Assembly (NCBI GenBank): GCA_948144175.1
Contig: CANXME010000105.1
Location: 62,001-126,000 of the forward strand
Direction of reading: 5' to 3'
DNA: 64,000 bases
Source of the DNA: Closterium sp. NIES-65
Lineage: Eukaryota; Streptophyta; Zygnematophyceae; Desmidiales; Closteriaceae
The notes beneath the pieces are model-generated. The model saw only the letters and a list, made by a program, of their open reading frames with translations, was not told the origin of the DNA and did no database searches. This document shows, in pieces, positions 1 to 64,000 of this stretch. A program made the translations under genes and the position numbers. Every line of letters starts with the position of its first letter. Position 1 is the first letter of the stretch.

Positions 1-487
1 GCGTGGAGTCGTCTTTGAGCACCTTGCCCTGGTGGATCAGCAGCTGCTGCTCGCGCGGAAACGCCGCGCCCTGAATCTCAAAGATCTTCCCCTTCACCTC
101 CGCCACCTGCGGGAGTGCGGGTCACAGGGGTTCACCGATGCACTCAATAGATTACTGGTATAAATCACGACAGTGCACCTATCAACGCCGCGCCCTGAAC
201 CTCGAAAATCTTCCCCTTCACTTCCGCTATCTGCGGGAATTCGACGGGTTCAGGGCACAGAGATTCGCTATGGTAAATCTTGATAGTGGATCTATCAGCG
301 CGCAGGTATCCGAATGGCAGTTTCCGGTCCTGAGAGAGAATCTATCGGCGATGCATCGGCGGATCTTGGGTTATCTGAGGTTCGACGTTTCTTGCGTTGG
401 AAAATGTTTGGCGGATCTTGCCTTGTCTGACGGCTCGACGTTGACGTCGAATTGAAGCCCCTTGAGGGTCTTCACGGTGACCTTCAT
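1..487 (-). CDS. RAD23: RAD23 ubiquitin receptor, 5' end (partial)
   Basis: Amino-terminal ubiquitin-like domain of a RAD23 protein, which shuttles ubiquitylated proteins to the proteasome and takes part in nucleotide-excision repair. Exon 1 (422-487) starts at the ATG at 487 and begins MKVTVKTLKG, the family's usual start. Exon 2 (106 down to the window edge) continues VAEVKGKIFEIQG and then QQLLIHQGKVLKDDST, the second half of the ubiquitin fold. The reading phase is 0 at the joint. The intron (107-421) has a GC donor (AAG|gcaag) and an AG acceptor. The UBA and XPC-binding domains would lie beyond the left edge. A truncated, diverged second copy of the exon 2 start sits in the intron. It is transcribed divergently from the V-ATPase H gene. 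Family call is firm; the GC donor is inferred from frame continuity. Confidence 0.85.
188..236 (-). repeat. truncated copy of RAD23 exon 2 in intron 1
   Basis: On the minus strand an acceptor-like cccgcag is followed by a diverged copy of the exon 2 start (IAEVKGKIFEVQGAA). After about 45 bases the similarity ends. The copy has its acceptor side but no 3' part, and it lies upstream of the intact exon, the same polarity as copies in the other genes of the window. Confidence 0.7.
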
Positions 488-1233
488 CGCCCCACTCTCC
501 GCTGCGTCTCTCTTCCCCTCTGTGTGTGTGCGCTGCTGCTGGCCGTTGCTGCTACACCTATCGGAGCAACTAATAACAGCAGCTTCGCGAATTTTCACCA
601 CGCGCTGAATTATATGGATGAAACTGAGGTTAGAAACTATGCGTTGAAGCTAATTGAACTGGCTTTAGCAGATCCTGAAAGTTGGGGCAAAGTGGGCGGA
701 TGCTTGGTGGATTTCAGATTCAGTCTTCTTGCAGTAGAGTAGAGTGGTGAGGAGGGGTTAATATGGCACAAAAAGGAAATGAGGGGAGTGGCGGAGGCAG
801 CGCGAAGAGACGAGAGGGACCGAAACCCCGCCTGCTGCATTGTCAGCGCCACGCCTGCAAGCGAGAGGCGCGAAACGTTTCGTTATTTGGTTGCGTAACA
901 TTCTCGGTATATTATATCAGAGAAATGAGAACACTCCAACTGTTATTGTATGAATATTCAATATTTCCACTTCCGAGGTTCAGAAATGCCTCGATATTGT
1001 CAGAAATGGCTCTGCTCAGGGCCGCTTGTGCTCTGCTGGGATTCCCTAGGGGTTCACCGCTCAATCCTGAAACAAGCAGGGCTAGCACAGCTTCGTTCAG
1101 ATTATTCCTTCATTGCCGTTTCTGAAGCACGTGACTGATTACAGCTTATCTCATACGTGCATAGGCGGCATCTCCGCACTTGTTAATAGCCCTCTTACGC
1201 TATTGGCCAGAGTATCTGAGCGAGATCGCGTAG
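488..1233. other. divergent promoter region RAD23 / VHA-H
   Basis: About 750 bases lie between the RAD23 start codon and the proposed VHA-H start codon. I see no coding similarity. Both 5' UTRs and promoters must be here, but no TATA box or other element stands out clearly enough to annotate. Confidence 0.4.
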
Positions 1234-4200
1234 ATGGAGGGGTCGTTCGAGTCGTACAAGGAGAAGGTGCGCATTCGGATCTCCCTCCTTCGCGTCCTTC
1301 GTTCCGAATCCAGCCGTCCTCTGCTGACCATTAAAGAGCACACGAATGAATAAAGGCGTCTGGTCTCGAGCTCGAGCTACAAATTTCTAGACGCCTAGTG
1401 ATCCCATTTTCAGATCCATATCCTTGTTGTTTCGCCCCTTGCTGTGCGGCTCGGGCCGTTACTCGCGGCCCTCAGATCTGCGGCCTACATAGCTCTATCT
1501 GCCGCGCACCACATTGTTATCGTGACGGCGTCCCATCCCATGCTACTTTGATATGCCTGATTCTGCGAAACGTCTCACGTCGTCGCGTGCGATGACATTT
1601 CCCGTCGCGTGCGACGCCTGGTTCCTGTCGCCCGCCGTCGCAGGTGCTGCTGGGCGACGTGGCGTGGGACACGTACGTGACGGCGAAGCTGATCACGGGC
1701 ACGGACTTCCAGCTGCTGCGCCGCTACGACCACCGCTCCAAGGAGGTCCAGGCCGCGCTGCTCGAAGAGGCAAGCGCCCATTCCCCACTCCCCTTCCGTC
1801 CTTACTTCCTCGCTCCTCTCCCTTCCCCTCCTTTCCCTCTCTGCGTTTTTAAGACGTCTCAAAATTCTGAGACGCTACGACCACCGCTCCAAGGAGGTCC
1901 AGGCCGCGCTGCTCGAAGAGGCAAGCGCCTCAGCAACTGCCTCTCCGCTCCTCGCGCCTCTCTTTCTCCCTCTTCGGTTCTCGCGTTTATGCGTTTCTTT
2001 CGTCCTGGCCGCACGGCATTCTTCGGTCACCCTCGCCTGGTTCCCTACAAAGCGACCGTTTTTACGCATGTCGTTTCCCGTTACTGCTGTTGCGACTTGT
2101 GTCAGCGTCGCAGCTGTTCCTCCATAGCTCCATAGTATGCAACACTAAATGGCCCTGTCACAACTTGAGTGCTACCCCTTTTCTTCGGTGCCCTTACGGT
2201 TGTCGAAATTTGTCCCCTATTTTTGTCTGGTTCCACTCATTGGCCTGGCAGAACGGCGTCGGATACGTGCGCACGTTTATATCCGTACTGAAGAATGTAT
2301 TCAAAGAGGAGACCGTGGAGTACACCATTGCTCTCATCGACGAGCTTTTAACAAGTAACGGTTCTTGCTCTTGGCGTTGACGAACGCATAACGCAGAAAA
2401 CGAGCTCGTGCGTAGAACCGCAACTTGTAACTGGTATCATCATGTGTTGTCTAGTGAGCAAGTGTCGAGTGTAGCAGCGTGGAAAGCATTCTATTGTCTC
2501 CCACACGCCATGCGTTCATGCTGCCGCTTGTGTGTGCTGCAGGGGACAAGAAGAGGGCGCGCTTGTTCCACGATCCATCCATAACGGACGATGTCTATGC
2601 GCCCTTCATCAGGTGAGCGCCCTTCATCAGGTGAGCGCCCTTCATCAGGTGAGCGCCCTTCATCAGGTGAGTGAGCGCCCTTCATCAGGTGAGTGAGCGC
2701 CCTTCATCAGGTGAGTGAGCGCCCTTCATCAGGTGAGTGAGCGCCCTTCATCAGGTGAGTGAGCGCTTTTCATTCATCAGGTGAGTGAGCGCCTTTCATC
2801 AGGTGAGTGAGCGCCCGTCCTCACCCATCTCTTGCACACCCAACTCACCAGTCCCCCACTTCATCAACAACCCTATCCAACTCTGCACTGCCTGTCTCTC
2901 CACCATCCCACCATGAACTGCCCACCCTCCGCCATCGCAGACTGTTGGGGCACACCAACTGGTTCGTGCTGGAAGCCACGTCGCGGATTCTGCCCCTCAT
3001 CATTGTGTGAGTGCTCATCTTCTGCTTGTCGTGCATGCCGTTATGTGAGCACTGTTCGCTGTTTGCTGCTTCCCATGCATGCCATCGTGTGAGCGCTCTG
3101 CTTCCTGCTACCATGCATTTCTCTCTCATCATCGTGTGAGTGCCTTTTGCTGTCTGCTGCTTCCCGTGCATGCCTCTCTGCATCACGACGTCTGTACCTC
3201 ACCCCTGTGTATCCAGTGAATAGGAAACACTTGTCCACAGCACCTGCCCCTCCAATCATAATAACGTCCTTCCGTGCATCTCCCCTCCCCCCCTTAAATC
3301 ACCCCCTCTCCAACGGCCGTTCCCGCCTCGTGCCTGCCCGCCCACCAGCTCTCGCCCGCACAGCTCTTCCGCGCCTGCAGCAGCAGCTGGGGCAGAGACG
3401 CCCGCATCCCCCCCAGCAGGCGACATAGACTACGTGCTTGAGCCCTTCATTGCCTTTCTCTGCCACCAGGTGAGCCATGCCCATGACCTAGTGATCTCGT
3501 TTTCCCCCACAGCTCGTCCGCACTCGCAGCGTCAGCAGCAGCAGCACCAGCAGAAGCAGGGGAAGGGACGCCCGCGTCCCCCCCAGCAGGCGACATAGAC
3601 TACGTGGTTGAGCCCTTCATCGCCTTTCTCTGCCACCAGGTGAGTGCTCTGCCATGCCCACGTCCTAGTCATCTCGCTTCCCCCTCACCACCATATTTAC
3701 CCTTTCCCCACACCTCTCCGCCTCCCCATTTCCCTCCCTTCTGCCCCCAGCTGACTCGCCCGGTGCGCGCGGTGCCATCAGCCGTAACAGCGCTCGCCAC
3801 AACGCTCAGGGGCGTATTCGCTTTTAAGGCTCCTCAGTTATCAACCTTCACACATTTCCGTCTCTCCCCTCCCTCACTCCCTCCCCCAGCTGACTCGCCC
3901 GATGCACCCGGTGCTTGTGGTGCCAGCAGCCATAACAGCGCTCGCCACAACGCTCAGGGACATGTTTACTGTAGAAGCAGAAATCAACCCCCACACCTTT
4001 CCGCCTCTTCTCTCCCCCATCCCCACCCCCAGCTGACTCGCCCGGTGCACCCGGTGCGGGCGGTGCCAGCAGCCACAACAGCGCTGGCGCCAACGCGCAG
4101 GGACATGTCAGCTGTTGAGGCGCCTCATAAATCAATCCCCACACCTCTCCGCCTCTCCTTCCCCCTGCCTCCCCCCCTCCCACCCCCAGCTGACTCGCCC

Positions 4201-7200
4201 GGTGCACCTGGTGAGGGCAATGCCAGCAGCCATAACAGCACTCGCCACAATGCTCAGGGACGTGTCAGCTCGCTCCATCTTTGCCAAGGCTGATGGCGTG
4301 CGCCTGCACAGTCCCTCCTCTATCCCCACACATGTCCCCATCGCACCCTCCCTCCCTACCCCCCTCCCACCCCCAGCTGACTCGCCCGGTGCACCCGGTG
4401 CGGGCAATGCCAGCAGCCATAACAGCGCTGGCCACCACACTCAGGGACGTGTCGGCTCGCTCCATCTTTGCCAAGGCGGATGGTGTGCGCCTGCTGCTGC
4501 CCTACATTGCACCCGTGGCTGGCCAGAACCAGATGCAGGTGTGATGGCTGATGGTTTAATTCGTAATGGTGTGGTTTGTTATGGTGTGTGCTTTTGGATT
4601 CGGTTGTGTTGTGTGGTACCTGCTGCTTCCCTACATCGCACCCGTGGCTGGCCAGAATCAGATGCAGGTGTGATGGCATGGCATGTGGTGTGATGCGTTA
4701 TGGTGTGGTTCGTTTTGGTGTGGGCTTTCTCACACGTTTTTGCTTCTGCACTGCCTGCTGCTGCTGTACGGTGTGCCCGTGGCCGGCCAGAACCAGATGC
4801 CCCATGTGTTACAATGCATGCTCTTAGACAGCACTGCATGAGTGCTCAACGCCCTGACCCCATGCCTCTGTCTCTTCCTGTCTCACACCCCCCTCTCCCC
4901 CACCTCCCATCCTCGCCTCCTTTATTCCCCCCCCATTCAGCTGCTGTACGAGGCGGTGCTGTGCCTCTGGCTGCTCTCCTTCCACGAGCCTTCCCTGGAG
5001 GCCATTCGCCAGGCGCGCATTCTGCCGCGCCTCATTGACGTTGCCAAGAGCTCCGCTAAAGAAAAGGTGGGTAGCTGCGCTGACTTTTGACTCAACTCAA
5101 AAGTCAACTCATCATTCACCAGGCGCGCATTCTCCCGCGCCTCATTGACGTTGCCAAGGGCTCCGCCAAGGAGAAGGTAACGAGCTGGGAGCACAGGCAT
5201 AGCAGGCCAGATGTAGCATGGCTCCTGAGTCCACTCACTCCTCTCACTGTTCCCGCTCCACTCAAGTCATTTGAGGCATACTTTGTCTCGTTTTTTAGGC
5301 TAATAGCTTCGCCAGAGGAAGGAAAGAGCTCCCATTCTGTCACCTCCCTTCACCACTCCCCACCCTCCAACCCCTTTTCTCCATCTTGTCGCACCCCCCC
5401 TCCCCCTTCTCTCTCCACCTCCCCTCACGTCCCACAGATAGTGCGGGTGGCGTGGTGGTGCTGACGTTGAGCAACCTCATCATCTGCGGGCACCTGGGGG
5501 CATCGATGGTGGAGCTGGGGCTGCCAGACCGTCGCACAGCAACTCACTCCTCTGCGCCTCTCCCAACCAACCACCTTCTCACCCTCACATGTCACAGATT
5601 GTGCGAGTGGCGGTGCTCACCCTCAGCAATCTGATGACCCGCGGGCACCTGGGGGCATCAATGGTGGAGCTGGGGCTGCCAGACGGACGCACAGCAGCTC
5701 ACAGCCCTGCACCCCCTTTCACATCTCTTCACCGCTCTTAACCCCCGAACCCCCACCTCCCAACCTCACAGATTGTGCGGGTGGCAGTGCTCACTCTGAG
5801 CAATCTCATGACCCGCGGGCACCTGGGAGCATCAATGGTGGAGCTGGGGCTGCCCAAGGTCGTGCAGAGCCTCACACCTCTCCACCTCTCCCAACCCCCC
5901 AACCTCCCACCCACACGTGCCACAGATAGTGCGAGTGGCAGTGCTCACTCTCAGCAACCTGATGACCCGCGGGCACCTGGGGGCATCCATGGTGGAGCTG
6001 GGGCTGCCCAAGGTCGTGCAGAGCCTCAAACTGCACGCGTGGCACGACGAGGTGAGCTGGCAGCATGACGTAGCACGACGAGGTGAGCTGGCAGCATGAC
6101 GTGGCACGACGAGGTGAGCTGGCAGCATGACGCGGCACGACGAGGTGAACTGGCAGCATGACGTGGCGCTGGAGGTAAGCTGGCAGTATGATGTGGCAGG
6201 ACGAGGTGAGCTGGCAGCATGACGTGGCATGACATGGTGAGTGCCATGCCAGGGCATAATGCACACTCATGCCGTGAGCTGCAGCCTGCAGCTCGTTTCT
6301 TGTGCCCTGCACTCTCGTGCCATCTATGCATGCCTCGCCCCCCATCATCGTGCGTCCCCTCTCTGACCACAATACTCCCATCTGCCCCATCCATGCTTCA
6401 CGCTGCCCCTACCAGGATCTGAACGAGGCTCTAGAGGCGCTGGACGTGGGGTTGAGGCACAACCTGCGCGTGATGAGCTCGTTTGCCAAGTACTACCGCC
6501 AGGCCAGGAGGTGCTCTGAGGCGCGCTCACAAGCCTCATATCACACCGTCTTCCCTTCCTTCCCTCTCTGTTCCCTGCGCGTCTCACACTGCCACCATCA
6601 TCAGGACCTGAAGGAGGCTCTTGAGGCGCTGGACGTGGGGTTGAGGCACAACCTGCGCGTGATGAGCTCGTTCGACAAGTACCGCCAGGAGGTGCTGTCG
6701 GGCTCGCTCGACTGGACGCCCATGCACAAGGACGCGGCATTCTGGCGCGAGAATGTCATGCACTTTGAGGATAATGATTTCCAGGTATGTGGCTGGGTGG
6801 TGTGCGGTGCTGTGCGGTTGTGAGATTTATGGGGTTGACTGACTGGACGCCCGCGCACAGGATCTTCTGGCGGGAGAATGTGATGCACGTTGAGGATAAC
6901 GACTTCCAGGTTTGTGGATGGGTGGTGTGTGGTGAGTGCTGTGCGGTTGTGAGGGTCTTGGGGTTGCCTGACTGGACGCCCATGCACAAGGATGCGGTTT
7001 TCTTGTGCGAAAATGTCATGCACTTCGAAAACTACGACTTCCAGGTATGAGAGTCTGGGTGGTGTGCGGTACTGTGCGGTTCTGAGGGTGTCGGGCATGA
7101 GCCACGAGCCGTGCATGCTGGCAGTGGTGGCATGCCATGTCACGACCTGGGGCAGTTCATCTCATGTCTTATGCGCCTTAGACGTCTCATCCGTCCAACC

Positions 7201-7482
7201 CCACTTCACCTTCCCTCCTTCCCTACCCCACACCAGGTGCTGCGAGCATTGGTGGCCTTACTCGACACAAGCCACGAGGCAAAGACTTTGGCAGTGGCGT
7301 GTCACGACCTGGGCCAGTTCATCACATACCATCCGGCGGGGCGGGGAGTGGCGCACGACATGAAGGGCAAGGAGCGAGTGCTGCGCCTGCTGGACCATGC
7401 CGACCCCGACGTGCGCAAGCAGGCCCTGCTGGCCGTGCAGAAGCTGCTGCTGTCTGCCAAGTATGTCTCGTATCTGCAGTGA
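1234..7482 (+). CDS. VHA-H: V-type proton ATPase subunit H
   Basis: Regulatory subunit H of the V1 sector of the vacuolar proton pump, an armadillo/HEAT-type protein that couples V1 to V0. Exons supported by frame: 1234-1266, 1644-1769 (GC donor), 2252-2354, 2543-2612, 2941-3006, 3513-3639 (alternative copy 3364-3469), 4377-4538, 4941-5066, 5926-6051, 6605-6784, 7237-7482. Together they give about 454 residues, against roughly 440 in land plants. Recognisable family segments in order are WDTYVTAKLI, FKEETVEY, RARLFHD, FAKADGVRLLLP, LLYEAVLCLWLLSFHEP, SSFDKYRQEVLSG, DWTPMHKD, FWRENVMHFEDNDFQ and the C-terminal LLLSAKYVSYLQ before TGA. The ATG at 1234 gives a short exon (MEGSFESYKEK) in the right phase; it is plausible but the least certain exon. 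Nearly every intron holds partial copies of the neighbouring exon. Confidence 0.9.
1723..1929 (+). repeat. VHA-H: duplicated end of VHA-H exon 2 with palindrome at the joint
   Basis: The 56 bases 1723-1778 (end of exon 2 with its GC donor) recur at 1874-1929. Between them, at 1847-1864, lies TTTTAAGACGTCTCAAAA, an 18-bp palindrome with one mismatched pair. A second small hairpin (CGTCTCA / TGAGACG) overlaps it at about 1855-1874. The second copy also ends GAAGAG|gcaagc. Confidence 0.85.
2599..2815 (+). repeat. VHA-H: splice-donor minisatellite after VHA-H exon 4
   Basis: The exon end and donor, CCCTTCATCAG|gtgagc, is repeated about ten times, first as an 18-bp and then as a 22-bp unit (the longer one adds gtga). 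Each unit carries a consensus GT donor. Only the first donor (2613) keeps the frame: reading on gives AGG TGA, an in-frame stop. The last units are slightly degenerate. Confidence 0.9.
3364..3639 (+). repeat. VHA-H: two intact copies of VHA-H exon 6
   Basis: Exon copies at 3364-3469 and 3513-3639 both have an AG acceptor, an open frame ending in the same peptide (PFIAFLCHQ) and a GT donor (gtgagc, gtgagt). They differ in the length of an alanine-rich stretch (7 codons) and by LE versus VE substitutions. Both enter in the same phase and leave in phase 0. Joining both would therefore break the frame, so the copies can only be used as alternatives. Confidence 0.8.
3751..4320 (+). repeat. VHA-H: four 3'-truncated copies of VHA-H exon 7
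   Basis: Copies begin at about 3751, 3891, 4033 and 4191, each with its own ccccag acceptor and the peptide start LTRPV or a variant. They lose similarity after 60-120 bases. The intact exon is the fifth, at 4377-4538. Palindrome-like sequence follows copy 1 (around 3822-3838, degenerate) and copy 3 (TGAGGCGCCTCA at 4116-4127, perfect). Confidence 0.85.
4617..4800 (+). repeat. VHA-H: 5'-truncated copies of the end of VHA-H exon 7
   Basis: Downstream of the intact exon two fragments repeat its last 45-50 bases (peptide IAPVAGQNQMQ or variant). The first still has a gtgtga donor like the true one; the second has decayed. Fragments downstream of the exon keep the donor side, the mirror image of the upstream copies. 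Confidence 0.75.
5002..5177 (+). repeat. VHA-H: duplicated end of VHA-H exon 8 with palindrome
   Basis: The last 65 or so bases of exon 8 (5002-5068) recur at 5111-5177 with a few substitutions and a functional-looking donor (GAGAAG|gtaacg). Between them at 5082-5105 is an inverted repeat with 9-bp arms GACTTTTGA and TCAAAAGTC around a 6-base centre. Confidence 0.85.
5437..5890 (+). repeat. VHA-H: three 3'-truncated copies of VHA-H exon 9
   Basis: Copies start at about 5438, 5597 and 5771, each after a cacag acceptor, and read VRVAVLTLSNL or close variants. They end inside the exon after GLP or after a few further codons. The intact exon is the last, 5926-6051. Confidence 0.85.
6040..6245 (+). 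repeat. VHA-H: splice-donor minisatellite after VHA-H exon 9
   Basis: About six units of roughly 31 bp, each containing the exon end plus donor, GACGAG|gtgagc, followed by tggcagcatgacg. The first donor (6052) is the true exon end by frame; later units diverge (one has gtaagc). Confidence 0.85.
6414..7165 (+). repeat. VHA-H: partial copies around VHA-H exons 10 and 11
   Basis: A 3'-truncated copy of exon 10 lies at about 6414-6513, upstream of the intact exon (6605-6784). Donor-side fragments follow at about 6838-6910 and 6967-7046, repeating the DWTPMHKD...NDFQ end. A fragment of exon 11 (LAVACHDLGQFI region) lies at about 7119-7165, followed by a TTAGACGTCTCAT-like joint at about 7175. Confidence 0.8.
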
Positions 7483-8286
7483 GGGAGTAGGGGAGGGGGG
7501 TATGTTTCATACCTGCAGTGACGGGGGTGGGGACCCGGGAGAGGAGTGGAGGCAAGAGGTGGCAGGCAGTGATTGTTGCTGGCGACTGGGAGTGGCAGTG
7601 CAGCAGAGGGGTGTTGAGCTGCTGGTTTCCTGCCCTGTGTCTATGCATACAAAGCAACTCAACTCGCCGCGGATGTGCTGTAAATGCTCTGCTCATGCTG
7701 CTCTCTCTACCCATAATGCAAAGAGTATGCGACTTCGATGTTCACTACAATAGTCAGCATGTAAGTGTACCACATAGGGTAGTGTAGCTTGTTCCATAGC
7801 CACATGATGTTTGTTACACTATTCTACTCTTTGAGCTCTCCCTACATTAGCGATCCTTGTCAGACTACAGTGCTGGTTGAACTTTTCCTTTTGCACACCT
7901 GACAGTCCATGCATGCAACCATACATACAGATCTCCGTGCCAGCATTGCTGCTGGAAGCAACCAAAAAAGAATGTTGTTAACCGCTGGTTTTTCTGTAGC
8001 CCACATTTGTGTTTACTGTACAAACTCAATGCTGCTGCCAGTAGCAAGAGTGCAAGAACCACACTGCCACAGTTCCACCTCCTGTGCGAATGGTACCGTA
8101 CATTTGTGAGGCACCTCAAAATTTGTTTCATGGTATGGTACCAACCAAGCAGGTGAGCAGCCGGGACACAGGGAAAGCTGAGTGCCTGCCTGCCTGCCAG
8201 CAGCCCATGTGGGCACAAAGCCAGCCATTGTTTAAAGCGCATTGCAATCACTGCAGTCACTGTGGTTCACTGCGCCTCCCTGTGGT
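7483..8286. other. convergent 3' region VHA-H / PAA2
   Basis: Noncoding interval between the two stop codons, holding both 3' UTRs. A near-palindromic TGAGGCACCTCA lies at 8107-8118 and shorter inverted repeats surround it. I see no gene here. Confidence 0.5.
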
Positions 8287-11200
8287 TCACTGCGGTGCCT
8301 TGTGCAGTCGCAGCAGCAGCGAGCTGACCACCACGAGCACAGAGCTCCCTGCCATGAGCCCCCCTGCAGGCAAGGAAGGGGGGTGTAAGGAGGAGGGATG
8401 GTGGAAAAGGGAGAGGTGAGATCGGAGATGGGAGAGGGGAGAAGGTGGAGACAGGAAGCATGGAGACAAGGATATGGACTGAAATGGTGGCTGAACAAGT
8501 TGCAATGAGTGCTTAAAGCTCATTGGGCAATGATTACCATCCAAGCAAGGGTGAGCGTGATGATGACATCAGCAAGGGCTGGCGTGATTATTACACCAGC
8601 AAGGAGTCATTGTGATAGTCCTACCAGCAAGCGTGGGTGTGATACTCACACTAGTGAGGGTGAGCAAGATAACTATACAGGAAAGAGTGGGCGTGATAAT
8701 CATACCAGCGAGGGTGGGTGTCAGGGCGATGTCGTAGGCGAAGAGGAAGGCTCCGGCAGCGAGCGGCACGGCCAGGCAGTTGTATGCGAGAGACTTACAA
8801 ATTTACGCAAAAGTCAGCTGGTGAGCATGACAGTCGTACCAGCAAGCGTGGGTGTGAGGGCGATGTCGTAAGCCGGGAGGAAGGCCCCAGCGGCCAGGGG
8901 CACGGCGAGGCAGTTGTATGCGAGGGCCCATGCGAGGTTGAGACGCACTCGGTTCATTGTGGCCCGCGCTAGATGCACCGCCTCCACTAGCTGGTGGTGG
9001 GGAGGGGAGAGTGAGGAGAAATGAGCAGGGGAGAGTGTAGAGGGGGGGGAAGCATGGGAAGGGCCCAGGCAAGGTTGAAACGGACTCTGTTCATTGTGGC
9101 CCGCGCTAGGTGCACCGCCTCCACTAGCTGATGGTGGGGGGGAGGGCGGAGGGTGGGGTTGGTGGGAACGCAAGGAAGTGAGGCATGGCAGGGTGAGCAG
9201 GGAGAGGAGGGAGAAGAGGGAAGGGCAGTTGTATGCGAGGGCCCATGCGAGGTTGAGGCGCACCCGGTTCATTGTGGCTCGCGCTAGATGCACCGCCTCC
9301 ACTAGCTGGTGGTGGGGGGGAGTTGCGAGGGTAGGAACACAGAAGCGAGGCATGGGAGGATGAGTACGAAGATAAGGTGCGGATGTGGCAGAGAAACAAA
9401 GGAGGCAGGGAGGACAGGAGGGAGGGAGTGCTGAAGGAAGGGGAGGAGGACAGAGAAAACGGTTGAAAGCAGACAAAAACGAGTGATGGGACGGGAGAGG
9501 GGAGGCACTGACTGCCACCTATGAGGCGCCTCAACAGGCGTACCTGGGCGAGTCGGTTGACCAGCAGCACAAGGTCAGTGGAGGCGGCACCCAGGCGAGG
9601 TACGTAGGTCACACCTGGGTGAGTCGGTTGCCGAGGTCAGCGGCATCGGCAGCAGCACTCATGACGGCAGAGGTGGCACCCGGGGGAGGCACTGACTGCC
9701 ACTAGCGGGGCGCCTAAAAGGTCGCACTATCGTGGGACCTCAAAGGCCGCACCTGTGTGAGTCGGTTGCCGAGCAGCACGAGGTCAGCAGCATCGGCAGC
9801 AGCACTCATGACAGCGGAGGTGGCACCCGGGGGAGGCACTGCCACTCCCACGTCTGCACGGGCCAGGGCGAGGGTGTCGTTAATGCCGTCTCCCACCTGG
9901 TGTGTGGGGGGGGGGGGGAGGGAGAGGGGAGGGAGGAGAGGGACAAGGCAACGGCCAGAAGTACAATGAGCAGAGCTCATGACAGCAGAGGTGGTACCCG
10001 GGGGTGGTACTGCCACTCCCACGTGTGCACGGGCCAGGGCGAGAGTGTCGTTGATGCCATCGCCCACCTGGCGTCAGTGGTGGGGGACAAGGCAGCAGTG
10101 AGGACATGAGCCAGCTGCACAATGAACGACAATGATGGCGCCCGCTCATACGCTGCACCGCCCGCTAATACGCTGCACCGCACGCACGTACGCTGCACCG
10201 CCCGCTCATACACTGCACCGCACGCTCATACGCTGCACCGCTCAATCATACGCTGCACCGCCCGCTCATACGCTGCACCGCCCGCTCATACGCTGCACCG
10301 CCCGCTCATACGTTGCACCGCCCGCTCATACGTTGCACCGCCCGCTCATACGCTGCACCGCCCGCTCATACGCTGCACCACCCGCTCAGTGGCGGTTCTG
10401 CCACATCCATGTGCTGCTTGCCTCTCCATTCCCTCTCACCGTCCCCATTCACTCTCCACACCATCCTCCCCTCTTCCCACCCTCGCCCCCCTCTTCTCTT
10501 ACCATCGCCACGCTGTGCCTGTCTCTCAGCACGCCCTCCCCCTATTCCTCCCTACTCACCCACTCCCACTCCCTTCCTCCTCTCTCTCTCACCATGGCTA
10601 CACTGTGACCGTCCCGTTGCATGGTCTCAATCGCCTCCACCTTGCCCTCGGGAAGCAGTTTTGCCCACACTTTTTCTCACCTACTCCCTTCCTCCCATCC
10701 CCCCCGCCCTTCTCCCTTCCTCCACCCCACCCTCCCCCCCCCTTCCCTTCTTCCTCTCACCATCGCCACGCTGTGACCGTCCCGTTGCATGCTCTCAATC
10801 GCCTCCGCCTTGCCCTCCGGCAGCAGCCTTCCAAGAACCTTCCCGGGGCCAGCGATGCCAACGGCCTCGGCCACGCGCGTCACTGCAGCCTGCCTGTCGC
10901 CCGACAGCACCGACGCTGACACTCCCAGCGATTCCAGCCTGTGGAAGGTGGAGACAGAGCTTTTTGACTAACAAGATGTTTCAAGAATCAACCACACTTG
11001 CCACGCGGGTCACTGCTGCCTGCCGGTCGCCCGACAGCACCGCTGCTGATACACCTACTGATTCCAACCTGTGGAGGGTGCAGGGAGGAAGCGAGATCCA
11101 GAGCCTTTTGACTAACAAGGTGTTTCAAGAATCATCCACCTCTGCCACGCGCGTCACTGCGGCCTGGCGATCGCCCAACAGCACTGCTGCTGACACTCCC

Positions 11201-14200
11201 AGCGATTCCAGCCTGTGGGTGGGAAAATGGAGGGTGGGGAAGGAGGGATGGGACAGAGTCTTGTGACTTTCAAGACGCAAGTGCCTGTGCCACGCAAGTG
11301 ACTGCTGCCCTCCATCCCCCCACACATGACTGTGCAATTGACTCTACTGCACTCATGTCTGCTCAACAGCTCTCCACCACTCACCGGCTCACGGTCTCCT
11401 CTGCCTCGGCGCGCAGTGAGTCGCTCACACAGATGCATCCCAGAATGCCGCCCACACTCTTTCCCTCCTCCGTCGCCCCCCTCCTCTCCCCCTCTCCTCC
11501 CTCGCCCGTGTCCCCCTCACTCCTCTCCTCCTCGCTCCTCACTTCACCAACATACACAAACGTGTGGCTGCTGCTGCTATCCCTGCTGCCCCAATCCCCT
11601 CCCTCCACACTCCCTCCCACGCCCCCACACTCCCCTCTCAACACCCCCTCTTCCACTCTCCGCCATTTCTCCCTCTCCCCTTCCACCTCACTCCCTTTCC
11701 CGCTCCCTCCCCGCCCCTCCCTCTCCCTTGTCCCCCCCAAGCAGTGCTTCACCACCCAATCAAAGCCTCCCACGTGAATCTCCCTCCCGTCCACTACAGC
11801 CACCACGCCCCGCCCGGGAACAGTGAGAGCAGACGAAACGGGCGGCAGCGGGGCGGCGGAGAGGCGGGCGGCATGGGCGGTGATGGCGGCGGCTACTGGG
11901 TGGCGAGTGGTGGCCTCTGCTGCTGCTGCCAGTTGCAGGAGAGACACAGTTGCAGTATCAGTGGCAGTATCTGAATCAGTAGCAACGGCAGTAGCAGTGG
12001 TGGTGGTGTGTCTGCGGCTTGATGCTGTGGCTGGGTCTCGGTTGAGGGAGGTGGAGTGGGATTGTGAGTGGTGGAGAGTGGTGGGCGGCAGGTGGGCTGC
12101 AGGCACCACAGCAGACACCTGGGGCTGTCCTGCTGTCAGCGTGCCGGTCTGGGGGAGGGGGAGAGGTGGAGAGGTGGAGAGGAAGGACATGCGGAAGGGG
12201 AGGGCCAAGAGGAGGGAATTTGAGAAGAGTCTGTCAGCAGAAGGAGATTGGCTGCAACTCGGATGAGCTAGTATAGTAGGTGCTGGTTGCATTCTCTCTC
12301 TCTCTCTCTCGTCTGGTCTGGTAACCAGAGCCATCTGGTAACCAGAGCCATCTGGTAACCAGAGCCATCTGGTAACAGCAATCAGGTGCGCTCACCTCAC
12401 CTCGCCTCGTCTCACCTCGAATAGCGTCTCCCACTGACCTTATCAAACGCCACCACATCGACTCCTGCCAGCCTCTCCAACGCGTCACACAGAGCATCTC
12501 ACCTTGTTAAACCAAAACAGAAACCAGGTGGTCCCTCCCGTCACACCTAGCGTCTCCCACCGACCTTGTCAAACGCCACCACATCGACTCCTTCCAGCCT
12601 CTCCAACGCGTCACACAGAGCATCTCACCTTGTTAAACCAAAACAGAAACCAGGTGGTCCCTCCCGTCACACCTAGCGTCTCCCACTGACCTTATCAAAC
12701 GCCACCACATCGACTCCTGCCAGCCTCTCCAACGCGTCACACAGTGCATCGCTCCTTCCAGCCTCTCTCACCTTGCCACCTGCCACCAGGTGCCTCGCTG
12801 CACCTAGCGTGTCTCCTCTCGAAGCCTCAGCTAATCTCACATGACTCACTCACCTTGTCAAACGCCACCACATCCACCGCTGCCAGCCTCTCCAACACGT
12901 CTCCCCCGCGCAGCAGCAGCCCCCTCCTCGCACCTGCCATGCACACACACACGCATCCATCCATGTGAATGAGGTCATGGGAAGCGTGTTCAGAGTCGAC
13001 GCAAAACACCACATCTACTGCTGCCAGCCTCCCCCGCGCAGCAGCAGCCCCCTCCAAACTCCTGCCATGCACGCATGCAGGTTCTTATACTTGAGAGTTA
13101 CGCAAGTTACCAGAGTTGTAGCAGATCGTCTTAAGAGACATTGTTTGGCATGGGACGGGTGGGTGGGTGGGTGGGATATGAGGGCATGGACGAGTGGTTG
13201 CGAGGCCAGAGGGCAGAGACAGGGAGAGGTGTGCTGCGGTGCAGGGAGGTGTGGTGCGGTGCAGAGAGACCGTACCCAGGGACGTGCCAACGAGGATGGC
13301 GGTGGGCGTGGCGAGGCCGAGCGCACACGGGCAGGCGACCACCTGGGGTGGGGAGTGAGAAGCAGGGATCAAAGGGAGCAGACCAGCAGGTGCAGACCAG
13401 CAGGTGCAGACCAGCAGGTGCAGTGGAGTCAGGGAGGTGGGGACAAAGGGGTTTGGGAAGCATGGGGTTGGGTATAAAAGGGGTGGGGATTGGAGACGCA
13501 CATGTGGGAATGGCTGGGAAGGAGGAGCAAGAGAATTGACGTAGTGAAAAGGCGATGCTTGTTTCAGTAACAGCACGCTGATGGCGAGGCGCAGGCTGAG
13601 CACGAGGGGGTCAGAGTTGACTTTGCGGCATCTCAACCGCCGTGTCCTTTCTCACCAGCACGCTGGTTGCACTCCACCTCACTAGAACTAACAGTAATGG
13701 TAATGGTAATGGTAATAATAATGGTAATGGTAATAATAATAGTAAAGGTAATTGTAATAGTAATGGTAATGTTAATGATAGTGGTAGTGGTAGTGGTAAT
13801 AGTAATGGTAATTATAATGGTAAAATAATAGTAATGGTAATGGTAATGACAATGGTAGTGGCAGTAGTAATGGTAATGGTAGTGGTAGTGGTAGTGGCAA
13901 TGGTAATAGTAGTGGTAATAGTAAAGATAATGGTAGTGGTAATGGTAACGGTAATGGTAGTGGTAATGCTAATGGTAATAGTAATGGTAGTGGGAGTGGT
14001 AACGATAATGGTAGTGGTAATGGTAATGGTAATGGTACTAGTAATTGTAATGGTAAAAGTAATAGTAATGGTGGTAATGGTAATGGCAATGGTAGTGGCA
14101 GTTGTAATGGTGATTGTAATGGTAATGGTAGGGGTAGTGGCAATGGTAATGGTAATGGTAATAGTTAAGGTAATTGTAGTGGTAATGGTAACGGTAATAG

Positions 14201-17200
14201 TAATGGTAGTGGTAATGCTAATGGTAATAGTAATGGTAGTGGGAGTGGTAATGGTAATGGTAATGGTAATGACAGTGGTAATAGTAATAGTAGTAGTAGT
14301 GGTACCATTACCATTACTTGGTAGCTCCTGGCTTCACCAGCACGCTGATGGTAGGCGCAGACTGAGCACGAGGGGGTCAGAATTGACTTTGCGGCATCTC
14401 AATAGCCGTGTCCTTTCTCACCAGCATGCTGGTTGCACTCATGCCTTACCAGCACGCTGGTTGCACTCATGCCTTACCAGCACGCTGGTTGCACTCATGC
14501 CTTACCAGCACGCTGGTTGCACTCATGCCTTACCAGCACGCTGGTTGCACTCATGCCTTACCAGCACGCTGGTTGCACTCATGCCTTACCAGCACGCTGG
14601 TTGCACTCATGCCTTACCAGCACGCTGGTTGCACTCATGCCTTACCAGCACGCTGGTTGCACTCATGCCTTACCAGCACGCTGGTTGCACTCATGCCTTA
14701 CCAGCACGCTGGTTGCACTCATGCCTTACCAGCACGCTGGTTGCACTCATGCCTTACCAGCACGCTGGTTGCACCTCACCAACACTAAGGGCGATGCTCG
14801 TGTCATTACCACCACGTTAATGGCGAGGCGGAGGCTGAGCACGAGGGGGTCCGAGTCCACTTCTGAGTCATCTACTCCCTCACCAGCGCGCTCCTGCCAC
14901 CCTCGCCAGCACTAACGACAATGGTCCTCTCACCAGCACGCTGATGGCGAGGCGGAGGCTGAGCACGAGAGGATCCGAGTCGTCGCCTGCAAAGTCTGAG
15001 AGCAGCACGGCTGGGTATAGGTGCACCCCCACCGTGTACCTGGTGGGGTGGGAGGGAGGAGAAGGTGGGGGGGAGGAGAGGGGGAGGAGAATGTGGGGGA
15101 GGGGAGGTGGGGATGCACAAGTCGGAGGCTGAGCACGAGGGGGTCGGAGTCGTCTCCTGCAAAGTTCGACAGCAGCACTGCTGGGTAGAGATGCACTCCC
15201 ACCATGTACCTGGGAGAGGGGGGGGAGAGCGGAGGGGGAAAAAGGTGCACCCCCACCATGTTGGACAATGAGGGACCAGCAAGCTGTGGAAAATCCCTTC
15301 CCACTCACCAGAACGCAAAGGTGCTAGCAAAGAGAGACATGACGGTGAACACAAAGGGCCATGCGATGGCGTCTGCTAGTCGCTGAATGCACGAGTGTTG
15401 CACTGGTGCTATCCCCTGCTGTGCGCCCTGATTCCCTCTCACCAAAACGCAAAGGTGGCAGCGGAGAGACTCATGATGGTGAACACGAACGGCCCTGCGA
15501 TGGCGTCTGCTAGGCGCTGCACCGGTGCCGTGCGCTGCTGTGCATCCTCCACCCGCCGTGCCATCTCACACACGGCACAGCTTGCTCCTGTTGCTGTTGC
15601 TGACACCACTATAGGGCCCTCCTGTTGGGGGAACGTGGGTTCAAAATGGCAGGAGGGGAAGGCATGCAGGGAGAGGGGGATTGGGCTGCGGTGCATCCTC
15701 CACCCGCTGTGCCATCTCACACACGGCGCAGCTGGCGCCTGTTGCCGTTGCTGACACCACTATGGGCCCCTCCTGATGGGAATGGGAAGGAAATGGGGTG
15801 CTAGTACATCGTAAATGGGGGCATGTGCTGCTGTGCGACCTCCACCCACCTGCCGTGCCATATCACAGGCGCAGCTGGTGGCCATTGCTGAGACCACTAT
15901 GGGATCCTCCTGATGGGAGAGAAGGGAAGGTAAGTGTACGGGAAGGGAGGCTTGGATAAGCTGTGCCTCTTCTACTTGCCAAGCCACTCACATGATGCAC
16001 ATCTGGTGGCCGTAGCTGTTGCTGTTGCACTCACAAAGTTACAAAACGCACTTGGCCCTTCTCTTTACAACATGTCCCTGCCACTCTCCCGCAACCACTC
16101 ACCTAGTTGACGGTGCTAGCATGTTGGGCTTGGGCTTGAATGTTGGGCTTGGGCTTGAATGTCAGCAACTGTGGCTCCTCTGCATCTAGGCACTGTGGCC
16201 GCCTCTCCTGTCTGCAATGACTCGTGCCCCTACCTTACGTGCAGTAGACACTCACTTTGCCACTTGCCTCCACGCAACCACTCACCCAGTTGACGGTGCC
16301 AGCAGCAACAGTAGCTCCTCTACGCTTGGGCACTGTGGCCGCCTCTCCTGTCTGCAATGACTCGTCCACTGCACTGCGCCCACTCTCCACCACGCCCTGA
16401 TGGGGGAAAGGGAGGAGGGTGGTGGGCGGAGGTGTGATCGAGTGTGCATCCACGGGACGATGTGACGTGTGTCAAATGAAATGACCATTCTCTCACTTGT
16501 GGTGCCGGGCACACCTCTATCTCTATGCACACCTCTATCTCTATGCACAGCCACCACTTGTTACTCACGTCAACACAGCCACGTCGGCACGCAGCCACTC
16601 ACGTCCACAGGGATGACGTCACCAGGCAGCACCAGCACCCGATCTCCCGGGCGCACGTGATTGGCCGGCACCTGCACCCACGCCGCCATGCTCAGCGCCA
16701 GCCCCTCCCCTCCCTCCTCCTCACTCCCACTCTCCACCCCCCCTCCTGCCCCCTCACTCAAACCCCCACTCCCCACTCCAGAGGCACTCAGAGAGGCCAG
16801 CAGTCCATTTGTGCTCCCGCCTGCTTCCCCCCCTCCCCCCTGCTCACTGCCCCCAGTACTGTCGTCTTGCACTAGCAGTCGAGCCGTGGAGGGCAGTAGC
16901 GACTGTGCATGGGGATGGGGATGGGGATGCGGAGAGAGGTGAGGGGTTCAGAAGGGTGAGAGGGGTGAGGGGGGTGAGAGTGGTAAAAGGTCGTGTGAGA
17001 TGCTCAAAACTATTAACAATGGGAAACAAAGATCAAGGCAACGAGAGAGGTGTCACCATGAGGGCATTGAGGTCGGAGGAGGCTTGCGCCCTGGCAGAGG
17101 CCTCTAGGGACCGACCCAGCAGCACCACCGCCAGCAGCATCACCTGGCACGTGGGGGGGAGGCATTGAGGGGAGCGAGAGAAAATTAAGTTGGGGATTGC

Positions 17201-20200
17201 ATGCTTATGCATGCAACATGCTACGTGCCCCATGCCCCGTGCCCCATGCCCCGTGCTCCATGCCCCATGCCCCGTGCCCCATGGCGTGTGGTGTGTGCAC
17301 ATGCATGAATACGCATGCTCAGCTCAGTTTCCCGCATGCTACATGCCCCATTCCCGCGCAACGTACGCCTGTGCACGTGCCATGGCCACTCACAGGCTCA
17401 TCAGTGAAGGAGGAGTCGAGGCCCAGGTCCGGGTACAGCTGTGCCGCCTGCACAGGTGGGGGGGGATGGATGCAAGGTGGGAAGAATGGAGGCGGAAGAA
17501 GAAGAAGATGGGAGGAAGTGGGGCTGGAAACCTAGGCCGAGGTCGGGCAGGGTGCAGCTGTGCCACCCACCTGCACTGTGGGAGACGGATGGAAGGGGGA
17601 GACAACAAAGTGGAAGGAGAAGAAGAAGACAGTGTGGGAAGAGGCTTGTGGGCGAGGATGGATTGGCGTGCAGAAAGGGCTCTGGGGGAGGGCAGTGGAG
17701 GAGCGGACACTGACCACACCAATGCACAAGGCAGCGAGGGAGGTGAGGCTCACGCGGGAGAGGGGGGGGAAGAGGAGGAAGGCGGATGGAGTAAGGGAGG
17801 TTTGTAGAGGAGGGGGGCACGGCACCTACCACCCCAATGAAGAAGGCAGCGAGGGAGGCGAGCCCCACGAGGGAGTTCATGTTGGGTGACCCACGCAGCA
17901 GCGCTTTCATGCCGTCCACAAGCAGGCCTGGGGAGAGGGGTTGTGGGGAAGGGGGGTGTGGTGTGGGGGAAGGGCGGGAGGAGGGGGAATAGTTAAGGAG
18001 CATCAACAAGCAGCGCCTTCATGCCGTCCAGCAGCAGGTCTGGGGAGAGGGGTTGTGGGGAAGGGGGGTGTGGGGGTGAAGGGCCACAGGAGAGGGGGTA
18101 GTGGCACGGCACGGGACATGAGAAGGGAGACCAAACCGAAATGGATGCGAAAACGAGTGGGCGATGCAGGAGTTGATGGGGAGGGGAAGAAGATGCCGCC
18201 CCATGTTTGGTTTCTGCGGAGGGGAAGAGCAGTAGCACAGGCACGGGACGCACGCAGCCCTGCAACAGCAGCAGCTCATGCAGTCGTCCTTCATGCCACC
18301 ATGCCACCATGCCAGTGATGCCACTATACATACATCTACTACCAACCACTGCCAGAGTATCTACAGCCTACAGCCTACAGCCTACAGGGCAAATCAAGCA
18401 CCCAGCATGCCACACACACACAGTACCTCTGGCGGGCCCCAGCAGAGCGACGGCAGCAATGGCGGAGCGTGCCCTCACATCGTCCAGCACCGCCATCCAT
18501 GGGCCTGGCGTGGAAGAGGGGGAACAGACGAGTGGCAGTGGGGGAGAACGGAGGCACGCAGACAGGGGAATGCGGGCTTGAGGAATGTGCTTCAACAGCA
18601 GCAGCGTCACGGCAGCGATGGCCGACCGTGCTCTCATGTTGTCAAGCACTGCCATCCATGGGCCTGGCAGGGGAGAGATGGGGCAGACACATAGGTGGAG
18701 GGATGTGCATATAAGGAGTGCTATGTTGAGGCGCCTCAACAGCAGAGCGACGGCAGCGATGGCAGAGCGTGCTCTCACGTCGTCCAGCACCGCCATCCAT
18801 GGGCCTGGTGGACAGGCAGGGCGGATGAGGGAGGCATGCAGACACGGAAGGAGGCAGGCAGGGGAGGAACGCAAGATCTTTGAGTGCAGAGACAACAACG
18901 AAATAAAAGCGAAAGAAAAGGAAAGATATGGGAACAGACAGGAGGTGTATGAATGTAGAAGTATGTACCGTGTGCAAGGGCGTGCAGCCCCATGCCGTGG
19001 AAAAGGTGTCCCACGTGGTGCGCGCAGCACAGCGCCGCCAGCGCGCAGGTGACTAATGAGCTGACCGTGCACCTGTGTATATGTATGGAGCAGCCTGTGT
19101 GTGCCCTACTTACCGTGTGCAAGGGCATGCAGCCCCATGCCATGAAAAAGGTGTCCCACGTGGTGCGCGCAGCACAGCGCCACCAGCGCGCAGGTGACTA
19201 ATGAGCTGACCGTGCACCTGTGTATATGTATGGAGCAGCCTGTGTGTGCCCTACTTACCGTGTGCAAGGGCATGCAGCCCCATGCCATGAAAAAGGTGTC
19301 CCACGTGGTGTGCGCAGCACAGCGCCGCCAGCACGCCCGCCACCGCCACATCCACGCGCGCGCGCGCCACTGCGCGCTGCCTCCGCTCCGCCGCCTCCCT
19401 GCGCCGTGCCTCCGCTGGTGGGGGATGTGGCGGGGTGTGTGGGGGAGGGGGTGCCTAAACACGAGGGGGCGGATGGAGGAGAAGCGTGGAATGCGGGTGC
19501 ACGTCCACGCGCGCACGCGCCACTGCGCGCTGCCTCCGCTCCGCCGCCTCCCTCCGCCGCGCCTCCGCTGGTGGGGGATGTGGCGGGGGGTTGGGGGGGA
19601 GAGAGCGATGGGAGACGATGGAGAAGGGACGAGGGAGGTGGACAAGCGAAGGGAGAGAGGGAGACGCTAGAGGAATGATGGGAAGCGAAGCGCCAAGTGG
19701 GGGGATAATGCTGAAGTCCTGTCTCTGTCTGTCATACCCCCCACCCCGATACCGTCTCCATCCCTCTCCTCTGCTCCCCTCCACATCGCTCCCCTCAACA
19801 TCGCCCCCCTCCCCACTCTACCTACTTCGTCCGTCCCTACCTTCTTCGTCCGCCTCCCCCGCGCGCCGCACGGAGCAGGGGAACCCCGCGTCTTCCACCA
19901 GCTCCGCCAGCTCCGCGCGCAGCGCCTCAAGCTCCGCCGCCTCGTCGCCCGCCTTCGCAATAGCGGGGGGGAAAGAAGCGGTGGCGGAAGGAGCGGCGGA
20001 AGCGGAGGCGGAAGGGGAAGCGGAAGCCTCAGGCGCGCGGAGGGAGACGGTAACAGCGGCGGATTCGGTGACGAGATTGACGCCCGCGCTAATCACGCGC
20101 GGATGCTCCGACAGCACTTGGCGCACGGCGGCGGCGCATCCCCCGCACATCATCTCGCGCACGTCCAGCAGCACCACCGCCGACGTTTCCGCTTCCGCTG

Positions 20201-20591
20201 CTCGCCCCGCGCCACTTCCGCCAACCGCCGCCGATCGCGCATCTGCCGCGGCGGAGGTCGACGACTGCACTCCTGCTTTCGGCGCCGCAACTGCCGACGC
20301 GCGCACGGATTTCTGCGCGTTGGGGGAAGACGATGATTGGACTGTTGGGTGGCCGGCGCGAGGCTCGGCGCGCAACGGCACGGAACGGCTAGCGACGACG
20401 GCATGCTGGCGTGAGGTGCGGTCGCGTCGCGAGGGACGGTGTGCATGCGACAAATTCGAGGAGAGGAGTCTTAAGGAAGGATTGAAAGCTGCGAGTGAAC
20501 GGCATATCCGACGCGGTTGCACAATGGGCGACGATATCGCGACCCGGGGATCGGAGATTGCGACAGTCGCGACGACCTGCACTGCGGCCAT
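8287..20591 (-). CDS. PAA2: plastid copper-transporting P1B-type ATPase (PAA2/HMA8-like)
   Basis: Copper pump of the chloroplast, by homology delivering Cu to thylakoid plastocyanin. Exon 1 (19,841-20,591; ATG at 20,591, MAAVQVV) carries a basic, Ser/Ala-rich presumed transit peptide and a heavy-metal domain with the Cu-binding motif MMCGGC. Later exons encode GMGLHALAHG, SPNMNSLVGL (17.9 kb), LLGRSLEASARAQASSD (17.1 kb), the PGDRVLVLPGDVIPVD actuator segment (16.6 kb), SLQTGEA (16.3 kb), RLADAIAGPFVFTIMSLS (15.5 kb), the CPC metal-path motif in VVACPCALGLATPT (13,276-13,342), and FDK joined to TGTLT across an intron (12,854 / 12,148). Then come an HP motif (TRHPVA), GDR (10.9 kb), GDGIND (exon 9,753-9,896) and the last membrane helices (8,840-8,990; 8,287-8,363). 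All catalytic signatures are present. The nucleotide-binding exon (11,385-12,148) has Ser/Thr- and Gly/Glu-rich insertions. Almost every exon has partial copies in its introns. Confidence 0.9.
8560..9320 (-). repeat. PAA2: partial copies of PAA2 exon 16
   Basis: In the gene's direction, two 3'-truncated copies of the helix exon (LVEAVHLARATMNRVRLNLAWALAYN) start at about 9,316 and 9,125, before the intact exon 8,840-8,990. After it come several donor-side fragments ending in ALTPTLAG|gt..., at about 8,780-8,690 and in decayed form down to about 8,560. Confidence 0.8.
9532..9543. repeat. TGAGGCGCCTCA palindrome
   Basis: Perfect 12-bp palindrome. It lies just after the donor of a fragment of PAA2 exon 15 and just before sequence homologous to the next fragment, so it sits at or beside a duplication joint. 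Confidence 0.8.
9600..10075 (-). repeat. PAA2: partial copies of PAA2 exon 15
   Basis: A 3'-truncated copy carrying GDGIND lies at about 9,975-10,072, upstream of the intact exon in the gene's direction. Donor-side fragments (ending NRLTQ or variants) lie at about 9,613-9,690 and near 9,560-9,600. Remnants of the palindrome (GGCGCCTAAAAGG, GACCTCAAAGG) lie between them at 9,710-9,745. Confidence 0.75.
10140..10392. repeat. 20-bp tandem array in a PAA2 intron
   Basis: About 12-13 copies of CGCTGCACCGCCCGCTCATA with few substitutions, lying wholly within the intron between PAA2 exons 14 and 15. The apparent long frames through it are a product of the repeat. Confidence 0.9.
10590..11280 (-). 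repeat. PAA2: partial copies of PAA2 exon 14
   Basis: Two 3'-truncated copies (GDRQAAVTRVAE) lie at about 11,145-11,212 and 10,995-11,075. The intact exon is 10,761-10,938 and a donor-side fragment is at about 10,590-10,655. The joints hold degenerate inverted repeats: TTTTTGACTAAC...TTTCAAGAA at 10,967 and 11,107, and GTCTTG/CAAGAC arms at 11,258-11,276. Confidence 0.75.
12296..12378. repeat. CT run and 17-bp tandem repeat
   Basis: A short (CT)n run is followed by nearly four copies of TCTGGTAACCAGAGCCA, which contains the palindrome GGTTACC/GGTAACC. Both lie within the PAA2 intron separating the two halves of the DKTGT motif. Confidence 0.85.
12424..12760 (-). repeat. PAA2: 126-bp tandem copies of the end of PAA2 exon 12
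   Basis: Three copies of about 126 bp each repeat the end of exon 12 (peptide VDVVAFDK) with a GT donor of the form AAG|gtcagtgg or gtcggtgg. The intact exon ends at 12,854 with AAG|gtgagtgag. All copies are downstream in the gene's direction and keep the donor side. Confidence 0.8.
13692..14319. repeat. GGTAAT/GGTAGT hexamer-like array
   Basis: About 630 bp of GGTAAT, AATAGT and GGTAGT trimers and hexamers within a PAA2 intron. At the right end the repeat turns over at GGTACC into CCATTACC, so the terminus is a small foldback. Confidence 0.9.
14420..14774 (-). repeat. PAA2: 28-bp splice-donor minisatellite from PAA2 exon 10
   Basis: Nearly 13 copies of a 28-bp unit. Read on the minus strand, each contains AGCGTGCTG|gtaagg, the last three codons of exon 10 (SVL) with a consensus donor. 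The intact exon 10 ends at about 14,934 upstream in the gene's direction. Less regular exon-end fragments flank the array at about 14,810-14,880, 14,340-14,400 and 13,570-13,640. Confidence 0.85.
15305..15912 (-). repeat. PAA2: partial copies of PAA2 exon 9
   Basis: Acceptor-side copies (GPIVVSA and relatives, then C-x-MAR) lie at about 15,845-15,912 and 15,680-15,775. The intact exon is at about 15,440-15,625 (RLADAIAGPFVFTIMSLSAATFAFW). A donor-side fragment lies at about 15,305-15,385. Confidence 0.75.
18429..18808 (-). repeat. PAA2: three copies of PAA2 exon 3 with palindrome
   Basis: Copies at 18,741-18,808 and 18,597-18,666 are truncated at the 3' end. The copy at about 18,429-18,507 continues to a donor and is the likely functional one (MAVLDDVRARSAIAAVALLGPAR). 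The first copy ends directly at the palindrome TGTTGAGGCGCCTCAACA (18,724-18,741). The second ends at a degenerate version, TTGAGGAATGTGCTTCAA, at about 18,573. Confidence 0.85.
18965..19575 (-). repeat. PAA2: partial copies of PAA2 exon 2
   Basis: A 3'-truncated acceptor-side copy lies at about 19,495-19,575 and the intact exon at about 19,258-19,421. Two donor-side copies (VALCCAHHVGHLFHGMGLHALAHG) lie at about 19,115-19,190 and 18,967-19,050. The last two are nearly identical to the exon, and the flanking 150-bp intron sequence is repeated with them. Confidence 0.8.
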
Positions 20592-21632
20592 GGCGGGCGG
20601 GGTGATAAGAACGCAATGCACAGCTTGGAGCCGCAGTCGGCTGAAAATGGCGACTGACGGCTCCGTCGGAACCCTCACAGGAGCGGCACAAGAGAGGGAT
20701 GGAAACAAAACTAGCAAATTGGCCAAATTACTTCCGTGAACTGTGTATTGATTGTGTCGCAGCAGCAAAAAGACCAGTGACAGTGAGTGATAGTGGAGTT
20801 GAAGGGGGGGGGGGGGGTGGCAAGAAATTGCGTAATGGCAATCATCGCAGGCATAAGCTGTTTTCTCTTGGGACAGGCGAAGAGATTGGATACATCGAAA
20901 GCCACGCGGCGTGATTTGAATGGTTGGAGGGGCCTGTGTGAGAGTGTGTGCGACTGGCAGCTCGATTCCCCTCATGCTGGTTCCTCATCCTCCAAGGCCA
21001 ACCAATGCCAGCGTACGCGCAAGTTCCCCCCTCTCCCCCGAGTGGGACAGAGTTTATGGAAATTCACGCTTGGCGATGCCGCCTGGTGTATGAAACTGTT
21101 TTTTTGTTACGTCAGCTGTCAATAACGGGTATGATTTCCTTGGAACCCTTTCCCCTCTTTGTTGAGTGCAGCTCACGCAGAGCGACGCCAGCAAGGATCA
21201 AACGGGTATTCCCTAGATACCTCCGCGCTCTGACTCACTGCGCTTTCATTTTCAGCTTCGGAAATAGAGAGCATAGAAATAGCTTGTGCGATTGTGACCT
21301 CGTACAGCGTAGCTTGGGAATTCGTTTGGCCAGTTAAGTGACACAGAAGTCACTTTAGTATTCTCCATTGGCAGTGACGAACATCCGGAGCGTTCCTTGT
21401 TGGCTTGCGCGTGTGTCGTTTGATTTTGCTACTCACAATGGCCGATTCAGTAACCTTCGGATCCATCAGTCATGGCCAGATGTCGTTCCACAACTGGCTA
21501 ATTCAATCGCGATACGGTACGTGGAAGTGATCGACTCCCTTGTCTCAGCAGACATCGGTAGACACTTAAATGTCAGAGTTCTTTTTGAAAGTACCCTTTG
21601 AAGCTTACACGTTTCGCCTCGCCTTAGCTGTT
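20592..21632. other. divergent promoter region PAA2 / R3H gene
   Basis: About 1 kb between the PAA2 start codon and the first plausible start of the R3H gene. It contains a G12-13 run at about 20,806-20,818. I see no gene or clear core promoter element. Confidence 0.4.
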
Positions 21633-24600
21633 ATGTTCGACTCAGATTGTATCCATTTCCGGCTCGCCAAGGTTCCCTGTTATTTCGTTCCTGTTCGGCC
21701 CCTCCCACCACTGGGCTCAGTGAACAACGAGGACGATGCGCAGGGGAGGCGGAGAAAGGGCAAGGCGCGCAGCACCAAGGGGGAAGAGCACGATCCGCGC
21801 AACGCGCAGGCGCATTCCCACGGTGTGATGTGTGGCATGGTTTGTTCACGTCTTCTAGTCGCATAACTGGTGCGGATAGCCGTGGCGTTGTTACTTGCTC
21901 CCATTTGGCCGGTTAAAGCAGTGCTGGTCGCACCTGGTCACCACGTGTCACATTCTCGCAACCCTCTTGAGCTGCAACAGCAGCCTTTGCCCAGCTCTCA
22001 CTTACCCTCGTCTTAAATTCTGCCATTTCACGTTCCTCTCTTGTTCCCCCCACCCCGCTGCAGCCGTGATCGCCTCGTCGCTCATGCTACCACCAGACGC
22101 TCTGCCGCTCTCAGGCAAGGTACGACAAATTTGTTAGGCGCCTCAAAAGTCCCCGCTGCAGCCATGATCGCCTTGTCCCTCATGTTACCACCAGACGCTC
22201 TGCCGCTGTCAGGCAGGGTACGTCGCAGCCGCCAGCCAGGTAATCAGCTTATTAGGGACCGTTGTTTTTCTCCTTCTTTCACAAGGCCATCTTCTGGTCA
22301 GCCTGTGTTCCACTGCAGCTTCGTTGCTCCTGTCCCTCTCAGATTCCCTCTTTTTTTACTCTTCCCTGCCCAATCCTCCCTTTCCACTTTCCGCTCGCAC
22401 TCATACTGACATCGTCCCCCCTCCCCACCTCCCCCTCTCTAAACCTTCCTCCCCCATCCTGACCTTCCTTTTTGGCCATGCTGCTTGCATCAGCGCAAGG
22501 CGAGGCGGTGGGTGAACGAGCGCCTGCTAAAGGACATGGCGGGGCCTCTTACTGGGCCAGACGTCACCTCGCTCTATGCGCCGCCACCCTGGGGTACGCA
22601 CAACGTCCCCTCCCTCTGAGTGTTGCCGCCCTTGGGTAGGTTGTCGTAGCTGCCGTAGCGAGCGCCTGCTAAAGGACATGGCGGGGCCTCTTACTGGCCC
22701 GGACGTCACCTCGCTCTATGCGCCGCCGCCCTGGGGTAGGTTGCAAGCAAGGCGTGTTAGAGCAAACCCAACACCACCCGTTCTCTCCCGCTCCGCACAT
22801 CTCCTCTTCGCCTCTTCCGATCACAACTCTCTCTCGTATCAGTCCCACATCTCTTGCACTTATCTCTCTTCCTTACATCACCCCTGTTCCTCCTACCACC
22901 TCCCTCGCAGGTGAGAAGACAGAGAGGCCAGTGTTGGAGAGGGTGTCAGACGTGGCGCTCGCCACGCCCTTTGAGGCGCCTCTGGGTGGCTCTGCCGTCC
23001 TCTCTTCCACTCTTCAACCCCTTTTTCCCCTGTTCCTCTCCCTCCTCGCATCATGTTTCCATGCAGGCGAGAAGACAGAGAGGCCAGTGTTGGAGAGGCT
23101 GTCAGACGTGGCACTCTCCACGCCCTTTGAGGCGCTCCTGGGTAGCTGTGTTCGTAGTACTGTCTAACCCCTTTCTCCTATTCCTTCTCGCATCATGTCT
23201 CCCTTGCAGGAGAGAAGACAGAGCGGCCAGTGTTGGAGAGGCTGTCAGATGTGGCGCTCTCCACGCCCTTTGAAGCCTTTGTGTGCCAGCAATACCTTGC
23301 AGGGGCTACTTTCAACAAGGTGCGTGCAGCACGACTGTTAGATAGAGGACCTCCTTTTGCCACACGGAATTTTGCCTTTTATCCAATGGTCTGTGGATGG
23401 GCGCGACGAGCTAGCTAATTTCCTCCTTGTGGTCACTCGCCTCACACCCCCCACCTGCGCACACAGCTGCCATCCCGCAAGGCCAGGAGCAAGCAGTCTC
23501 GGGAGCAGGCCAGCAGCGGCAACCAGCATTCAGCAGCAGCAGCAGGAGGGGGAGCAGCAGCGGTGGTGGCGGCATCGCAGGCAGCGTGGAGGCGGGTGCC
23601 GGAGGCAGCGAGAGGGGCCATGCGGCGCGCTGCAGGCTGGGTGGTGGTGGGGACTGTTGAGGTGAGGTCGGGCAGTTAGTGTGTGATGTGTGATTGTATC
23701 TAGGCCCATGTGTGTGTTGTGCGACTGGTCATCTGATCCCTCTTGCTGACCCCACCCACTGGTCCCTCCCGCTCCCTCAGGCTCTTCTGGTGGCATTCCT
23801 GCACCCGCCACCTGCTGCCACTGCTGCCACCACTGGCGCGACGAGCAGCCAAGTGGACGCATCTTGCAGTGGCAGGGGAGAGCTGAGCAGTGAGGATGGC
23901 AGGGGGGACGAGAGCAGCATTGTGTCGTGTGCAGCAGGCGTTGCTGGGGGTGATGGAGCAGAGGGGCAACAGCAACAGATGGAGGAGGCACAGGAGGAGG
24001 GTGGAGAGGGGTCGCAGGAGGGGGGTGAGAGTGGGAGTGGAAACACGATTGGGAGTGTGTTGCCGGAGTGGTGTGTGCAGGCAGCATGGAGCGACGTGGA
24101 GAGTGCTTTGGAGGCACATGGAGGGAAGCTGAAGGGGGGCGTGAGCGGTGGTGCAGGTGCAGCAGACGGGGAGGCGGACGGCATGGGGAGGGGAGGGGAG
24201 GGAAGGCAGGTGCTGGTGTTTGCTGCAGACGATGCCTTCCTCAGACTGTTGCTGCACGGCATGTGCCAGGTGGGTGGCTGGCACGTGCTGTTGATGCCTA
24301 TGGTGTGTGGAGCATGGCATGGCATGTGCCAGGTGCTGATTTTTGCTGCAAATTACGCCTTTCTTAGACTGCCTCATGTGCCAGGTGGGTAGTGCACTGT
24401 GCATGCTGTGTGCCAGGTAGGAATTGCATGGTGTGTGCCAAGTGGACGGCCAAGGGTGTGCTGCACTTCCATCCTTCTCAATTTCACTCCATTTGAATAT
24501 GCTGCACTCCTTACATCAACATCCCCACTCTCGCCATCTCACCGCTCTCCGCTCACCCTTTCCTGCCATTTTCCTCCTCCTCTCTGCCCCACATTCCCCC

Positions 24601-24899
24601 TCCCCGAATACCAGTTCCATGGAATGCGGTCACTCTCCCTTCCTGCAGCCAGCCTACCCACCCACCTCCTCCTCTCCTTCCCGCCCCACCTCGCGCCCTC
24701 CACTCTCACTGTCGCCTGGCGTCCCCTCCCCCTACCCTCTCAGCCATCCCCCTCTGCCTCCCCATCACAACCGCAAGAGCTGCCGCTCCCAGCACCTCAA
24801 GAGAGTAACGTTGTTACAGCAGACCACCCTGCCTGGCCCTCGCATCACATTCGCCTGCACCACATACTGCCTGCCTGCCCCCTGCCTATCCCCACATAG
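21633..24899 (+). CDS. R3H-domain protein with R3H-associated N-terminal domain
   Basis: Predicted single-stranded nucleic-acid binding protein of unknown process. The exon ending about 21,820 encodes NEDDAQGRRRKGKARSTKG and leaves in phase 1. Exon 22,162-22,217 (a diverged alternative copy ends at 22,119) continues IALSLMLPPDALPLSG. Then come 22,494-22,593 (RKARRWVNERLLKDM, SLYAPPPWG), 23,210-23,319 (ERPVLERLSDVALSTPFEAF), 23,467-23,661, 23,781-24,269 and 24,615-24,899, ending in TAG. The RRWVNERLL...PWG...PFE pattern fits the R3H-associated domain. The last joint creates LLLHGMCQFHGMRSLS, the R3H core with its His and the following G-x-x-S-x-S. A long acidic Gly/Glu/Gln stretch separates the two domains. 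The start is uncertain: ATG 21,633 and 21,570 are both in frame, and an additional 5' exon is possible. Confidence 0.7.
22053..22222 (+). repeat. duplicated exon of the R3H gene with palindrome
   Basis: About 72 bases (22,053-22,124) recur at 22,151-22,222, including acceptor, exon and gtacg donor. Six substitutions fall in the exon, about half of them synonymous. Between the copies at 22,131-22,148 is TTGTTAGGCGCCTCAAAA, a partly decayed form of the window's palindrome. Both copies look spliceable. Confidence 0.85.
22494..23319 (+). repeat. partial copies of two further R3H-gene exons
   Basis: A donor-side fragment of the PPPWG exon lies at about 22,660-22,735, after the intact exon. Two acceptor-side copies of the next exon (EKTERPVLERVSDV) start at about 22,913 and 23,067. 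Both end exactly at ACGCCCTTTGAGGCGC, where the intact exon (23,210-23,319) has TTTGAAGCCTTT. The truncation point thus resembles one arm of the palindrome. Confidence 0.8.
24255..24445 (+). repeat. repeated donor sites after R3H-gene exon 6
   Basis: The exon end ATGTGCCAG|gtgggt at 24,269 is followed by four or five further TGTGCCAG|gt sites at irregular spacing, one with a longer decayed copy of the exon (LIFAANYAFLRL). They resemble the donor minisatellites of VHA-H and PAA2 at an earlier or more decayed stage. Confidence 0.65.
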
Positions 24900-25613
24900 T
24901 ACCTGACTCTTTTCAGAGTTATGAACTTGAAATGCTGCACTGTACTGTACTGCTCTGAATCGCTGTTTTCTTCTGTTTCACATATGCTGCTGTGTTCTGT
25001 GGCATACCGGTACTCTGTATGCATTGAGGCTGTGCCATAGGCTTAGGTCCATCTGTGCGAGTCTAACCAGAGCCATGGAAAGGGTTCCTGTACTTGCCAG
25101 CAATAGCACACACGTAGCTGAGCTGTTAACTGGAAGTTCACATTCCCAACAGACTGGCCTCAGGGTAGCTGCAGTAGCACTTCAGGATAGATAGGGTAGC
25201 ATGGTAGCACCTGCCCTGAAGCCACTGGTACAGGTAAATGACAATTTGTGTTGGGCCTACTTGGTGCAGCATCAAACTCCTATACTATTGACCATTGAAC
25301 AGCTGACAGATTGTGAAAGTTGAGACATTGAGAAAGGAGGCAGGAGTTTGGAGATGGGCAATGGGAGATGGGAGAGGAGTTGGAGAGTAGAAAGACAGCA
25401 GGCATGTGTCATATGGGAGAAAAGGGCTGAACAGGGTAGGTGAGGGACACGAGATATGGGTAGAGAGGGGGTGGGTGAAGGGTGGGAGGAGAGACGTGGG
25501 ATCAAAGGTGTGTACTGTGGAAGGGGATAGGTAGGGATGGACGGAAGCGAAAGGTGAGGAAGTAAGGAATTAAAATATAGCTTTCGATATTAGTAACTTT
25601 GCTTCAATAACAT
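24900..25613. other. intergenic, no gene seen
   Basis: 3' UTR of the R3H gene and spacer. There is a purine-rich stretch at 25,315-25,550. No coding, RNA or repeat signal beyond that. Confidence 0.5.
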
Positions 25614-25686
25614 GGGGGTGTAGCTCACATGGTAGAGCGATCGCTTCGCATGCGATAGGTAAGGGGATCGATACCCCTCACCTCCA
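25614..25686 (+). tRNA. tRNA-Ala (anticodon CGC)
   Basis: A 73-nt cloverleaf. The acceptor stem GGGGGTG pairs with CACCTCC (one G-T pair), followed by discriminator A. The D arm is GCTC/GAGC. The anticodon stem ATCGC/GCGAT encloses loop TTCGCAT with anticodon CGC, reading alanine GCG codons. The T stem AGGGG/CCCCT encloses loop ATCGATA, as in plant tRNA-Ala. The internal A and B promoter boxes are present. A CAA motif lies just upstream (cttcaataacat) and a run of seven Ts near 25,710-25,720 can terminate Pol III. No intron. Confidence 0.93.
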
Positions 25687-25799
25687 ATCCTTATCCCTTT
25701 CGCCACATTTCTTCCTCTCTTTTTTTCCTTTTTGCCTCCCGCATGCCATTGCCTTCATCGCCACCAGCATTTGCTGCGCGCTCGACCGCGCAATCATAG

Positions 25800-26010
25800 C
25801 GGCAGTCGCGCGACATTCTTGCAGCCATGGACCCGCCGCGCCCAGTGTGGTTAGACTGTGATCCAGGTGCGAGGGGGGGCGGGTGGGGAGGGGGATTGGT
25901 TAATATTTTCAGGAACAGCCTTCAGTCCCCGTGGCAGTGGCCGTCCGCAGCCAGTCTCGCAGCCATGGACCCGCCGCGACCGGTGTGGTTAGACTGTGAT
26001 CCAGGTGCGA
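25800..26010 (+). repeat. duplicated first exon of the nucleoside hydrolase gene
   Basis: Exon 1 with its ATG, Kozak-like GCAGCCATGG and donor (ATCCAG|gtgcga) occurs at 25,827-25,866 and again at 25,965-26,004 with one or two silent changes. Either can splice to 26,276. The two are alternative first exons or one is a relic. Confidence 0.85.
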
Positions 26011-29000
26011 GGGATGGTCCGTCGACCTCATTCTTGCAGCATTCTCTTTGCTGTCCGCGGCGCATTCGCTTTCTCCCCTCTTCCCCCCCTCCCCGCCCTC
26101 CCCCCCCTCCGTCGACCGCATTCTCTTTGCTGTCCGCAGCGCATCCGCATCCGCTATCATGCCGCGCCGTGGTTACGAGCTCATTGTGGTGTCCGTGCGG
26201 CACGTGTCTTTCTGCGGAGATAGCGTTCTGCTGACTCATTGCATGCAATGCTGACGTCATTCTGACTCATTGCAGGCCACGATGACGCCATGGCTATCAT
26301 TCTTGCCGCCCACACCCCCTCGCTGCACCTGCTTGGCATCAGCACTGTTCACGGCAACCAATCAGTGAGTGCCATTTGTAAAAGAGACCCGTCTGCGCTT
26401 CTTCTGGCTTTAACTGCCCTACTCTGTCCGCTTCAATCCGTCCCGCAACATTGCGCCAAGTCCCAATGCAGACCCTCACCCCAATCCCACATTCTGCCGC
26501 CCACCCTGCAACCCCCAATCGTGCCAGGTGCAGAAAGTGACAATCAATGCGAGGCGAGTGCTGCTGATGTGCGCGCGACCCGACATTCGTGAGTGCTGTT
26601 GGGGCTGGTTCCGATCTGGGCGGCTGCAGGGCGCCTGTCGGGCGCCTGTCGGGCACCTGTCGGGCGGCTGGGGCGCCTCTCTCTAGGGGCGCCTCTCATG
26701 CTGCTTGCCTCCTTGCTCCTCTCATGCTGCTTGCCTCCTTGCTCCTCTCATGCTGCTTGCCTCCTTGCTCCTCTCATGCTGCTTGCCTCCTTGCTCCTCT
26801 CATGCTGCTTGCCTCCTTGCTCCTCTCATGCTGCTTGCCTCCTTGCTCCTCTCATGCTGCTTGCCTCCTTGCTCCTCTCATGCTGCTTGCCTCCTTGCTC
26901 CTCTCATGCTGCTTGCCTCCTTGCTCCTCTCATGCTGCTTGCCTCCTTGCTCCTCTCATGCTGCTTGCCTCCTTGCTCCTCTCATGCTGCTTGCCTCCTT
27001 GCTCCTCTCATGCTGCTTGCCTCCTTGCTCCTCTCATGCTGCTTGCCTCCTTGCTCCTCTCATGCTGCTTGCCTCCTTGCTCCTCTCATGCTGCTTGCCT
27101 CCTTGCTCCTCTCATGCTGCTTGCCTCCTTGCTCCTCTCATGCTGCTTGCCTCCTTGCTCCTCTCATGCTGCTTGCCTCCTTGCTCCTCTCATGCTGCTT
27201 GCCTCCTTGCTCCTCTCATGCTGCTTGCCTCCTTGCTCCTCTCATGCTGCTTGCCTCCTTGCTCCTCTCATGCTGCTTGCCTCCTTGCTCCTCTCATGCT
27301 GCTTGCCTCCTTGCTCCTCTCATGCTGCTTGCCTCCTTGCTCCTCTCATGCTGCTTGCCTCCTTGCTCCTCTCATGCTGCTTGCCTCCTTGCTCCTCTCA
27401 TGCTGCTTGCCTCCTTGCTCCTCTCATGCTGCTTGCCTCCTTGCTCCTCTCATGCTGCTTGCCTCCTTGCTCCTCTCATGCTGCTTGCCTCCTTGCTCCT
27501 CTCATGCTGCTTGCCTCCTTGCTCCTCTCATGCTGCTTGCCTCCTTGCTCCTCTCATGCTGCTTGCCTCCTTGCTCCTCTCATGCTGCTTGCCTCCTTGC
27601 TCCTCTCATGCTGCTTGCCTCCTTGCTCCTCTCATGCTGCTTGCCTCCTTGCTCCTCTCATGCTGCTTGCCTCCTTGCTCCCTGCCTCTTCACCACCAGC
27701 TGTGTTCTGCGGGCAAGCATCCCCCTTCATGCGCGCCAGGCAGCACTGTGCTGAGATCCACGGGGAGTCGGGGCTGGATGGGCCTGACTGGGGGGAGGGG
27801 GAGGCGCAGGGGGAGGGGGAACGGGGGAAGGGAAAGGGAGGAGGAGCAGGGACGAAGGAGGACGGAGAGGAGAAAGGCGAGAGGGAGGAAACCCCACTAT
27901 GGGGGACGGCAGAAGAGGAGGCAGAGGAAGTAGCAGAAATCAAGAGGGAAACGGGTGGGGGTGGGGTGGAGGGGCGCAAAGAAGGGGACGAAGATGGGGA
28001 TGCGAGGGGAGAAGGGGTGGGGGAGGAGGAAGATGTACCGACAGTGACTCACATGTATCGCCACATTCGACAAGCGTTTCTAGAGAGGCAGGCAGCGTTG
28101 AGAGAGTGGAAACAGGGGACAGAGCCAAGTGACTCGAACAGCAAGCAAGGGGCAACGAAGGCAGGGGCAGCTGAGGATGGGCCTTTAGCCAAGAGGAGAA
28201 GGGAGGGGGAAAATGATCATGTGATAGGGGTGAATGGGGCAATGGCAGATGGCGCAATCACAGACCGGGCAGTGGCAGACGGGGCAGCGGTGGTAAACGG
28301 TGGTCCCCCAGCTGCTGACACAGCGCATGCTGTCGCTGCTGCTGCTGTTGGCACCGCTGTTGGCACTGCTGTTGGTACCACCGCTGCAGTTGTGGGAGGG
28401 GAGAAGAAGGAAATCTGGGAGGGGCGGAGGGAGAGGGTGGCGTTGGTGTGCACAGGCAGTCTCACCAACGCTGCTCTGCTGCTCACCGTGCACCCCCTGG
28501 TCAAGAGCATGATCGAGGTGAGTGGGCATTCTGAGTGGTGTGTTGCGGTGAGTGGGTGTTGTGTGGTGAGTGGTGAGCGCCTGATGCGGGGTGTCTGGTT
28601 GGGTCAGCAATTGCGGAAGGCTCTCAACCTCTGCTGCTCACAGTGCACCCCCAGGACAAGCGCATGATCGAGGTGAGTGGGTGGTGTGAGGTGGTGAGTG
28701 CACAGTGTGTAGGTGGATTAGCTGCCATGGATGTGCCGAATCGTGGCAGGGGACGAGGGAGAGGATGGCTCTGCTGTGCACACTGCTTTCCCGGGTCAGG
28801 GGATTCCGGCCGAGGGGTTGAGAGGGGTTGAGAGGCTGTGGTCATGCCAAGCGGGCCTCATTGCAGATGTGAGGACCAAGTTCGGTTGTTCCTAAATGCA
28901 TGCTTCCTTCCTACCTCTTTTTGAGTCGACTCAAAACCAAGTTCGGTTGTTCCTAAATGCATGCTTCCTTCCTTTGATTTCCTCCCTCTTCCATTTATAT

Positions 29001-32000
29001 TCCTCTCGCCTCTCTGCCCCCCTTTTTCCTCCCTCTCCCCTCTCCCCTACCCCCTCCCGCCCCATGCGAACATCTTCACGTCCTTCTCACATCTCCCGTC
29101 ACACGCCAACACGAACAACTCACCAAGATTGTCCTAATGGGTGCGTGCCACCCACTGCAACCGCTTGTCACCGCACTGTTTGTTTCCCCTTGTACTCTTC
29201 GCCTTCATGACTCTTCCTCCCCTGATCTGCCTTATTCCTCCTGCCCCATTCTCTTCTTCCTGTTTCCATGTCTCTCTCCTCCTCTTTACTTCCTCGCTAC
29301 CTCCTTCCCCTTACAACTCTCCCATCCCATCCCCCTCTTCTCTCTTCTCGCCCTTCACTCCTCACCCTCATCGCCCCACAGGAGGAGCTCTTGGTCTCGG
29401 CAACACTGGTACGACTCCAGTGGTTTAGTTTAGGGTGCCTAGGCCTCCTTGCACCACTTTGCACCTCCTTGCACCTCCTTGCACCGGGCGCCTTGCACCT
29501 CTTCGCATCTCCGTGCATCTCCTTACACCTTTATCCTTCACCCACATACTCTGTTTAGTCACTCTGATTGGCTCCATTCACCTCTCATTGCATTCCTTGT
29601 TTTCGAATCAGAGGCATCACTTTTGCTTTCAGAGATGCCTCAAACCAGACTACTGCCTTTCTCTTGTTCCCGCATTTTCCTCTCTCTTGTTCCCGCATTT
29701 TCCTCTCTCTTGTTCTTGCATCCGCATATCCTCATCTTCTTCTCGCCCACATCACATTCCTGGCAGGCCCAGTAGCGGAGTTCAACATCCAGGTGCGGTG
29801 GAGTGGGGTGGGGTGGGGTGGGATGCAGTGGGGATGGTACTGCTGGGGTGGAGAGGAGGTGGTGCTGGTATCATGCGCACTGATGGACTTCAAATCGTGT
29901 CTCCCTCTTGCCATGCGTTCCTGGCAGGCCCAGTAGCCGAGTTCAACATCCAGGAGCGATGCAGGGGGGGTGGAATGTAGGGGGGAGGGGGGGGGAGGAA
30001 AGGGGGGTGGTGGGATTCATGTTGCTTTCCCAATATCAAAATGCAATCCACTGCGGCCCTACCCTCTCTCTGCCCTCCACTTCCCTCCTATCCCTTCTCC
30101 TTCTCGTCACCTCTCTTTCCTCTTCTACCGGTTTCAATCGCTCTCGTCACACTTCGATTTCCCCACCTTCTTCATTTGCCTTTCCCCTCATCCCCTCCCC
30201 TCCTCCCTTCCTCTCCTCCGCTCCTTTCCTCCCCTCCCACCCTCCCCTCCTCGCCTCTCCCCTTCCAGTGTGATCCAGAGGCAGCCTCCATTGTGTTCAA
30301 CAGCGGCTGCCCGCTCACAATGGTACCCCTAGAGGTATGCAGAACCGCACTCACAGCACTGTCCTCATTCCCACACTCAGTCACACCCGTCTTGATACGC
30401 ATACCAGGGTACAAAGGGACACCCAGAATGTGTTCAAAAATGGCTGCCCGCTCATAATGATGCCTCTGGATATACGCAGAACCACATGAACGGTGCAGTC
30501 CCAATACCCATACACACCCACATCTATATCCAAAGGAGCAGCCTCCAGTGTGTTCAACAGCGGTTGCCCACTTACCATGGTACCACTGGAGGTGAATTCT
30601 TCCTCCTTATGTCCCCTCCCTGTCAACATGCCATTTTAACTATCATGATCTGCCCTCTCGCACTGCTCCACTTCAGCCTGCTTCCATCTCCCTTCCCTCC
30701 ATCTCACCACCCTCTGCCTTACCCCTCGTGTCACTCACACGGCCGTATCTACCCTCCAGCCGATGCTCATGTCCCGTCGCCTCTTTTAATTGGGACCTCT
30801 GCCCCGGCCGTTACCTCCCCCTTCAGGTCACGCACACCGCCCTGCTCTACCCGTCAGTTGCTGCTCGCATCTCCTCTTGTCCTCCTCACTGCCCCATCTG
30901 CGCCCCCTCCTCCACTCATGCCGCTCCCCCTCCTTCTTTAGCAACCATATATAACTTTGCTGCTGATGCCACCCAAAGCACTGATGGTTCTGCTACGGCT
31001 GTAGCCGCTACAACTGCTGACGCCAGCCTCACAGCTCCCAATGCCACTGCTGGCAGCTGCCTGGGCTGCTATCGGGGGAAAAAACTCCGGCAAACAGGTG
31101 AGCTTTGAGTGGACTAAACATATGCTGCTACAGCCGCCGGTGATTCTGCCATCCAACTCACACGCCATGCTGCCAGTGCTGGCGGGTGCCTTGAATGCGA
31201 TAGGGGGAGAAAACTCCGACAAACAGGTGAGTGACACGTGGCTTGGCGCGACTATACGCCCATCGAGTGCCGAGTGAACAAAAAGCTTTGCGTTCTGCTG
31301 TTGGGACTTGCTTTGCTTTCGGAACGAATCTTGCAGTCCGTGCCTTGATGCACTTGTTCCCTCATACGTACCCCTCCATGTGTTGGGCTTTCAACACCTT
31401 CCACCTCTACACTCCTTTTGAGGCGCCTCAAAAGGCTTTCAACACCTTCCACCTCTACACTCCTCTCCCCTCTGCCTACCCTCTCCCATTCTCTCCCTCC
31501 AACCCCTTTCCCACATCGCAGTCTCTGCGTTGATGCATTTCTTCGCCCGCACATACCTTGAAGTGTTTGGTTTCCAGCACCCACCCCTACATGACCCCTG
31601 CGCTCTCGCCTTCGTCATTGCCCCGTCTCTCTTCAAGGTACGGTCCTACCAGCCTCCACTCAGGTTTCCACCATCTCTCCACCATGTTTCCGCCATGTCT
31701 CCACCACTCCCTCCTGCACGACCCTGTGCTCTCGCCTTCGTGATCGCCTTGTCTCTCTTCAAGATAAAGCCCCATAATCCAGTGTCTTACCTGCATTCCC
31801 TCCCTTCACACCAACTGACCGCACATGTCTCAGTGTTCCGTGTTCCCACATGTTCCATATCACTCCCCCTGTGCTCCTCACTCCCCTGCGCTCATCACTC
31901 ACCCATTCACACACCCCCCATCGCTCTGCCACCTCCCTGTCTGCAGACGGAGCACCTCCGAGTCGACATTGAGACCAAGAGTGAGGTGAGCCACTCCTTA

Positions 32001-32618
32001 CTACTCTTCACCGCTCCTCACCGCTCCTCACTGCTTCTCGCCCCATTTCACCGTTCCAAGCCCCTTGCTTTTGTGACCTTCCTGATCGCCTCAACATGCA
32101 AAGGAAAGCACATCTGCACATCACATCAGTTGTCAGCAGGCCAGAGACAGTGTGTGACGTGTGATTTCACAGCTGCACTGCATTCTCCCCACTCTTCCCT
32201 CCCCCTTTCCGATAGCACAGCTGCTCTGCCCTCTCCCCACTCTCGCCCTCCCCCTCTCCCTATCCACTCCCACCAAGTCCGTCCCCAAACCCCCCCAGCT
32301 GTCAGCATGGCAAACAGTGTGTGACGTGGATGGCTTCTGCTGCACTCCACTCTCCCCACTCATGGCCTTCCTCCCTCTCTTTCCCCCTCAAACCATGTCC
32401 ATCCCACCTCCCTCCAGCTCTCAGCAGGGCAGACGGTGTGTGACGTGTGGAGGCAAAGCAAGCGGCCAGCCAACGCACATGTGGCTCGCAGCATGCACGT
32501 GGATGGATTCTGGGACCTTATGGTTGCTGCCATTGACCGTGCTGCCACTGCTGCTGCTGCCACCGCTGCTCATAGTGCTCATGCTGCTGCTGCCGCTGCT
32601 AATCTCCACAGCCATTGA
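25827..32618 (+). CDS. nucleoside hydrolase, URH-type (inosine-uridine preferring family)
   Basis: Ribonucleoside hydrolase, cleaving nucleosides to base and ribose; closest in pattern to yeast-type uridine hydrolases. Exons: 25,827-25,866 (alternative copy 25,965-26,004), 26,276-26,364, 26,528-26,588, 27,700-28,517, about 29,128-29,140, 29,382-29,408, 29,767-29,792, 30,269-30,334, from 30,827, then others ending 32,417-32,618 (TGA). The metal and ribose site is PVWLDCDPG joined to HDDAMAIILAAHTP across an intron. Further signatures are GISTVHGNQ, EIHGESGLDG, VCTGSLTNAALL, IVLMG/GALGLGNTG, AEFNIQCDPEAA (AEFN-x-x-x-DP), VTHTALL and LHDPCALAF with the catalytic-site HDP. A Gly/Glu-rich low-complexity insertion of well over 100 residues lies in the fourth exon. 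The C-terminus is Ala/His-rich. Exons between 30.8 and 31.5 kb are uncertain. Confidence 0.85.
26695..27682 (+). repeat. 26-bp minisatellite in a nucleoside hydrolase intron
   Basis: About 38 nearly perfect copies of a 26-bp unit containing CATGCTGCTTGCCTCC. It lies entirely between the exons ending 26,588 and starting 27,700. Because 26 is not a multiple of three, the unit is read in all three phases in turn and gives an open frame with a 26-residue period (LLLASLLLSCCLPPC); this is not a gene. Confidence 0.95.
28875..28973. repeat. 38-bp direct repeat around an 18-bp palindrome
   Basis: Identical 38-base segments at 28,875-28,912 and 28,936-28,973. Between them lies the perfect palindrome TTTTGAGTCGACTCAAAA (28,919-28,936), whose last base overlaps the second copy. 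It is within an intron of the nucleoside hydrolase gene and involves no exon. Confidence 0.95.
29767..29954 (+). repeat. duplicated 26-bp AEFN exon
   Basis: The small exon PVAEFNIQ at 29,767-29,792 has AG and GT (gtgcgg) sites. Its copy at 29,929-29,954 has the acceptor, but the donor position reads gagcga, so the GT is lost. Only the first copy can be spliced normally. Confidence 0.8.
30260..30600 (+). repeat. copies of the CDPEAAS exon
   Basis: The intact exon 30,269-30,334 is followed by donor-side copies at about 30,425-30,480 (decayed) and 30,533-30,592 (VFNSGCPLTMVPLE|gtgaat, still spliceable). Surrounding intron sequence is repeated with them. Confidence 0.75.
31386..31464. repeat. 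31-bp direct repeat around a 22-bp palindrome
   Basis: Identical 31-base segments at 31,386-31,416 and 31,434-31,464 flank the perfect palindrome TTTTGAGGCGCCTCAAAA (31,416-31,433). The palindrome extends by CC on the left and GG on the right to 22 bp. It is in an intron of the nucleoside hydrolase gene. Confidence 0.95.
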
Positions 32619-32964
32619 GCAGTGTCGCTGCACTAGCAACAGCAAATGAAATTAGTTGTTCTGGTCGTTCTGGACTTCACATCACAACTGAGCAAGTGCT
32701 CACTCAGCTGTGCTGCTGCAGCAGTGTCAGCACATGGAATTGCTCAGGTCGTTTCGGTCTTCATACCATAACTGAGCAAGTACCTACTGATCGAAACACG
32801 ATTCTAGCTTTAGCAGCACCCTTCTACTCTCAAATGGTCCGTTGTATTAATTCAGCAGGGGTACGGACATGCAGTTCTATCCATGATAACCTCAATCCCA
32901 TAAGCCCATCAACTCACCCTTCTTCCCCTCCCCTCCCACCTGAGTGACCCTCTTGCCCTCCAGC

Positions 32965-33979
<1,015 letters not shown>

Positions 33980-34153
33980 CCATCGTATGTTATGGATTAC
34001 ATGCGTACGTACATTTGTTGCTTGCTGCTGCTGACCACCTCCATATTTAATGCATACACTACAACAAGCCTGCATTCGCTTTCACCTCCATGCGGTGTTC
34101 GGTGTGACGAGGTTTTTGTGGCCCGTGTAGTCACCACTCGGATCCCGTCATCG

Positions 34154-34569
34154 TCAGGCAGAAACATAGTCAGGCAGAAACATAGTCAGGCAGAAACATA
34201 GTCAGGCAGAAACATAGTCAGGCAGAAACATAGTCAGGCAGAAACATAGTCAGGCAGAAACATAGTCAGGCAGAAACATAGTCAGGCAGAAACATAGTCA
34301 GGCAGAAACATAGTCAGGCAGAAACATAGTCAGGCAGAAACATAGTCAGGCAGAAACATAGTCAGGCAGAAACATAGTCAGGCAGAAACATAGTCAGGCA
34401 GAAACATAGTCAGGCAGAAACATAGTCAGGCAGAAACATAGTCAGGCAGAAACATAGTCAGGCAGAAACATAGTCAGGCAGAAACATAGTCAGGCAGAAA
34501 CATAGTCAGGCAGAAACATAGTCAGGCAGAAACATAGTCAGGCAGAAACATAGTCAGGCACGAAACAGT
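34154..34569. repeat. 16-bp tandem array
   Basis: About 25 copies of GTCAGGCAGAAACATA, almost without variation. The array stops at the target duplication of the hAT element. A remnant (caggcaaaaacatag) follows the element's right end at about 49,588, so the transposon inserted into or beside this array. Confidence 0.95.
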
Positions 34570-36897
34570 CTGGCAGGTAGGGCTCTCATTATCAGACCAA
34601 TTTGGTCTGATGGTCTGAGTTTAAGACTTGATTTTTTGTATTCATCTGCTTCCTAAGAATCTGTGTTTGTTCTCATCTGATCAGTAAGATAAGCGTTTTA
34701 GGTTCGTATGATTTTTCCAGACGTGTAGAATTCTTAATCTGAATATACAGATGTCGAGTTCGGTTTCGTCTGAAACCGACATCTTGACCCACTAGGCCAT
34801 ATGCCTAGTGGACCAGAGGATAGGACCACAGGTACGGCCATTTGCTGCTCTGTAACAGCACGCGCATTCAATACGCGTGTCTTATAGCAGCCTCGCTGTC
34901 ATGTAACTGCGGCATATGCTGCCAGGAGTGTGTCGTGTGGCTGGCTGTCGGCGCCGACGCCAGCCACAGCCACGGCAACGCGTTGCCCCGTTGTGCCACT
35001 GCTAGCGCATTTGCATTTCCTAGACGTCACGCAACATTGCACTGTGGTCGTAGTGGCCCCCGCTCCCAACACGCAGCGCCTTTCGGTTCTGAATGCAGTG
35101 CAGGGTGATGGGGTTTCATGCAGCTGGGTGAGGCTTGAAAACAAGCCTGTTTCTCCTGCTTGTCCTCAACTCTCACTCAGCCGAGCATGGACCGTATCCC
35201 TCCCAGCATCTGATTTCCCAGCGTTTAGACTATGGCCGTCCTTGCCGGCGGACCATGCGATGCGGAGCCCGTGCTTACGGCGTTAGACTTCCTAACGCAG
35301 GGCAAGCAGATCGCTTCTGTTGCCCCACCGATTGCGTCGACCTCTACTGCGGTCCCTTTGCCCGAAGGCGATGCTCCAATCTCGGTAAATGGCGATCATT
35401 CCGTGCCATCAACCGCTACCCCTACTACGCTAGTAACTTCTCGAATGCCAGACAATGGTGAAAATAAGAGCATTCCTGCAGTATCTGTCGCTACTACCTC
35501 TCTCAGTGCTAACCCCGTCTTGCCCGAAAGATCATTAAAGAAGCGGTATAGCAGCGGGTTCTTACCGTCGGACGTCCGGGCGGTCCGACTCAGCCAGCAC
35601 CGTCAGTTCTTCCGCCTCCCGCAGAGCCTGCACCCACGAATGAAGACTTCGAAGATCCGAAAGGCAAGCAGCTGTCGGTTGAGGAGCTTCAGTTGAAGTG
35701 CAAGCAGCAGTGGCAGCGGTATTTTCCTTGGCTTCTCATCTCCGAAAACAAGGCCGGCCGCCCCTGCATGCGCTGCAGCGTCTGCATGGTCTTCGGGGAC
35801 CCCAACTACAAATACGGGCACAACGGCGATGGTGGCATCGACATTAAGAAGCAAACGATGTGCAAGCATCACCATAGTCTGAAACATGAGGCCACGGTCT
35901 TGAGGAAGGAGGAGCGCGACGGTGTGAAGAAAGTGCAGAAGTCCATTGCTGACTTCCACCGGGGGAACGATGATGTCGAGCGTCTTGCTCGCTTGATGGC
36001 TATCGTGTTATTCATTTGCAAGTCTGATGCTCCCATTGTGCTATTCGTGGCTTTGGTTCAGTTCATGGCAGAGCAGGGGACTTCGGATCTGCCCCTGAAG
36101 GAGAACGGGACGTACTACAGCGAGTAAGTGTCCCGTTCAAAACTTCTGCTTTGTGTTCAGTGGGTTTACAATACTATCGAGTTTTAACCCCGCGTGTCTC
36201 AGGTATGGCTTCGCACAACTGGTCAAAACCATGGTGTGCTACCTGAAGTCCCGCTAGCTGAAACACATCCGCGATAGTCCGTACCTTGGCACCCAGTTGG
36301 ACGAGAGCACCGACCGACGGCGGGGGAAACACATGATCGTCTATTTGACGTTCATGCGTGACAACGCTCCCGTCACTGAGTTCTTCGCCTTGCTCACTGT
36401 GGATCAGTGTGACGCCGCATCACTCACTACAGTTCTCTTGACTCATCTGGAGAGTACCGGCATCGACCTGATGCGCCTCACCGGTATGAGCACTGATGGT
36501 GCTTCTGTCATGCTTGGACAGCACAACGGAGTCACCGCGCGCCTCAAAGTCAAGGTTCCTCATCTTGTGTCGTCCCACTGCATCGCGCACAGGTAAGTTT
36601 GTTGCTTCGTGTTTTCCATACTTTTATTTTTTTAATACCCGTGCTAATGTTACATTCCATTGTCTTGCAGGGAGGCCTTGGCGGCCAAGGATGCTGCCGC
36701 CGCGCATTCGGACTTCAACATCGTGGACAAGGTGGTCCGTGCCGTAGCAAAGAACCTTGGTCGCTCTTCTGTTAATCACGCCCGCTTTCAAGAGCTTCAG
36801 GAGGTCATTTGCCAGACCCACCTCGAAGTCCAAGGCATCAAGGACGTCCGATGGTTGTCTCGTAGTGACGCCATCCAGCGCCTGGCGAAGGTGTTTC

Positions 36898-37976
36898 TGC
36901 GGAGATAACTGCAGCAACGGGAGCTAGGCTGCGGGCTAGGCACGTGTGCTCGTGTGATCTCTGCGTTCGTTAGTCCTTAGTCGTTTTCCTTGTGCACACA
37001 CTACTTGCTAGTTCACGGGGAAAATTGGCAAGAGTTTCACTAGGAAAAGTTCAGAACAATTGGTACAATGAAGTTGGCATAGCAAGACTACATCAGAGCA
37101 AGCATTCAGGTCGGCCAACTGCCAGCGCAGCTTGGTCGACCGCGTTCCAGCACGACTTGGTCGACCGCGCTCCAGCAAGGCAAGGTCGACAGCGTTGCTC
37201 ACGCAGGACAGCAGTGCACCCTGCTTCACAGTTGTGCGCAGATGATTGGCGCGCAGGGTCTCGTCACCTGCACGACGCACACACCACGTCAACCTTGAGC
37301 TGGTGACTGCCTCTGATCCGTCACGACGACCTCGGGATACCAGCACCGAGATCAGGCTCGCCAACTCCGCCTGGGCGACCGCCACACTCCTCTGCAGCAC
37401 TTCGTTACCCAGGTAACCTGGTCGACTAGGGAACCACGTCGACCAGCAGCTCCCGTACGTGCCCGTCGACCTCCCAGGTCGACGACCACCTCCACGTCAA
37501 CCTCCTCCAGGTCGACGTCCCCTCTGGTCGACCAACTCCACGTCGACCAGTACTCCTGGTCGACCTGCTCCTCGTCGACCAGCATAGTCGTCGACCGACC
37601 ACCCACGTCGGCCACCCGAAGTTGGCGCCACGAAGTTGACGCCCCGCTACTCGACGCCCAACTGCTCGGCGTCCGGAGTCGAGGTCGACGTCGGCCCCTC
37701 CTTCGTCGACCACCAGGTCCGTTAGCCGACTGCCGAAGTCGGCTTCGCCAGGTTGACGTCACCAAGTTGACGTCCTCTGCAGGTCGACTCCCAAGTCGAC
37801 CTCCCTGAAGTCGGCGCCACCCTAAAGTCGGCGCCAGGGCAGTGGTCCCCCGTGCAGATCGACCTCCTCGTCGACCAGCTCACCCACTGCTGCAGGTTGG
37901 CTGCTCCCCTCACACCCGACCACGAAGTCGGCTCTGCCCAAGTGAGGACGGGGCCAATACCCAACTCCCGTTGACA
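36898..37976 (-). mobile_element. solo LTR of the copia element
   Basis: 1,079 bp beginning TG and ending CA, nearly identical to the two LTRs of the full element below. It is flanked on both sides by the 5-bp target duplication gtttc and splits the hAT transposase between VF and PAAV codons. It is the product of LTR-LTR recombination. Confidence 0.92.
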
Positions 37977-38445
37977 GTTTCCTGCAGCAGTGATGGTCTA
38001 GCACGAGACAAACAAGAAGATGTATCAAGTCGTAACGAGCTACAAATTCCATTTCCTGCTCTTCTTCCTTGCTGATGTCCTGAAGGAGCTCAACCTTCTC
38101 AGCTTGAAGTTTCAGCGGCGCCAGGTGAGCAGGTTTCTCGACTTATTGTTTGTTGTTTTACTATACATTTAATAACATCCTGCCGTTGCAACCCCGTTTA
38201 CAGGTCGACGCAGCCCATGTGCTGCCGATGGTGCACAACACCACCTTACTGCTGCGCACACGTTACCTCGACTGCGACGACGCGAATTTTGGCCAGGGTG
38301 GAGACGCGTTGGGCCCGTTCCTCGTCAAGAACGCATCAGGGGAGTTCCGTGAGGTCCTCGTTGCTGGCACAGCTTCCGACGACACATCGGTCAGCCATCG
38401 ATACCGACTGCACGAGGAGAAAATCAAGGGGCAGAAAAGTGGTGT

Positions 38446-38460
38446 GGACCCAACGTTTGC
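38446..38460. other. tandem-duplication joint inside the hAT gene
   Basis: hAT sequence runs to 38,450 (gtgtggacc), then five extra bases (caacg), then it jumps back to sequence already seen at 36,808 (tttgccagaccc). In the second copy the first stretch continues normally at 46,588. The repeated hAT flanks differ by only one or two bases, so the duplication or haplotype difference is young. Confidence 0.85.
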
Positions 38461-38545
38461 CAGACCCACCTCGAAGTCCAAGGCATCAAGGACGTCCGAT
38501 GGTTGTCTCGTAGTGACGCCATCCAGCGCCTGGTGAAGGTGTTTC

Positions 38546-39624
38546 TGCGAAGATAACTGCAGCAACGGGAGCTAGGCTGCGGGCTAGGCACGTGTGCTCG
38601 TGTGATCTCTGCGTTCGTTAGTCCTTAGTCGTTTTCCTTGTGCACACACTACTTGCTAGTTCACGGGGAAAATTGGCAAGAGTTTCACTAGGAAAAGTTC
38701 AGAACAATTGGTACAATGAAGTTGGCATAGCAAGACTACATCAGAGCAAGCATTCAGGTCGGCCAACTGCCAGCGCAGCTTGGTCGACCGCGTTTTAGCA
38801 CGACTTGGTCGACCGCGCTCCAGCAAGGCAAGGTCGACAGCGTTGCTCACGCAGGACAGCAGTGTACCCTGCTTCACAGTTGTGCGCAGATGATTGGCGC
38901 GCAGGGTCTCGTCACCTGCACGGCGCACACACCACGTCAACCTTGAGCTGGTGACTGCCTCTGATCCGTCACGACGACCTCGGGATACCAGCACCGAGAT
39001 CAGGCTCGCCAACTCCGCCTGGGCGACCGCCACACTCCTCTGCAGCACTTCGTTACCCAGGTAACCTGGTCGACTAGGGAACCACGTCGACCAGCAGCTC
39101 CCGTACGTGCCCGTCGACCTCCCAGGTCGACGACCACCTCCACGTCAACCTCCTCCAGGTCGACGTCCCCTCTGGTCGACCAACTCCACGTCGACCAGTA
39201 CTCCTGGTCGACCTGCTCCTCGTCAACCAGCATAGTCGTCGGCCGACCACCCACGTCGGCCACCCGAAGTTGGCGCCACGAAGTTGACGCCTCGCTACTC
39301 GACGCCCAACTGCTCGGCGTCCTGAGTCGAGGTCGACGCCGGCCCCTCCTTCGTCGACCACCAGGTCCGTTAGCCGACTGCCGAAGTCGGCTTCGCCAGG
39401 TTGACGTCACCAAGTTGACGTCCTCTGCAGGTCGACTCCCAAGTCGACCTCCCTGAAGTCGGCGCCACCCTAAAGTCGGCGCCAGGGCAGTGGTCCCCCA
39501 TGCAGATCGACCTCCTCGTCGACCAGCTCACCCACTGCTGCAGGTCGGCTGCTCCCCTCACACCCGACCACGAAGTCGGCTCCGCCCAAGTGAGGACGGG
39601 GCCAATACCCAACTCCCGTTGACA
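38546..39624 (-). repeat. 3' LTR of copia element
   Basis: Matches the 5' LTR and solo LTR in length and ends. About 800 bp of it is crowded with GTCGAC, GTCGGC and GGTCGACC-like motifs, most of them palindromic and CpG-containing. Confidence 0.95.
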
Positions 39625-39752
39625 CTCCCCTGCCGCGTTCACGCTTGGGCACCCAGCCCACACGGCAGTACAGCTCGGAGACTCGCTCGTCGACGTGCAC
39701 CCAACACATAGCACGTCGTCCACCGCACCAGCCATGCAAAAGGGCATGGCAC

Positions 39753-42700
39753 CTACTGCTGCACGTCGTTGTCGCCGTCGCCCACGTCGTTGTCGCCATC
39801 GCCCAAGCGCACTTGGCCGATTGCGACGGAGCACCGGTTGAAGGCCGGATAGTGCAGCGCCTTCGTCAGGAAGTCAGCCGGCTGCTCAGCGGTCGGGATG
39901 TACTGCAGCGAGAACTTCCCGCGCCTCACCATGTGCTGCAGCCAGACCTGTCGCCGTTCCATGTGCTTGAGGTTGCCCGTCAACCCCATGCCCTCGGCGA
40001 CCGTGATGGCCGACTTGTTGTCCACACGCAGGACAGTTGGCTTCCCGGCATCCAGCTGCTGGAACTCGGCAAGGAGGAAGCGAAGGCGGCGTCCCTCCTT
40101 GCCAGCTTCAGTGGCCGCCACGTACTCCGACTCGGTCGACGACAGTGTCGCGCACTTGATGCGCTGGCTCGACCAGGAGACTGCGGCCCCTCCGTAGACG
40201 AACACATAGCCGCTCGTGCTCGTCCTGTTCTGCTTATCACCGGCGTCATCGGCGTCCACGTAGCCGACCAGCTCCAGCGACTCAGGTCCACCGCCGAACT
40301 CCAGAGCGGTATCACATGTGTTGGCGAGGTAGGCGAGGCAGCGGTCGACCTCGCGCCAGTGCTGGTCGCTCCTCACCGTGAGGCCGCTCCCCAGCTTGCT
40401 GCAGGCAAGGGCGACGTCCGGCCTCGTCGTCGTCGCCGCGAACTGCAGCGAGCCGACCTTCTGCCGGTACTCCTCCTCCTGCCGTTCCTGCGCCTCCTCG
40501 TCATCGAAGGTGAGCTCGGCGTAGGCATCGACCGAGACCGGTGTCTTCGGGGTGCGCCCGGTCTGCTCCTCGTCGAGGAAGCGCCTACGCAGCTTGTCGG
40601 CGTAGCCTTGCTGGTGCAGCCACGGCTTCCCCGCCGTTCTGTGGCGCACGATCTCCAGCCCGAGGTACTTCTACACCGGCGAGATCTCCCGCAGCTCGAA
40701 GGCGGCTTCCAGCAGCTCCTTCAGCTCCTTCAGCAACGCGGCGCTGCTGCTGGCGGCAAGCAAGTCGTCGACGTAGACCAGCACCCAGCAGGCTACTCCA
40801 CCCTCGTCGAACTTGAAGTAGAGAGCCTCGTCGACCTGGCTCTTCTTCCACCCAGCGCCGACCAGCATATCGTTGAGCGCAAAGTACCACAACAGCGGTG
40901 ACTGCTTAAGCCCGTACAGGCTCTTCAGCAGCTTACACACCCGGCCGGTTCCGTCGTTGAAATAGTCCGGCTGGGACATGTACAGCACCCGATCGAGCTT
41001 GCTCTGCAGCAAGGCGTTCTTCATGTCGAGCTGCATCAGGTTGAGGTTGAGGACGGCGACGATGCTGAGGAAGATCCTCAGCGTGACGTAGCTGCTCACC
41101 GGCGCGAACGTCTCGTCGTAGTCGGCGCCGTACACCTGTGTGAAGCCCTTCACGACCAGCCTCGCCTTCTCTCGCTCGACGGTGTCGTCGATGTGGTACT
41201 TCGTCGTCAACACCCACCGGTTCTTCATGACGTTCACTCCCGGCGGGCGTTTGACCAGCTCCCAAGTGCCCATGTTGATGAGGCTGCGGATCTCCTCCTC
41301 CATGGCGGCCTTCACCGCCGGGCCCTTCCAGCTCACCAACGCCTCCTTCACCGTCATCGTCGAGATGTCCCAACGGTGCTCGGGGTCGGCTAGCATGTCG
41401 GGGTCGAGCTCCGGAAACTCCTCATCCTCCTCGGCGTCGTCGTACAGCGGGTCGTCGTCATCGTCCACGTCATATACCGTGGTGAAGGCAGCGGGGACGA
41501 AGAAGTCAGGCGGCCTCCGAAGTCGGCCTGAACGCCGTGGTCCCTGCTGGACCTCCGCGGCGTCCCCTCCATCGTCACTGTCGTCGCTGCCCTCGGCGTC
41601 CTGCTGCTCCTCAGCCGGCGTCCCAGCCGACTGCTCCACTGTGGTCGGCTTCCCAGCCGACTTCTCCCCTGTGGTCAGCTCCCCTGCCGACGTCCCGGTC
41701 GCCGACTGCTCCGTGGTCGGCTTCACGGCAGCCTGCTCCCTTGTCGGCTGCTGCTCCTCAACCTGCTGCTCCCATGTCGATTGCAATCCCACGTCGATTC
41801 GCCGCTCGTCACGTCGGCCACCGGCGATGCACTTGGCCGGCGCCGAAGGCGGCGTCCCACTACTCCCCTCATCGCCGGAGGCCGACACCGAGGTCAGCCC
41901 ACGCAGGTCGGCCACGAGGGGAGGGGCAGGGGTCAGAGGGTGAGGGGTAGAGGTGCGGACGTCCTCGACGTCCGCAGTAGCAAGCTCACCGACCTCGGCA
42001 AGCAGCGGTAGCGTCGCCGACGAGGTGTCAGAGGGCGGGGTGGACGACGAGCGGCCGGACACCGGCCCATGCGCCGTCCTCCACTCGGCCAGCGACATCT
42101 CCTCGTAAAACACCACGTCCGACGTGGTGACCACTCGGTCAGTGACGACGTCAAGGAGCTCCCAGCCCTTGCTCGCCGCCGACACGCCAAGGTGCAGGCC
42201 CCACTTGGCCTTCGGCTTCAGCTTCCCACCACGCTGCTGCTCAGGGACAAGGAACTGCGCCATGCAGCCCCACACCCGCGCCAGCGACAAGTCGGGCTTC
42301 TTCCCGGTCAGCAGCTGGTACGGCGTCGTCCCCGGCGGCAGCGTCGACCTCTCAAGGCAGTTGCGGACCCAGACGGCTTGCCGCAGAGCGAGGTGCCACC
42401 AGTGGTGCTGCACACCCATGTGCAGCAGCATTGTCTGCACCGACTCCACCACCGTCCTCCTCTCCCGCTCCGCCATGCCGTTCTGCTGCGGGGTGTATGG
42501 GCAGGTCAGGTCGTGGACGATCCCCTTGCCGTTCACGAAGTCGGTGAACTGCTTCCCGAGGAACTCCCCTCCCCGGTCAGAACGCAGCATCAACACCGAC
42601 TTCTTCGTCTGCCGCTCAGCCACCGCCAGCCACTGTACGAACGCTTGCAACGCATCGGACTTCTTGGCGACCGGCTTCACCCACACGTAGCGGGTCTTGC

Positions 42701-44561
42701 GGTCCTTCAGCAGCAAGAAGTACAGGCTGCCGTCCTTGGCAGCCACGCGAAACGGCCCGCACAGGTCGATGTGCACGACAGCGAGCACGTCGTCGGCGTC
42801 GGAGCCATGGTCGGGGAAGGTGTGTCGCGCCAGTTTCCCGCCGACGCACGAGACACACGGAGAGTCGGCGTCCGTCGCCGACTTCAGGTCCAGCCCAATG
42901 GCGACCTCGTTCTTCGCCGAGCTCCGTATGGTGTCCATGCCGACATGCGCAAGCCTCGCATGCATCCGGTCCGGCGTCGACTTCGTCTTCGAGACGATCG
43001 CCCGCAGAGCCACCACCTCCGTCGTGGGCGGTGTCGACCTCGTCGCGCAGGGACGCAGGTCGGTGCAGAGGACTCGCCCAGAGTACGTTGCCCGCCCGAG
43101 CACCTCCCCTGCTGCCGAGACGAGCAACATGCCGTCTCCGTCCTCCTGCAGCTTCACGCCATGCTCCTTCAGCTGGCCGGCCGACAGCAGGTTGGCTCGC
43201 ACACCCGGGACGTACAGCACGTCGGGGATGAGCACCTCCTTCCCAGCCTCTCCTTGCAGAGCGATGGTGCCGCAGCCCTGAACATCCTGCAGCGCCCCAT
43301 TGAAGCCGCGCACATGCCTGATGGCGCCGCTCGGCTGCAGGTCGACGAAGGCTTCCTTCGTCCCCATCAGGTGGTGGGAGCAACCGCTGTCGAGCAGAAC
43401 CACCGCCGGGTTCGCTTGCACAGCCGCCGCCACCGCCTGGAAGTCCTCTCCAGCCTCCGGTGCTAGAGAGATGGTCGGCTCCACGACGCCGACCAGCGAG
43501 CACGACGCCGTCTTGTCGTCTCGCCCCTTGCCGCCAGCAGAGGAGTCGGCATCCTTCGCCGAGGTCGAGGTCTTGGTCGACTGCTTCTCCTAGCGCGGCT
43601 GGTTTCCTCCACGACGAGGACGACTGCTGCCAGACCTCCCACGGCCTCCCTTAGCATCGTCATCGTCGGAGTCGCTGCGGTTGGGACACTCGAAAGAGAG
43701 ATGGTCGGGGTCGCCGCACAGCCAGCACTCCCGACGTCGACCTCCTCCTCCACGACCGCTATCCTTGGTCGACTTCCTCTTGTCGACCTCCTTGGCCGGC
43801 TTCCAGCCACCGCTACCACCACCGCCAGACTGCGCGCTCTGTCCCGGTCGGCCTCCTTGCTTCGCTGAGGTGACCGAGTTCGCCTGCGCCAAGAGCTCCT
43901 GCGATCGCTCAGCCTCCTGCATCGCCTCGTCCGGCAGGATGTACGAGGTCAGGTTGTCCTCGTTGAGCGTCGCCCTCGTGCTCGGCGCCATAGACAGCCG
44001 CTTCAGTAGGTTGTAGCTGCTAGAGAGACCCTGCATGACATGGGTGATGTACGACGCCGTAGAGTACTGCGCGCCGGCCATCCTGATAGTGGCGAGAATT
44101 CGCCTGGCTCGGTTGCAGTAGTCGGTCGCACTCTCCTCGTCACCCATACGCAGGTGCGTCAGTTGTCCCTCCAGCTGGGCGATGAACAGGTCGTTGGTGA
44201 CCTGGTACGTCGACTCAATGAAATGCCACGCCCGGTGGCCAGCGTCGAGGTACTCCCGGCACCACTTCAAGGCGATCTGCACACCCGGCGAGCAGCACCG
44301 TGAGATGACCGTGAAGGTCAACAGCTGCACGGCGCGAAACTCCGCACGCAGGTCGGGGTGGTGCTCCCCCGGCGTCGCCACGGTCCCTCGGGCGAAGCCG
44401 ATCAGTCCGGCCATCTCCAGCTGGGGCTCGATGGCTTCCTTCCAGGTGAGAATGTCGGGTCGACCGACCAGCGGAGGGGTGACCGAGATCCTGTCCGGCG
44501 TAAACTCGAAGTAGCCGTAGCTCGGCGCAATCCCGCCCGCCGTCACCTAGGTCGCCGACAT
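39753..44561 (-). pseudogene. copia gag-pol, one frame with three TAG stops
   Basis: Polyprotein of an LTR retrotransposon. Gag starts at ATG 44,561 (MSAT, then TAG at 44,547-44,549) and includes the zinc knuckle CWLCGDPDHLSFEC. A second TAG (43,590-43,592) separates gag from pol without a frame change. Protease has LDSGCSHHLMG. Integrase has an H-x-C-C region (CVSC) and VHIDLCGP, LRSDRGGEF and PQQNGMAERERRT. Reverse transcriptase has LDMKNALLQ, SLYGLKQSPLLW and the YVDD box. A third TAG (40,671-40,673) follows EISPV, and RNase H (GYVDADDAGD, STESEYVAA) continues in the same frame to 39,753. No frameshift or deletion is seen. It is near-intact and recently active apart from the three stops. 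Confidence 0.92.
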
Positions 44562-45035
44562 CGGCGACAACCCACTTCGACGCCCACCCGCGTCGACATG
44601 CGAGGAGCCTGCAGCCGCCAACGACTGCATCCCTCGCGCCTGAACGCCGCCGGCTTCACCGGCGTGTATCACACCTCGGTGCCTCGACGTGCCTCCCGCA
44701 CTGCTGCCGACCTGACCTCCACCGGCGTTGACACCCACGTCGACGCCGCCGTCGTTGTTCACCGGTCGAGGAGAGGCAGGTCGAGAAGGGGGATGCTCCG
44801 CCGCCCACACGGAGCGGAGTCCGGTTTCGACGACTGCCCAGGGTATCGCCCCATACTCCTGGGCCTCATGGCGTCTCCTCGCATCCTCCAGCCGTCCCTC
44901 CAGGGTGTCCATCACCTCGGCGTCGCCTACGCGCACGCTAGTGACTGCACGGCTGCCGGTCTACGAACACGATCGGTATGTGCTAAGTCGGCTAGACTGA
45001 GCTACGTCGCGGTGTCGTCCACGCTCACCGCACCA

Positions 45036-46114
45036 TGCGGAGATAACTGCTGCAACGGGAGCTAGGCTGCGGGCTAGGCACGTGTGCTCGTGTGATCTCT
45101 GCGTTCGTTAGTCCTTAGTCGTTTTCCTTGTGCACACACTACTTGCTAGTTCACGGGGAAAATTGGCAAGAGTTTCACTAGGAAAAGTTCAGAACAATTG
45201 GTACAATGAAGTTGGCATAGCAAGACTACATCAGAGCAAGCATTCAGGTCGGCCAACTGCCAGCGCAGCTTGGTCGACCGCGTTCCAGCACGACTTGGTC
45301 GACCGCTCTCCAGCAAGGCAAGGTCGACAGCGTTGCTCACGCAGGACAGCAGTGCACCCTGCTTCACAGTTGTGCGCAGATGATTGGCGCGCAGGGTCTC
45401 GTCACCTGCACGGCGCACACACCACGTCAACCTTGAGCTGGTGACTGCCTCTGATCCGTCACGACGACCTCGGGATACCAGCACGGAGATCAGGCTCGCC
45501 AACTCCGCCTGGGCGACCGCCACACTCCTCTGCAGCACTTCGTTACCCAGGTAACCTGGTCGACTAGGGAACCACGTCGACCAGCAGCTCCCGTACGTGC
45601 CCGTCGACCTCCCAGGTCGACGACCACCTCCACGTCAACCTCCTCCAGGTCGACGTCCCCTCTGGTCGACCAACTCCACGTCGACCAGTACTCCTGGTCG
45701 ACCTGCTCCTCGTCGACCAGCATAGTCGTCGACCGACCACCCACGTCGGCCACCCGAAGTTGGCGCCACGAAGTTGACGCCCCGCTACTCGACGCCCAAC
45801 TGCTCGGCGTCCTGAGTCGAGGTCGACGTCGGCCCCTCCTTCGTCGACCACCAGGTCCGTTAGCCGACTGCCGAAGTCGGCTTCGCCAGGTTGACGTCAC
45901 CAAGTTGACGTCCTCTGCAGGTCGACTCCCAAGGCGACCTCCCTGAAGTCGGCGCCACCCTAAAGTCGGCGCCAGGGCAGTGGTCCCCCGTGCAGATCGA
46001 CCTCCTCGTCGACCAGCTCACCCACTGCTGCAGGTCGGCTGCTCCCCTCACACCCGACCACGAAGTCGGCTCCGCCCAAGTGAGGACGGGGCCAATACCC
46101 AACTCCCGTTGACA
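45036..46114 (-). repeat. 5' LTR of copia element
   Basis: 1,079 bp, TG...CA, differing from the 3' LTR by roughly a dozen substitutions counted by eye. It should contain the element's promoter. A target duplication gtttc follows at 46,115-46,119, where the hAT gene resumes. Confidence 0.95.
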
Positions 46115-47422
46115 GTTTCCTGCAGCAGTGATGGTCTAGCACGAGACAAACAAGAAGATGTATCAAGTCGTAACGAGCTACAAATTCCATTTCCTGCTCT
46201 TCTTCCTTGCTGATGTCCTGAAGGAGCTCAACCTTCTCAGCTTGAAGTTTCAGCGGCGCCAGGTGAGCAGGTTTCTCGACTTATTGTTTGTTGTTTTACT
46301 ATACTTTTAATAACATCCTGCCGTTGCAACCCCGTTTACAGGTCGACGCAGCCCATGTGCTGCCGATGGTGCACAACACCACCTTACTGCTGCGCACACG
46401 TTACCTCGACTGCGACGACGCGAATTTTGGCCAGGGTGGAGACGCGTTGGGCCCGTTCCTCGTCAAGAACGCATCAGGGGAGTTCCGTGAGGTCCTCGTT
46501 GCTGGCACAGCTTCCGACGACACATCGGTCAGCCATCGATACCGACTGCACGAGGAGAAAATCAAGGGGCAGAAAAGTGGTGTGGACCACCAAGCGTGTT
46601 TGGGGCTGGCGTGCGAGTTCATCACGACCTTGGTTGGTCGGCTCGGCTACCGCCTCAAGGATCTTTCACACCTCGACGGGACGAAGTTGTTCAAGCAGGG
46701 ATCGTATCCCAAGAACCAGGCAAAGCGTGAGCGAAGGCTAGGCCAATGGCTCCAGTCTCTGCGCAACATGTTTAAGAAGAAGCCAGAAGACCCTGATACT
46801 CTACCAGGTGCGTCAAATGCCGGGAATGTGATGCTATAGTCTTCAGAATTCTCTTTCAGCTGCATGTTTCAACCCTTTATGATCTCCTGTCTCACTGTCC
46901 CCATGCGCACCCCAACTGCAGGCATCAACTGGGCGAGAGCGCAGAGGGAGATCGTCACCTTTTCCACAATCATGGCCTCACACCAGGAGGATGTTGGGTT
47001 TGCGGACATGCTACCCGAACCTCGTCCACCTGTGGATGGTCGTCGCGGTGCTTCCGCTCAGTACCATCGAGTGTGAGCGCGGCTTTTCACGGCAGAACAT
47101 CATCAAAATCTGGCTTCGCGGGAACCTGTGCGACGCGAAGCTAGGAGAGCTGATGGCCGTCTCGCTCCTTAACTACGACATGGAGTGGCCCGAGTTACTG
47201 AGGAGGTGGAATGCTTCCAAGAAGCGCAGGCCTGCGAATGATGTGCTGATGGCGTCCGGGGAGAGACCGAGCAAGCGTGCGAAGAAAAGATCAGCCGCAG
47301 TTGCAGCAGCAGCAGCAGCACTGGCAGCAGCAGAAGCGGCTGCTCGAGAAGCGGCCCTAGCAGCAGAAGCAGCAAGGATGGATGCTGAGTACCCGTGGCT
47401 TAGTAGGGAAGAAAGGGCCGCT

Positions 47423-49275
47423 TGTCAGAATGTTATGCTCTAGCATGTAGTGGGGTGCTCTATAGCGAGTACAACCCTTCTAGGGTTTGCTATTTGTATC
47501 CCCATTCTTGCTAGTTCAACCCTCTTCTTTCTTCTAAACTTTGACATGCTATCAGAGCAGGTCGATCCTCTTGGATCGATCCTGTGGTTGGGCTCACCAC
47601 CTCGTTGCTTCCGCTGCAACTGCTACTGCTACTCTCTGTGCCGCACGCCCCGTGGCGTGCGGCAGTTTTTCTTCCCGCCGTGCGCCCCGAGGCGCGCGGC
47701 GGTTTTCTGCCCGCCGTGCGCCCTGAGGCGCGCGGCGGTTCTCTGCCTGCTGTGCGCCCCGAGGCGCGCGGCGGGCTTCTGCCCCGTCACTCGGTGCGTC
47801 GCCCTCGGGAGGCGCTGCGACGGGCGATGGGGACCCGCGCGTCGGCCCCGTCGCCGCCCGCATCGGACCCGTCGCCGCCCGCAGCGGGCCCGTCGCCGCG
47901 CGCAGCGGCCCCGTCACCGCTGCCCCAGCCCGTCGACGCCCGTGCGCCGCCGTCCCGGCCCCACGCCGCCCGTGCGCCGCCCGTCCCGGCCCCACGCCGC
48001 CCGTGTGCCGCCCGTCCCGGCCCCGCGCCGCTGCCCCGGCCCGTCGACGCCCGTGCGCCGCCCGTCCCGGCCCCACACCGCCCGTGCGCCGCTCGTCCCG
48101 GCCCCGCGCCGCTGCCCCGGCCGGTCGACGCCCGTGCGCCGCCCGTCTCGGCCCCACGCCGCCCGTGCGCCGCCCGTCCCGGCCCCACGCCGCTGTCCCG
48201 GCCCGTCGCCGCCCGTGCGCCGCTCGTCCCGGCACCGCGCAGCTGCCCCGACCCGTCGCCGGCACGTGCACCGCCCCCCCCCCCCCCCCCCCCCCTCTTT
48301 TCCCGTCGCCCGTCGCGGCTCCTTTGGGGGCCGCACGCGCCCCCCCCTCAGGTCGCCTCGACAGGCGACGGGAGGGGCGACGGGAGGGGCGACGTGGGGG
48401 TGGCGGCGAGCGTCGCCCCTTCTGCCGCCTACTTTGGCGCCCAGGGAGGCCGCGCGTCGGCCCCCCCCCCCACCCCCCCCCCCCCCCCCCGTAACCTCCC
48501 TACCCGCCATCCCGCCCTGCCCTGTGTTCGGGTTTGGGGGTGGCGAGTGGGGGGGTTGGCGGGTGTGTGGTCTCCCCTGCTCCTCCTCCTCCTCTGTCTC
48601 CCACTGCTGCAGCTGCCGCTGAGGGGGGTGGGTGTGTGGGAGTCGACGGAGTCGTGCTAGGGGGTGGGGTGTGAGTGACCCTAGGGGTGCAGTAGGGGGT
48701 GTGTGTCAGGGGGGGTGGGATAGTTTGGGGAAGCTGAATGGAGGTTGCCGTCGTGTTGCCAGCAGCACCTGTATTCCGGGGACTTCGTCCGGTAGCCCAG
48801 TCGTAGCCAGCTGTGCCAGCCGCCCGTGGGTCCGTTGCTCGTCTGCCGCTACTTTTAGCCGCGGGGCCAGTTACTCCAGTAGTACGGAGCGTTGTTCCGG
48901 TAGCCGCTGTGCCAGTGTGCCTCCTGTTGCCCGTGTGTCTGCAGCTTCAGTCGTCGCCTCCTATCTCTTCGTCTCGCCTCCTCCTCCTCACTTGCCCTCT
49001 GCTATAGCCTCTAGCTTTGCTTACACTTGTGAACTTTAAACTGTTGCTTCTTGAACTTGTGCTCAAAATGTGTGGTGACATTATGATCCACCCTGAGCTT
49101 GTTCTGCTTTGCTTGCTCTGCTGATTACACCCCACTTTGGCTATGGGGGTGTGTTAGAATGTTATGCTCTAGCCTGTAGTGGTGTGCTCTATAGCGAGTA
49201 CAACCCTTCTAGGGTTTGCTATTTGTATCCCCATTCTTGGTAGTTCAACCCTCTTCTTTCTTCTAAACTTTGACA
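47423..49275 (+). mobile_element. small non-autonomous LTR element (TRIM/LARD-like)
   Basis: Two 124-bp LTRs (47,423-47,546; 49,152-49,275), each TG...CA with about five differences, and target duplication ccgct on both sides. The primer-binding site TGCTATCAGAGC (47,547-47,558) differs by one base from the usual plant copia site for initiator tRNA-Met. A G-rich tract (ctatgggggtg) precedes the second LTR. The 1.6-kb interior has no gag or pol. It is a GC-rich Arg/Pro-coding repeat with a run of about 21 Cs near 48,274 and more C runs near 48,462-48,490. Removing the element restores the hAT frame (EERAA-IPESVV). Confidence 0.88.
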
Positions 49276-49587
49276 CCGCTATCCCAGAGTCAGTGGTTAG
49301 CGAGGATGATACTGATAGCAATGAAGTGTACGGCTCTAGTGACTCTGACGAAGTCCTTTGCTACTGCTGCTAGGCTGTTAGGTACTATGACTAGACTTGC
49401 TGGTAGGATTACAGTATGTTGACTTTTAACAGGATTTTTTTTTCCGTCTTATTTATCAGACTAGAAAAACTATTCCAGCTTATAATGCAGACCATGTAAA
49501 TTTCGTCGTCCGAGCGTAAGACGGGGGAAAACTTTTTTAGGGTACTGTCAGACAGCCCCAAAACCTAGCGAGAGCCTTGCTGGTAGG

Positions 49588-51620
49588 CAGGCAAAAACAT
49601 AGAAATGTGTTGCTATGACATTCTCTCTCTTTTTAGGTGCGTGTCCATCTAGTTCTCATACCAGAGTTCTTTGAATTGAAACACCTCAATATGGAACAAA
49701 AGATGTGATGGTAGTCTGGTCAAGCATGTGCGTAAATTTTGAACCATCCACATGATTTTCAGTGGCTTCCTTTCATGCTATGCTACCGTATTTTCCGAAA
49801 CAACACCACACACACAATGCAAAGATGCCAATGTGCCCTCACTGTGCCGTAGTGTGTTCCTGGCTGTGGCATGAGAGGGGACAGATTCCCGCCAGAGTGG
49901 GGTTGGGACAGCTTAGCACACACAACGTACGGAGGCGACACCGTTTTTGAGAGTTCGGAGTGAACCACGATGATGTAAAATCCCAGTAAGGAATACACCA
50001 GGTAAATCCATTCACACCATTATCGATCACGAAATAAAGGAGGGGGGGGGGGGGGGGGGGGAATTGTGTGGCATAGGCTGCAAGCATTATCAACCAATCC
50101 TAATTCATTTTTACTTTATATCGTATTTTTGTTCAAGCATGCTTCAATGTGGTAACCGTCTCACTTCCACAGCTCACTCCCCATTTCACAGCAAAACGCC
50201 AGGATGGTTGTCTAGACCCACTGAGTCCTCCGCCAGTGAAAGGTTACCTTTCGTATTGCGGCCATGACGAACCCACGATACTCCTGCGGAGTGTTGGAAA
50301 CTAAGCTTCACATTCTGCATTGCCTGCATTCATTCTTTCACAGTTTGATCTGCTGTGATTTCAACGAGGAATCCGTTATCCTCTTCCATACGAAGCCTTG
50401 ACACGGTATTAGACATGGAGCAAGCGACGACAACGAGAGCGTGCAATATTTTTAAATATTGTTTGTACTGGCAAGAATACGTGTAGCGTAAGTCAGCCGC
50501 CGACCATTCAGTTATTTATTCACTGATGTCTCGTCTGTGGAAAATGCAGGTCCATGTGAACATGACATCGGAAGTGTGTTAAGCTGCTGGAAGTCTGTGC
50601 ACGGCAACCTATCTTTCTAGAGGAATAAATCAGCAGCAATAGTGCTTACCTCGTCTTCAAACAGTCAATGGACCCGTTCGGTCAGTCACGTATCATTACA
50701 TGTTGACAATGTGAGTTGTCTCATCTTACATGTGCAGACAGGCACCTGGTTATTTTCATGGCCATGTTCAAGATTATTCCAGTCATCCGTCCACATGGTG
50801 AGGACTTACTTCACGGCGCGCTTACGTAACGTGCAGAGACCGAAAATAGCTGTGATGATGGCCATAGTAACTGTACCATACGTCAACCGTCATCATGGTG
50901 AGACCATTTTTAGCTGAAATATTTTCGTCCGTAAATATCTTCTTTCAGTGGCCGTGTTCAAGTTATTGTTTGCTGCACCACAAGTTACAGTCCTGAGGTT
51001 ACAGCAAGTAGTGCAACATGTGATTGACTTGTAGATTTTTCTATGCATCGGAATGTAACAACAATATCCTTTTTCGGGTGCACATTTCTGAGCCAGATCT
51101 CGATGCTGCTCCTTAAAATCATCTCTGCACGGCAACCTATCTTGCTAGAAGAATAAATCGGCAGCACTGGTTCTTACCTTGGTCTTCATAACAATGGACC
51201 CCTCCCGTCAGTCACGTACTTTGTCTCATGTTACATGTGCAGGCAGCCACCTGGATATAATCACGGCCAGGTTTAAACTTATTCCACTCATCCATCCACA
51301 TGGTGAGGACTCACTTTATCGCGAAATAATGATTCCTCCTTTGCGCTTACGTAACGTGCAGAGACACTAAATGGCTGTGATGATGGCCTTTTAAACCTTA
51401 GTACGTCACCCTTCAACATGGCGAGACCATATCGTTCCAGCTGGAAGCATTTCGTCCGTGATTATCTTCTTTGACTGGCCGTTTTCAAATCTACAAAGAT
51501 CCAAGCTATTTGTTCACTACAGCGCATGTTACAGGCCTGAGGTTACAGTGATAAACTTGTAGAAATTTCTATGCATCCGAATGTAACAACAAAATTCCTT
51601 TGCAAGTGCACATTCGTGAG
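49588..51620. other. AT-richer interval without genes; 530-bp tandem duplication
   Basis: No gene seen. A run of about 20 Gs lies at 50,042-50,062. Two diverged copies of a segment of about 530 bp lie at about 50,598-51,125 and 51,127-51,640. Shared landmarks are gcacggcaacctatct, ggaataaatc-gcagca, ccacatggtgaggact, cgcttacgtaacgtgcagag and tctatgcatc. The copies differ by many substitutions and indels, so this is an old duplication of an unknown repeat. Confidence 0.7.
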
Positions 51621-52244
51621 CCAAGTTTGTACAGCGTATATTCGCGTTTCGTATATATGCTAGTGTACATACGCTATCCGCTTAGGGGTTCGTTTTGGAG
51701 ATACGCTTTTTCGGGCAGAGAAAAAACTTTCCGGGCAGGATGAAATAAAAATACTCCCTATTCTCACTAAGGCTTGCCCTTGCATAATACTGAATCCGAA
51801 TGACCGGTGCAATGGGAGGTAGCTAGAAAGTGAAGTAGCGTGACAGCGGGAACGAAATGACGAGTTAGGGTTAGCCAACAGGGCTGGGTGGTAAGTACCG
51901 TGAGATTTGTTGGGGGGTTAATTTTGACAGGTTGGAGTTTGTAGATAAAGTGGGGTTCAATGCGGTAGAAGGGATGGATTTCAATGCCTAGATGGGATCT
52001 GAAATTCAACATTTGCCTGACGACTTCGAAGTCAGATCCCCGTTTGCCAAGACCGCGGATTCAAATTTCGATTATGGCGAAATGCTCCCATAGGAAATCC
52101 GCATCTTTTTTGCGATTTTTGTCGGGCAGCCCTAAAAAAATTCTAAGAGCGTATAGCGTATTCGCTAGCGTAAAGCGGATAGCGTGTGTACGCTAGCGTA
52201 CATACGCTGTACACTTAAGGTGTTAAGCGTATATTGCAACTTAG
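51621..52244. mobile_element. small hAT-like non-autonomous element (probable)
   Basis: The right end, ...gcgtatattgcaacttag, resembles the terminus of the hAT element at 55,895 (...cgtatttggcaacgtag). Both are followed directly by satellite sequence (ctctgtggtg or ctgtggtg). Internal motifs are shared with that element (cgggcag followed by A/T runs, repeated cgctagcgtacatacgc). The left end near 51,621 (ccaagttt) is only a weak match and I found no clear target duplication. Confidence 0.45.
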
Positions 52245-53057
52245 CTCTGTGGTGTGACTCGGGCGCCACTCCTCTGTGGTGTGACTCGGGCGCCACTCCT
52301 CTGTGGTGTGACTCGGGCGCCATTCCCCTGTGGAGTGACTCGGGCGCCACTCCTCTGTGGTGTGACTCGGGCGCCACTCATCTGTGGTGTGAGTTGGGCG
52401 CCACTCCTCTGTGGTGTGACTCGGGCGCCACTCCTCTGTGGTGTGAGTTGGGCGCCACTCCTCTGTGGTGTGACTCGGGCGCCACTCCTCTGTGGTGTGA
52501 CTCGGCGCAACTCCTCGGTGTGTGACTCGGGCGCCACTCCTCTGTGGTGTGACTCGGGCGCCACTCATCTGTGGTGTGACTCGGGCGCCACTCCTCTGTG
52601 GTGTGAGTCGGGCGCCACTCCTCTGTGTGTGACTCGGGCGCCACTCCTTTGTGGTGTGACTCGGGCGCCACTCATCTGTGGTGTGACTCGGGCGCCACTC
52701 CTCTGTGGTGTGACTCGGGCGCCACTCCTCTGTGTGTGACTCGGGCGCCACTCCTCTGTGGTGTGACTTGGGCGCCACTCCTCTGTGGTGTGACTCGGGC
52801 GCCACTCCTCTGTGGTGTGACTCGGGCGCCACTCCTCTGTGGTGTGACTCGGGCGCCACTCCTCTGTGGTGTGACTCGGGCGCCACTCCTCTGTGGTGTG
52901 ACTCGGGCGCCACTCCTCTGTGTGTGACTCGGGCGCCACTCCTCTGTGGTGTGACTCGGGCGCCACTCCTCTGTGGTGTGACTCGGGCGCCACTCCTCTG
53001 TGTGTGACTCGGGCGCCACCCCTCTGTGTGTGACTCGGGCGCCACTCCTCTGTGGTG
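52245..53057. repeat. 27-bp satellite, left block
   Basis: About 30 units of 27 bp containing GTGACTCGGGCGCCACTCC then TCTGTGGT, with point variants and units lacking two bases. It continues the same satellite as the right block and was split from it by the hAT insertion at 53,058. Confidence 0.95.
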
Positions 53058-55895
53058 CTACGTTGCTAAATACGAGTACCAAGTATAATACGTAAGCGTA
53101 TTATATGCTTGGTATATACGCGGTACGCCAAGGCTGGCGTACTGCTGATACGCAAAAATACGCTGGCGGGCAGCTAAAACTTTTTTTCCCGGGCAGGTAT
53201 AAAAAAACCTGTTTCAGGGGGGGGTTCAAGCCGACAACAACACATGTCAATATATTATGTCATAAATATCCAGAAATACATAGTTCATCCACATAATCCC
53301 CACCCTCTAGCGAGCTTCCCCACAGCCTATTTCCTTGCGGGGCTTTTCCACCACCACCCCTTCCCCATACTCATCCGCCAGCACTGCATCATCTCCTTCC
53401 CCCCCCCAGCAGGTCATCCTCCTCCTCCTCGTCCATGTTGTAGCCGCGGGGGATAGGGGCATCCGGGATGTTCCCGGGCACAACCGTGCTGCCCCCATCC
53501 TTGTTGTACCAATTGCGCACAACGTTCCAGTTGTGCGCAATGTAAACCAGGTCCGCACACTTGGCGGACCCGAGGCGGTTGCGGCGGGCGGTGTGGACGC
53601 CTTCCCACTGCGCCCAGCCACGTTCGCATGAAGAAGCCGAGACGGGCTGAGTGAGAACCCGGCATGCGAGGGTGGCAAGCTCAGGGTACTCGGTGCTGTG
53701 CCACGACCACCACTGCACCATGCTCATCTCCCCTTTCTTCACTGCCTCCCTTGCAGCTATGGTGCTCAGCTTGCCAAAACTGCCCTCCAAGTTGATGTAG
53801 GCCAGCAATGCCTCCTGCAGCACAAGGGAGGCGCGGCGAGGGGCACCATCCTTGCCGCGCTTGAAGGTGACGTGGTCATAGTGGCGCTCGATGTAGTCCT
53901 TGAACACCCTCGTGCACTCCACATCGTTCATGGAAATTCCCTCCTCCTGGTTGACCGGATTCAGGATCCGGCCAACCAAATGCATGGGGCAGGCAAGGGA
54001 GTTGTCCCACCTGTCCTTCACAATCTTGGTGATGTCTGCCCTCTCTGTCCGAGTCAAGAAGTCGCCTGAAGCGTCGAGCTTGTCATTGATGTCCTCGGTA
54101 AGCTGTAGCATAATGTCATACAGCTTACCCATCATGCCTTTCGCGGAAGAGTCGGTGGCCCGCATGGCCTTGAATGGCACCGCCATGAGAGAGGAAAAGA
54201 ACTCCGCCACCCCCCACCACTGCTCATCCATCACAGCAGCCCTGAATTTCTCAGCTGCAGTCTTCCTATCCTTGTCCCCCGCTGCCCACACCTTCCACTC
54301 GTCGCTGAGCACCATCCCCGCCAGCCCACTCCTCACCTCACATAGCCGGGCCATGGCTATGTATTGTGTCCCGAACCTGGTTCCCGCAGGCTTGAGCACC
54401 TGCTTCCCCCCCACTTTCTTCATATAGGCACGGGTGAAGTGGTGGTTGCGCACGAAGGTAATCATCTCCCCTCCTTTCTCCACAAGCCCCTTCGCCCATC
54501 CCATTTTGCCCACATATTCCATTAACAGGTCCAGGACATGCGTGGCACATGGCACATGCTCAATGTGCGGCCATGTGCCCGCAATCTTCCGCGCTGCCGA
54601 TGCATAGTTGCTGCCGCCATCGGTGCAGACCGCCACCACATTCTCCGGCCCCACCTTATCAATGACGGGGCGGAGAAGGCTGGCAATGTACCCCCCCGTC
54701 TTCGACTCCATGTTGCAGTCCACGGCCTGCTCAAAAACTGCGCCGGAGTCGTTGACAAGGAGTATGTTGGCCTGCGGGCGGCCACAACGGTCGGTCATCA
54801 TGTCCGACGACACGGTGACACCGTCCCGCTTCCAGCTCGCGGCAACGGGGGCGAGCGCTGCCTCCATTTTCTGCCGCACTTTCTTCAAGCCCGCCCCTCC
54901 AACGTAGCCCCTCTTGGGGGGAACATACCCCGGTCCCGCGTGCGCAAAGCACTGGACCGCGTAGCGGAAGACCGGATCATCCACGATGCGCTCTGGAAGC
55001 TTCAGCGCCGAGATCATTAGGCAAAGCGCGTTATCCGCGTCCTCCTTGGCGCACGTTGCCTCGTCACCGAAGAATTCTGTTATCTTCCCCTTCTTCTCCG
55101 CACAAGCAGTGACCGCGCCCAGCACGGAGTCGAGTGCTGCAGCATCCGCCCCTCATTTCATGCTCTTGTTTTCCTCCTTGTTTTCGTACATGGCACGCAC
55201 TTCTTCACGGACGTTCGGGGACACGACCTTGCAAAGCCTGACAGGGTGTCCATCTTACCCTTTCCACTTGGCGAGGTGAACTGCGCAGCGATTGGTTCCG
55301 CCCTCAAACTTGGGATTGCCTTTGGTGTGGGGGGGAATAAGAAAATGTTTCAGAATGGGGTTCGAAAGGCCAGCCTCAACAGGCTGCGTGTTGATCGCAC
55401 TACTAGACGCGTGACCAGAAGCTACATTGCTCGTCGCGCTAGGAGGGGTGGAGTTCGACGCCATGGGGCGCGACTAAGGAACGGTAAACTGCTTGAGGAA
55501 AACGGGAGATCAGAGCTCGGGAATGAAATTGAGGAGGAGAGAAACGAATGAAGGATAGGAAGGCGTCAACGAGTAAATGCTCACATGACGTGCTGGACAT
55601 TTGAGAGGGGTGGTTGGATATGAGAGGTCTGGTGGGGTGGTGTGTGGTTGGGGTGGTGGGAGGTTTGGATTCTGAAATTTGAATTTCAGACGTGGGTTGG
55701 GCGATGTGCTTGGTCGCGTAACCAGTCGCGAAGCCCTAATAACCGTCGCAAATTTTTTTTTTCAATTTCGTTTTTTTTTTCGCCGGGCTGCCCGCGCGTT
55801 TTTTCACGATTTCGAAGCGTATTAGCGTACCACGAAAGTACGCAATCGTACATACGTGGTACGCCACCCTACCCAGAGCGTATTTGGCAACGTAG
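53058..55895 (-). mobile_element. 2.8-kb hAT transposon inserted in the satellite
   Basis: Terminal inverted repeats: CTACGTTGCTAAATACG at 53,058 and its near-perfect inverse ending at 55,895 (one mismatch). An exact 8-bp target duplication, ctgtggtg, lies at 53,050-53,057 and 55,896-55,903; this octamer is part of the satellite unit. It contains a single transposase gene on the minus strand. Subterminal regions are rich in tacg/cgta motifs. Confidence 0.92.
53389..55464 (-). pseudogene. hAT transposase with DUF659 and dimerisation domain
   Basis: A long open stretch of 578 codons (53,389-55,125) has the DUF659 pattern: DDPVFRYAVQCF, VSSDMMTDRCGRPQANILLV, KTGGYIASLL, VVAVCTDGGSNYASAARKI and HVPCATHVLDLLMEYVGKM. 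The C-terminal hAT dimerisation region follows (YPELATLACRVLTQPVSASSCERGWAQW). Upstream in frame, from the ATG at 55,464, is a BED-like zinc-finger segment (RCAVHLAKWKG ... GHPVRLCKVV). It is separated by a TAA (about 55,255) and a TGA (about 55,153). The TAA lies in GGGTAAG and may be an intron donor. The gene is either lightly damaged or has an unrecognised intron; the catalytic core looks intact. Confidence 0.82.
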
Positions 55896-58800
55896 CTGTG
55901 GTGTGACTCGGGCGCCACTCCTCTGTGGTGTGACTCGGGCGCCACTCCGCTGTGGTGTGAGTCGGGCGCCACTCCTCTGCGTGTGACTTGGGCGCCACTC
56001 CTCTGTGGTGTGACTCGGGCGCCACTCCTCTGTGGTGTGACTCGGGCGCCACTCCTCTGCGGTGTGACTCGGGCGCCACTCCTCTGAGGTGTGACTCGGG
56101 CGCCACTCCTCTGTGGTGTGACTCGGGCGCCACTCCTCAGTGTGTGACTCGGGCGCCAGTCCTATGTGGTGTGACTCGGGCGCCACTCCTCTGTGTGTGA
56201 CTCGGGCGCCACTCCTCTGTGGTGTGACTCGGGCGCCACTCCTCTGTGGTGTGACTCGGGCGCCACTCATCTGTGGTGTGACTTGGGCGCCACTCCGCTG
56301 TGGTGTGAGTCGGGCGCCACTCCTATGTGTGTGACTCGGGCGCCACTCCTCTGTGGTGTGACTCGGGCGCCACTCCTCTGTGGTGTGACTCGGGCGCCAC
56401 TCCTCTGCGGTGTGACTCGGGCGCCACTCCTCTGCGGTGTGACTCGGGCGCCACTCCTCTGTGGTGTGAGTCGGGCGCCACTCCTCTGTGGTGTGACTCG
56501 GGCGCCACTCCTCTGTGGTGTGACTCGGGCGCCACTCCTCTGTGTCTGACTCGGGCGCCGCTCCTCTGTGGTGTGACTCGGGCGCCACTCCTCTGTGGTG
56601 TGACTCGGGCGCCACTCCTCTGCGGTGTGAGTCGGGCGCCACTCCTCTGTGGTGTGACTCGGGCGCCACTCCTCAGTGTGTGACTCGGGCGCCACTCCTC
56701 TGTGGTGTGACTCGGGCGCCACTCCTCTGTGGTGTGACTCGGGCGCCACTCCTCTGTGGTGTGACTCGGGCGCCACTCCTCTGCGGTGTGACTCGGGCGC
56801 CACTCCTCTGTGGTGTGACTCGGGCGCCACTCCTCTGTGGTGTGACTCGGTCGCCTCTCCTCTGTGGTGTGACTCGGGCGCCACTCCTCTGTGGTGTGAC
56901 TCGGGCGCCACTCCTCTGTGGTGTGACTCGGGCGCCACTCCTCTGTGGTGTGACTCGAGCGCCACTCCTCTGTGGTGTGACTCGGGCGCCACTCCTCTGT
57001 GGTGTGACTCGGTCGCCACTCCTCTGTGGTGTGACTCGGGCGCCACTCCTCTGTGGTGTGACTCGGGCGCCAATCCTCTGTGGTGTGACTCGGGCGCCAC
57101 TCCTCTGCGGTGTGACTCGAGCGCCACTCCTCTGTGGTGTGAGTCGGGCGCCACTCCTCTGTGGTGTGACTCGGGCGCCACTCCTCAGTGTGTGACTCGG
57201 GCGCCAGTCCTCTGTGGTGTGACTCGGGCGCCACTCCTCTGTGGTGTGACTCGGGCGCCACTCCTCTGTGGTGTGACTCGGGCGCCACTCCTCTGCGGTG
57301 TGAGTCGGGCGCCACTCCTCTGTGGTGTGACTCGGGCGCCACTCCTCAGTGTGTGACTCGGGCGCCACTCCTCTGTGGTGTGACTCGGGCGCCACTCCTC
57401 TGCGGTGTGACTCGGGCGCCACTCCTCTGTGGTGTGACTCGGGCGCCACTCCTCTGTGGTGTGACTCGGGCGCCACTCCTCTGTGGTGTGACTCGGGCGC
57501 CACTCCTCTGCGGTGTGACTCGGGCGCCACTCCTCTGTGGTGTGACTCGGGCGCCACTCCTCTGTGGTGTGACTCGGTCGCCTCTCCTCTGTGGTGTGAC
57601 TCGGGCGCCACTCCTCTGTGGTGTGACTCGGGCGCCACTCCTCTGTGGTGTGACTCGGGCGCCACTCCTCTGTGGTGTGACTCGAGCGCCACTCCTCTGT
57701 GGTATGACTCGGGCGCCACTCCTCTGTGGTGTGACTCGGTCGCCACTCCTCTGTGGTGTGACTCGGGCGCCACTCCTCTGTTGTGTGACTCGGGCGCCAC
57801 TCCTGTGGTGTGACTCGGGCGCCACTCCGCTGTGGTGTGACTCGGGCACAAATCCTCTGTGGTGTGACTCGGGTGCCACTCCTCTGTGGTGTGACTCGGG
57901 CGCCACTCCTCTGTGGTGTGACTCGGGCGCCACTCCTCTGCGGTATGACTCGGGCCCCACTCCTCTGTGGTGTGACTCGGGCGCCACTCCTCTGCGGTAT
58001 GACTCGGGCGCCACTCCTCTGTGGTGTGACTCGGGCGCCACTCCTCTGTGGTGTGACTCGATCGCCACTCCTCTGTGGTGTGACTCAGGCGCCACTCCTC
58101 TGTGGTGTGACTCGGGCGCCACTCCTGTGGTGTGACTCGGGCGCCACTCCGCTGTGGTGTGACTCGGGCGCCACTCCTCTGTGGTGTGAGTCGGGCGCCA
58201 CTCCTCTGTGGTGTGAGTCGGTCGCCTCTCCTCTGTGGTGTGACTCGGGCGCCACTCCTCTGTGGTGTGACTCGGGCGCCACTCCTCTGCGGTGTGACTC
58301 GGGCGCCACTCCTCTGTGGTGTGACTCGGGCGCCACTCCTCTGTGGTGTGACTCGGGCGCCACTCCTCTGTGGTGTGAGTCGGGCGCCACTCCTCTGTGG
58401 TGTGACTCGGGCGCCACTCCTCTGCGGTATGACTCGGGCGCCACTCCTCTGTGGTGTGACTCGGGCGCCACTCCTCTGCGGTGTGACTCGGTCGCCACTC
58501 CTCTGTGGTGTGACTCGGGCGCCACTCCTCTGGTGTGACTCGGGCGCCACTCCTCTGTGGTGTGAGTCGGGCGCCACTCCTCTGTGTGTGACTCGGGCGC
58601 CACTCCGCTGTGGTGTGACTCGGGCGCCACTCCTCTGTGGTGTGACTCGGGCGCCACTCCTCTGTGTGTGACTCGGGCGCCACTCCGCTGTGGTGTGACT
58701 CGGGCGCAACTCCTCTGTGGTGTGACTCAGGTGCCACTCCTCTGTGGTGTGACTCGGGCGCCACTCCTCTGTGGTGTGACTCGGTCGCCACTCCTCAGTG

Positions 58801-61800
58801 TGTGACTCGGGCGCCAGTCCTCTGTGGTGTGACTCGGGCGCCACTCCTCTGTGGTGTGACTCGGGCGCCACTCCTCTGTGGTGTGACTCGGGCGCCACTC
58901 CTCTGCGGTGTGAGTCGGGCGCCACTCCTCTGTGGTGTGACTCGGGCGCCACTCCTCAGTGTGTGACTCGGGCGCCACTCCTCTGTGGTGTGACTCGGGC
59001 GCCACTCCTCTGTGGTGTGACTCGGGCGCCACTCCTCTGTGGTGTGACTCGGGCGCCACTCCTCTGCGGTGTGACTCGGGCGCCACTCCTCTGTGGTGTG
59101 ACTCGGGCGCCACTCCTCTGTGGTGTGACTCGGTCGCCTCTCCTCTGTGGTGTGACTCGGGCGCCACTCCTCTGTGGTGTGACTCGGGCGCCACTCCTCT
59201 GTGGTGTGACTCGGGCGCCACTCCTCTGTGGTGTGACTCGAGCGCCACTCCTCTGTGGTGTGACTCGGGCGCCACTCCTCTGTGGTGTGACTCGGTCGCC
59301 ACTCCTCTGTGGTGTGACTCGGGCGCCACTCCTCTGTGGTGTGACTCGGGCGCCACTCCTGTGGTGTGACTCGGGCGCCACTCCGCTGTGGTGTGACTCG
59401 GGCACAACTCCTCTGTGGTGTGACTCGGGTGCCACTCCTCTGTGGTGTGACTCGGGCGCCACTCCTCTGTGGTGTGACTCGGGCGCCACTCCTCTGTGGT
59501 GTGACTCGGGCGCCACTCCTCTGTGGTGTGACTCGGGCGCCACTCCTCTGTGGTGTGACACGGGCGCCACTCCTCTGTGGTGTTACTCGGGCGCCACTCA
59601 TCTGTGGTGTGACTCGGGCGCCACTCCTCTATGTGTGACTCGGGCGCCACTCCTCTGTGGTGTGACTCGGGCGCCACTCCTCTGTGGTGTGACTCGAGCG
59701 CCACTCCTCTGTGGTGTGACTCGGGCGCCACTCCTCTGTGGTGTGACTCGGGCGCCACTCCTCTGTGGTGTGACTCGGGCGCCACTCCTCTGTGGTGTGA
59801 CTCGGGCGCCACTCCTCTGTGGTGTGACTCGGTCGCCACTCCTCTGTGGTGTGACTCGGGCGCCACTCCTCTGTGGTGTGACTCGGGCGCCACTCCTCTG
59901 TGGTGTGACTCGGGCGCCACTCCTCTGTGGTGTGACTCGGGCGCCACTCCGCTGTTGTGTGACTCGGGCGCCACTCCTCTGTGGTGTGACTCGGGCGCCA
60001 CTCCTCTGTGGTGTGACTCGGGCGCCACTCCTCTGTGGTGTGACTCGGGCGCCACTCCTCTGTGGTGTGACTCGGGCGCCACTCCTCTGTGGTGTGACTC
60101 GGGCGCCACTCCTCTGTGGTGTGACTCGGGCGCCACTCCTCTGTGGTGTGACTCGGGCGCCACTCCTCTGTGGTGTGACTCGGGCGCCACTCCTCTGTGG
60201 TGTGACTCGGGCGCCACTCCTCTGTGGTGTGACTCGGGCGCCACTCCTCTGTGGTGTGGACTCGGGCGCCACTCCCTCTGTGGTGTGACTCGGGCGCCAC
60301 TCCTCTGTGGTGTGACTCGGGCGCCACTCCTCTGTGGTGTGACTCGGGCGCCACTCCTCTGTGGTGTGACTCGGGCGCCACTCCTCTGTGGTGTGACTCG
60401 GGCGCCACTCCTCTGTGGTGTGACTCGGGCGCCACTCCTCTGTGGTGTGACTCGGGCGCCACTCCTCTGTGGTGTGACTCGGGCAGCCACTCCTCTGTGG
60501 TGTGACTCGGGCGCCACTCCTCTGTGGTGTGACTCGGGCGCCACTCCTCTGTGGTGTGACTCGGGCGCCACTCCTCTGTGGTGTGACTCGGGCGCCACTC
60601 CTCTGTGGTGTGACTCGGGCACCACTCCTCTGTGGTGTGACTCGGGCGCCACTCCTCTGTGGTGTGACTCGGGCGCCACTCCTCTGTGGTGTGACTCGGG
60701 CGCCACTCCTCTGTGGTGTGACTCGGGCGCCACTCCTCTGTGGTGTGACTCGGGCGCCACTCCTCTGTGGTGTGACTCGGGCGCCACTCCTCTGTGGTGT
60801 GACTCGGGCGCCACTCCTCTGTGGTGTGACTCGGGCGCCACTCCTCTGTGGTGTGACTCGGGCGCCACTCCTCTGTGGTGTGACTCGGGCGCCACTCCTC
60901 TGTGGTGTGACTCGGGCGCCACTCCTCTGTGGTGTGACTCGGGCGCCACTCCTCTGTGGTGTGACTCGGGCGCCACTCCTCTGTGGTGTGACTCGGGCGC
61001 CACTCCTCTGTGGTGTGACTCGGGCGCCACTCCTCTGTGGTGTGACTCGGGCGCCACTCCTCTGTGGTGTGACTCGGGCGCCACTCCTCTGTGGTGTGAC
61101 TCGGGCGCCACTCCTCTGTGGTGTGACTCGGGCGCCACTCCTCTGTGGTGTGACTCGGGCGCCACTCCTCTGTGGTGTGACTCGGGCGCCACTCCTCTGT
61201 GGTGTGACTCGGGCGCCACTCCTCTGTGGTGTGACTCGGGCGCCACTCCTCTGTGGTGTGACTCGGGCGCCACTCCTCTGTGGTGTGACTCGGGCGCCAC
61301 TCCTCTGTGGTGTGACTCGGGCGCCACTCCTCTGTGGTGTGACTCGGGCGCCACTCCTCTGTGGTGTGACCCTCTGGGACCGGGCGCCACTCCTCTGTGG
61401 TGTGACTCGGGCGCCACTCCTCTGTGGTGTGACTCGGGCGCCACTCCTCTGTGGTGTGACTCGGGCGCCACTCCTCTGTGGTGTGACTCGGGCGCCACTC
61501 CTCTGTGGTGTGACTCGGGCGCCACTCCTCTGTGGTGTGACTCGGGCGCCACTCCTCTGTGGTGTGACTCGGGCGCCACTCCTCTGTGGTGTGACTCGGG
61601 CGCCACTCCTCTGTGGTGTGACTCGGGCGCCACTCCTCTGTGGTGTGACTCGGGCGCCACTCCTCTGTGGTGTGACTCGGGCGCCACTCCTCTGTGGTGT
61701 GACTCGGGCGCCACTCCTCTGTGGTGTGACTCGGGCGCCACTCCTCTGTGGTGTGACTCGGGCGCCACTCCTCTGTGGTGTGACTCGGGCGCCACTCCTC

Positions 61801-64000
61801 TGTGGTGTGACTCGGGCGCCACTCCTCTGTGGTGTGACTCGGGCGCCACTCCTCTGTGGTGTGACTCGGGCGCCACTCCTCTGTGGTGTGACTCGGGCGC
61901 CACTCCTCTGTGGTGTGACTCGGGCGCCACTCCTCTGTGGTGTGACTCGGGCGCCACTCCTCTGTGGTGTGACTCGGGCGCCACTCCTCTGTGGTGTGAC
62001 TCGGGCGCCACTCCTCTGTGGTGTGACTCGGGCGCCACTCCTCTGTGGTGTGACTCGGGCGCCACTCCTCTGTGGTGTGACTCGGGCGCCACTCCTCTGT
62101 GGTGTGACTCGGGCGCCACTCCTCTGTGTGTGACTCGGGCGCCACTCCTCTGTGGTGTGACTCGGGCGCCACTCCTCTGTGGTGTGATCGGGGCGCCACT
62201 CCTCTGTGTGTGACTCGGGCGCCACTCCTCTGTGGTGTGACTCGGGCGCCACTCCTCTGTGGTGTGACTCGGGCGCCACTCCTCTGTGGTGTGACTCGGG
62301 CGCCACTCCTCTGTGGTGTGACTCGGGCGCCACTCCTCTGTGTGTGACTCGGGCGCCACTCCTCTGTGGTGTGACTCGGGCGCCACTCCTCTGTGGTGTG
62401 ACTCGGGCGCCACTCCTCTGTGGTGTGACTCGGGCGCCACTCCTCTGTGGTGTGACTCGGGCGCCACTCCTCTGTGGTGTGACTCGGGCGCCACTCCTCT
62501 GTGGTGTGACTCGGGCGCCACTCCTCTGTGGTGTGACTCGGGCGCCACTCCTCTGTGGTGTGACTCGGGCGCCACTCCTCTGTGGTGTGACTCGGGCGCC
62601 ACTCCTCTGTGGTGTGACTCGGGCGCCACTCCTCTGTGGTGTGACTCGGGCGCCACTCTGTGGTGTGACTCGGGCGCCACTCCTCTGTGGTGTGACTCGG
62701 GCGCCACTCCTCTGTGGTGTGACTCGGGCGCCACTCCTCTGTGGTGTGACTCGGGCGCCACTCCTCTGTGGTGTGACTCGGGCGCCACTCCGCTGTGCTG
62801 TGACTCGGGCGCCACTCCTCTGTGGTGTGACTCGGGCGCCACTCCTCTGTGTGTGACTCGGGCGCCACTCCTCTGTGGTGTGACTCGGGCGCCACTCCTC
62901 TGTGGTGTGCCACTCCTCTGTGGTGTGACTCGGCGCCACTCCTCTGTGGTGTGACTCGGGCGCCACTCCTCTGTGCTGTGACTCGGGCGCCACACCTCTG
63001 TGGTGTGACTCGGAGCGCACACTCCTCTGTGGTGTGACTCGGGCGCCACTCCTCTGTGGTGCTGACTCGGGCCGCCCACTCCTCTGTGGTGTGACTCGGG
63101 CGCCACTCCTCTGTGGTGTGACTCGGGCGCCACTCCTCGTGGTGTGACTCGGGAGCCGCCACTCCTCTGTAGTGGACTCGGGCGCCACTCCTCTGTGGTG
63201 TGACTCGGGCGCCACTCCTCTGTGTGTGACTCGGGCGCCACTCCTCTGTGGTGTGACTCGGGCGCCACTCCTCTGTGGTGTGACTCGGGCGCCACTCCTC
63301 TGTGGTGTACTCGGTGCGCCAACTCCTATGTGGTGTGACTCGGGCGCCACTCCTCTGTGGTTGTGACTCGGGCGCCACTCCTCTGTGGTGTGACTCGGGC
63401 GCCACTCCTCTGTGGTGTGACTCGGCGCCACTCCTCTGTGGTGTGACTCGGGCGCCACTCCTCTGTGGTGTGACTCGGGCGCCACTCCTCTGTGGTGTGA
63501 CTCGGGCGCACACTCCTCTGTGGTGTGACTCGGGCGCCACTCCTCTGTGGTGTGACTCGGGCGCCAACTCCTCTGTGGTGTGACTCGGGCGCCACTCCTC
63601 TGTGGTGTGACTCGGGCGCCACTCCTCTGTGGTGTGACTCGGGCGCCACTCCTCTGTGGTGTGACTCGGGCGCCACTCCCTCTGTGGTGTGCTCGGGCGC
63701 CACTCCTCTGTGGTGTGACTCGGGCGCCACTCCTCTGTGGTGTGACTCGGGCGCCACTCCTCTGTGGTGTGACTCGGGCGCCACTCCTCTGTGGTGTGAC
63801 TCGGGCGCCACTCCTCTGTGGTGTGACTCGGGCGCCACTCCTCTGTGGTGTGACTCGGGCGCCACTCCTCTGTGGTGTGACTCGGGCGCCACTCCTCTGT
63901 GGTGTGACTCGGGCGCCACTCCTCTGTGGTGTGACTCGGGCGCCACTCCTCTGTGGTGTGACTCGGGCGCCACTCCTCTGTGGTGTGACTCGGGGCGCCA
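55896..64000. repeat. 27-bp satellite, right block (to window edge)
   Basis: About 300 units of 27 bp. Three zones are visible. 55,896-59,640 has many variant units (gcggtg, ggtcgcc, cagtgtg) in a higher-order pattern. About 59,640-62,860 is almost perfectly uniform. From about 62,860 to 63,700 units carry frequent small insertions and deletions, before uniform copies resume. Because the period is a multiple of three and free of stops in five of six frames, it yields open frames up to about 1,500 codons. No start context, domain or conservation supports a protein. Confidence 0.95.

Follow-up and report, generated by a model that had tools for sequence, protein, structure and literature searches.

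The 64,000-nucleotide stretch of Closterium sp. NIES-65 DNA analysed here, which we call the window, contains a series of short palindromes, with direct repeats lying beside them as listed in Table 1. The palindromes belong to families with the core TTTTGAGxxxxCTCAAAA, in which the centre is TCGA, GCGC, ACGT or AATT. Allowing up to 3 mismatches, TTTTGAGNCGNCTCAAAA occurs 10 times in the window versus 0.13 times expected, a number reached in 0 of 100 shuffles. When overlapping palindromes were reduced to the longest, only three loop-free perfect palindromes with arms of at least 9 were found, at 18724, 28919 and 31414, all of them of this type. The 12-mer TGAGGCGCCTCA is present at 4116, 9522, 18727 and 31419, in agreement with the original prediction that the core is exact four times; the position given there as 9532-9543 was 10 too high and is correctly 9522-9533. 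The sites at 28.9 and 31.4 kb are, as had been described, perfect palindromes between identical repeats, which measure 37 bp and 30 bp, respectively. At the 9519 site, no repeat within 200 bp is better than one of 20 bp, whose second copy begins 146 bp past the palindrome.

Table 1. Palindromes and associated direct repeats in the window.
Feature	Position	Strand	Remarks
Palindrome with 1 mismatch, ACGT centre	1847-1864	.	Repeats 1716-1778 / 1867-1929
More heavily decayed palindrome	3822-3839	.	Earlier unit of the 4113 exon array; TAAGGCTCCTCA at 3825-3836
Decayed palindrome, exact 12-bp core	4113-4130	.	Repeats 3983-4112 / 4131-4269; within tandem exon array
Decayed palindrome, TCGA-like	5082-5105	.	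Outer arms GAC/GTC; repeats 5003-5068 / 5113-5178
Decayed palindrome	8104-8121	.	Flanking direct repeat searched for within 200 bp, none found
Decayed palindrome	9519-9536	.	Exact 12-bp core at 9522-9533; 20-bp repeat 9499-9518 / 9683-9702
Decayed palindrome, TCGA centre	12989-13006	.	Absent from the original list; repeats 12866-12947 / 13007-13075
Palindrome, 18 bp self-complementary, GCGC centre	18724-18741	.	2 core mismatches; repeats 18598-18667 / 18742-18808
Palindrome with 2 mismatches, GCGC centre	22131-22148	.	Repeats 22053-22124 / 22151-22222 (92%)
Repeat copy 1 of 28.9-kb insertion	28876-28912	.	100% identity to 28937-28973
18-bp perfect palindrome, TCGA centre	28919-28936	.	
Repeat copy 2 of 28.9-kb insertion	28937-28973	.	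100% identity to 28876-28912
Repeat copy 1 of 31.4-kb insertion	31386-31415	.	100% identity to 31434-31463
22-bp perfect palindrome, GCGC centre	31414-31435	.	Between two identical 30-bp repeats; outer two bases per side are repeat bases
Repeat copy 2 of 31.4-kb insertion	31434-31463	.	100% identity to 31386-31415

The palindromes had been said to mark the joints of local tandem duplications. Among the local duplications listed by BLAST between 1 and 32.8 kb, an incomplete list, 15 of 19 have a joint without a palindrome-like stretch (best match to at most 9 of 14 fixed bases). The palindrome therefore marks only a subset of joints: the claim stands for that subset and is too broad for the many duplications without a palindrome.

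The palindromes of the window are real, and their scale goes far beyond the 64 kb in which they were noticed. In the whole 874-Mb assembly, TTTTGAGnnnnCTCAAAA has 30,327 exact copies, as against 4 of the reversed string; TTTTGAGNCGNCTCAAAA has 24,964 versus 0, and TTTTGAGTCGACTCAAAA, with a TCGA centre, 13,080 versus 0. The reversed TTTTGAGTCGACTCAAAA that served as a control has the same composition and is also perfectly palindromic. Palindromic centres of four kinds were observed, namely TCGA (13,080 copies), AATT (2,601), GCGC and ACGT. The families are discrete, since AATT reaches 2,601 copies and CCGG 4. The palindromes are at least 18 bp long, the longest perfect one reaching 52 bp, and their forms differ at the central CpG. 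A form with a one-base asymmetry, TTCTGAGGCGCCTCAAAA, has 458 copies (249 forward and 209 reverse). Some copies fall within the span of a V-ATPase subunit H gene or of a PAA2-type Cu-ATPase gene, and copies occur on contigs of up to 2 Mb. These are short, dispersed palindromic repeat families, as mobile hairpin elements are. Matching stretches also numbered at least 120 in genome_contigs (prokaryote; 257 billion bases) and 11 in viral_contigs; with 16 fixed bases, about 60 would be expected by a rough estimate for genome_contigs, so that these matches were regarded as background of about chance order.

About half of the sampled copies are hugged by direct repeats. In a strict test, in which a direct repeat had to reach to within 15 nt of the palindrome on both sides, 30 of 61 copies passed, versus 47 of 1,500 positions chosen at random within the window's gene half. 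The 61 copies, mostly from few contigs, had exact arms and included array members and 4 copies with a non-palindromic centre. When one site per cluster was considered, 10 of 18 passed versus 8 of 111 displaced controls in the same loci (P = 5e-6). We used these two comparisons because satellites and arrays swamped the others: random positions on satellite-rich contigs passed the strict test in 242 of 1,000 cases, and a first null gave 356 of 2,000 random positions versus 27 of 54 sites. The 31 copies failing the strict test included some that were confused by arrays or indels and some without any repeat. Among five further AATT sites, one passed the strict test, two had a repeat by eye and two had none within 70 bp. 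The predicted genome-wide association with direct repeats thus held in a sample of sites; the palindrome count covered the whole assembly.

The repeats vary widely in length: from 11 to over 70 bp at single sites, from 11 to 71 bp in the strict cases of the TCGA family alone, and from 13 to 137 bp beside exact palindromes (42 sites, some being array units). Where the insert is clean, it holds the palindrome and little else, as exemplified by TTTTGAGGCGCCTCAAAA, ACTTTTGAGTCGACTCAAAAGTC (two loci), GTGACTTTTGAGTCGACTCAAAAGTCAC and GAGTGACTTTTGAGAATTCTCAAAAGTCACTC. Insert ends are ragged, and 10 to 70 extra bases lie beside the palindrome at some joints, so not every joint is a simple A-P-A, where P is the palindrome and A the duplicated target. 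Base counts at 39 repeat borders revealed no target-site motif visible by eye. The structures are probably best read as insertions of very short palindromes (18 to 52 bp) at widely staggered breaks, the filled-in ends of which became the repeats. More specifically, each insertion would enter a break with two nicks approximately 11 to 70 or more bases apart, and fill-in of the overhangs would duplicate the target, converting X-A-C to X-A-P-A-C.

The palindrome units also occur as minisatellites, and A-P arrays are common. Contig C2242 has a region nearly identical to that of the 31.4-kb A-P-A site, in which the 48-bp repeat-palindrome unit forms a long array of at least 15 units in 48-bp steps. 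At another locus (L134), one triplicated unit has two joints with two different palindromes, an odd coincidence for independent random breaks. Such arrays, the difference in A-P copy number between near-identical regions and the triplicated unit with its different palindromes would all suit a fragile site, in which the palindrome came first and, by cruciform formation or cutting, provoked repeated duplication of the neighbouring DNA. We nevertheless consider this origin quite improbable. If a palindrome already lay in the duplicated DNA, it should be copied along with it to give A-P-A-P, whereas clean single sites are A-P-A, and in the single strain contrast seen (below), a strain has either both the palindrome and the second copy of A or neither. 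The earlier suggestion of a pre-existing recognition site fits poorly for the same reason. A fragile site may explain the growth of arrays, though not the origin of the sites. If the insertion reading is correct, unequal exchange or slippage across the two copies of A would turn A-P-A into (A-P)n-A minisatellites, after which point mutation would decay both P and A. Separately, diverged matches to the 31.4-kb site on C2077 and C1413 were rejected as paralogous empty sites; they share a palindrome and a pyrimidine run.

The outer arms vary among copies and tend to remain complementary inside one copy. Over all families (46 sites), 182 of 368 cells paired, compared with 118 ± 8.7 after shuffling, and 0 of 5,000 shuffles reached the observed value. 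Within TCGA alone, 90 of 176 paired versus 67.8 ± 5.7 (0 of 5,000 shuffles). The effect was modest for ACGT (53 of 5,000 shuffles) and AATT (195 of 5,000), and was not significant in GCGC alone (1,360 of 5,000). Taken over all families, base pairing is kept by covariation, as in mobile hairpin elements. Because the arms are complementary yet copy-specific, the data suggest passage through a hairpin made of RNA or single-stranded DNA, one arm of which would correct or template the other. Variable arms that pair within a copy, and intact centres that are self-complementary, could also arise by snap-back synthesis, in which a 3' end with a short self-complementary tip folds back and is extended by copying its own strand, creating a new palindrome at each locus. 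However, separate places share the core TTTTGAG..CTCAAAA and particular outer arms, and CCGG centres are nearly absent. The asymmetric TTCTGAGGCGCCTCAAAA, at 458 copies, may spread as such, judging from this one variant; if it does, de novo snap-back would be excluded as the source. Snap-back is thus very improbable, and as a complete account it is already hard to hold.

The original prediction also held that the sites represent a time course. Consistent with this, palindrome decay tracked the divergence of the repeats (Spearman −0.44, P = 1.7e-4, over 67 repeat-bearing sites that include array units). A filled site and its empty counterparts were found between strains at the protein level. 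A protein of strain Naga37s-1 (P0124) reads AVVDVHKQA-LRRLKT-AVVDVHKQA, that is, repeat-palindrome-repeat, in which LRRLK is possibly a reading of the palindrome core; four Closterium homologues (P0121, P0122, P0123 and P0125) have neither the palindrome nor the second copy at this site. The proposed search for empty sites in related strains is thus borne out in one case, in proteins and in another strain. This protein was the sole match of its peptide pattern among 120 proteins scanned, and its gene model has other unaligned residues just upstream. No palindrome-derived peptides were found in 120 hAT proteins, and the palindrome peptide patterns had no match in 8 Closterium PAA2-type proteins. 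Proteins of eight Closterium strains were present in the database. Adapters or chimeric reads can yield short fixed palindromes, but an assembly or library artefact is scarcely credible here given the graded decay that tracks repeat divergence, the variation in form at the central CpG and the recurrence of the structure in a protein from a different strain's assembly.

Of the three readings offered originally, the best fit is the tiny palindromic mobile element that makes very long target duplications: the families are of high copy number, the insert is a palindrome, filled and empty sites contrast at the protein level, and decay proceeds with divergence. Thousands of places carry one of the same few palindromes; the insert is therefore a sequence that has spread and was not newly made from local DNA. 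That argument bears on the second reading, filler DNA from repair, according to which end joining of a long-overhang break would duplicate the target by fill-in and ligate in an abundant palindromic fragment as a passenger without machinery of its own. Tandem duplications from paired nicks were reportedly described by Schiml et al. in 2016. In mouse cells, paired nicks 46 nt apart led to tandem duplications by end joining (PMC5730883); these duplications follow breaks whose overhangs are tens of bases long, as those at the Closterium sites would, but at the Closterium joints a fixed palindromic family occupies the junction. Repair filler keeps its place among the explanations because ragged ends and varied repeat lengths are the expected product of widely staggered breaks, and it also agrees with the lack of a motif visible by eye at the 39 repeat borders and with the many local duplications here without a palindrome. 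By contrast, end-joining filler is copied from nearby or arbitrary DNA and is specific to each joint, which is hard to square with a fixed sequence recurring genome-wide; thousands of copies with just four centres (some counts obtained by subtraction) would need a persistent source of a specific fragment. On balance we judge repair filler unlikely. The original interpretation as a whole is partly supported. For the insertion reading, nicking and reverse transcription of the retroelement type, or capture of a hairpin fragment by end joining, would both be possible routes.

We compared the palindromes with known mobile elements. In MITEs, the terminal repeats enclose an interior, and the length of the target duplication is fixed per superfamily. 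Like MITEs and foldback DNA transposons, the Closterium inserts are inverted-repeat, non-coding and of high copy number, with direct repeats on their flanks; unlike in MITEs, clean copies have almost no interior, and duplication length varies within a family. A scan of 272.5 kb revealed no recognisable longer relative that shares the ends. In the same 272.5 kb, 53 of 114 TTTTGAG half-sites lacked an exact partner, being imperfect copies, array copies or scattered unpaired half-sites, and no paired ends far apart were recognised among them. Duplications of varied length and ragged insert ends are not known as products of a transposase. Target-primed insertion of the LINE/SINE or Penelope type gives target duplications of variable length. 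The Closterium repeats share this property, but no tail, promoter or 5'-truncation polarity is visible in an 18-bp palindrome, and the duplications are longer than usual; clean inserts show no tail, and no nick motif was visible by eye at the 39 repeat borders.

Double-hairpin elements are known in the mitochondria of Allomyces. GC42 is a mobile GC cluster of yeast mitochondrial DNA with a two-base (AG) target, and the source leaves its mechanism open (PMC4478555). Like GC clusters and double-hairpin elements, the Closterium palindromes are very short, dispersed, hairpin-forming families that are present or absent at homologous positions. By contrast with these organellar elements, they number tens of thousands, lie in nuclear contigs with protein-coding genes and often sit between target copies of 11 to over 70 bases. 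Introners occur in diverse eukaryotes as small non-autonomous insertions spread through genes (PMC9860276), a likeness to the palindromes; introners become introns, and some families have target duplications of 3-9 bp, a length that the Closterium repeats do not match. The palindrome process in Closterium fits none of the known mobile elements compared. No description of such an element was recognised among the papers listed by full-text searches, which leave out most subscription papers and bioRxiv-only preprints, and 'palindrom', 'introner' and 'inverted repeat' each occur 0 times in the paper on Closterium genome size (PMC10407611). It is possible, and we suggest tentatively, that Closterium harbours nuclear mobile DNA without an interior: a bare hairpin of 18 to ~50 bp, copied as a hairpin and inserted at nicks tens of bases apart, with a tandem duplication at many insertions.

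If the insertion reading is true, a process that leaves a tiny fixed palindrome and duplicates tens of bases of target DNA has been shaping the genes of an algal genus. Algae of the Closterium type are close relatives of land plants. At more than 30,000 exact copies, local exon duplications and new minisatellites in Closterium would owe much to the insertions, which would also form a natural high-copy record of the healing of staggered breaks. The insertions would provide a direct path from point insertion to tandem array, of which A-P-A sites, A-P arrays and decay are stages seen, and would constitute an unusual nuclear counterpart of the mitochondrial mobile hairpins, themselves not yet explained.

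The palindrome, P, has TTTTGAG and CTCAAAA arms about a TCGA, GCGC, ACGT or AATT centre. We counted its copies in the whole NIES-65 assembly, which comprises 2,400 contigs and 874,075,685 bases (the window being C105:62001-126000), a total in agreement with the genome size of 876 Mb given for NIES-65 in PMC10407611. Each pattern was compared with its reversed string, the same letters read backwards: TGAGGCGCCTCA had 10,778 copies vs. 36 of the reversed string, TTTTGAGNCGNCTCAAAA had 24,964 vs. 0 and TTTTGAGnnnnCTCAAAA had 30,327 vs. 4. By centre, 13,080 copies carried TCGA, 2,601 AATT and 4 CCGG; by subtraction, the other NCGN-centred copies (GCGC, ACGT and imperfect forms) numbered 11,880. 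Reversing a single-centre pattern again gives a perfect palindrome, and each of these reversed patterns had 0 copies, so palindromes of such composition are not enriched per se. The genomic spread looks uneven. Sixteen stretches sampled elsewhere (L150-L165, 148 kb in all) contained no exact copy where the genome average predicts ~5, and a single AATT copy with one mismatch was present in L153.

A scan of the window located the exact core at 4116, 9522, 18727 and 31419. The 18-bp palindrome form with ≤3 mismatches occurred 10 times vs. 0.13 expected, and all ten matches were confined to the first 32 kb, where the genes include V-ATPase subunit H and a minus-strand PAA2-type copper ATPase (exons of both assigned by eye). 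In the reduced window list, perfect palindromes without a loop and with arms ≥9 numbered three, all members of this family. Flanking repeats were examined at 16 places, at 8 of which a repeat copy began ≤10 nt past the right edge (1847, 4113, 5082, 12989, 18724, 22131, 28919 and 31416); those at 28919 (37 bp) and 31416 (30 bp) were identical. At 3819 and 22969, both in exon arrays, the copy began 12 and 76 nt further on, and the sole repeat at 9519 was a distant 20-bp one. Among the places examined, no hugging repeat was found at 8104 or at any of four weak matches to the 12-mer (5020, 26666, 35677 and 36466).

This part of the window seems rich in local duplications. In an incomplete list of 19 of them, 15 had a joint without anything palindrome-like. 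Joints of the exon-sized tandem duplications were mostly without a palindrome, 12989 being one exception. For the hAT-type transposase frame, the 120 matches listed of 248 were all named Closterium proteins, from several strains, and its relatives carry PF04937 and PF05699.

Repeats, duplications and transposon-related frames in the window and in two sampled assembly stretches (L143, L176)
Feature	Position	Strand	Remarks
Exon-sized tandem duplications	5356-6036, 8909-9320, 12422-13075, 18966-19336		units ~100-340 bp apart
26-bp minisatellite	26692-27681		38 copies, 100% match
TC dinucleotide run	32968-33977		~1 kb, 510 units
Copia-like retrotransposon frames	39753-44546	minus	translations judged by eye
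Block with unit like the 27-bp satellite	52245-53057
hAT-type transposase frame	53389-55152		97% identity to Closterium sp. NIES-65 protein
27-bp satellite	55896-64000		~300 copies, up to window end
Short minisatellites, 24-bp and 20-bp units	L143 1235-1500 and 2393-2540		centred on half-decayed palindrome TTTTGAGGCGCCTAAAA or on TTTTGAGGCACTTTT
24-bp unit	L176 20-100		partial palindromes fused head to tail

To relate P to direct repeats, we measured repeats at fewer than 1 in 400 copies, mainly on contigs C6, C9, C10, C13 and C21; stretches L147-L149 were sampled on account of their palindrome matches. In an ungapped scan, a direct repeat lay ≤15 nt away on both sides of 30 of 61 sampled copies (distinct sequence contexts, array members included, four with a non-palindromic centre) vs. 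47 of 1,500 random positions from the window's gene half; the background matters to this comparison, because 242 of 1,000 random positions on other, satellite-rich contigs passed the both-sides test. When one site per cluster was taken, 10 of 18 had a hugging repeat vs. 8 of 111 control positions shifted 350-900 bp along the same loci. One of five further AATT sites (L201-L205) passed, and two more had a repeat by eye. Under a looser rule (≤20 nt), a repeat stood beside 42 of 54 exact copies, with lengths of 13-137 bp, mostly 13-46 and longest in arrays. Among strict both-sides cases, the shortest repeat was 11 bp and the longest at single sites 71 bp, repeats above ~75 bp being beyond view at short-flank sites.

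Palindrome mismatches rose as repeat identity fell (Spearman -0.44, n=67, P = 1.7e-4), the rows being not fully independent because array units were included. Recognisable repeats fell from 42/54 to 13/25, 10/19 and 2/9 with 0, 1, 2 and 3 palindrome mismatches, respectively.

The V-ATPase H proteins appear to provide a filled and an empty site between Closterium strains, as judged from protein sequences. P0124 of strain Naga37s-1 reads AVVDVHKQA-LRRLKT-AVVDVHKQA, and LRRLK is one possible translation of TTGAGGCGCCTCAAAA or TTGAGACGTCTCAAAA. The insertion is absent at this site in P0121 (Naga37s-1), P0122 (NIES-65) and P0123 and P0125 (Yama58-4). Among the 120 proteins of the V-ATPase H search, peptide patterns of the palindrome matched P0124 only. 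The P0124 gene model has further unaligned residues just upstream of this segment.

In clean cases, the palindrome and a few extra bases were all that lay between the repeat copies. TCGA and AATT copies were often extended, the former to GTGAC/GTCAC and the latter to, for example, GAGTGAC/GTCACTC arms; in L192, an ACGT copy was extended to a perfect 52-bp palindrome. Over the outer eight positions of 46 sites, 182 of 368 cells were paired vs. 118 ± 8.7 after re-dealing the arms (0/5,000 shuffles). By family, the shuffles of 5,000 that reached the observed pairing were 0 for TCGA (22 sites), 53 for ACGT (10 sites), 195 for AATT (4 sites) and 1,360 for GCGC (8 sites). A GCGC form made asymmetric by one base, the only such variant counted, had 458 copies, which suggests that this form is passed on as sequence and not refolded afresh each time. 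The composition of the L176 unit suggests merged or truncated inserts.

P also occurred in arrays. Contig C2242 of the same assembly matches the window region almost exactly at ~69300-107003 (95-100% identity where compared, 99% over 3.7 kb). This second copy reflects either recent segmental duplication or a haplotype that was not collapsed. There, the unit of site 31416 (30-bp repeat plus 18-bp palindrome) is repeated at 48-bp steps, with 15 repeat-palindrome-repeat matches listed and up to 17 implied by the spacing; the order of the single site and this array is one that we infer. Other arrays had units of 37, 42, 53, ~66 and 90 bp. A triplicated unit in L134 carries a different palindrome at each of its two joints, GCGC-centred in one case and ACGT-centred in the other, an odd coincidence if breaks arise at random and independently.

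The repeat-palindrome-repeat structure, together with the strain contrast, argues for the order X-A-C to X-A-P-A-C, where A is the direct repeat. The simplest route would be the filling-in of widely staggered ends, which would yield repeats of many lengths; paired nicks, as described in PMC5730883, are an experimental parallel for fill-in duplications. In kind, the Closterium palindromes come closest to the mobile GC clusters found in yeast mitochondria (PMC4478555), and they differ from these in compartment, copy number and target duplication. The inserts may stand outside the known element classes compared, since they lack some of the traits that define these and no paper listed in the literature searches was recognised as describing such an element; a cautious reader may take them as a variant of mobile hairpin elements.
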